DNA of 35,044 bases from Bacteroidaceae bacterium (lineage in GTDB: Bacteria > Bacteroidota > Bacteroidia > Bacteroidales > Bacteroidaceae), in contig JAGAYH010000018.1 of NCBI GenBank assembly GCA_017940565.1, positions 1 to 35,044 on the forward strand, given 5' to 3'. The translations under genes were made by a program, and so were the position numbers. Below the pieces are notes generated by a model. The model had not been told where the DNA came from. It saw nothing but the letters and a program-made list of their open reading frames with translations, and ran no database searches. Shown here piece after piece: positions 1 through 35,044 of this stretch (positions are counted from its first letter, which is position 1; each line of letters starts with the position of its first letter).

Positions 1-1320
1 GGCTGTCTTGCTGAGGAAGAGCCCGGCATCTTTCGTGCTTAACAGGGTCAACTTGCCCGGGCCGGTAACGGTCATGTCAACTTCCGACTTTAGGGCCGTT
101 AACTCCTGATTGTTCAATGTCGCATCACCGGCAACATAGACGGTCAGTCCCTTGATCTTGTTTTCGATAATGCTATTGCCTTTATAGGTCTTGTCTCCAC
201 TGACGGTGAGCACGTTCTTCTTCGGACTGTAACTGAATGCGCCGTCGCCGAGAATGTCAGATTGGTTTTCCCCGGTTACCTGTTTGCCGCACACCCATAG
301 GTCATGGCGGGTGTTTAAGCCGTTTGAGTCAAAGGTGCAATTAATCATTGCTTCTTCACTCTGATAATAGTATATTTCCCCTTCTTCCCCATTCACATAA
401 ACAGTGATGTCTTCTTTGCTGGCAAAACTATAACCTTCTGTCGTCTTCAGTATCGCAACAAATTTATAGGTTTCACCATCTTTAAAAGCATCTCCTTCTT
501 TCATCTTAAACTGGCCGGCGTCCACAATCTTGTACCACTCTGCAATGGTTGCGTAATATTTATCACTTTTGGCCGTACACTTTGTCGAAACCACATTTCC
601 TGCGACCGGCTCAACCACGGTGAGATCCACCGTACTGACAGGCGTACGCTTGATATGCACTTCTTTGAGAGCCTTGCCGGTCGGGTTATATGCCGTTCCG
701 TTAGTACCGAAATATCCATTGGTGAAAACGCAGTTTTTCAGAACAGGTCTTGCCGATTGCTCATTGATTGCTGACCATGCATAGACATTTGATGTTTCGA
801 TATTGATTTCGCAATTGTCCAGGATAATCTCGGAAAAACCCATATTAAGAAAACCTACAGTGGAACCGCCATAAGATTTGATATTGATGGTGACGTCTTT
901 GATGGTCAGACTCGTATTGCCTCTTGATGATATTATCTGTCGATTTATCAAAGTCGGTTCCATCGTCAATGTGCCATCACCACAAATGGTATGTTTGCCG
1001 TTACCTTCAAAACGAATCCCTTCAGAAAAGAGACCATAGAATAGACATGCTCCGTCCACTTGGATGGTCAACGTGGGATTCACGTCCCCGTTAATATAAA
1101 TTATACGTGTATTTTGTGTGCCGACACTCGTATTACCTTCTCTTAAATGGAGCACATTATTCGTAGGATCATAGTACCATGATCCCTCTGAATTCTGCGA
1201 CTTATAATTGTCGGAATTGATTGGAATACCGAACATTTCAAAGCCATAGTCCGTGGCAGCCCGCACGCCCGAGGCCATGGCGACGAGCGCGGAAAACAAG
1301 ATTAAAAACGTCTTTCTCAT
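1..1320 (-). CDS. Secreted repeat-containing surface protein, 3' end missing
   Basis: An open frame of 440 codons runs from ATG at 1320 to the window edge without a stop, so the C-terminus lies outside. Residues 1-22 are a signal peptide (basic MRKTF, hydrophobic core, cut near VRAA). Two similar modules are visible: about residues 28-125 and about 345-440. Each has a short strand, a (Y/F)xYxPxxNVL motif, then a beta-rich stretch ending in a GxGxLT-like motif (CGDGTLTM, GPGKLTL). The part between (about 130-330) has beta-helix-like IxIxNCxI patterns (LDNCEINIE, LKNCVFTN). This style is common in secreted Bacteroidota and some Firmicutes proteins annotated as carbohydrate-binding or hypothetical. 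No catalytic motif is visible and function is unknown; surface adhesion or glycan binding is inference. Codon use is more AT-rich than the neighbours, as is common for surface proteins. Confidence 0.8.
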   Translation of the reverse strand, partial: MRKTFLILFSALVAMASGVRAATDYGFEMFGIPINSDNYKSQNSEGSWYYDPTNNVLHLREGNTSVGTQNTRIIYINGDVNPTLTIQVDGACLFYGLFSEGIRFEGNGKHTICGDGTLTMEPTLINRQIISSRGNTSLTIKDVTINIKSYGGSTVGFLNMGFSEIILDNCEINIETSNVYAWSAINEQSARPVLKNCVFTNGYFGTNGTAYNPTGKALKEVHIKRTPVSTVDLTVVEPVAGNVVSTKCTAKSDKYYATIAEWYKIVDAGQFKMKEGDAFKDGETYKFVAILKTTEGYSFASKEDITVYVNGEEGEIYYYQSEEAMINCTFDSNGLNTRHDLWVCGKQVTGENQSDILGDGAFSYSPKKNVLTVSGDKTYKGNSIIENKIKGLTVYVAGDATLNNQELTALKSEVDMTVTGPGKLTLLSTKDAGLFLSKTA

Positions 1321-1352
1321 AATGTAAAAAGTATTGAATGATGTATTTGCCA

Positions 1353-1360
1353 CAAAGATA
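1353..1360 (-). promoter_or_regulatory. -7 promoter box of the secreted repeat protein
   Basis: On the minus strand this reads TATCTTTG, a full match to the Bacteroidota -7 consensus TAnnTTTG, 32 nt upstream of the ATG at 1320. It implies a leader of about 28 nt. Confidence 0.7.
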
Positions 1361-1489
1361 AATATATTTTTACATATGTGTTCCGCCCCCCCGTTAATTT
1401 TCTGCCGAAAAACGGTGTTTTTTAGCAAAAAGGTGTTTTTGCGGGCAGAAGAACCCCCGTTTTTCCGCTTTCAGGAAGTTTTTTTTGCA

Positions 1490-1552
1490 CGAAAACGGAC
1501 TTGTAATTCACGAAAACGGATTTAGGCCGGACGAAAACGGATTTAGATTATC
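1490..1552 (+). repeat. 21-bp triplet array, locus A
   Basis: Three head-to-tail units start at 1490, 1511 and 1532, exactly 21 bp apart. They begin CGAAAACGGACTTG, CGAAAACGGATTTAGG and CGAAAACGGATTTAGA; the last six bases of each unit vary. The array points toward the GT2 gene and ends about 100 bp before its -7 box. Because the upstream gene is divergent, this copy cannot be a terminator of an upstream transcript in the same direction. Confidence 0.85.
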
Positions 1553-1629
1553 AGCTTTCCCGAAAAGGGGCCCGATGTCATTTTAGGGTAATTCTTTTTC
1601 GGCCCGACAGACGAATTTTGCCGGTTGCG

Positions 1630-1661
1630 TTTGCCTGTTCGCTCGGTTTGCCTTAAATTTG
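1630..1661 (+). promoter_or_regulatory. Promoter of the GT2 gene
   Basis: TTTG at 1630-1633 (the -33 box), a 20-bp spacer and TAAATTTG at 1654-1661 (the -7 box) fit the Bacteroidota promoter. The ATG follows only 8 nt after the box, so the mRNA should have almost no leader. Confidence 0.75.
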
Positions 1662-1669
1662 CAGTAATT

Positions 1670-2719
1670 ATGAAGTACAGTATCATTATTCCGGTCTATA
1701 ACCGTCCGGACGAGGTGGACGAACTCCTGGCCAGCCTCACGCGGCAGACAGAGCGCGACTTTGAAGTGGTCGTCGTGGAGGACGGCTCGTCGGTAAGGTG
1801 CGACGCCGTGGTGGCCAAGTATGAGGCCAGCCTGCCCGTGCGCTACCTGGAAAAGCCCAATTCAGGCCCCGGTCAGACACGCAACTACGGTGCGGAGCGT
1901 GCCGCAGGCGAATGGCTCATCATTCTCGATTCCGACTGCGTGTTGCCCGACGGTTACCTGGCCGCGGTGGAGGCTGAACTGGCCCGCGAGCCGGCCGATG
2001 CTTTCGGCGGTCCCGACCGGGCCCATGCCGACTTCACCCCGACGCAGAAGGCCATCAACTACGCCATGACGTCGTTTTTCACCACGGGCGGCATACGCGG
2101 CGGACGGAAGAAACTGGACAAATTCTTCCCCCGCAGTTTCAACATGGGCATCCGCCGCGAAGTCTATGAGGCCCTGGGCGGATTTTCTGCCATGCGTTTC
2201 GGCGAGGACATCGACCTGAGCCTGCGCATCTACAAGGGCGGCTACCGCTGCCGCCTCTTTCCTGAAGCCTGGGTGTGGCACAAGCGCCGCACCGACTTGC
2301 GGAAATTCTTCAAGCAGGTGCACAACAGCGGCATCGCCCGCATCAACCTGATGAAGCGCCATCCCGGGTCGCTGAAGTTGGTCCACCTGCTGCCTGCCGT
2401 GTTCACCGTGGGCGTGGCCGCCCTGCTGTGCCTGTTCTTGGCCGGACTGTACCTTTATATAATAGGTCCCGACCACATGAACCGGAGTTTCGGTTGGGCA
2501 TTGATGGAGCTGGGCCTACTGCCAATCGTGCTGTACGCGCTGATGTTGTTTGTCGATGCCTCCGTGCGCAACCGTAGCGTGGTGATAGGTCTGAAGTCCG
2601 TCGTCGCCTCGTTTGTGCAGCTGACGGGCTACGGCTCGGGCTTCCTCCGGGCCTGGTGGCGGCAGTGTGTGAGAGGCAAGGCCTCGTTTGAGGCGTTCAA
2701 AGATAACTTCTACAAGTGA
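1670..2719 (+). CDS. Family 2 glycosyltransferase, membrane-anchored
   Basis: 349 aa. The N-terminal GT-A domain (about residues 3-230) opens with IIIPVYNRPDEV, has the nucleotide-binding VEDGSS and the metal-binding motif LDSDC (D87, D89), and later GEDIDLSLRI, the usual GT2 (G/E)ED acceptor-side motif. Hydrophobic segments at about 245-270 and 280-305 suggest a C-terminal membrane anchor, with a short basic cytosolic tail. It probably adds a sugar to a lipid- or membrane-linked glycan using a nucleotide sugar; donor and acceptor cannot be read from sequence. ATG at 1670 was chosen because the promoter box ends 8 nt before it; an in-frame start at 1625 would lie upstream of the promoter. The stop overlaps the radC start (TGATG), so the two are probably translationally coupled. 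Confidence 0.88.
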   Translation: MKYSIIIPVYNRPDEVDELLASLTRQTERDFEVVVVEDGSSVRCDAVVAKYEASLPVRYLEKPNSGPGQTRNYGAERAAGEWLIILDSDCVLPDGYLAAVEAELAREPADAFGGPDRAHADFTPTQKAINYAMTSFFTTGGIRGGRKKLDKFFPRSFNMGIRREVYEALGGFSAMRFGEDIDLSLRIYKGGYRCRLFPEAWVWHKRRTDLRKFFKQVHNSGIARINLMKRHPGSLKLVHLLPAVFTVGVAALLCLFLAGLYLYIIGPDHMNRSFGWALMELGLLPIVLYALMLFVDASVRNRSVVIGLKSVVASFVQLTGYGSGFLRAWWRQCVRGKASFEAFKDNFYK

Positions 2720-3504
2720 TGAAACCGGGTGAAGACGAACTGGCCGGCCGCCGGCGTCTGCTGGAGCGGCTGGGCGAATTGCATGAAGAGCCGCCGGTGG
2801 AGCCTGCAGCGGCCCGCCGCGCGTCGATCAACGAGTGGAGCGAGGACAGCCGTCCGCGCGAGCGTTGTCTGAGCTTAGGGGCTTCGGCCCTGAGCAACGC
2901 CGAACTGCTGGCCATACTCATTCACTCGGGCACTCCGTCGCAGAACGCCGTGGAGCTGATGCGTGAGGTACTGGCCTCGTGCGACGACAGCCTGGACAAA
3001 CTGGGCGAACTGACCTACGACCAGCTGACGGCCTTCAAAGGCATCGGCCAGGCCAAGGCGGTGACGCTGATGGCCGCCTGCGAGTTCGGGCGCCGCCGCA
3101 TGGTGAAGGACGCGCGGCCGAAGGCGAAACTGGACAACTCGGACAAGGTGTTCCACACGTGCCTGAAATCGCTCTTCTGGGACAAGACGGAGGAGGAGTG
3201 CTGGGTGGTGCTGCTTAACCAGAGCCTCCATTTCATCTCGAAGGAATGTATCGGCACGGGGGGCCTGACATCGGTCAGCGCCGACATCCGCAAGGTGCTG
3301 AAACTGGCTCTGCTGAAGAACGCCACGGCTATTGTCCTGGCCCATAACCATCCGTCGGGGTCGCTCAAGCCTGGCGCGGTGGACGACACTACGACGCGCA
3401 ACCTGGGCGAGGCCTGCCGTGTGATGAACATCCGCCTGCTCGACCACCTGATAGTGCATGGCGACCGGTACTACAGCTATGCCGAGCAGGGCAGACTACC
3501 GTAA
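2719..3504 (+). CDS. radC: RadC-family JAB/MPN domain protein
   Basis: 261 aa, normal length. The N-terminal third has a helix-hairpin-helix-like region (LSNAELLAILIHSGT, then LTAFKGIGQAKA), and the C-terminal half is the JAB1/MPN+ (JAMM) domain with H209-x-H211 in AHNHPSG and downstream Asp residues in the VDDTTT stretch that supply the metal site. The family was once linked to DNA repair but its actual role is unsettled; a metal-dependent peptidase or nucleic-acid role has been proposed. The ATG at 2719 overlaps the GT2 stop by one base; a GTG codon just before it is less likely. Seventeen bases separate the stop from the next gene, so the genes are probably one transcript. Confidence 0.93.
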   Translation: MKPGEDELAGRRRLLERLGELHEEPPVEPAAARRASINEWSEDSRPRERCLSLGASALSNAELLAILIHSGTPSQNAVELMREVLASCDDSLDKLGELTYDQLTAFKGIGQAKAVTLMAACEFGRRRMVKDARPKAKLDNSDKVFHTCLKSLFWDKTEEECWVVLLNQSLHFISKECIGTGGLTSVSADIRKVLKLALLKNATAIVLAHNHPSGSLKPGAVDDTTTRNLGEACRVMNIRLLDHLIVHGDRYYSYAEQGRLP

Positions 3505-3521
3505 GAAACGTAAAAGAGAAT

Positions 3522-3845
3522 ATGGAAGAAAACAAGAAACTGCAGATTGAAGAGAGCATCGTCGAAGCCCTCAAAACGGTCTATGACCCCGAAATACCCG
3601 TGAACATCTACGATCTGGGCCTCATCTACAAGGTGGACTACCACGAGGAGGACGGCACGCTCGACGTGGACATGACGCTGACGGCCCCGGGCTGTCCGCT
3701 GGCCGACTACATCGTGGAGGACGTGCGCCAGAAACTGGTGGCCATCGAAGGCGTGACCTCGGCGGTGGTCAATCTGGTGTTTGAACCGGAGTGGACGCAG
3801 GACATGATGAGCGAGGAGGCCAAGGCCGACCTGGGATTTCTGTAA
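3522..3845 (+). CDS. MIP18/SufT-type metal-sulfur cluster assembly protein (DUF59)
   Basis: 107 aa, essentially one DUF59/MIP18 domain. Diagnostic motifs are VYDPEIPVNIYDLGLIY near the N-terminus and LTAPGCPLADYI with the conserved Cys; the C-terminal part has VVNLVFEPEWT. Relatives (SufT, PaaD, human MIP18/CIAO2) help mature Fe-S proteins. In Bacteroidota this small protein often occurs alone rather than inside a suf operon, as here. It sits 17 bp behind radC and 81 bp ahead of lpxH; the gap to lpxH holds a 21-bp array. Targets are unknown; the class I fumarase later in this window is one Fe-S enzyme in the cell, but no direct link is implied. Confidence 0.9.
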   Translation: MEENKKLQIEESIVEALKTVYDPEIPVNIYDLGLIYKVDYHEEDGTLDVDMTLTAPGCPLADYIVEDVRQKLVAIEGVTSAVVNLVFEPEWTQDMMSEEAKADLGFL

Positions 3846-3867
3846 CCGCCGGCAGGGCTCTGAAAGC

Positions 3868-3930
3868 CGAAAACGGATTTGGAACGGACGAAAACCGATT
3901 TAGTTCGCACGAAAACGCATATAGAAATGA
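3868..3930 (+). repeat. 21-bp triplet array, locus B, running into the lpxH start
   Basis: Units start at 3868, 3889 and 3910 with exact 21-bp spacing. They begin CGAAAACGGATTTGG, CGAAAACCGATTTAG and CGAAAACGCATATAG. The array begins 23 bp after the stop of the SufT-like gene, and the lpxH ATG (3927) is bases 18-20 of the third unit. No TAnnTTTG box is seen in the gap, so the array is probably transcribed as part of an intercistronic region. Confidence 0.85.
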
Positions 3931-4673
3931 AAAAAGTCTATTTCCTCAGCGACGCGCACCTCGGCTCATGGGCCATAGGCCGCTGGCGCGAGAATGAACG
4001 CCGGCTGGTGGCCTTTCTGGAGAGCATCCGCCACGAGGCCTCGGCCATTTATATACTCGGCGACCTGTTTGACTTCTGGCACGAGTACCGCTATGTGGTG
4101 CCCAAGGGCTACACACGCCTCCTGGGCAAGTTGGGCGAGTTGTGCGACCAGGGCGTGGAGGTGCATGTCTTCACCGGCAATCACGACCTCTGGTGCGGCG
4201 ACTATCTGGAGAAAGAATGTGGCGTGACACTGCACCGCGAGGCCCTGACGGTGAAACTGCAGGGCGTGAATCTCTTTATGGCCCACGGCGACGGCCTGGA
4301 CCGCACGGACAAGAAGTATCTGGCCCTGCGCTGGATGTTCCATAACCGCGTCTGCCAGCGCCTGTTCGCATCGATACATCCCCGCTGGGCCATGTGGTTC
4401 GGCTATACCTGGGCCAAACACAGCCGCAAGAAGCACGAGCAAGAGGAAGGCCATTTCGAAGGCCTGGAGAAGGAAGGCCTGGCCGTGTTCGCACGCCACT
4501 ACCTGAAGGACCATCCCGAGACCGATGCGTTTCTGTTCGGCCACTACCATGTGGAGGTGGACGAGATGCTGAGCCCCAAGACACGCTTCATCATCCTGGG
4601 CGAATGGATAAGCAAGTTTACCTACGTGGTGCTCGAAGAAGGGAAACTGACGATGAAAAATTATTCGGAATAA
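3927..4673 (+). CDS. lpxH: UDP-2,3-diacylglucosamine diphosphatase, LpxH type
   Basis: 248 aa. A calcineurin-like metallophosphoesterase with every metal motif: SDAHLG (D9, H11), GDLFDFW (D46), GNHD (85-87), AHGDG and FGHYH. The FDFWHEY sequence after GDL is typical of LpxH. It hydrolyses UDP-2,3-diacylglucosamine to lipid X plus UMP on the inner face of the inner membrane, in lipid A synthesis. ATG at 3927 is chosen because it gives the standard MKKVYFLSDAHLG start; the frame stays open upstream only through the 21-bp array and would need a non-ATG start. The next gene begins 6 bp after the stop, suggesting co-transcription with the macroglobulin. Confidence 0.9.
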   Translation: MKKVYFLSDAHLGSWAIGRWRENERRLVAFLESIRHEASAIYILGDLFDFWHEYRYVVPKGYTRLLGKLGELCDQGVEVHVFTGNHDLWCGDYLEKECGVTLHREALTVKLQGVNLFMAHGDGLDRTDKKYLALRWMFHNRVCQRLFASIHPRWAMWFGYTWAKHSRKKHEQEEGHFEGLEKEGLAVFARHYLKDHPETDAFLFGHYHVEVDEMLSPKTRFIILGEWISKFTYVVLEEGKLTMKNYSE

Positions 4674-4679
4674 ACAATC

Positions 4680-7600
4680 ATGAAAAACCTGCTGCTTAGT
4701 ATCATGCTCGCCCTGTTCCCGCTGGCGGGTTTTGCGCAGACGTATGCCGGCCTGTGGAAAGAGGTGGCGGCGTATCAACAGAAGGACCTGCCCAAAAGCG
4801 CGCTGCAGAGCGTGGACAAGATTGTGGCCCAGGCGCTCCGGCGCGGCGACGGCGGCCAACTGGTCAAAGCCGTTATGGTGAGACACCAACTGGCCGGCGA
4901 CATCTCGCCCGACAGTGCCAAGATGCTAATACCCCGTCTGGAATCGTATCTGGCCAAGGAAGAAAAGGCCGAAATGCAGGCAATCTATCATTCCGTGCTC
5001 GGCCGGCTTTATGCCTGCGAAAACCCGTGGCGCAATGAAGAAGCCGCCAAGCAAGCGGTGATGCACTACACCAGGTCGCTCGACCATGCAGCGCTGTTGG
5101 CAACGGTGAAGGCCGCCAAGTATGTGCCGCTGGTGGAAGTGGGAGAGGACAGCAGATATTATCGCCACGACCTGCTGCACGTCGTGATGAACAATATGTT
5201 TGATCTGAACAGGATGCACGATGCCTCGGAAGGTATAGACACGGTGCACATGAAAGCGTATCACAAGGCCATCGGCGTGTACCGCAGTCTGGGCAACCGC
5301 GACGGCGAACTGCTCATGATGCTCGACTCGGCCGAGACGGCACGCGTGTTTTACCGCGAAAGTCTGAGCCAGACTCTCGGCAAAGACTGCTTTACGGACC
5401 AGGCGCGGACACAGTTCTATGAATCGCTGCTGGCCCGCGACGGCGACTTGGAGACGGCAGTGGAAATCTATTGCAAACTGGCCGGGATACAACCTGTGGA
5501 GAACATTTACCGGTGGGCCAACGAGGGCATACGCCGCTTCCCTAAGTCGAAACGTACCAATTTCTTGCGCGACAGACTGGAGCAGATTGTCCAGCCACAA
5601 GTGAGCTTGATTCTGCCAAACCACGTTGCCTATCCTGGCGAAACCGACAGTGCCGAGGTGACAGGCCGCCATGTTTCGGGCGGCGTGCTCAAATTCTACC
5701 GCTTGCCCTACAAGGTCAATGACAAGGAACTGGAAACACTGTTTGACAACGAGGCAAAACTGAAACCTTTTCTGAAAAACGCCGTGGCAGAGTATCCTTT
5801 CACATTGCCCAAAGGCGCACCCTATGAAACAGTCAAGTGCAAGTTGAAAGTGGAGATGCCGCGCGAAGCCGGACTCTATTGTGCCGTATTAGAACCTTCG
5901 CCCGGTGAAAAACACCATTTCCCGAACGGGGAGAGAACCATCCTGATGCATGTTACACGTTTGTACATCATGCAGCTGGCCTTGCCCAACGGCCAGACGC
6001 GGGTGTTTGTCTGTGATTCCAAAACAGGCCATCCCGTTGCCGGCGTGCAGGTGCAATTGCGTTCTAGAGATAAAAAAAGGCCTGCCGTAAGCAATTATAC
6101 GACCGATGCCAATGGGGCTGCGCTGGTGCCTTCGATGGAATGGGGCTACGAAGTGTATGTCAAGACCGAAGCGGATGCCTATTGTCCGGCCGAAATGCTC
6201 TCACGCAGCTATGAGCGCCGGGTGTCGGAACCGACACGGAGTCGCGTGTTGCGGTTATATACCGACCGAGCCATCTATCGCCCCGGCCAGCAGGTACAGG
6301 TAGGCGGTATTATCTATGAGAAACGGGGTGACGAGGTGAAAGCCCTTGCAAACCAAAGTGTGAAGCTACGTTTTCTTGATGCCAATCATAAGGAATTGGC
6401 CAGCGAAACGGTGGTTTCGGATGAATATGGAACGTTGAAGAGCCAGCTGAAACTGCCCGAGAGCTGTCTGAACGGCATTTTCTTCATAGAATCTCAGTGG
6501 GGAACGGCCCATTACCGGGTGGAACAGTATAAGCGCCCCACATTCAAAGTGAGTCTGGAAGATGTGAAGACGGCATATCAGGCCGGCGACACCGTCCGTA
6601 TGGCAGGAACGGTAAAGACCTTCGCCGGCTTTGCCTTGCCTTCCACCCGTGTGGCTTTGGAGGTGACACGCCGTTATTCACCGTGGTGTTTCTATGGTAA
6701 CGGCAGAACACGCCAGTTGCTTCAAGACACGGTGCTGACTGATGCCGAGGGACGTTTCACCGTGCCTGTCTTTCTGGATATAGCAGAAACGGATGTACAT
6801 CCCCGAATCGCCCGTTTCTATACTTATCAGGTCGTGGCTGTGGCGATAGCTGAGAACGGCGAGAGCGAATCGGCAACGGCTAATCTCTATGCAGGAAACC
6901 GTGCCGTGTCCCTATCAACGACATTGCCGGACCGTTTGTGCAAAGAACTGTTGGATTCATGCCAACTGATTCAGCGCAATGCAGCCGGTATGCCGGTCGA
7001 GGGACTGGCACAGTATGACGTGTTGCGGGCGGGGAGTGTTGTGGCTTCGGGCACACTGCCCTTCAATAAGACTATAGCCTGCGACTGGCTTAAAACGTTG
7101 CCGTCGGGCGATTATCTGTTGCGTGTGAAGTCGGCCGACTATCCAGACTCGTTGCTTTGGTCAGAACAGAAGTTTGCTGTTTTTTCATTGGATGACAACC
7201 ATCCGGTGGGGGATGAGCCTTTACAAGTGTTCCAAACGGCAAGTGAGTTTGGGACAGACCCTGTCCGGGTACTCGTAGCCACCCCTCTGAAAGACGTGTG
7301 TCTCCACTATGACCTTTTCGCTAATGGCAAACTATTGGAAAGCCAAGTTATCGAGCTGTCCGATTCAGCATTTACTATCCCATACACCTATGCCAGTCAC
7401 TATGGCGATGGGTTATATGCCTTGTTTGCTTTCGTCAAGGCCGGGCAGTGTCATGTCCGTTCACTGACCATCACACGCCCTGTTCCTGACAAGGCGTTGG
7501 AATTGCGATGGAGCACGTTCCGCGACCGCTTGACTGCCGGCCAGGACGAGACATGGACACTCCAAGTGCTCAAAGACGGCAAGCCGGCTGAAGCTTCCGT

Positions 7601-10322
7601 CATGGCTACGCTCTACGACGCCTCGCTTGACAAGTTTGTGCGCCACGACTGGCCATTCTCCCTTTATTTCGGGCGGCAAGTTCCCTCGTATTTTTGGGCT
7701 AACTCAAGCATCTCACCGATTGATTTCCAGCTTTGGGGCGAGCGCAAGAGTTATAAGCAGGAAGACTGGGTGTTCAGCCATTTCGATCACTCCTTGTTTA
7801 ACACCTTCGGCAACTACCGGCGCGTATTGCATGAAGCAAAAGTCATGGTCGGCGCCCAGAAAGCCATGCCTATGGCTATGAATTCAGCTGTGACAATGGC
7901 TGCCAAGGTCGCTCCTGACAAAGCTGAAACTTCCGACACCTTTTCCGCTCGTGGTGTGGACGAAGAGGCCGTTGCAGAAGATTCGGGCACAACCGAGGAC
8001 GCATCTGCCGAAGTACGCAGCCACTTTGACGAAACAGCATTCTTTATGCCGCAGTTGACGACCAACAGCAAAGGTGAAGTCGTAATGAGTTTTAAGCTGC
8101 CTCAGAGTTTGACTCAATGGAATTTCAGAGCCCTGGCCCATACCAAAGGGGTGGACTACGGTACGCTTTCGGCTTCCGTTGTGGCCAGCAAGGACTTTAT
8201 GGTACAGCCGAACATGCCGCGCTTCCTGCGTGTCGGCGACCATACGGCCTTAGCAGCTTCTGTCCGTAACGCCACAGGCCGTTCTCTTTCCGGCAAGGCT
8301 TTGATGGAACTCATCGACCCTGCCACGCAAAAGACCATTAGTCGTCAGCAATCCAAGTTTGAAGTGCAGCCGAATGGAGAGACAACGGTGACCTTCCCGG
8401 TCAATGTAACCGACGGGTATCCTTTGCTTGTGTGCCGCATTTCTGCAACCAGCGGCAAATTCAGCGATGGCGAACAACACTACATTCCGATACTCGATGA
8501 CAAGCAGGAGGTGACGGAAAGCGTGCCACTTTCACTTGTCGGCACGGGTATCAAGACCACCGATATTTCGTCTCTCTTCAACGGAGATGCCTCCCATACA
8601 TCCCACAACCGTTTAACGGTAGAATATACGGGCAACCCGGCCTGGCTCGCTGTAGAGGCGTTGCCTTCTATGGCCCGTCCGGTCAATGAAAGTGCATACT
8701 CAATGGCGATGGCTTACTATGCCTTGTCGCTTGCCGAGATGGAAGCGCATGCCGACCCTGCCATAGAGCAGTTGGCCAAGGCTTGGCGCGATGCCGGTGG
8801 GGTGGACAGTGTATTCCTGTTGTTGGAGCGGAACAGTGACCTCAAGCAAATCGTTCTGAACGAAACGCCGTGGGTGGCCGCTGCCGATGGCGAGCGTGAG
8901 CGGTTGCTGCAACTGGGTAACCTCTTCGACCCTCTGACGATGAGTTATCGCCGGCACAGTTATCTTGACAAACTGCTGTCGCTTCAGAATGCCGATGGCT
9001 CATGGAGCTGGTTCCCGTCGATGCCTGGCAGTTTGTGGATGACCGTTGATGTTTGTGAACTTATGGCCAAGTTGGGCCATTTGTCTCCCGAAGCCATCGG
9101 CGGCCCCTTGCAGCAACGTTTGGAGCGTGCCTTCGGTTACATGGAGCGTGAGGTGGCCAAGATAGTCGCTGAATATAAGAAAACCAAGAAACAGACGGGA
9201 CACGATCCGCACGTCGGTGACCTGATACTCCGCTATCTTCATTCATGTGCTTTGCGTGGTGTATCTCCCAACGCCGACCGCACCTATCTTATCCGTCTGT
9301 TGGAAGGGAGCGCAGTCCACTACGACATGTATGCCAAGGCCCAGGCAGCCGTAGTGCTTGCTGCTGCCGGCAAGCGGAAGGCCTCAGAGCTGACCCTGCA
9401 GAGTCTCATGGAACATACTGTCTGCACGCCTGAGATGGGGCGCTATTTCGACACCGACCGTTCGCGATGGGCTTGGCACAGCTACAAAGTGCCCACTCAG
9501 GTGGCTGCCCTTGACGCCATCAGCCAACTCGCCCCTCAGGACACATTGACCATCCAGGAAATGACGCGCTGGCTCCTTCAGGCCAAGCGCACCCAGACGT
9601 GGGACAATCCGCGCAGCAGTGTTGATGCGGTTTACTATCTGTTTCTCCGTCAGAATATGCTTGCCCATAGCGGCGGGCGCAGCTTCCCCCGCATCACGCT
9701 GACCTATGCCAACCGTATCCGGCAAGACTTGACGGCCAATGCCCACCAGATACAGATGCCCGCCACGCTGGGTTACTACCGTCAAACGCTGACCCCGGCG
9801 CAGCTCAAGGGGCAGCCCTCTGCGCTGACCGTGGAGAAGACGGCCGGGCCCATGGCTTTCGGTGCCGTCTATGCCCAATATCTTGTTCCCGTGGCCGAAG
9901 CCAAGGCCATGGCCGCAGGGCTTTCGCTCCGGGCAACCTACAGTGTGCGCAGGGGACAGAATTGGCAGGCCCTGACCGACCGGACGGTGCTGGCCAAGGG
10001 TGACCTGCTGCGCATACGTTACGAACTCACCGCCGACCGCGACTACGACTTTGTCCATCTGAAAGAAGGCCGCCCCGCCTGCTGCGAGCCCGTGCAGCCG
10101 CTGTCGGGATACGACTGGCAATCGGGAGCCTACCGTCAGGTCGGCGACGCCTCCACTAACTATTATTTCGAGCAGTTGGCCAAGGGCACACACGTCTTTG
10201 AAACCCAAATGCGCGTCGACAGGGCAGGCACGTTCCGGTCGGCCGTCCCCACGGTGCAGTGTGTCTATTCCCCCGAATTCTTCGGCAGGGGCGAGGCCGT
10301 TCGTCTGAATGTGGCAAAATAG
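4680..10322 (+). CDS. Alpha-2-macroglobulin family protein without thioester
   Basis: 1880 aa. Signal peptide at residues 1-20 (cut after GFAQ) with no lipobox, so probably periplasmic. The N-terminal ~300 residues are helical (TPR-like), typical of the Bacteroidota branch. The MG2 hallmark TDRAIYRPGQQV lies near residue 530. A low-complexity Ala/Met/acidic stretch at about 1050-1115 is where a bait region would be. The A2M signature WNFRALAHTKG followed by VQPNMPRFLRVGD lies at about 1145-1190. The position where thioester-bearing relatives have CxEQ reads PSMARPVNESAYSMAM (about 1330), with no Cys, so covalent trapping is not expected. The C-terminal half is an alpha-toroid plus receptor-like beta domains. 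Role is inferred as a peptidase inhibitor or envelope protein. The E. coli counterpart is linked to pbpC; here the partner is lpxH. Confidence 0.9.
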   Translation: MKNLLLSIMLALFPLAGFAQTYAGLWKEVAAYQQKDLPKSALQSVDKIVAQALRRGDGGQLVKAVMVRHQLAGDISPDSAKMLIPRLESYLAKEEKAEMQAIYHSVLGRLYACENPWRNEEAAKQAVMHYTRSLDHAALLATVKAAKYVPLVEVGEDSRYYRHDLLHVVMNNMFDLNRMHDASEGIDTVHMKAYHKAIGVYRSLGNRDGELLMMLDSAETARVFYRESLSQTLGKDCFTDQARTQFYESLLARDGDLETAVEIYCKLAGIQPVENIYRWANEGIRRFPKSKRTNFLRDRLEQIVQPQVSLILPNHVAYPGETDSAEVTGRHVSGGVLKFYRLPYKVNDKELETLFDNEAKLKPFLKNAVAEYPFTLPKGAPYETVKCKLKVEMPREAGLYCAVLEPSPGEKHHFPNGERTILMHVTRLYIMQLALPNGQTRVFVCDSKTGHPVAGVQVQLRSRDKKRPAVSNYTTDANGAALVPSMEWGYEVYVKTEADAYCPAEMLSRSYERRVSEPTRSRVLRLYTDRAIYRPGQQVQVGGIIYEKRGDEVKALANQSVKLRFLDANHKELASETVVSDEYGTLKSQLKLPESCLNGIFFIESQWGTAHYRVEQYKRPTFKVSLEDVKTAYQAGDTVRMAGTVKTFAGFALPSTRVALEVTRRYSPWCFYGNGRTRQLLQDTVLTDAEGRFTVPVFLDIAETDVHPRIARFYTYQVVAVAIAENGESESATANLYAGNRAVSLSTTLPDRLCKELLDSCQLIQRNAAGMPVEGLAQYDVLRAGSVVASGTLPFNKTIACDWLKTLPSGDYLLRVKSADYPDSLLWSEQKFAVFSLDDNHPVGDEPLQVFQTASEFGTDPVRVLVATPLKDVCLHYDLFANGKLLESQVIELSDSAFTIPYTYASHYGDGLYALFAFVKAGQCHVRSLTITRPVPDKALELRWSTFRDRLTAGQDETWTLQVLKDGKPAEASVMATLYDASLDKFVRHDWPFSLYFGRQVPSYFWANSSISPIDFQLWGERKSYKQEDWVFSHFDHSLFNTFGNYRRVLHEAKVMVGAQKAMPMAMNSAVTMAAKVAPDKAETSDTFSARGVDEEAVAEDSGTTEDASAEVRSHFDETAFFMPQLTTNSKGEVVMSFKLPQSLTQWNFRALAHTKGVDYGTLSASVVASKDFMVQPNMPRFLRVGDHTALAASVRNATGRSLSGKALMELIDPATQKTISRQQSKFEVQPNGETTVTFPVNVTDGYPLLVCRISATSGKFSDGEQHYIPILDDKQEVTESVPLSLVGTGIKTTDISSLFNGDASHTSHNRLTVEYTGNPAWLAVEALPSMARPVNESAYSMAMAYYALSLAEMEAHADPAIEQLAKAWRDAGGVDSVFLLLERNSDLKQIVLNETPWVAAADGERERLLQLGNLFDPLTMSYRRHSYLDKLLSLQNADGSWSWFPSMPGSLWMTVDVCELMAKLGHLSPEAIGGPLQQRLERAFGYMEREVAKIVAEYKKTKKQTGHDPHVGDLILRYLHSCALRGVSPNADRTYLIRLLEGSAVHYDMYAKAQAAVVLAAAGKRKASELTLQSLMEHTVCTPEMGRYFDTDRSRWAWHSYKVPTQVAALDAISQLAPQDTLTIQEMTRWLLQAKRTQTWDNPRSSVDAVYYLFLRQNMLAHSGGRSFPRITLTYANRIRQDLTANAHQIQMPATLGYYRQTLTPAQLKGQPSALTVEKTAGPMAFGAVYAQYLVPVAEAKAMAAGLSLRATYSVRRGQNWQALTDRTVLAKGDLLRIRYELTADRDYDFVHLKEGRPACCEPVQPLSGYDWQSGAYRQVGDASTNYYFEQLAKGTHVFETQMRVDRAGTFRSAVPTVQCVYSPEFFGRGEAVRLNVAK

Positions 10323-10381
10323 CGCAGGGAGCCAAGGCTACGGCTGGCTGTTCCCGTTATCTGATATTAATGTGTACTGAA

Positions 10382-12601
10382 ATGAAGCCGTTTTATTCAA
10401 AGATTGTTTTAGCTGTTCTTGCGAGTGTGTGCCTTGGGGGAATTTCCCGTGCGGGCGTTTTGGAGCAGAAACTGGCTTCGTTGCCCGTTTTCGATGAGCT
10501 GGCATCGGTAAAGACCCCGTTCGACTGGCTGGTCTCCCCGGAGAAGTCGGCGGCAGGTGTCTATGTCTCGCCGGACCGGAAGAGTCTCGTCGTAGCTAAC
10601 GCGATGGTGTGGCGTACATTCCGCATTTTCCCGAATCTGGCCACGACCGACTATGTGAACCGCATGACGGGCGAGCGGATGCTGCGGGCCGTGGGGAGCG
10701 AGGGCAGCGTGACCATCGACAGCGTGGCGTACAGCATCGGCGGTCTGGAGGGACAGCCCGAGCGGGGCTATTTGGTCGAGTCATGGATTGAGACGCTGCG
10801 CCCTGTGGACGGTGCTTTCACGGTTGAAGACTTCGAGGTGCGTCCCGTGGAGCCTGCCATTCGTTGGAAACGCAACCGCTGGGCGCTCAACACCACCGAT
10901 GCCACGGGCAAGGAGGTGGTGTTCACTCTCCGGGGCGGCGGCAGGCTGTCGCAGCTGACGGTGAAACTCCATGTGGCCATCTACGACCGTCTGCCGGTTA
11001 TCAGGAAATACTTCGAAGTGGTCAACGGGAGCGACCGCAGCATCACGGTCAATTCGTTCAAGGTGGAGCAACTCTCGTTTTTCGAGCCCGAATCCCCCTC
11101 CGGCGACCCCAAGGACGGTTTCATGCTTCCGAACATACACGTTGAGAGCGATTATCAGTGTGCCGGCAGTTTCACCGAGCGTGAGACCGATATAACCGAA
11201 AAATGGGTGAAGGAACCGTCCTACACGTCTCAGCGCAACTACGGCCTGAACACCCCGTGCCTGCTTGAAGTGGCGCCCGAGGTGGGCCCTGACATCCGTT
11301 TGTCGCCGGGCGAGGTGTTTTGTTCGTTCCGTGTCTATGAGATGCCGTTCGACAGCTACGACCGTGAGCGCAAGGGGTTGTTCACGCGTCGTTTCTACGC
11401 CTCGGTAGCGCCATGGACAACGCAGAATCCCATTTTCCTCCACCTGACGTCGACCGACCCTGAAACGGTGCGCAGGGCGGTAGACCAGTGTGCCGATGTC
11501 GGTTATGAGATGATTATTATCAGTTTTGGCAGCGGGCTGAACATGGAAGACGTTTCCGAAGCGAACCTGTCCAAATATAAGGCTCTTGTGGACTATGCCC
11601 GGTCGAAAGGCATCGAAATGGGGTGTTACTCGCTGCTTGCCAGCCGGTGGGTGAGCGACAGCGTTGACGTAATCAACCCTAAGACGGGCAAGCGCGGCGG
11701 CATGCGGTTCGGCAGCTCGCCCTGTCTGGCAAGCGACTGGGGGGATGCCTATTTTGACAAGCTGAAAATATTCATGGAGCGCACGGGTATGACTTGTCTG
11801 GAGCACGACGGCTCTTATCCCGGCGACGTGTGCGCATCGACTGCCCATGCCCACCATCGGGGACTCAACGACTCACAGTGGGCGCAGTTCTACAAGATAG
11901 CCGGCTTCTACCACTGGATGTGCGAAGCGGGCAACTACATCAACGTGCCCGATTTCTATATTCTCAACGGTTCCACCAAGACGGGCATCGGCTATCGTGA
12001 GACCAACTGGTCGCTGCCCCGCGAACGCCAGATCATCCACGCCCGCCAGGTCAACTACGACGGCACGTGGGACCGCGTGCCCGGTTCGCTCTGGACCTTC
12101 GTCCCCCTGGTGCAGTACCACGGGGGCGGGGCGGCCGCCACGCTCGAGCCTCTGAGCGAACATCTTTATGAATACAAGATGCACATGATACAGAACTATG
12201 GCGCCGGCGTTCAGGCCTGCTACCGCGGCCCCCGGCTCTACGACACCGGCGAAACGCGCCAGATGGTCAAGGACGTCATCGGATGGTACAAGAAGTACCG
12301 CCGCATCCTCAACAGCGACATCATCCATCTGCGTAAACCCGATGCACGCGACTGGGACGGCATCATGCACGTCAATCCACACGAGAAGGAGAAAGCCCTG
12401 GCCCTCTTCTTCAACCCCCTTGACACCCCCGTTACACGCACCATTACCCTGCCGCTCTACTATACCGGACTCTCACGCAAGGCCCGCATAAGGGAACAGG
12501 AGGGGAAGCCCAAGACCTACGCTCTCGATGCCTCCAAGTCGGTCCGTCTCACGGTCAATATCCCCGCCCGCGGCTACACGTGGTACGTCGTGGAGCCGTG
12601 A
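10382..12601 (+). CDS. Secreted glycoside hydrolase, alpha-galactosidase-like (clan GH-D-like)
   Basis: 739 aa from ATG at 10382, which gives a clean signal peptide (MKPFYSK, hydrophobic core, cut near SRAG); an ATG at 10370 is also possible. The N-terminal ~330 residues are beta-rich, as in the supersandwich of GH36-type enzymes. A TIM-barrel-like region follows from about residue 345, with strand-like YEMIIISFGSG, KGIEMGCYSLLA and, near 468, CLEHDGSYPGDVCAS, whose Asp/Glu are candidate catalytic residues. The C-terminal part (ALALFFNPLD to WYVVEP) is a beta-sandwich. The architecture points to clan GH-D-like enzymes acting on alpha-galactosides or related sugars, but the exact CAZy family cannot be assigned by eye. 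It starts 59 bp after the macroglobulin gene and is probably read with it. No SusC/SusD pair is present. Confidence 0.65.
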   Translation: MKPFYSKIVLAVLASVCLGGISRAGVLEQKLASLPVFDELASVKTPFDWLVSPEKSAAGVYVSPDRKSLVVANAMVWRTFRIFPNLATTDYVNRMTGERMLRAVGSEGSVTIDSVAYSIGGLEGQPERGYLVESWIETLRPVDGAFTVEDFEVRPVEPAIRWKRNRWALNTTDATGKEVVFTLRGGGRLSQLTVKLHVAIYDRLPVIRKYFEVVNGSDRSITVNSFKVEQLSFFEPESPSGDPKDGFMLPNIHVESDYQCAGSFTERETDITEKWVKEPSYTSQRNYGLNTPCLLEVAPEVGPDIRLSPGEVFCSFRVYEMPFDSYDRERKGLFTRRFYASVAPWTTQNPIFLHLTSTDPETVRRAVDQCADVGYEMIIISFGSGLNMEDVSEANLSKYKALVDYARSKGIEMGCYSLLASRWVSDSVDVINPKTGKRGGMRFGSSPCLASDWGDAYFDKLKIFMERTGMTCLEHDGSYPGDVCASTAHAHHRGLNDSQWAQFYKIAGFYHWMCEAGNYINVPDFYILNGSTKTGIGYRETNWSLPRERQIIHARQVNYDGTWDRVPGSLWTFVPLVQYHGGGAAATLEPLSEHLYEYKMHMIQNYGAGVQACYRGPRLYDTGETRQMVKDVIGWYKKYRRILNSDIIHLRKPDARDWDGIMHVNPHEKEKALALFFNPLDTPVTRTITLPLYYTGLSRKARIREQEGKPKTYALDASKSVRLTVNIPARGYTWYVVEP

Positions 12602-12618
12602 CGCCGCCTTCCCCGGAG

Positions 12619-12682
12619 AAGAAACGGACTTTTTTGACAACCAAAACGGAGTCAGGAAAAACGAAAACGGAGTCAGGCGCGC
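12619..12682 (+). repeat. 21-bp triplet array, locus C (divergent variant)
   Basis: Three units start near 12619, 12641 and 12662 (spacing 22 and 21). They begin AAGAAACGGACTT, CCAAAACGGAGTCAGG and CGAAAACGGAGTCAGG. The core AAACGG is kept but ATTTAG is replaced by AGTCAG. It lies between convergent genes, the only array not upstream of a gene in its own direction. Confidence 0.7.
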
Positions 12683-12698
12683 CCAACTCCGCTTTCGT
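12661..12698. terminator. Inverted repeat between convergent genes
   Basis: Arms ACGAAAACGGAGT (12661-12673) and AACTCCGCTTTCGT (12685-12698) pair around a GGCGCGCC centre (12676-12683). The left arm is the last unit of array C and the right arm is an inverted copy. It could end transcription from both the glycosidase (plus) and xth (minus), but the T-tracts are poor, so the terminator role is inferred. Confidence 0.5.
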
Positions 12699-12717
12699 TC
12701 GGTTCTATACCGCAGTT

Positions 12718-13473
12718 TCAGAAGTTCAAGTCCAGTTCCACGGGGCAATGGTCGCTGCCCAGGATGTCTGTGTGGATTTTCGCGTCTGTCAGATAGGGCA
12801 GCAGGCGGTTGGAGGCCAGGAAATAGTCGATGCGCCAGCCGACATTCTTCTGCCGCGCCTGGAAGCGGTAGCTCCACCAGGAATAAACGCCCCCGAGGGC
12901 AGGATGGAAGTGGCGCCAGGTGTCGGTGAAGCCCGCCCCGAGCAGCCGGGTGAACTTCTCGCGCTCCTCGTCGGTGAAACCAGCATTGCGGCGGTTGCCC
13001 CCGGGATTCTTGAGGTCTATCTCCTGATGGGCCACATTCATGTCGCCGCACACCACCACGGGCTTCTTCCCGTCAAGGGCGAGCAGGTAGTCTAGAAAAG
13101 CATCCTCCCACGCCATGCGGTAGTCCAGCCGGCGCAGCCCCTCCTGAGAATTCGGCGTATAGACGCAGACCAGGAAAAAACGCTCCAGCTCCAGCGTGAC
13201 CACGCGCCCCTCGCGGTCATGCTCCTCCATGCCTAGGCCCAGCCTCACGTCCAGAGGCTCGTGGCGCGTGAAGACGGCCGTGCCGGAGTATCCCTTCTTC
13301 TCCGCAAAATTCCAATAAGCGCGGTAACCCGCGAAACCGAGGTCCAGCTGACCCCCCTGCAACTTCGTTTCCTGCAGGCAGAAACAGTCGGCATCCAGCC
13401 GACGGAACACATCCGAAAAACCCTTGCCCGCGCAGGCACGCAGACCGTTGACATTCCATGAGACGAGTTTCAT
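12718..13473 (-). CDS. xth: Exodeoxyribonuclease III / AP endonuclease
   Basis: 251 aa, close to the usual 250-270. All motifs of the ExoIII branch of the EEP superfamily are present in order: MKLVSWNVNGLRA, LQETKL (metal Glu), YSGTAVFTR, VCVYTPNS, CGDMNVAH, the DTWR segment, YSWWSYR, RIDYFLAS and GSDHCPVEL (catalytic Asp-His). It cuts DNA 5' to abasic sites and removes 3' blocking groups in base excision repair, in the cytoplasm. Start at 13473 (MKLVSWN) is the family norm; an in-frame ATG two codons upstream (13479) is equally compatible with the promoter at 13500-13507. It is monocistronic, convergent with the glycosidase and divergent from the LRR gene. Confidence 0.95.
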   Translation of the reverse strand: MKLVSWNVNGLRACAGKGFSDVFRRLDADCFCLQETKLQGGQLDLGFAGYRAYWNFAEKKGYSGTAVFTRHEPLDVRLGLGMEEHDREGRVVTLELERFFLVCVYTPNSQEGLRRLDYRMAWEDAFLDYLLALDGKKPVVVCGDMNVAHQEIDLKNPGGNRRNAGFTDEEREKFTRLLGAGFTDTWRHFHPALGGVYSWWSYRFQARQKNVGWRIDYFLASNRLLPYLTDAKIHTDILGSDHCPVELDLNF

Positions 13474-13499
13474 TGCCATAAAAATGAGATTTTCTTGTG

Positions 13500-13507
13500 C
13501 AAAGATA
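13500..13507 (-). promoter_or_regulatory. -7 promoter box of xth
   Basis: Minus-strand TATCTTTG, a full TAnnTTTG match, 26 nt before the ATG at 13473. It faces away from the LRR-gene box 33 bp further on. Confidence 0.7.
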
Positions 13508-13540
13508 AGCAAAAACATTCGTCCAAACAGATTTTTGTTC

Positions 13541-13548
13541 TAACTTTG
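13541..13548 (+). promoter_or_regulatory. -7 promoter box of the LRR protein gene
   Basis: TAACTTTG, a full TAnnTTTG match, 23 nt before the ATG at 13572. No convincing TTTG -33 box at the standard spacing was found. Confidence 0.65.
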
Positions 13549-13571
13549 CAGGTGTAAAAATAGTCAATATT

Positions 13572-14993
13572 ATGAAGTCGAAGATGTATGTTCGTTTTCT
13601 CCTGCTTGTGCTGGCGTGTGGTTTCGGTCCTTTGGGCGCGGCGATGGCCCAAACGCAGGTGGTGCGCCTGCTGTGTGCCGGCGGCGAGTGTGCCGGCCTC
13701 ACGTTCAATCTGAGCGGGGAAGGCTCTGTATATGTCGATTGGGGTGATGGCAACGTGGTCGATTATCATGGTGATATCATCACGGGCAAGTGTCATGAAG
13801 ACACCATCACGGTGACGTTGCCCGAAACCATCACGGGCTTCGATTGTGCCGGTTTGTGCATTTTGTGGCTTGATGTGAGCGGCGCTCCCAACCTGATCAG
13901 TCTGAACTGTGCCGACAACCAGTTGGAAGAGTTGTCGGTGGACAGCCTGAAGGGGTTGGCGGAACTGGATTGTAGCGGAAATGGATTGTCAGAACTGAAG
14001 GTGGACAGTAATGCCGCGTTGCGCTATCTGGACTGCGCCGACAACCGGCTGACGCGGCTCGATGTGAGCCGCTGCGGGAAGCTGGAGGTGCTCTGCTGCT
14101 CCGACAACGGGATGGAGAGCGTCGACCTGGCGCCCGGGGGGGAGCTGAAATCGCTGTGGGGCAGCGGCAACGGACTGACGGCATTGGACTTGACGGGATA
14201 CCCCGGCCTGAACAGCGTGGTGGTGTCTGACTGCGGTCTGCGGTCGCTGGCGCTTGAGAATGCGACAAAGCTGCAGGACCTGTGGGCCGAGCGCAATGAC
14301 CTGACGACGCTTAATCTGAAAGGCGCCGACCAGATTTTCAGTGCCAATGTGAGCGACAACCGGCTGGAGGCTATCGGCATGGAGGGTTTTACCACGAAGA
14401 CGCTGACGTATCTGTTCGATTGCAGCGGAAACCGTCTGCCGTTTTCTTCGTTCTATTCCGTTGCCAAAGTGAAAAACTATGTCTGCGGGCTGCAGGCGCC
14501 CGTCTATTGTGGGCTCGACTCGGTTGAAATAGAGACCATGATGGACTTGAGTGCCTTTGTCACCAATGCCGCCAGAGCCAAAGTGGGCGCGATGGTTATA
14601 AAGGACGCCAAGACGCATGAAGAACTGGTGAAGGGCTCGAGTGACAAAGATTATCAGTACCTGTCGGGCCGCTTGCGCTTCTGGCACGCTGTGGACAGTG
14701 CTTACATGGTTGTGACCTCTTCGAAATACCCCGATTTGGAAATCCGTTCGAACCGCTTCGTGATTTACGACCCGAAAGTGGGCGTCCATTCGGCTGTTTT
14801 GCAGGAGAATTTGCAAGTAACGGCAGGTCGGGGCGCACTGGTGCTGCGGGCTCCGGTTGAAGAAGAAGCATCGGTGGTCGCTGCCGACGGCCGCGTTTTC
14901 TGGCAAGGGGCTGTGCTTGCCGGCAAGGCGGTTTCAGTGGCGTTGCCACAGGGCATATATCTGGTAAATGGACATAAATATAAAGTGAAATAG
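13572..14993 (+). CDS. Secreted leucine-rich-repeat surface protein
   Basis: 473 aa. Signal peptide at residues 1-26 (cut after AMAQ). Residues 28-98 form a small beta domain with VYVDWGDGN, the PKD-like motif that commonly precedes such LRRs. Residues 100-267 are eight uninterrupted repeats of exactly 21 residues with pattern LxVxxxxxLxxLxCxxNxLxx (LDCADNRL, LDCSGNGL, CCSDNGM). The rest is beta-rich, and the C-terminus (VVAADGRVFW to GIYLVNGHKYKVK) resembles the short type A C-terminal sorting domain of the type IX secretion system, so the protein is probably exported to the cell surface. The family is associated with protein or host-cell binding; the partner here is unknown. GH3 follows 36 bp later, probably on the same transcript. 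Confidence 0.85.
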   Translation: MKSKMYVRFLLLVLACGFGPLGAAMAQTQVVRLLCAGGECAGLTFNLSGEGSVYVDWGDGNVVDYHGDIITGKCHEDTITVTLPETITGFDCAGLCILWLDVSGAPNLISLNCADNQLEELSVDSLKGLAELDCSGNGLSELKVDSNAALRYLDCADNRLTRLDVSRCGKLEVLCCSDNGMESVDLAPGGELKSLWGSGNGLTALDLTGYPGLNSVVVSDCGLRSLALENATKLQDLWAERNDLTTLNLKGADQIFSANVSDNRLEAIGMEGFTTKTLTYLFDCSGNRLPFSSFYSVAKVKNYVCGLQAPVYCGLDSVEIETMMDLSAFVTNAARAKVGAMVIKDAKTHEELVKGSSDKDYQYLSGRLRFWHAVDSAYMVVTSSKYPDLEIRSNRFVIYDPKVGVHSAVLQENLQVTAGRGALVLRAPVEEEASVVAADGRVFWQGAVLAGKAVSVALPQGIYLVNGHKYKVK

Positions 14994-15029
14994 AAACGTG
15001 AAGTCAAACTTTGAAAAGGAATCGACGAG

Positions 15030-17825
15030 ATGAAACAGACGAGATATATGATGCTCCTTGCGATGGCTTGGCTGATGCTGGGCGTTCCCATGGTAGCTCA
15101 GAAGAGCATAGAGGATTACAAGACCCCGGTGATAGTGCCGGTTACCTTAGAACGCACGCTTCCCCATACGGCTTTCAAAGGTGTGTTGCGGGTGGCTGCA
15201 AACACCGACTATGATGTGGCGGTGAACGTCGATTGGCTGCAAGTGGAGAAGACCGGCAAAGGCCTTCGTCTGCAAGCAGAAGCCAACACGACGCCCTGGC
15301 TGCGTATCGGTCAGATTACGCTCACTTCGACGGATGCCGCCGATGTGAAGCGTATCATCCAGATCAATCAGGAGTCACAGGATCTTTCCAACGATGCCGA
15401 TGCCCGTGCCCGTCTGGCTTTGCAAATGATGTCTCTCGATGATAAACTGAATCTCATCGTTGGCGAAAATTCATTCTATACCAAAGCCATCACCAGCATA
15501 AAACTGCCGCGTCTGTTCCAAAGCGACGGCCCTCAGGGTGTGCGTACCGACAAGAAGAGTACCGCTTATCCCAGTAACATCGTGCTGGCTGCCACGTGGA
15601 ACCGCGACATGGCTTACGCTTACGGTCAGGCGCTGGGGCGTGACAGCCGTGCCCGTGGCATCAACTTCATTCTTGGTCCCGGTGTGAACATCTACCGTTC
15701 ACCGCGTGGCGGCCGTAACTTTGAGTATATGGGCGAAGACCCCTGGCTTACATCCCAGATAGCGTGCGGCTACATAGAGGGTGTGCAGAGCAATCCCGGT
15801 GTAGTGTGTATGATGAAACACTTTGCCGCCAACTTCATGGAGTACGGACGACTCTCGACCAGTTCCGATGTGGATGAACGCACCCTTCAGGAAATCTATC
15901 TCCCGGCATTCCGCCATGCGGTTCAGGACGCCAATGTCGGTTCCATCATGTCGGGCTACAATCTGGTGAACGGTGTTTATTGTTGTGAGGACAGTTTCTT
16001 GATGCAAACGGTGCTGCGCCAGCAATGGCACTATCCTTTCATGACGGTGAGCGACTGGGGTGCCCCTTACTATGCCAAGGGCAGCGGATGGAGTCCCAAC
16101 CATATTGTCAATCTGGCCAATCATGGTGTGGATCTGGAAGCTGCCACGCCAGGATACTACCAGTTGAAGCCTGACGAGTTGAAGAAATACATTGCCGAAG
16201 GCAAAGTGAAAGAGGCAAACATTGACGAGAAGGTGCTCAACATTCTGCGTACCATTTACTACTTCCATTTGGACGAATATACCACGGCTGACAACACCAT
16301 AGCCCTCGACAATGCCGAGAACGGTCAGGTGGCCTATCAGACGGCCGCCGAGGGTCTGGTACTCCTGAAAAATGCCGATAATTTCTTGCCGTTCAACCCC
16401 GCTACGGTCAAAAAAATCGGTGTCATGGGCACCAATGCCGACCGTTATGTCTATGGCGGTGGCAGTGGCGAGGTTTACCCCTTCCACAGCGTTACCCCGC
16501 TGGCCGGCCTGCAGGCTGTGGGCGAGGAGAAAGGCGTGCAGGTTGACCTGATTGACTTCAGTGAAGTGGAGCCCATTGCCAATAAGAACGGCCGCACATT
16601 CTTCTATACCGACGAAGCCTGCACTACGCCCGGCTTCACGGCCAAATATTATAAGAACCGCAATGCCACTGGAACGGCCATCACTACGCGCGTGGAACAG
16701 GAAATAAACAACTCTTGGGAAACGAAAAAGGTAACCAATCTGGGTTCGACCGACTTCTCCGTCACGTGGACGGGTTATCTGAAGTGTGACATGACTGCCA
16801 AGTACACCTTTGCTTTCACCGCTGACGACGGCATGGACCTCACACTCAACGGCAGCAAAATCATTGACGACTGGGTGGACAATCCCGAACATACCAAAAC
16901 GGCTACCGTCACGCTCACCGCCGGACAGGTTTACCCCATCGTGGCCCGGTTCTATCAGGCTGGCGGCGGTGCTGTGGCCCGTCTCGAGGTGACGCGCGAC
17001 AACAAAGACTATCAGGCCCAGCAGATGGCTCTCCTTGGCAGCTACGACGCCATTGTCGTGTGTGAAGGGTTTGACAAAGACACCGAGGGTGAAAACAAGG
17101 ACCGCACCTTTGCTCTGCCTACAGAGCGCCAGCAGATGATTCTCAATGCGCTCAAATCGAACAAACCCGTCATTGCCGTGATAAACAGCGGCGGCGGTAT
17201 TGACATGCGTGCCTGGGTGGACAAAGTGAGCGGCATTGTCTGGGCCGGTTATCCCGGTCAGGAAGGTGGCACCGCCATTGCCCGCGTGCTTTTCGGCGAC
17301 GTCAATCCCTCCGGCAGACTCCCCATGACCTTTGAACGTCAGGAGAGCGACGGCCCCTCCTATAACTATTACAACGCCAGCAACCGCCGTGTGGTCTTCA
17401 AGGAAGGCATTTACATGGGCTACCGTGGTTTTGAGAAAAACAAGAAAACGCCGCTCTTCCCCTTCGGCTTCGGTCTGAGTTATACCACGTTTGAACTCTC
17501 CGATCTCAAGGTGACACCGGCGTCGGCCACCGTCACCGTGACCAATACCGGCGACCGTGCCGGTGCCGAAGTGGTACAGATCTACGTTGGCCCGAACTCG
17601 CAGGCCGTCATAGACCGCCCCGCCAAGGAACTGCGTGGTTTCACTAAAGTCAGCCTGCAACCCGGCGAGAGCAAAACGGTCGAAATTGCCATCGACGACC
17701 ATGCCTACAGTTTCTTCAACGTAGCCACCCATGCCTTCCAGCAGGTGCCCGGCGACTACACCGTATGGGCCGGTACCAGTTCGGCCGCTCTTCCCCTGCA
17801 GGCTACGGTCACCGTGGGCGAATAG
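15030..17825 (+). CDS. GH3 beta-glucosidase-type enzyme with BACON-like and PA14 modules
   Basis: 931 aa. Signal peptide 1-24 (cut after MVAQ). About residues 48-115 form a BACON-like module (NTDYDVAVNVDWLQV). The GH3 N-terminal barrel follows, with FQSDGPQGVR, RGGRNFEYMGEDP, the K263-H264 pair in MMKHFAANF and catalytic nucleophile D342 in TVSDWG. The GH3 C-terminal domain starts around 440 and is interrupted at about 532-657 by a PA14 domain (FTAKYYKNR, FAFTADDGMDLTLNG), an insertion known to shape substrate binding. It resumes with VCEGFDKDTEGENKDR, where the acid/base Glu is expected, and ends in a fibronectin-III-like domain. It should release terminal glucose or a similar sugar from beta-linked oligosaccharides in the periplasm or outside; the true substrate is not predictable. 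A possible terminator lies at 17903-17942. Confidence 0.93.
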   Translation: MKQTRYMMLLAMAWLMLGVPMVAQKSIEDYKTPVIVPVTLERTLPHTAFKGVLRVAANTDYDVAVNVDWLQVEKTGKGLRLQAEANTTPWLRIGQITLTSTDAADVKRIIQINQESQDLSNDADARARLALQMMSLDDKLNLIVGENSFYTKAITSIKLPRLFQSDGPQGVRTDKKSTAYPSNIVLAATWNRDMAYAYGQALGRDSRARGINFILGPGVNIYRSPRGGRNFEYMGEDPWLTSQIACGYIEGVQSNPGVVCMMKHFAANFMEYGRLSTSSDVDERTLQEIYLPAFRHAVQDANVGSIMSGYNLVNGVYCCEDSFLMQTVLRQQWHYPFMTVSDWGAPYYAKGSGWSPNHIVNLANHGVDLEAATPGYYQLKPDELKKYIAEGKVKEANIDEKVLNILRTIYYFHLDEYTTADNTIALDNAENGQVAYQTAAEGLVLLKNADNFLPFNPATVKKIGVMGTNADRYVYGGGSGEVYPFHSVTPLAGLQAVGEEKGVQVDLIDFSEVEPIANKNGRTFFYTDEACTTPGFTAKYYKNRNATGTAITTRVEQEINNSWETKKVTNLGSTDFSVTWTGYLKCDMTAKYTFAFTADDGMDLTLNGSKIIDDWVDNPEHTKTATVTLTAGQVYPIVARFYQAGGGAVARLEVTRDNKDYQAQQMALLGSYDAIVVCEGFDKDTEGENKDRTFALPTERQQMILNALKSNKPVIAVINSGGGIDMRAWVDKVSGIVWAGYPGQEGGTAIARVLFGDVNPSGRLPMTFERQESDGPSYNYYNASNRRVVFKEGIYMGYRGFEKNKKTPLFPFGFGLSYTTFELSDLKVTPASATVTVTNTGDRAGAEVVQIYVGPNSQAVIDRPAKELRGFTKVSLQPGESKTVEIAIDDHAYSFFNVATHAFQQVPGDYTVWAGTSSAALPLQATVTVGE

Positions 17826-17902
17826 GCCGCAAGTGTAGTGCAGGAGTAATAATGAAAATCAGCAGGTTTACCTCTTTTGGTGGTTAGACCGCATTATGAA
17901 CA

Positions 17903-17942
17903 GCCGAAGTGGCGTCTCAAAAACCATGAGATGCCACTTCGG
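17903..17942 (+). terminator. Palindrome downstream of GH3, terminator-like
   Basis: Arms CCGAAGTGGCGTCTCA and TGAGATGCCACTTCGG pair over 16 bp with one G-T mismatch and a loop of about 8 nt, followed by TCTTTTAT. This fits an intrinsic terminator of GH3, 77 bp after its stop. It also belongs to the palindrome family sharing the core TTTTYGARACGSC (minus-strand bases 17922-17905). Confidence 0.65.
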
Positions 17943-18007
17943 TCTTTTATACCGTTCGGTGTACTTTTGTGTTTGCGTTTGAAACGCTATCTCCGGTTTT
18001 GTCATTA

Positions 18008-18049
18008 CGAAAACGGAGATAGAGCGGACGAGAACGCATATGGATGGCA
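18008..18049 (+). repeat. 21-bp array, locus D, with an inverted copy
   Basis: Two direct units begin at 18008 (CGAAAACGGAGATAG) and 18029 (CGAGAACGCATATGG), exactly 21 bp apart. Just upstream, 17985-18002 is an inverted copy (minus-strand reading begins CAAAACCGGAGATAGCG), so the first forward unit can pair with it. The array points toward the MATE gene, 88 bp before the first of its two -7 boxes. Confidence 0.75.
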
Positions 18050-18077
18050 CCAGGAGGTTGTTGCAGATTGCTGGCTG

Positions 18078-18144
18078 CTCATTCGGCTAAGTAAAGAAAC
18101 TTATGGGTTTCTTTCCCTTAGCTCTCATTTTATTCGTACCTTTG
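18078..18144 (+). repeat. Duplicated promoter segment, copy 1
   Basis: A 67-bp segment identical base for base to 18156-18222; the repeat period is 78 bp with an 11-bp spacer. It holds a small hairpin (AAAGAAAC pairing with GTTTCTTT) and ends in TACCTTTG (18137-18144), a full -7 box. Transcription from this copy would give a leader of about 85 nt containing all of copy 2. Confidence 0.9.
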
Positions 18145-18155
18145 GATAAGGTACT

Positions 18156-18222
18156 CTCATTCGGCTAAGTAAAGAAACTTATGGGTTTCTTTCCCTTAGC
18201 TCTCATTTTATTCGTACCTTTG
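18156..18222 (+). repeat. Duplicated promoter segment, copy 2 (MATE promoter)
   Basis: Second identical copy. Its TACCTTTG box (18215-18222) ends 9 nt before the MATE ATG at 18232, so transcripts from here should be nearly leaderless. Confidence 0.9.
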
Positions 18223-18231
18223 CAGGCCAAA

Positions 18232-19590
18232 ATGAGTTACAATACGTCGTTCCTGGAATTGGGCCAGGCTCCTGTGGGGCGTTTGCTGGTCAAGTATGCC
18301 ACACCTGCGGTGGTGGCCATGACGGCGTCGTCGCTCTATAATATCATCGATGCCGTTTTCATCGGTCAGGGCGTGGGCGCACTGGCCATTGCTGGCATTT
18401 CACTGACGTTTCCGGTGATGCAACTCACGGGTGCCTTTGGCGCCATGGTGGGGGTGGGGGCAGCCACACTGCTTTCGGTGAAACTGGGAGAGCGCGATTA
18501 CGACACGGCCCGTCGTATCCTTGGCAATGTGCTGGTGATGAATGTGGTGATGGGCGTGGCCATTGCTGCGCTGATGTTGCTGTTCATTGACCCGATACTC
18601 TACTTCTTTGGTGCGGGTGAGGAGACCATCAGTTATGCGCGCGACTTCATGCGGGTGATACTCTACGGCAATGTGGTGACCCATCTCTATTTGGGGCTCA
18701 ACGCCTTGCTGCGCAGTGCCAGCCATCCCAAGCGGGCGATGGTGGCCACGATATATACGGTGCTCATCAACGTGGTGCTGGCCCCGCTGTTCATCTATGG
18801 CTTCCATTGGGGCATCAAGGGCGCCGCCTGGGCCACGGTGCTTTCGCAGACGATCGTGCTCTTCTGGCAGTTCAAAATGTTTAGCCGCAAGGATGAACTG
18901 CTCCATTTCCAGCGCGGTATCTACCGGCTCCGCCGCAGCATTGTGGGCCAGTCGTTGGCCATAGGCATGTCTCCGTTTCTGATGAACTTGTGTGCCTGTA
19001 TGATTACGGTGGTCATCAACTGGAGTCTGGCTCACTATGGCGGCGATATGGAGATAGCCAGCTATGGCATCGTAAACCGCCTGGCGTTTCTCTTCCTCAT
19101 GGTGGTCATCGGCCTGAATCAGGGCATGCAGCCCATCGCTGGCTACAACTACGGGGCGCGGCTCTATGGCCGCCTGCACGAGGTGCTGACGAGGACGATC
19201 ACTATGGCCACGTGTGTGATGACGTTCGGATTCCTGCTAGGCATGTTTGTCCCCCAATTGTGTGCCCGTGCCTTCACGACCGACCCGGAACTGATCATGC
19301 GTGTGGCTCACGACATGCGCATCCAGTTGCTGGCATTCCCCATCATCGGTTTCCAAATAGTGACGACGAACTTTTTCCAGTGCATTGGCATGCCCGGCAA
19401 GAGCATCTTCCTGTCGTTGTCGCGCCAGTTGATATTCCTGTTGCCGCCATTGCTTATCCTGCCGCGCCTTATCGGCAGCGACGGCATCTGGTGGAGTATG
19501 CCGATCAGTGATACGTTGGCTACGTTTACGACGGCATATCTGTTTTTCCGCCAAATGAAAAAATTCAAAAGGATGGAGGCCGCGCAATGA
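18232..19590 (+). CDS. MATE family efflux transporter
   Basis: 452 aa, the usual MATE length, with about 12 hydrophobic segments in two halves. Recognisable features are the N-terminal LLVKYATPAVVAMTASSLYNIIDAVFIGQ (family pattern: P in TM1, NxxDxxFIG), GAMVGVGAATLLSVKLGERD and, in the second half, GLNQGMQPIAGYNYGARLY, a hallmark of the NorM/DinF-type superfamily. It probably exports organic cations or drugs using Na+ or H+; the substrate is unknown. ATG at 18232 is preferred because the -7 box ends at 18222; an in-frame ATG at 18181 lies inside the repeat and upstream of that promoter. Its stop overlaps the next start (ATGA). Confidence 0.93.
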   Translation: MSYNTSFLELGQAPVGRLLVKYATPAVVAMTASSLYNIIDAVFIGQGVGALAIAGISLTFPVMQLTGAFGAMVGVGAATLLSVKLGERDYDTARRILGNVLVMNVVMGVAIAALMLLFIDPILYFFGAGEETISYARDFMRVILYGNVVTHLYLGLNALLRSASHPKRAMVATIYTVLINVVLAPLFIYGFHWGIKGAAWATVLSQTIVLFWQFKMFSRKDELLHFQRGIYRLRRSIVGQSLAIGMSPFLMNLCACMITVVINWSLAHYGGDMEIASYGIVNRLAFLFLMVVIGLNQGMQPIAGYNYGARLYGRLHEVLTRTITMATCVMTFGFLLGMFVPQLCARAFTTDPELIMRVAHDMRIQLLAFPIIGFQIVTTNFFQCIGMPGKSIFLSLSRQLIFLLPPLLILPRLIGSDGIWWSMPISDTLATFTTAYLFFRQMKKFKRMEAAQ

Positions 19591-20075
19591 CACGTATAGG
19601 TTTGCTTTCCGACACCCATGGCTATTGGGATGAGCGCTATGCTGCCCATTTGGCCGACGTTGACCAGATATGGCACGCCGGCGACATCGGCTCGACCGAG
19701 GTGGCCGAAAAATTGGCCGCCCTGCATCCGTTGAAAGCCGTCTATGGCAATGTGGACGGGGGCGACCTGCGCATGATGTTCCGTGAGATATTGCGCTTCC
19801 GCTGTGAAGAGGTGGACGTGTTGATAAAACACATCGGCGGCTATCCCGGCCGCTACGACCGCAGTGTCGTGGGAATACTGACCACGCGGCCGCCAAAGTT
19901 ATTCATCAGTGGCCATTCCCATATTTTGAAAGTGCAGTATGACCAAAGGCTCGGCCTGCTTCACATCAATCCCGGCGCCGCAGGGCTACAGGGATGGCAA
20001 AAGGTGCGTACGCTGGTGCGTTTCGACATCAACGGGGAGACTATTGAAAATCTGGAAGTGATAGAACTGAGATAA
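19587..20075 (+). CDS. YfcE/MJ0936-type metallophosphoesterase
   Basis: 162 aa, standard for the small YfcE family. Metal ligands are visible in order: LLSDTHG (D, H), HAGDIGS (D), YGNVDG (N) and SGHSH, followed by the family-typical LLHINPGAAG. Relatives hydrolyse phosphodiesters such as bis-p-nitrophenyl phosphate in vitro; physiological substrates are mostly unknown. The ATG overlaps the MATE stop by 4 bases and menA begins 5 bp after its stop, so all three genes form one operon. The grouping has no obvious shared pathway. Confidence 0.9.
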   Translation: MTRIGLLSDTHGYWDERYAAHLADVDQIWHAGDIGSTEVAEKLAALHPLKAVYGNVDGGDLRMMFREILRFRCEEVDVLIKHIGGYPGRYDRSVVGILTTRPPKLFISGHSHILKVQYDQRLGLLHINPGAAGLQGWQKVRTLVRFDINGETIENLEVIELR

Positions 20076-20080
20076 AAAAG

Positions 20081-20965
20081 ATGGAAGTAAGAAAAAACAG
20101 TCTGGAGGCTTGGGTGCTGGCCATGCGCCCAAAGACACTGACAGGAGCCGCAATACCTGTTCTGGTGGCATCGGCTTTGGCTTGGATTGACGGGCGTTTC
20201 TGCTGGCTGCCGGCATGGCTGTGTCTGGTGTTTGCTTGTCTGATGCAGGTGGCCGCCAATTTCATTAACGATTTGTTTGATTATCTCAAAGGCAGCGACC
20301 GCCCCGACCGCCTGGGGCCCGAGCGTGCCTGTGCACAAGGGTGGATAAGCCCCCGGGCCATGAAATGGGGCATCGCTGTGGTGGTGGTGCTTGCCTGTCT
20401 GGACGGACTGGGACTCCTGGCGTTTGGCAATCCGACGCTACTGGTCAGCATAGGCCTGGGGTGTGTAGTCTTTGCGTTCCTCTATACCATTGTGCTGAGT
20501 TATTGCGGAATGGGTGATGTGTTGGTAGTTGTCTTTTTCGGTCTGGTACCGGTTGTAGGCACCTACTATGTGGTAACAGGGCAGACCACTTCAGAGGCAT
20601 GGCTGGCAGGTGTGGTTTGTGGACTGCTCATAGATACACTGCTTGTCTTGAACAATTATCGCGACCGTGACACCGACCGTCGCGATGGGAAGCACACCTT
20701 GGTCACCATCTTTGGCGAGCGTTTTGGCCGGTTTTTTTATTTGTTTTTGGGCATTACCGCGTGGCTGCTGTGTTATGGCTTTTGGATGGAGGGCCACCGG
20801 ATGGCTTTTCTCTTGCCTCTGTTGTATGTTCCCGTCCACATCGCCACATGGTGCGAGATGGTGAACATCAGTCATGGCAAGGCGCTCAACAGGATTCTCG
20901 GCAAAACGTCGCGCAATATGCTCCTCTTCGGCTTATTGCTCGTTGCGGGACTTCTGCTTTCTTAA
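20081..20965 (+). CDS. menA: 1,4-dihydroxy-2-naphthoate polyprenyltransferase (MenA)
   Basis: 294 aa, a UbiA-superfamily membrane protein with 8-9 hydrophobic helices. The N-terminal segment AWVLAMRPKTLTGAAIPV is typical of MenA; the first Asp-rich motif is NDLFDYLKGSDRPDR and the second NNYRDRDTDRRDGKHTL, the latter strongly MenA-like. It transfers the polyprenyl chain to dihydroxynaphthoate, the membrane step of menaquinone synthesis. No other men genes are nearby. The last 33 bp overlap the 3' end of the minus-strand transporter gene, so the two genes are convergent and share their 3' coding ends. Confidence 0.93.
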   Translation: MEVRKNSLEAWVLAMRPKTLTGAAIPVLVASALAWIDGRFCWLPAWLCLVFACLMQVAANFINDLFDYLKGSDRPDRLGPERACAQGWISPRAMKWGIAVVVVLACLDGLGLLAFGNPTLLVSIGLGCVVFAFLYTIVLSYCGMGDVLVVVFFGLVPVVGTYYVVTGQTTSEAWLAGVVCGLLIDTLLVLNNYRDRDTDRRDGKHTLVTIFGERFGRFFYLFLGITAWLLCYGFWMEGHRMAFLLPLLYVPVHIATWCEMVNISHGKALNRILGKTSRNMLLFGLLLVAGLLLS

Positions 20966-21781
20966 GATGCCGACGTAAGTCAGCAGAACGACGTTCATCA
21001 TCAGCGCATAGACAATAGCAGGCACGGCCATGGCCCCATTGTTGAATATGAATGGGCTGGATGCCACGGCTATGGCCTGTGCTGCATTTTGCATGCCCAC
21101 TTCAATGACGATAGTTCGCCGCTCACGGGAACTGAGTCGTGTGGCCCGGGCCATCAGAGAGGCTATGACGGCGGCCAAGAGTATGAGAAGTGTCACACAG
21201 AGCCCAAGGCGTGAGAAATTGGCATAGATGGTTTCACGATGTTGCACAAAGAAAATGCCGGCTAAAAGCATCAGTGCAGGAAAAGCCAGTTTCGACAGCA
21301 CGCGTTCGCACCTCCCCGCCGCCGAAGGCCACTTCAGCCTGACGACGAGTCCAAGAACTATGGGCAGAAACATGAGCAGCAGGTTTTGCACCAGCAGGTT
21401 TCCCACGGGCAGAGAAATTGTCTTTGATGCCACCAGACTCATGGCCAGCGGCAGGGTAATCAAGGTGATGAGACTGCTCAGCGCCGTCAGCACGACCGAC
21501 AAAGCCACGTCGCCCCCGGCCAACATGGAGAACACATTGGAGGAACTGCCGCCCGGACAGCAGGCAATGAGTACAATGCCCATGAGGAGTACCCCTTCAA
21601 AACCGAATGCCGTCGCCAAAACGTAGGCCAGCGGCGGGAGTACCAGTATCTGGCCGACGAGTGCCACCGCTACTGCGCGAGGGCGACGGAGCACCATGCC
21701 GAAATCGTGCGGCCGGAGCGTGAGACCCAGGTCGAACATCAGCAGCGTGAGAACGGGAAGAACTATAAATACCGTATTCAT
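20933..21781 (-). CDS. BASS-type bile acid:sodium symporter family transporter
   Basis: 282 aa with about 9-10 hydrophobic segments. The SBF/BASS pattern is clear: N-terminal MFDLGLTLRPHDF, the motif ACCPGGSSSNVFSMLAGGDVALSVVLT (the CPGG and SN region that binds Na+) and later EVGMQNAAQAIAVA, the second-repeat equivalent. Bacterial members move organic acids, pantoate or related compounds with Na+, and bile acids are not necessarily the substrate. ATG at 21781 is chosen since the -7 box lies at 21812-21819; the frame extends further upstream but would start before the promoter. The C-terminus overlaps menA by 33 bp on the opposite strand. Confidence 0.88.
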   Translation of the reverse strand: MNTVFIVLPVLTLLMFDLGLTLRPHDFGMVLRRPRAVAVALVGQILVLPPLAYVLATAFGFEGVLLMGIVLIACCPGGSSSNVFSMLAGGDVALSVVLTALSSLITLITLPLAMSLVASKTISLPVGNLLVQNLLLMFLPIVLGLVVRLKWPSAAGRCERVLSKLAFPALMLLAGIFFVQHRETIYANFSRLGLCVTLLILLAAVIASLMARATRLSSRERRTIVIEVGMQNAAQAIAVASSPFIFNNGAMAVPAIVYALMMNVVLLTYVGILRKQKSRNEQ

Positions 21782-21811
21782 TGTGGGGACAGGTATAATG
21801 ATTATGCCGTG

Positions 21812-21819
21812 CAAAATTA
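21812..21819 (-). promoter_or_regulatory. -7 promoter box of the BASS transporter
   Basis: Minus-strand TAATTTTG, a full TAnnTTTG match, 30 nt before the ATG at 21781. Confidence 0.7.
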
Positions 21820-21866
21820 GTGCTTTTCCATGAAAGAGGACGCAGAATTCGAAAATATATGAAAAC

Positions 21867-21897
21867 AAAAGCACGCCCCTGTTTGAAGCGTGCTTTT
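21867..21897 (-). terminator. Intrinsic terminator of the response-regulator gene
   Basis: Minus-strand arms AAAAGCACGC and GCGTGCTTTT surround an 11-nt loop and are followed by GTTTTC. It lies 37 bp after the response-regulator stop. Confidence 0.75.
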
Positions 21898-21933
21898 ATG
21901 ATAATAGCTGTATCCTTTGTGGGCTGCCGGTCT

Positions 21934-22575
21934 TCAGATATAGTACTCGGCAGAGTCCACCAGTCCGGCGCGCAGGGCGTATTTTGTGGCTTCGTAGGCG
22001 GTGTTGACCTCGAGTTTCCGGAAGATGTTTTTGCGGTGGGTGTTGACCGTATGAAAGCTGGAGCACCGTGCGGCGGCTATCTCTTTGGTTGTTTTGCCCA
22101 ATGCTATCTCTTTGAGGATTTCCGTTTCAGTCCGGGTCAGTTCCACTGCGGTGCGGCGGTGGCGCGAGGGCAGCGACAGCATTTGCTCCATGAAAGCCCT
22201 GCATACGTAGCGTTCGCCGCGGAGGGCGAGGCGCAGGGCGGTATCGGCTTCGGCCATGTCGCTGCCCTTGCCGAGCAGGCTGAATGACGCGCTCTCTGCC
22301 GTGATGCGGCGCATGAAGTCGTCGGTCAATTCGTCGCTGAAGAGTATCCAGCGTACGCGGGGATAGCGCTGGCTGACGGCGATGAGTGCATCGGCATCGG
22401 GAAAATCGAACAGGGTGTAGTCAAGTACGACAATGGCCGACTCGACCCTGGCCAAGAGGGACAACAGCCGTGAGCGCTCCGAAACTTCGAGTATCTCGGT
22501 ATCGGGGATGGGCTTGATGAGCGATGTCAGTCCCAAGCGTGTGATGTCCTGGTTGTCTGCCAAGATGAATAACAT
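21934..22575 (-). CDS. Orphan LuxR/NarL-type response regulator
   Basis: 213 aa. Receiver domain at about 1-120 with phospho-acceptor D52 (VVLDYTLF) and conserved K103 (LLGKGSD); the acidic pocket near residue 7 reads LADNQD, so one of the usual two adjacent acids is Asn. A LuxR-type helix-turn-helix occupies about 148-195 (LTRTETEILKEIALGKTTKEIA, then HTVNTHRKNIFRKL). It should bind DNA when phosphorylated, but no histidine kinase is encoded nearby. ATG at 22575 is preferred because the -7 box ends 4 nt upstream. It follows cysK by 51 bp on the same strand; no terminator is seen between, so read-through is possible in addition to its own promoter. Confidence 0.88.
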   Translation of the reverse strand: MLFILADNQDITRLGLTSLIKPIPDTEILEVSERSRLLSLLARVESAIVVLDYTLFDFPDADALIAVSQRYPRVRWILFSDELTDDFMRRITAESASFSLLGKGSDMAEADTALRLALRGERYVCRAFMEQMLSLPSRHRRTAVELTRTETEILKEIALGKTTKEIAAARCSSFHTVNTHRKNIFRKLEVNTAYEATKYALRAGLVDSAEYYI

Positions 22576-22579
22576 GATG

Positions 22580-22587
22580 CAAAGGTA
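22580..22587 (-). promoter_or_regulatory. -7 promoter box abutting the response-regulator start
   Basis: Minus-strand TACCTTTG, a full match, ending only 4 nt before the ATG at 22575. With the usual start point a few bases after the box, the mRNA would start at or next to the ATG. Confidence 0.65.
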
Positions 22588-22626
22588 CGCCAAACTCCTG
22601 AGAATTCAACAAAAGAGGCTCAAAAA

Positions 22627-23574
22627 TCAGAGGGGATACTCGTCGAAAGCGTAGAGCACCGTTGTCAGGTAGCGTTCGCCCGTATCGGGCAGCAGGGCGA
22701 CAATTCTTTTTCCGGCGTTCTCCGGCCGCAGGGCCAACTGTTTGGCTGCAAAAACGGCGGCACCGGCTGAGAAACCGACCAGGAGCCCTTCGGTATGGGC
22801 CAGTTCGCGGCTTGTGCGTATGGCGTCGTCGTTTTCTACGACAATGATTTCATCGATGACGTCGCCATCGTATGTCTTGGGCACAAAACCTGCTCCAATG
22901 CCTTGAATCTTGTGAGGTCCTGCCTGTCCTCCGCTGAGAACGGGTGATGCAGCCGGTTCAACAGCCACTATTCTCACGTCAGGGTTTTGGTCTTTGAGGT
23001 ATTTCCCAGTTCCGCTGACTGTGCCGCCAGTGCCTACACCGGCCACAAAGATATCCACTTGCCCGTCGGTGTCTTTCCATATTTCAGGACCTGTCGTTTT
23101 GTAGTGGATTTCGGGATTTGAGGGATTCTCAAACTGCTGCAGAATGATGGAGCCGGGTATTTCGTCCCGCAGTTGGTTTGCCTTGTCTATGGCGCCCTTC
23201 ATGCCGGCGGAGCCCGGTGTGAGTTCAACGCGTGCTCCATAGGCCTTAACCAAGTTGCGGCGCTCCATGCTCATGGAGTCCGGCATGGTCAGTATCAGTT
23301 TGTATCCTTTTACGGCACTGACGAAAGCCAAACCCACGCCCGTATTTCCGCTCGTAGGTTCAATGATGGTAGCTCCGGGTTGTAGCAGCCCGTTCTTTTC
23401 AGCATCTTCGACCATGGCATAGGCAATACGGTCTTTTACGCTGCCGGCCGGGTTGAAATATTCCAGTTTGGCGATGATCTGTGCCTTCAGTTGATTGTTC
23501 TTTTCTATTCCTGTCAGTTCTACCAACGGTGTGCTGCCAATCAGGTCTGATAATTTTTTTGCAATCTTTGTCAT
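22627..23574 (-). CDS. cysK: Cysteine synthase A (O-acetylserine sulfhydrylase)
   Basis: 315 aa, the usual length. PLP Lys is K47 in NPAGSVKDR; the substrate loop TSGNTG is at 74-79; the phosphate-binding loop is [12 protein letters not shown]; and [11 protein letters not shown] and LPDTGERY complete the CysK pattern. It makes cysteine from O-acetylserine and sulfide. It sits 43 bp behind metY on the same strand with no promoter or terminator between, so both sulfhydrylases are probably co-expressed from the promoter at 24970-24977. Confidence 0.96.
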
Positions 23575-23617
23575 AGTTGTAATAGTTTAGAATGTGATTG
23601 TTTGTCAAATAATGGGA

Positions 23618-24910
23618 TTATTTAATGGCGTCGAGGGCTTGGCTGATATCATCGATGATGTCGTCGATATGCTCTGTGCCAATACTCAGGCGGATGGTTG
23701 AAGGATAGATGTGCTGCTGTTCCAGTTCCTCCGGAGTCAGCTGGGAGTGGGTAGTAGTTGCCGGATGAATGACCAGGCTCTTCACATCGGCCACGTTGGC
23801 CAGAAGTGAGAAAATCTTCAAGTGATCGATAAAAGTCCAGGCTTCGGCCTGTCCTCCCTTTACTTCAAAAGTAAATATGGAACCGGCTCCCTGCGGAAAC
23901 AGTTTTTCGTACAAGGCGTGGCTCGGGTGCTCGGGCAACGAGGGGTGGTTGACACGCGCCACCTTGGGATGCTTCGACAGGAAGTCCACCACCTTTATTG
24001 TGTTGTACACATGACGTTCAACGCGTAAACTGAGCGTTTCTAACCCTTGCAAAAGAATCCAGGCGTTGAAAGGAGAAATGGCGGCACCGGTGTCGCGCAA
24101 GATGACGGCACGTATGCGTGTGACGAAAGCGGCTTTTCCTGCCACATCGGCAAAGACGGCACCATGATAACTCGGGTCGGGTTGGGCAAGGGTAGGATAC
24201 TTGTCGGCATTGGCTTTCCAGTCAAAGTTGCCTGAATCGACAATGACCCCGCCCAGACTGCTCCCGTGGCCACCGATGAACTTGGTGGCGGAGTGCACTA
24301 CCACATCTGCTCCATGTTCTATGGGACGAATCAGGTAAGGCGTGCCAAACGTGTTGTCCACAATGACAATCGTCCGGTGGCGGTGGGCGATTTCCGCAAT
24401 GCGGTCAATGTCTGTCACGCTGGCGTTCGGATTGCCGAAAGTCTCAATCATCACAGCCTTGGTGTTCGGGCGGAAAGCGCGTTCCACTTCATCAAAATCA
24501 TCGGGATTGACAATCGTCACCTCCACACCCTGAGTAGTCAGTGTATGCTCCAAGAGATTATAAGTACCACCATAGAGGTTGTTCGCCGCAATCACATGGT
24601 CGCCGTTGCGTGCCACATTTTGCAAGGCATACGTAATGGCAGCCGCTCCTGAAGCCACAGCCAATCCGGCCACTCCGCCTTCCAAGGCAGCCACACGTTC
24701 TTCAAACACGCCCTGCGTACTGTTGGTCAAACGTCCGTAGATGTTGCCGGCGTCGCGAAGCCCAAAGCGGTCGGCACCGTGCTGTGCGTTGCGAAATACG
24801 TAAGATGTGGTCTGGTAGATAGGCACGGCGCGTGAATCGGTCGTCGGGTCAGCCTGCTCCTGCCCCACATGAAGTTGTAATGTCTCAAAATGCAATTTTT
24901 TTGTAGCCAT
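23618..24910 (-). CDS. metY: O-acetylhomoserine sulfhydrylase (MetY)
   Basis: 430 aa, a Cys/Met-metabolism PLP enzyme. Motifs are [19 protein letters not shown], the [11 protein letters not shown] loop, [18 protein letters not shown] and PLP Lys K210 in [11 protein letters not shown]. The length of ~430 and the long insertion before the C-terminal domain favour O-acetylhomoserine sulfhydrylase over the shorter cystathionine gamma-synthase. It makes homocysteine from O-acetylhomoserine and sulfide for methionine synthesis; asd, further along the window, supplies the same branch. A leader of about 55 nt precedes it; no known riboswitch was recognised in it by eye. Confidence 0.93.
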
Positions 24911-24969
24911 AATGTTTCCTGTTTTATAATTATTTTATTTCTATTCTCAGCACCCTTAGGTTCACGATG

Positions 24970-24977
24970 CAAAGGTA
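24970..24977 (-). promoter_or_regulatory. -7 promoter box of metY-cysK
   Basis: Minus-strand TACCTTTG, a full match, 59 nt before the metY ATG at 24910. The leader is AT-rich, with no strong hairpin seen. Confidence 0.65.
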
Positions 24978-25162
24978 CGCCGGTTTTTCTTTTGCCACAA
25001 TACCATTCGCACGGCATTCTTTATCGCACAAGTGTGGTATTTTCTGTTTAAAACATATGGAATATCTGTATAGAATGACTATGATAGCTCTGATAATCAA
25101 TGGTTATGGCTGTGTAAACAAAAAAACATCGTTTCTCAGTCATTACTCTCAAGTTTTTTCAG

Positions 25163-25170
25163 TAACTTTG
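25163..25170 (+). promoter_or_regulatory. -7 promoter box of tRNA-Ser
   Basis: TAACTTTG, a full match, 16 nt before the mature tRNA-Ser 5' end, as expected for a short tRNA leader. Confidence 0.7.
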
Positions 25171-25186
25171 CACCCGATAAAACCAA

Positions 25187-25274
25187 GGAGAGGTGCTCGA
25201 GTGGTTGAAGAGGCACGCCTGGAAAGCGTGTAACCGGCGAAACCGGTTCGCAGGTTCGAATCCTGTTCTCTCCG
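25187..25274 (+). tRNA. tRNA-Ser (anticodon GGA)
   Basis: 88 nt, a class II tRNA with a long variable arm (the TAACCGGCGAAACCGGTT region). Acceptor arms GGAGAGG and TTCTCTCC pair; the anticodon stem GCCT/AAGC frames loop anticodon GGA, reading UCC and UCU; the T-arm has GGTTCGAATCC. The 3' CCA is not fully encoded (GCA follows the stem). It has its own promoter. Confidence 0.95.
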
Positions 25275-25368
25275 CAGATTGTTCATCGGAATCGGTGGGT
25301 CACCATATGATTTCGATGAATTTGTTTTTTACTTTCACCCCAAAAGTCACCCGAATGGTCTTTTGCCG

Positions 25369-25427
25369 CAAAGGTGGGACCTTGAATTTTCGAAACGGCG
25401 TCTCGAAAATTTGAAGTCCCACCTTTG
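25369..25427. repeat. 59-bp palindrome between tRNA-Ser and gdhA
   Basis: Outer arms CAAAGGTGGGAC and GTCCCACCTTTG pair perfectly over 12 bp; the inner part (TTGAATTTTCGA versus TCGAAAATTTGAA) continues the stem with a one-base bulge, leaving a loop of about 9 nt around AACGGCG. It lies between convergent tRNA-Ser and gdhA. It could be a terminator, but neither side has a good T-tract, and its core TTTTCGAAACGGCGTCTC is shared with two other palindromes in the window. Confidence 0.8.
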
Positions 25428-25464
25428 TTATGGGGTGTACGGTATTCTTTTGCCGTTATACTTT

Positions 25465-26799
25465 TTATAGGATACCTTGGGCCATCATGGCACGTGCCAC
25501 TTTCATGAAGGCGCTGATGTTGGCGCCAGCCACGTAGTCAGTGGTGCCGTCGGGGCGTGTGCCATATTTCTGACACTGGGCATGGATGTCGGCCATGATG
25601 CGTTGCAGTTGCTGGTCCACTTCTTCTGCGCTCCACGCGCGCTTCATGGCGTTTTGGCTCATTTCAAGCCCTGAAACGCTCACGCCGCCAGCATTGGAGG
25701 CCTTGCCGGGTGCATAGAGTAAACCGGCGGTCTGGAATATCTTGATGGCATCGGGTGTGGAGGGCATGTTGGCGCCTTCGCTGACGGCGATGCAGCCATT
25801 GCTCACCAGGGTTTGGGCGTCTTCTGCCGTTATCTCGTTCTGTGTGGCGCTGGGCATGGCGATGTCGCACTTCTCGCTCCATGGACGGGCGCCGGCAACA
25901 TATTTCACACCGTATTTCTCGGCATATTCCCACATGCGGCCGCGGTAGAGGTTTTTCAGTTCCATGATATAATCCAGTTTTTCGCGGTCTATGCCGTCAG
26001 GGTCGTAGATGTATCCGTCGCTGTCGGAGAGGGTGACGACCTTGGCTCCCTCTTGGATAAGTTTGTCCACTGTGTATTGTGCCACGTTGCCTGCGCCCGA
26101 AACGGCCACCACTTTTCCCTTGAGGTCAAGGCTGCGTGTGGCGAGCATGTGCTTCAGGAAATACACGTTGCCGTAGCCGGTGGCTTCGGGGCGTATCAGG
26201 CTGCCGCCAAACTCGAGTCCTTTGCCGGTGAGTGTTCCCGTGTTCTCGCGGGCCAGTTTCTTGTACATACCGTAGAGAAATCCCACCTCACGTCCGCCTA
26301 CGCCGATGTCGCCGGCGGGCACGTCGGTGTCAGGGCCAATATTGCGCCACAGTTCGGTCATGAAAGCCTGACAGAAGCGCATGACTTCTGTGTTTGATTT
26401 GCCACGGGGCGAAAAGTCGCTGCCGCCTTTGGCTCCACCCATGGGCAGGGTGGTGAGGGCATTCTTGAACGTTTGTTCAAAGGCCAGGAATTTCAGGATG
26501 GACAGGTTTACCGACGCGTGGAAACGCAGGCCGCCTTTATAGGGGCCGATGGCGTTGTTGTGTTGTATGCGGTATCCCATGTTTGTCTGCACCTGTCCCT
26601 TGTCGTCGGTCCAGGTCACGCGGAACGAGAGGATTCTGTCGGGTATGCACAGGCGCTCTATCAGATTGGCAGCCTCAAATTCGGGATGCTGGTTATAGAC
26701 TGGCTCAATGGAGTGCAGCACTTCGGTCACGGCCTGGATGTATTCCGGTTCGTTGGGAAAGCGCATGGACAATTGTTCAATAACTTGCTCTGTTTTCAT
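25465..26799 (-). CDS. gdhA: NADP-type glutamate dehydrogenase
   Basis: 444 aa, matching the hexameric bacterial class. The glutamate and catalytic residues are in place: K88 (GPYKGGLRF), K124 (LPMGGAKGGSDF) and D164 (PAGDIGVGGREVG); the Rossmann segment is VVAVSGAGNVAQYTVDKL. It interconverts 2-oxoglutarate plus ammonia and glutamate, the main ammonia-assimilating step in many gut Bacteroidales. NADPH preference is inferred from overall similarity to GdhA. It has its own promoter and is followed by the 59-bp palindrome. Confidence 0.96.
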   Translation of the reverse strand: MKTEQVIEQLSMRFPNEPEYIQAVTEVLHSIEPVYNQHPEFEAANLIERLCIPDRILSFRVTWTDDKGQVQTNMGYRIQHNNAIGPYKGGLRFHASVNLSILKFLAFEQTFKNALTTLPMGGAKGGSDFSPRGKSNTEVMRFCQAFMTELWRNIGPDTDVPAGDIGVGGREVGFLYGMYKKLARENTGTLTGKGLEFGGSLIRPEATGYGNVYFLKHMLATRSLDLKGKVVAVSGAGNVAQYTVDKLIQEGAKVVTLSDSDGYIYDPDGIDREKLDYIMELKNLYRGRMWEYAEKYGVKYVAGARPWSEKCDIAMPSATQNEITAEDAQTLVSNGCIAVSEGANMPSTPDAIKIFQTAGLLYAPGKASNAGGVSVSGLEMSQNAMKRAWSAEEVDQQLQRIMADIHAQCQKYGTRPDGTTDYVAGANISAFMKVARAMMAQGIL

Positions 26800-26833
26800 T
26801 TCAAATGTGTTTAAATAATGTCTTTGTTTGTTG

Positions 26834-26841
26834 CAAAATTA
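26834..26841 (-). promoter_or_regulatory. -7 promoter box of gdhA
   Basis: Minus-strand TAATTTTG, a full match, 34 nt before the gdhA ATG at 26799. Confidence 0.7.
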
Positions 26842-26891
26842 CGATTTTTCAGTGAGAAAAACAACAAAATGAAATTTTATTGCAACAAAAA

Positions 26892-26916
26892 CCGCCAAAA
26901 CGAAACATTTTGGCGG
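26892..26916 (-). terminator. Intrinsic terminator of the flippase gene
   Basis: Minus-strand arms CCGCCAAAA and TTTTGGCGG with a 7-nt loop, followed directly by TTTTTGTTG. It lies 28 bp after the flippase stop and 50 bp before the gdhA -7 box, separating the two units. Confidence 0.9.
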
Positions 26917-26944
26917 CTGTACTTGTCAAAGTGTCGCGAAAAGT

Positions 26945-28459
26945 TCAGGTGGACTTGCCAAAACGCGAGAAGCGTGCCTTGATGGCGCTGACGAAGGTCG
27001 TTTCGCGCAGCAGCAGATGGAGCGACCACCAGGCCGAGGCGCAGAAGACGGGGATGCCTGCCCCGTATTTGAACCACAAGTTGTCTTGCAGCGCAAAGTA
27101 GAGGCCAGCTGCCAGCAGCAGTCCCTGACCCAGGCCGACACGTATGGCGCGGGTCGAGAAGCGGAAGTGGTATTTCACGTGATAAATGCCGGCAATCATC
27201 AGCAGGTCGAACAGGTTGGAGGCCGTCAGGGCCACACCGGCGCCCAGCAGTCCCCAATGGGCGTAGCCGAACTCCAGCAGCACGACGAAGACAATATAAT
27301 AAAGGAGTTCCACCACGAAGTAGGTCACCGAATCGCCGCGGGCCAGAGGGATGTAGGCCACCGGCGTGGTGATGGCTTTGAAGAACATGGAGAACACGGC
27401 GCCCATGATCATAGGAATGGCCGTCATGAAGTCGGCTGTGAAGAGCAGGCGCACCAGGAAGGGCAGGCACAGGACGAAGAGCACCAGGAACGGGGCAATG
27501 AGCAGCAAGCATACCTCGAGCTGGTTGTTTATCAAGCTGTTTCGCCGCTTTATGTCATTCACACAGGCCGACAGGCGGGGGTAGTAATCGTTGTCCATGC
27601 TCACCATCACGATGCGGGCGTAAGACACCGTCAGCATGAATCCCGCCGTGTAGAGCCCTTCATCGGCCAGTCCGCCGCCCTCCACGATGAAGGCGCGCAC
27701 GGTGGCTTCGGCGGCAGCCATGATGATGCCGGCCAGCACGAACGACAGGCCCAGCTTGAGCATGTCTATACCTTGGCGGATGGTGAAGAGCGAAAACGGG
27801 TTAGCCCGCCAGGGGAACTGCTTCAGGGAAAAATGCAGGTTCAGCAGCAGCACGGCCAGCGTGCTGGCCAACAGGGCGGGCACGATGCCTTTCATGCCAA
27901 ACAGGTAGTAGAGCGGCACCGTGATGAGCAGGGTGGTCACCGCACCGATGGTCGTGGCCGTCGCCAGGGCCTTCATCTGCCTCACGGCCTTCAGAATGGC
28001 CAGTTCGGCGCCCGTAATGGCCAGCATGGCCACCAGTGGCGAGAGCAACATCATGGATACCGTGTACGACGGGTCGTGCATCAGGCGCCGGCTCAGAAGT
28101 GGCGCAAAGAGCAGACAAGCCATGAAACCCAGCAGCGCAGTCAGCACGCTCCAGCTCCGCACCACGCGCACCTGTTCCCTCAGACGGGCCTCGTCGCCTG
28201 CCTCGTAGAGCTCCGACAGCCGGCGTACGGCCGTCAGTGACAGGCCCAGTGTGGTGCTGTTGCTCAACAAGTCCATCGCCTTGTTGTACATGTCTATCAG
28301 TCCCAGTCCCTCGCGGCCCAGAAGTACGGACACAAACTTGTTGCGCACCATCGATAGCAACACCGTGATGCCCTGCACGCCGCCAAAGAGCCCCATGTAC
28401 TTCAGCACATGGTTGTAAGCGCCCGAAACGGTTTCCTGTTTTCCGTCGCCTCTGAACAT
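26945..28459 (-). CDS. Oligosaccharide flippase (Wzx-like, MOP superfamily)
   Basis: 504 aa with about 12-14 hydrophobic helices. The N-terminal pattern (YMGLFGGVQGITVLLSMVRNKFVSVLLG, then GREGLGLIDMYNKAMDLL) matches polysaccharide-type flippases of the MOP superfamily (Pfam Polysacc_synt). It likely moves a lipid-linked oligosaccharide across the inner membrane for O-antigen or capsule assembly. No polysaccharide operon surrounds it; the only sugar transferase in the window is the GT2 gene 26 kb away. ATG at 28459 is chosen because the -7 box ends 8 nt upstream; the longer frame reaching 28597 runs through a 21-bp array and lies ahead of the promoter. An unlinked role such as ECA-like export is possible. 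Confidence 0.85.
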   Translation of the reverse strand: MFRGDGKQETVSGAYNHVLKYMGLFGGVQGITVLLSMVRNKFVSVLLGREGLGLIDMYNKAMDLLSNSTTLGLSLTAVRRLSELYEAGDEARLREQVRVVRSWSVLTALLGFMACLLFAPLLSRRLMHDPSYTVSMMLLSPLVAMLAITGAELAILKAVRQMKALATATTIGAVTTLLITVPLYYLFGMKGIVPALLASTLAVLLLNLHFSLKQFPWRANPFSLFTIRQGIDMLKLGLSFVLAGIIMAAAEATVRAFIVEGGGLADEGLYTAGFMLTVSYARIVMVSMDNDYYPRLSACVNDIKRRNSLINNQLEVCLLLIAPFLVLFVLCLPFLVRLLFTADFMTAIPMIMGAVFSMFFKAITTPVAYIPLARGDSVTYFVVELLYYIVFVVLLEFGYAHWGLLGAGVALTASNLFDLLMIAGIYHVKYHFRFSTRAIRVGLGQGLLLAAGLYFALQDNLWFKYGAGIPVFCASAWWSLHLLLRETTFVSAIKARFSRFGKST

Positions 28460-28467
28460 TTCGCATG

Positions 28468-28475
28468 CAAAGTTA
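28468..28475 (-). promoter_or_regulatory. -7 promoter box of the flippase gene
   Basis: Minus-strand TAACTTTG, a full match, ending 8 nt before the ATG at 28459, again implying a nearly leaderless mRNA. Confidence 0.65.
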
Positions 28476-28545
28476 ACCCTTTTCAGAGAATTATGCTGCT
28501 TTTGCGGAAAATACCTCTCAAAGTTTCTTACAGATTCCGCTCCGC

Positions 28546-28608
28546 AGCCACCTAAATCCGTTCTCGTTCCGCCTAAATCCGTTTTCGGCGCGTCCAAATG
28601 CGTTTTCG
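28546..28608 (-). repeat. 21-bp triplet array, locus E
   Basis: Read on the minus strand, units begin at 28608, 28587 and 28566, each 21 bp: CGAAAACGCATTTGG, CGAAAACGGATTTAG and CGAGAACGGATTTAG. The array points toward the flippase gene and ends 70 bp before its -7 box. This shows the family follows the direction of the downstream gene even on the minus strand. Confidence 0.85.
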
Positions 28609-28740
28609 GCGGCCATTGCCAGTCTTTCTGGAATCTCTGGATTGTCTGGTCCGGCCAGAAATGTCTTTTCTTGAAGAAACGTGGAATTTTTGCGGAAATG
28701 TAGGGAGAGCAACGGGTGAACTATTTGCCCCTTAAATCTA

Positions 28741-28770
28741 AAAGAGAGGCTCCAGATGGAGCCTCTCTTT
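28741..28770 (-). terminator. Intrinsic terminator of asd
   Basis: Perfect 13-bp arms AAAGAGAGGCTCC and GGAGCCTCTCTTT with a 4-nt loop; on the minus strand followed by TAGATTT. It starts 28 bp after the asd stop. Confidence 0.9.
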
Positions 28771-28798
28771 CTTGTGTTTACTGAGTTACTTCTACCTT

Positions 28799-29809
28799 TT
28801 ATTTAATGTTGCCCTGCTTGATGAGCCATTCGGCTATCTGTACGGCATTGAGGGCAGCGCCCTTGCGTATCTGGTCGCCCGTGAGCCAGAATGTCAGGCC
28901 GCAGGGGTGGGCCAGGTCGCGACGGATGCGGCCTACGTAAACATCGTCCTTGCCTGCGGTGAAGAGCGGCATGGGGTATTGTTTGTTTTGCGGGTCGTCA
29001 AGCACGGTGAGCCCTTCGGCCTGCTCAAAAGCGGCGCGGGCGGCTTCGGGAGAGACCGGCGTTTCGGTTTCCACCCATACGGCCTCGGAATGGCTGCGCA
29101 ACGAGGGTACACGCACACAAGTGGCGCTGGTCTCCACGTCGCTGTGCATGATTTTGCGCGTTTCATTGTACATCTTCATCTCCTCCTTGGTGTAGTCGTT
29201 GTCAAGGAAGACGTCCACTTGCGGAATCATGTTGAATGCCAACTGGTGAGGGAACTTTTTTACCTCCACCTCGTCGCCGTCGAGTGCCTGGCGCGTCTGG
29301 GTGAGCAGTTCGTCCATAGCTACGGCTCCGGCACCGCTGGCGGCCTGATAGGACGACACGCGGATGCGGCGGATGTGGCTCAACTGCTCGATGGCCTTCA
29401 GAGCCACGACCATGATGATGGTGGTGCAATTGGGGTTGGCGATGACGCCGCGCGGGCGGTTGAGGGCGTCTTCGGGATTGCATTCGGGCACGACCAGAGG
29501 CACGTCGCTGTCCATGCGGAAAGCGCTGGAGTTGTCAATCATGACGGCCCCGTGCTTGGTGATGTCGTCAGCGTATTCCTTTGACACTCCGGCTCCGGCA
29601 CTGGTGAAGGCTACGTCGATGTCCTTGAAATCGTCGCCGTGCTGCAATAGTTGTACGGTGTATTCCTTACCCTTAAAGGTATATTGCTTTCCGGCGCTGC
29701 GGGAAGAGCCAAAAAGTTTCAGTTCATCAATAGGGAAATCACGTTCTGCCAGGATACGCAGAAATTCTTGACCGACGGCACCGCTGGCGCCAACAATAGC
29801 CACATTCAT
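28799..29809 (-). CDS. asd: Aspartate-semialdehyde dehydrogenase
   Basis: 336 aa, usual length. N-terminal NADP-binding [15 protein letters not shown], catalytic C128 in IANPNCTT and H240 in VPSLRSHSE. It makes aspartate semialdehyde from aspartyl phosphate, feeding lysine/diaminopimelate, threonine and methionine synthesis. The last of these links it to metY in this window only by pathway, not by operon. It is monocistronic, with two overlapping upstream -7 boxes and a strong terminator, and is divergent from the CPA2 antiporter. Confidence 0.96.
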
Positions 29810-29835
29810 TTTGTCTTATTTTGTCTTTAGGGTTT

Positions 29836-29854
29836 CAAAATTAGTGCAAAATTA
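29836..29854 (-). promoter_or_regulatory. Two tandem -7 boxes upstream of asd
   Basis: Minus-strand TAATTTTG occurs twice, at 29843-29836 and 29854-29847, 11 bp apart (one helical turn). Either could give a start 20-35 nt before the ATG at 29809. Confidence 0.6.
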
Positions 29855-29897
29855 GAGTTTTTTCGACGATTTGTCCGCTCTGTCCTCAGTTTTTCTT

Positions 29898-29905
29898 TAT
29901 TTTTG
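29898..29905 (+). promoter_or_regulatory. -7 promoter box of the CPA2 antiporter
   Basis: TATTTTTG, a full match, 18 nt before ATG 29924. A TTG inside the box (29903) is in frame but cannot be a start if this is the promoter. Confidence 0.65.
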
Positions 29906-29923
29906 CACAAAAATAGCGCGGTT

Positions 29924-31990
29924 ATGACTTCTTTGCTTGCCCTGACGCTTCCAATTGCCAACCCCACGTGGATTTTCTTCGTGGTGTTGCTCATTATTCT
30001 GTTGGCTCCGCTGCTCTTCGAGCGTCTGCACATACCGCAGCTGGTCGGCATGATATTGGCAGGTATCGCCGTGGGCCCTCATGGCTTGGGCTTATTGACG
30101 CGTGACAGCAGTTTTGAACTCTTCGGACAAGTGGGTCTCTACTACATCATGTTTACCGCCGGTCTGTCAATGGACACGTCGGCCCTGAAGCGCAACCGCT
30201 TTCAGGTCATCACTTTCGGACTGCTGTCGTTCCTGTTGCCGTTTGTCATCGGAGGCCTGGTGGCATACAAACTGATGCATTACTCGCTGGCTGCCTCATG
30301 TCTGGTGGCATGCATCCTCTCGAGCCATACGCTGGTGGCATTCCCCATTGTGTCGCGCTACGGCCTGACGCGTTATCCCGGCGTGACGTTGGCCATAGTG
30401 GCCACGATGATTTCGCTGGTATTGGCCCTTCTGGGCCTGGCCGGACTCTCGGGCAGCCTGCAGGGCGAGGAGGGGTGGTCGCTCTGGTTGTGGCTGCTGG
30501 TCAAGTGTGCGCTCTTTGTGACGGGACTGTTCTATGTGTATCCCCGCCTCATCCGTTTCTTCTTCCGCACCTTTTCGGATGATGTGTTACAGTACATTTT
30601 CGTTCTGGTACTGGTGTTCCTCAGCGCGGCCGTGAGCCAGGCTTTGGGTCTCGAAGGCGTGTTGGGAGCGTTTTTGGCCGGCTTGATTTTCGGACGTTAC
30701 ATTCCCGAGGCTGTTCCCCTGATGCGTCATATCGATTTTGTGGGAAATGCCCTCTTCATACCCTATTTTCTGATAGGTGTGGGCATGCTCATCAATCTTC
30801 CTCAGATGTTTGCCCGCCCGGACAGCCTGCTGTTTATCTTGATTTTTGTTGTCCTGGCCTTGCTGACGAAGGCGTTGGCCTGTCTGTTGGCAGGTCGCCT
30901 GTTCCGTTTGAGCTACGAGGTGCAGACGATGATGACCGGCCTCACCAGTGGCCATGCGGCCGGTGCGCTGGCCATGGTCATGGTGGGCATGCAGCTGACG
31001 TTGCCTTCGGGTGAGCCTTTGGTGAGCGACGAGTTGCTCAACGCGGTGGTCATGCTGATTCTCTGCTCATGTCTGTTCAGCGCTTTCGTCACGACACACG
31101 CCTCCAAGCGCATTGCCAAGGTGGGTGTCAGCGATGAGGAGAAACAAGGAGAGGAAGACAAGATTCTGGTGGCCTTGCGCAATCCTGAAACCATGCCCAA
31201 CCTGGTCAGCCTGGCCCTGATGATGCGTCCTCACCGCTCCACGGCGCCGCTGGTGGGTGTGAAACTGGTCGTTGACGCTACTGACAACGAGCGTGAGCTC
31301 AATGCCGCCCGTCAACTGGTGAAAGAAGCTGCCAGTGTTGCCGCCTCGGCCGGTGTCAATATGAAAAAAGTGGTGCGTTCCGGCGTCAATGTCATCACCG
31401 CCCTCACTTACACGATGAAGGACTTTGAAGCCAGCGAGATTCTCATGGGCTATCACTGGCAGGACGGCCGGATGGCCTCCAGTCTTGGCAGTCAGATAGG
31501 CGACCTCCTGCTGCGCGTGCCGCGACAGGTAAGCATCGTCCACTTCACCCGTGCCGTCAACACCCTGCGCTGCATCCATGTCATTGTGCCCCGCGACGCC
31601 GAGCTCGAAGTGGGGTTCTACCGCTGGCTCATGCACGTCAGCCGTCTCGCACGTCAGATGGACTGCCGCATCATGTTCTATTGCACCCCGACGGCGTGGG
31701 AAACCATACGCGAGTTTTGCGGACAGCACTACAAGACCATCCGCATGTCCTACGTGCGTTTCGACCGCTTCAGCGACTTCCCCACATTGGCCGCCACGGT
31801 CCACGACGACCATCTGCTCGTGCTCGTCTGTGCCCGCGAAGGCTCCTTCTCCTGGCAGACTGAATTCCAAAAAATCCCTGCCATCATTACCCGGTCGTTC
31901 GCCCACTGCAGTGTCATGCTCATTTTCCCCGACCAATACGGCATAGAACATCCGAAGTCGGCCTTCTCCACCGGCTTCCGTCCGAACTAA
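29924..31990 (+). CDS. CPA2-type cation:proton antiporter with cytosolic tail
   Basis: 688 aa. Residues ~1-390 form 12-13 membrane helices of the CPA2 (Kef/NhaS-like) fold, with PQLVGMILAGIAVGPHGLG in the first helices and LEGVLGAFLAGLIFGRYIPE in the centre. Residues ~400-688 form a soluble tail with two universal-stress-protein-like halves (MMRPHRSTAPLVGVKLV, ILMGYHWQDGRM); no TrkA-N domain is seen. It likely exchanges Na+ or K+ for H+ in pH or ion homeostasis, with the tail as a regulatory domain. Ion choice is unknown. Its stop TAA (31988-31990) is part of the first unit of the 21-bp array F, and tcdA begins 49 bp later, so both are probably one transcript. Confidence 0.9.
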   Translation: MTSLLALTLPIANPTWIFFVVLLIILLAPLLFERLHIPQLVGMILAGIAVGPHGLGLLTRDSSFELFGQVGLYYIMFTAGLSMDTSALKRNRFQVITFGLLSFLLPFVIGGLVAYKLMHYSLAASCLVACILSSHTLVAFPIVSRYGLTRYPGVTLAIVATMISLVLALLGLAGLSGSLQGEEGWSLWLWLLVKCALFVTGLFYVYPRLIRFFFRTFSDDVLQYIFVLVLVFLSAAVSQALGLEGVLGAFLAGLIFGRYIPEAVPLMRHIDFVGNALFIPYFLIGVGMLINLPQMFARPDSLLFILIFVVLALLTKALACLLAGRLFRLSYEVQTMMTGLTSGHAAGALAMVMVGMQLTLPSGEPLVSDELLNAVVMLILCSCLFSAFVTTHASKRIAKVGVSDEEKQGEEDKILVALRNPETMPNLVSLALMMRPHRSTAPLVGVKLVVDATDNERELNAARQLVKEAASVAASAGVNMKKVVRSGVNVITALTYTMKDFEASEILMGYHWQDGRMASSLGSQIGDLLLRVPRQVSIVHFTRAVNTLRCIHVIVPRDAELEVGFYRWLMHVSRLARQMDCRIMFYCTPTAWETIREFCGQHYKTIRMSYVRFDRFSDFPTLAATVHDDHLLVLVCAREGSFSWQTEFQKIPAIITRSFAHCSVMLIFPDQYGIEHPKSAFSTGFRPN

Positions 31991-32049
31991 AACGCATTTG
32001 GTCGGGACGAAAACGGATTTAGACACGACGAAAACGGATATGGAACTAC
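31987..32049 (+). repeat. 21-bp triplet array, locus F, bridging two genes
   Basis: Units start at 31987, 32008 and 32029, exactly 21 bp apart: CTAAAACGCATTTGG, CGAAAACGGATTTAG and CGAAAACGGATATGG. The first unit includes the antiporter stop codon (31988-31990); the third contains the candidate tcdA ATG (32040-32042). The array therefore fills the whole intercistronic gap. Confidence 0.85.
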
Positions 32050-32780
32050 AAAACGACCCCCCGATGGACCAAACCTGGTATCAGCGCACCCAAATACTCT
32101 ACGGTGCAGAGCGGATGCAGCGCCTGGCTGCCGCCCACGTGCTCGTGGTCGGGCTCGGCGGGGTAGGCGCCTATGCCGCCGAAATGCTTTGCCGTGCCGG
32201 TGTGGGACGTCTCACGCTGGTTGATGCCGATGCCGTGTCGCTGACCAACATCAACCGCCAGTTGCCCGCGCTCCATTCCACGATAGGGCAGTCCAAGGTG
32301 CAGCTCCTGCGCCAGCGCTTCCTCGACATCAACCCCGATGTCCGGATAACCGCTATTGCCGAATTCATGGACGAAGCTGCTGTGCCCGGATTGCTCGATG
32401 CCGCCCCCTACGATTTCGTTGCCGATGCCATCGACACCGTGCGCCCCAAATGTGCCCTCATTGAAGGTTGCATGGACCGCCGCATCCCCGTCATAAGCGC
32501 CATGGGGGCCGGTGCAAAGACCGACATCCGCCGTATCCGTCAGACCGACATCAGCAAAACCACTCAGTGCGGACTGGCCAAGGCCGTGCGTACCGCCCTG
32601 CGGCGCGACGGCTATGCCCGCAGAGCCCTTCCCGTTATCTTCAGCGACGAGCCCGTGCGCCGTGAAGCCATCCTCACCGTCGAAGGCGAGCGCAACAAAA
32701 AGTCCACGGCAGGCACCACCGCCTACATCACCGCCACCTTCGGCAACTGGCTGGCCTGGTACATCTTGGAACGCCTTTAA
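32040..32780 (+). CDS. tcdA: tRNA threonylcarbamoyladenosine dehydratase (TcdA/CsdL)
   Basis: 246 aa. E1-like ThiF/HesA fold: VVGLGGVGAYAAEMLCRAGVG binds ATP, LVDADAVSLTNINRQ supplies the Mg/adenylation Asp and the NxxRQ motif, with IDTVRPKCALIEGC and ISAMGAGAKTD typical of TcdA. It cyclises t6A37 in ANN-decoding tRNAs using ATP; a tRNA-Lys that carries t6A in many bacteria lies just downstream. Start choice is open: ATG 32040 lies within array F, while ATG 32064 gives MDQTWYQRT, close to where family members usually begin. It is followed by the hairpin at 32796-32829. Confidence 0.92.
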   Translation: MELQNDPPMDQTWYQRTQILYGAERMQRLAAAHVLVVGLGGVGAYAAEMLCRAGVGRLTLVDADAVSLTNINRQLPALHSTIGQSKVQLLRQRFLDINPDVRITAIAEFMDEAAVPGLLDAAPYDFVADAIDTVRPKCALIEGCMDRRIPVISAMGAGAKTDIRRIRQTDISKTTQCGLAKAVRTALRRDGYARRALPVIFSDEPVRREAILTVEGERNKKSTAGTTAYITATFGNWLAWYILERL

Positions 32781-32795
32781 GAGTGTGAAAACAAT

Positions 32796-32829
32796 AAAAA
32801 AACGCGCAGGACCAATGTCTTGCGCGTTT
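32796..32829. terminator. Bidirectional terminator between tcdA and tRNA-Lys
   Basis: Arms AAACGCGCAGGAC and GTCTTGCGCGTTT pair over 13 bp (one G-T) around a CAAT loop. On the minus strand it is followed by a run of seven Ts including the stem end, good for tRNA-Lys; on the plus strand the tail TTTCGTTT is weaker. Confidence 0.8.
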
Positions 32830-32833
32830 CGTT

Positions 32834-32909
32834 TGGTGATCCGCTTGGGGTTCGAACCCAAGACCCCATCCTTAAAAGGGATGTGCTCTACCTGCTGAGC
32901 TAGCGGATC
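32834..32909 (-). tRNA. tRNA-Lys (anticodon TTT)
   Basis: 76 nt including an encoded CCA. Acceptor arms GATCCGC and GCGGATC, D-arm GCTCAGCAGGTAGAGC, anticodon stem CATCC/GGATG with loop CTTTTAA (anticodon TTT), T-arm TTGGGTTCGAACCCCAA. Reads AAA and AAG. Confidence 0.96.
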
Positions 32910-32943
32910 TACCTAAATGACTACCGTTTTCGGTAATCGGGTG

Positions 32944-32951
32944 CAAAGTTA
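32944..32951 (-). promoter_or_regulatory. -7 promoter box of tRNA-Lys
   Basis: Minus-strand TAACTTTG, a full match, 34 nt before the mature 5' end. The leader contains ACCGAAAACGGT, a palindrome that matches the head of the 21-bp units. Confidence 0.65.
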
Positions 32952-33045
32952 GCGCTTTCCGTGGGACTGGCAAAATTTTTTGTTTTATTTTTCGGTCCCG
33001 GCGGCAAACTTTATCTTTTGTCTGTCCTTTCCAGGCAGGAACAGG

Positions 33046-34698
33046 TCACTTTTTGCAAGCGGGGCACCACGGTTTCAACTGTTGGAAGAAGTCGTTGCCC
33101 TTGTCATCCACGAGAATGAAGGCGGGGAAATCCTCCACTTCAATCTTCCAGATGGCCTCCATGCCCAGTTCGGGGTACTCCACACACTCGATGCTCTTGA
33201 TGCTGCTCTGCGAGAGCACGGCAGCCACGCCGCCGATGGTGCCGAGGTAGAAGCCGCCGTGTTTCTTGCAGGCATCGGTGACGCACTGCGAGCGGTTGCC
33301 CTTGGCTATCATGACGAGGCTGGCGCCGTTCTCCTGGAATTCGTCCACGTAGGGGTCCATGCGGTTGGCCGTGGTCGGTCCCATGGAACCGCAGGGATAG
33401 CCTTCGGGCGTCTTGGCCGGACCGGCGTAGAGCACGGGGTAGTCTTTGAAGTATTGCGGCATGCCTTCGCCGGCGTCGAGACGGGCCTTCAGTTTGGCAT
33501 GGGCAATGTCGCGTGCCACGATGATGGTGCCCTTGAGGTTGACGCGGGTGCTGACGGGATATTTTGACAGTTCGCGGCGCACGGCGTCAATGCCTTGGTT
33601 CAGGTCAATCTCAATGCCCTTGCCACCCTCGCCAGGCCGGCGGAGCGCTTCGGGTATCAGTTCGCCGGGGTTGTTGTCCATCTGTTCCAGCCAGATGCCG
33701 TCGCGGTTGATTTTAGCCTTGATGTTGCGGTCGGCCGAGCAGCTCACGCCCATGCCGATGGGGCACGAAGCGCCGTGGCGCGGCAGACGGATCACGCGGA
33801 TGTCATGGGCCAGATGCTTGCCGCCGAACTGGGCGCCGAGCCCAATCTTCTGGGCTTCTTTCAGCAGTTTCTCTTCCAGGTCGATGTCGCGGAAGGCGCG
33901 GCCGGTCTCGTCGCCCGTGGTGGGCAGACCGTCGTAGTATTTGATGCTGGCCAGTTTCACCGTGAGCAGGTTCTTCTCGGCTGACGTGCCGCCGATGACG
34001 AAGGCGATGTGGTAGGGCGGGCAGGCCGCCGTGCCGAGGCTCTTCATCTTCTCCACCAGGAAGGGCAGCAGCGTGCTCTCGTTCTGAATGGTGGCTTTTG
34101 TCATGGGGTAGAAATACGTCTTGTTGGCCGAGCCGCCACCCTTGGCCACCATCACGAAACGGTATTCGGCGCCTTCGGTAGCTTCGATGTCAATCTGTGC
34201 CGGCAGGTTGCAGCGCGTGTTCACTTCGTCATACATCGTCAGCGGGGCATTCTGCGAATAGCGCAGGTTGTCCTGTGTGAACGTCTCATAGACGCCGCGG
34301 CTCAGAGCCTCTTCGTCCTCGAAACCGGTCCACACCTGCTGACCCTTTTCGCCGTGGATGATGGCCGTGCCCGTGTCCTGGCAGAAGGGCAGCACGCCTT
34401 TGGCCGCCGTTTCGGCGTTGCGCAGGAACTGCAGGGCCACATACTTGTCGTTCTCGCTGGCTTCGGGGTCGTTGAGAATAGCAGCCACTTGCAGGTTGTG
34501 CTCGCGACGGAGCATGAACTCCACGTCGTGGAAAGCCTCGCGGGCCAACAGCGTGAGCGCCTCGGGGCTTACCTTTACAATTTCTTTACCTTCAAACTCG
34601 GAGAGGCTGACGCCATCTTTGCCAATCAGCCGATACTCCGTCTTGTCCTCGCCCGTCTGAAACATGGGGGCGTACTTAAATTCCGGTGTCTGTGCCAT
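33046..34698 (-). CDS. fumA: Class I (Fe-S) fumarate hydratase
   Basis: 550 aa, the length of two-domain class I fumarases. The N-terminal domain holds [10 protein letters not shown] and [13 protein letters not shown]; the cluster-binding region is [17 protein letters not shown]; the C-terminal beta domain has [19 protein letters not shown] and [12 protein letters not shown], both diagnostic. It interconverts fumarate and malate with a [4Fe-4S] cluster, in Bacteroidales mostly in the reductive direction toward succinate. ATG at 34698 ([11 protein letters not shown]) follows the promoter at 34728-34735 by 29 nt; the frame stays open upstream of the promoter. The fumA/fumB name is interchangeable here. 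Confidence 0.95.
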
Positions 34699-34727
34699 AT
34701 TTATATAAGGTCTATTATTTCGTATTG

Positions 34728-34735
34728 CAAAGTTA
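34728..34735 (-). promoter_or_regulatory. -7 promoter box of fumarase
   Basis: Minus-strand TAACTTTG, a full match, 29 nt before the ATG at 34698. Confidence 0.7.
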
Positions 34736-34747
34736 CAAATAAACGAG

Positions 34748-34793
34748 GGCAAAGCAAGAAAAGAAAGCAAAGATTTCGTTTTCTTGCTCTGCC
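34748..34793. repeat. Inverted repeat upstream of the fumarase promoter
   Basis: Arms GGCAAAGCAAGAAAA (34748-34762) and TTTTCTTGCTCTGCC (34779-34793) pair with a two-base mismatch, loop 16 nt. It lies 13 bp upstream of the -7 box, over the -33 region, so it could be an operator. Confidence 0.55.
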
Positions 34794-34950
34794 GGCAGAA
34801 GTAACCGGTGTGTCCAGTCCCACTGGAATTACGAGCCTGTCTGGAACATCTGGAGCCTATGGCATGACCGCCAAAATGTCAAAAATTTTCGCCATTTTTT
34901 CAGTGGTTTCGCAATTCGTTGATTTTCATTGGTTCTTAAGACAGGCAAAA

Positions 34951-35007
34951 CAGAAACGCCGTTTCTGATTTTTGAAACGGCGCTTCAAACTTTCGAAACG
35001 CCGCCTT
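34951..35007. repeat. Compound palindrome with GAAACGSCG repeats
   Basis: Overlapping stems: CAGAAAC/GTTTCTG (34951-34967), GCCGTTTC/GAAACGGC (34958-34981) and GGCGCTTC/GAAACGCC (about 34979-35002), so alternative folds are possible. It carries TTTTTGAAACGGCGCTTC (34969-34986) and CTTTCGAAACGCCGCC (34990-35005), members of the same core family as the palindromes at 17903 and 25369. Confidence 0.7.
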
Positions 35008-35044
35008 TGCAGCCCGAAATCCGGCCTCCTTCTCCGAGATGTCA

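What the first reader, a model, noticed from the sequence alone, without database searches (positions are those of the whole stretch)
1490..32049. A family of 21-bp triplet arrays at six intergenic sites
Arrays at 1490-1552, 3868-3930, 12619-12682, 18008-18049 (with an inverted neighbour), 28546-28608 (minus) and 31987-32049 share a unit starting CGAAAACGG(A/C)TTTAG plus six variable bases, repeated at exactly 21 bp in five of six loci, normally three times. Five of six point in the direction of the following gene, on either strand. They are between genes for unrelated functions (GT2, lpxH, MATE, flippase, tcdA). 21 bp equals two helical turns, which would put each unit on the same DNA face; it is also seven codons. 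Six loci in 35 kb suggest a genome-wide element. I do not recall a described family of this kind; candidates are a DNA-binding protein site, an RNA processing or stability element, or a non-autonomous repeat.
Basis: partly seen in the sequence, partly recalled or inferred. Interest (0 to 1): 0.85.

Follow-up and report, generated by a model that had tools for sequence, protein, structure and literature searches.

The report
Helix-phased palindrome triplets between genes
This gut bacterium's chromosome carries, in most of its longer spaces between genes, just one short array of usually three 15-letter near-palindromes set 21 letters (two turns of DNA) apart; many relatives keep this geometry with different letters, which suggests that a DNA-binding protein or a mobile-element process acts on them and that they may mark gene borders.

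Summary
The arrays are real, far beyond chance, and genome-wide. The window holds seven, not six; the seventh (34952-35008) has another sequence. In 805 kb of this 1.79-Mb Bacteroidaceae MAG I found 149 arrays (3 in reversed sequence), 112 with exactly three units. Units are 15-bp 7-1-7 near-palindromes in either orientation, 21 bp apart almost without exception; three unit classes share this register. Gaps hold one array each: 129 with one, 2 with two (about 28 with two or more expected by chance). 102 of 143 gaps of at least 200 bp are occupied, in all gene orientations. The sister species has arrays in the same gaps (23 shared, 7 not, p=1e-8), often of another class. Among 80 named Bacteroidaceae loci, a strict test finds arrays at lags 22 and 21, with genome-specific units. 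Same-orientation class-C arrays show no RNA-folding excess (z -0.06). Some arrays lie in frame inside genes (aroE, cobT). Best reading (0.42): phased binding sites for a cooperative DNA-binding protein at transcription-unit borders. Main rival (0.33): a REP/MITE-like mobile repeat with exclusion. No binding protein was identified.

The parts
1490..1546 (+). Array 1, three units (class B/C by the joint models), 21-bp register; divergent gap before a glycosyltransferase-2 gene
   Evidence: Pfam PF00535 for the gene; gene calls
3868..3924 (+). Array 2, three class-C units; fills the 81-bp tandem gap between an Fe-S assembly (DUF59-type) gene and an LpxH-like phosphoesterase gene; the sister species G018 has one unit here
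12641..12697 (.). Array 3, three class-C units (+,+,-); convergent gap
17987..18043 (.). Array 4, three class-C units (-,+,+); tandem gap before a MATE-family gene
28552..28608 (-). Array 5, three class-C units, all minus; tandem gap between minus-strand genes
31987..32043 (+). Array 6, three class-C units; the first unit contains the stop codon of the Na/H-exchanger gene; G018 has a degenerate 21-bp-register array here by eye
34952..35008 (.).

Best explanation
The arrays are helically phased sets of DNA-binding sites. Each 15-bp 7-1-7 near-palindrome is one site, probably for a dimer or a bipartite DNA-binding domain. Three sites on one face of duplex DNA, two turns apart, let a protein bind cooperatively, whatever the direction of transcription. 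One such array per intergenic gap marks borders between transcription units, plausibly as a roadblock, insulator or nucleoid anchor. Shown: the register, the copy number, one per gap, no bias to gene direction, no RNA structure in same-orientation class-C arrays, use of the same gaps in the sister species, and the same kind of geometry with other letters in part of the sampled Bacteroidaceae. Inferred: that a protein binds, that it binds cooperatively, and the border role. The protein is not identified. How arrays arise is left open; gain as a block is suggested by aroE.
For: Spacing 21 bp: class C 167 of 168 neighbour pairs, class A 71 of 72, class B 143 of 148; 281 unit pairs at lag 21 against at most 2 at each of lags 17-20 and 22-25. 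Three units in 112 of 149 arrays. One per gap: 129 gaps with one, 2 with two, null mean 28; replicated in G018: 66, 3, null mean 14. Classes C and A/B do not share a gap in G000: 83 and 50, none both. Same gaps used in G018: 23 both, 26 neither, 7 one only. Class C is not RNA structure: same-orientation arrays z -0.06, n=26; halves less complementary than random halves, 4.27 against 4.68 of 7. No gene-direction bias, 67:57. Strict lag test in 80 named loci: 40 arrays at lag 22, 12 at lag 21, at most 3 at any other lag 14-40.
Against: No protein or binding data. Classes A/B and several other species' arrays do fold as RNA (z about -3 to -9). 41 of 143 long gaps are empty, and 11 arrays lie inside called genes, which a border role does not predict. 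Class-switched arrays show no clear spacer or flank homology (8 pairs), so in-place coevolution is not shown. By the strict test G012 has only 2 arrays and G017 none, so the feature is uneven even in the genus.
Confidence: 0.42

Rival explanations
1. A non-autonomous dispersed element (REP-, MITE- or Rickettsia-palindromic-element-like). The triplet is a block of recombinase or transposase binding sites that inserts where tolerated; an exclusion rule like target immunity keeps insertions to one per neighbourhood.
For: In-frame array in aroE in G000 and G018, while 15 of 15 other congeners with a match align in two pieces around it. Class A/B arrays share spacers like copies of one element (30 spacer pairs at >=10/12 against 7.5 expected). 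B. cellulosilyticus arrays are near-identical copies. Use of coding loops resembles Rickettsia palindromic elements (passages of PMC10969869).
Against: No Y1/RAYT transposase found in G000 or G018 (4 of 19 congeners have one) and no Mu-type transposase in either (1 of 19), though both MAGs are incomplete. Class-C spacers are nearly unrelated between arrays (11 pairs at >=10/12 against 2.1 expected). No terminal repeats or target duplications were shown (by eye).
Confidence: 0.33
2. RNA-level elements: terminators or 3'-end hairpins, with class C as a variant.
For: Class A/B arrays fold strongly (mean z -4.7, n=45), B. cellulosilyticus -9.1 (n=11), others at lag 22 -3.2 (n=40). Arrays lie nearer the upstream stop in tandem gaps: class C 39 to 10.
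Against: Same-orientation class-C arrays fold like shuffles (z -0.06, n=26). Divergent gaps are occupied as often as others (36 of 52). Exact helical spacing is not expected for separate RNA hairpins (inference).
Confidence: 0.15
3. Operators of an ordinary transcription-factor regulon.
For: Dyad sites, multiple and phased, often between genes.
Against: About one array per gap next to genes of unrelated function, in convergent as well as divergent gaps; no fixed distance to the start codon.
Confidence: 0.07
4. Neutral minisatellites made by slippage.
For: Some neighbouring units and spacers are identical within an array, so local duplication occurs.
Against: Copy number stays near three, spacing does not drift, orientation is mixed within arrays, and there is one per gap.
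Confidence: 0.03

Closest known systems
REP / BIME / REPIN (RAYT-linked extragenic palindromes)
   Same: Many short palindromic units in and near intergenic DNA, in small clusters with mixed orientation; said to bind proteins such as gyrase and IHF (passages of PMC2817692)
   Different: Units here are 15 bp with exact 21-bp spacing and fixed count; class C is not a hairpin; no RAYT found in G000 or G018. CGTC-tagged REPs are reported from Bacteroidetes (passage of PMC3733652) but I did not compare them directly
BrickBuilt MITE of Porphyromonas gingivalis
   Same: Same order (recalled); intergenic tandem units of 23 nt at 19 places; 22- and 23-nt tandem repeats were reported for strain W83 (abstract and passages of PMC4596501)
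   Different: BrickBuilt has 1 to 22.8 copies, conserved leader and tail, same-direction units and indels up to 6%; here near-fixed count, no shared flanks in class C, mixed orientation
Rickettsia palindromic elements
   Same: Palindromic repeats found in frame inside protein genes (passages of PMC10969869)
   Different: RPEs are about 150 bp and not phased arrays
Operator or iteron arrays; Mu/Tn7-type transposon ends (recalled, no call)
   Same: Three or four adjacent protein sites about two helical turns apart
   Different: Hundreds of solo arrays with no linked replication or transposase gene seen; PF09299 not found in G000 or G018

Membership tests
REP / BIME | Unit folds as a hairpin | tested here: not met
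   Not met for class C (same-orientation z -0.06, n=26; halves less alike than random); class A/B do fold (z -4.7)
REP / BIME | RAYT (Y1 transposase) in the genome | tested here: inconclusive
   PF01797: none in G000 or G018; 4 of 19 congeners. MAGs are 63% and 68% complete; G012, 99% complete, has none and only 2 arrays by the strict test
MITE (BrickBuilt type) | Conserved terminal inverted repeats, leader and tail | tested here: inconclusive
   Class-C flanks: 0.58 bits at the first base, at most 0.36 bits at any of the next 29. Terminal repeats were not searched for systematically
MITE (BrickBuilt type) | Insertion as a block with target duplication | tested here: inconclusive
   Empty sites in aroE (15 of 15 other congeners with a match) and a G000-only array in a sulfatase-family gene; no duplication seen by eye
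Intrinsic terminators | Hairpin plus T-run at transcript 3' ends | tested here: not met
   Class C same-orientation arrays do not fold; T in the 10 nt after arrays 3.2 and 2.8 of 10 for class C, 3.1 and 2.7 for A/B. Class A/B fold, so they could be terminators
Phased protein-binding array | Sites on one helical face at constant spacing | tested here: met
Phased protein-binding array | A protein that binds the sites | not testable with these tools
   No candidate identified
Mu/Tn7-type transposon end | Mu-type transposase encoded | tested here: inconclusive
   PF09299 in 1 of 19 congeners, not in G000 or G018; incomplete MAGs, and the tool's 14 control genomes gave no hit, so sensitivity is unproven

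The most novel reading that the evidence does not exclude
In Bacteroidaceae, chromosomes carry a punctuation system in which geometry, not sequence, is conserved: one array of three or four dyad sites, two helical turns apart, per transcription-unit border. It is read by a lineage-specific, fast-evolving DNA-binding protein, so that hundreds of loci change their letters together between sister species while keeping place, number and phase.
Probability: 0.3. Interest if true: 0.92.

Novelty: new variant of a known kind. Interest (0 to 1): 0.75.

Why it matters
In the repeat families I compared, the sequence is what is shared; here spacing, count and one-per-gap placement are shared and the sequence varies between genomes. 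If a protein reads these arrays it would be an abundant architectural or boundary factor in a major gut family, and its coevolution with hundreds of sites would be testable. If it is a mobile repeat, it shows an unusual exclusion rule and in-frame insertion into genes. Bacteroides cellulosilyticus, a cultured relative, has four-unit 22-bp arrays and makes experiments possible.

Tried and rejected
Direction with the downstream gene: 67 to 57 units, rejected. RNA hairpin as the basis of class C: rejected. Slippage minisatellite: disfavoured by fixed count and spacing. One regulon: disfavoured. A first test with inverted and direct matches was dropped because odd lags pick up ordinary hairpins (lags 19 and 23 also scored); it was replaced by a triple score (14 both, 11 neither, 7 one only, p=0.0036) and then by the motif scan. 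The exact tandem G000 pattern gave nothing in genome contigs (the window's own genome may be left out there). Stray exact 15-mers in the family (15 of 251 genomes, G000 included, the rest one or two each) are near the level of the reversed-pattern control. Rfam: only two tRNAs in the window. In-place rewriting of arrays between species: tested, not shown. tRNA genes explain few empty long gaps: 6 of 41, against 5 of 102 occupied.

Not explained: a looser lag test of the 80 named loci also showed excesses at other lags, for example 44 (45 arrays, twice 22), 51 (15 in 13 loci), 14 (14), 24 (11) and 23 (10), against 56 at lag 22 and 18 at lag 21; many of the short lags are 7-bp-type simple repeats. 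The strict test covered lags 14-40 only.

Literature: ten searches of an open-access library listed no paper that I recognised as describing 21/22-bp phased palindrome triplets in Bacteroidaceae; most subscription papers are not held. Seen: PMC4596501 (outline with abstract, passages), PMC2817692, PMC3733652, PMC10969869 and PMC5771137 (passages), PMC2267715 (searched for three genus names, no occurrence); other papers as search listings only.

Limits: gene calls come from my own codon-usage caller, so some 'inside gene' arrays may be wrong calls (for example one near a predicted start and one in an apparent fusion). The motif models were trained on DNA that they then scan; controls are reversed sequence, other lags and shuffles. 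The G000 sample is 805,100 of 1,789,610 bases from ten contigs, mostly large ones seen in the hit list, not random. For G018 I used 40 contigs (38 by number, C96 and C210 because they held exact hits) and four loci fetched because of G000 arrays; this choice can favour shared arrays, where two of those four loci count as G000-only.
Full report
WHAT IS THERE. The window is contig C44 of G000, a 1.79-Mb, 63%-complete genome. A congener, G013, matches in contig length and gene position the record of uncultured Prevotellaceae bacterium RUG376, so the genus is probably a rumen-type Bacteroidaceae genus (inference). All six reported arrays exist, and there is a seventh of another sequence class at 34952-35008. 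Shuffled windows give none in 100 trials.

THE UNIT. Listing hits in 430 kb showed that units keep a 21-bp register in either orientation. The unit is a 15-bp 7-1-7 near-palindrome, roughly CKAAAWCSGWTTTMG, with a variable 6-bp spacer. A symmetric model found 101 arrays in 805 kb against 1 in reversed sequence, 84 of 101 with three units. Half-sites come as an A type (CGAAAAC) and T types (CTAAATC, CTATATC, CTAACTC and others). Units with two A-type halves are nearly absent (1 seen, 30 expected), and the halves of a unit are less alike than random halves (4.27 against 4.68 of 7, s.d. 0.06). Adjacent units are more often in the same orientation (92 against 41 mixed), but there is no bias to gene direction (67 to 57 in tandem gaps).

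THREE CLASSES, ONE GEOMETRY. Two further unit classes, A (AGAAACGSCGTTTCT) and B (seeded with CGAAGTCGGACTTCG), use the same register and can be mixed within an array. Joint scan: 149 arrays in 805,100 bases of G000 (3 in reversed sequence), 112 with three units; 46 in 277,846 bases of G018 (0 in reversed), 32 with three. Neighbour spacing: class C 167 pairs at 21 and 1 at 42; class A 71 at 21 and 1 at 19; class B 143 at 21 and 5 between 34 and 61. The B model overlaps C in what it detects, so these three counts are not independent.

WHERE. Of 287 gaps of 60 bp or more outside the prophage-like stretch, 129 have one array, 2 have two and 156 none; random placement gives a mean of 28 gaps with two or more (minimum 19 in 2000 trials). 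G018: 66 with one, 3 with two, 111 none; null mean 14, minimum 6. Of gaps of at least 200 bp, 102 of 143 are occupied in G000 and 53 of 97 in G018. In G000 class C and class A/B arrays occupy different gaps (83, 50, none both; three arrays of mixed class were counted as A/B). Gaps of 150 bp or more are occupied in all orientations: divergent 36 of 52, tandem 59 of 99, convergent 16 of 24. In tandem gaps class-C arrays lie nearer the upstream stop (39 to 10). The first 41 kb of C48, which I read as a prophage from its product sequences without a family search, have no array of two or more units.

RELATIVES. The exact G000 15-mer is nearly private: 131 in G000, 2 in G018, none in the 17 other congeners. 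The geometry is not private, but it is uneven. In 56 syntenic gaps of G000 and G018, 23 have arrays in both, 26 in neither, 5 only in G000 and 2 only in G018 (p=1.4e-8). 12 of the 23 have no class-A unit in G000 but have one in G018; 14 of 23 have three units in both. For the 14 three-unit pairs spacers are more alike than between non-orthologous arrays (0.43 against 0.26, p=0.001), but in the 8 class-switched pairs spacers (0.32) and flanks (0.27 against a null of 0.29) are not clearly so; replacement and in-place change cannot be told apart. In 549 gaps of 80 named loci the strict test finds 40 arrays at lag 22 (30 loci), 12 at lag 21 (8 loci) and at most 3 at any other lag from 14 to 40; a looser test shows further lags, some unexplained. 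Consensus units of these 52 arrays are more dyadic than shuffles (0.83 against 0.68 of pairs; 38 of 52 at 5/6 or better) and there are three to five units, most often four. B. cellulosilyticus has 141 matches to AAAGATGGCATCTTT at <=2 mismatches against 43 for the reversed pattern (a palindrome counts twice), and four-unit 22-bp arrays at 11 of 13 places inspected: 5 convergent, 5 tandem, 1 divergent. In 20 genomes of other families, 140 gaps gave 3 arrays at lag 22 (two in one genome) and 1 each at lags 30 and 34; G012 gave 2 at lag 21 and G017 none, while a looser count gave G012 12 and G010 9 runs at lag 21.

INSIDE GENES. Eleven of 149 arrays lie fully inside called genes. In aroE (shikimate dehydrogenase, Pfam PF08501), G000 and G018 both have three units in the same place with different letters (G018 read by eye), while all 15 other congeners with a match align in two pieces around it (nine of them also aligned). 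A sulfatase-family membrane protein (PF00884) has an array in G000 but not, by protein alignment, in G018 or the five others aligned (DNA of three seen). cobT (PF02277) also carries one. This suggests gain as a block.

MECHANISM. Exact helical spacing, mixed orientation, lack of folding in same-orientation class-C arrays (z -0.06, n=26; mixed-orientation -4.1, n=33; intergenic control -0.6, n=60) and avoidance of self-complementary halves point to recognition on duplex DNA. Class A/B arrays do fold strongly (z -4.7, n=45), so an RNA role for them is open. One per gap, and use of the same gaps in the sister species, point to a role at, or an exclusion rule for, gene borders. The protein or enzyme is not known. 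I give 0.42 to phased protein-binding arrays with a border role, 0.33 to a mobile repeat with exclusion, 0.15 to RNA elements, 0.07 to a regulon and 0.03 to neutral minisatellites.

KNOWN OR NOT. REP/BIME, BrickBuilt and Rickettsia palindromic elements are the nearest kinds I found. The exact phase, near-fixed count, mixed orientation and one-per-gap rule set these arrays apart; the general kind, species-specific dispersed repeats mostly between genes, is known. So: a new variant of a known kind on present evidence, and possibly more if a reading protein is found.

Noticed in passing
window 18078-18222: A perfect 78-bp direct repeat (1.9 copies) just downstream of array 4, running into the start of the MATE-family gene; probably a recent duplication.
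   Followed up: no
   Followed up: yes
G000 C48:1-41000 (L044-L046): Prophage-like stretch with a 16.7-kb open reading frame and no array of two or more units; read from product sequences only.
   Followed up: partly
L125:938-1765 (aroE of G000) and L281 (G018): In-frame three-unit array in the aroE coding sequence of both species with different letters; absent from 15 other congeners with a match.
   Followed up: yes
G000 C15:119995-121716 (L036-L037): Apparent fusion of a membrane-protein gene and a HAD-like hydrolase gene with an array as in-frame linker (names by eye).
   Followed up: no
L142:18309-18752, L143:26-289, L140:15187-15376 (G017): Tandem arrays with a period near 42-43 bp containing palindromes, in a congener without strict 21-bp arrays.
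   Followed up: no
L148:162-353 and L148:7993-8160 (G010): 21-bp arrays of the palindrome TGACGCACTGCGTCA in another congener, two large arrays in inverted arrangement.
   Followed up: no
80 named loci L151-L230: Looser lag test shows an excess at lag 51 (15 arrays in 13 loci) that I did not explain.
   Followed up: no
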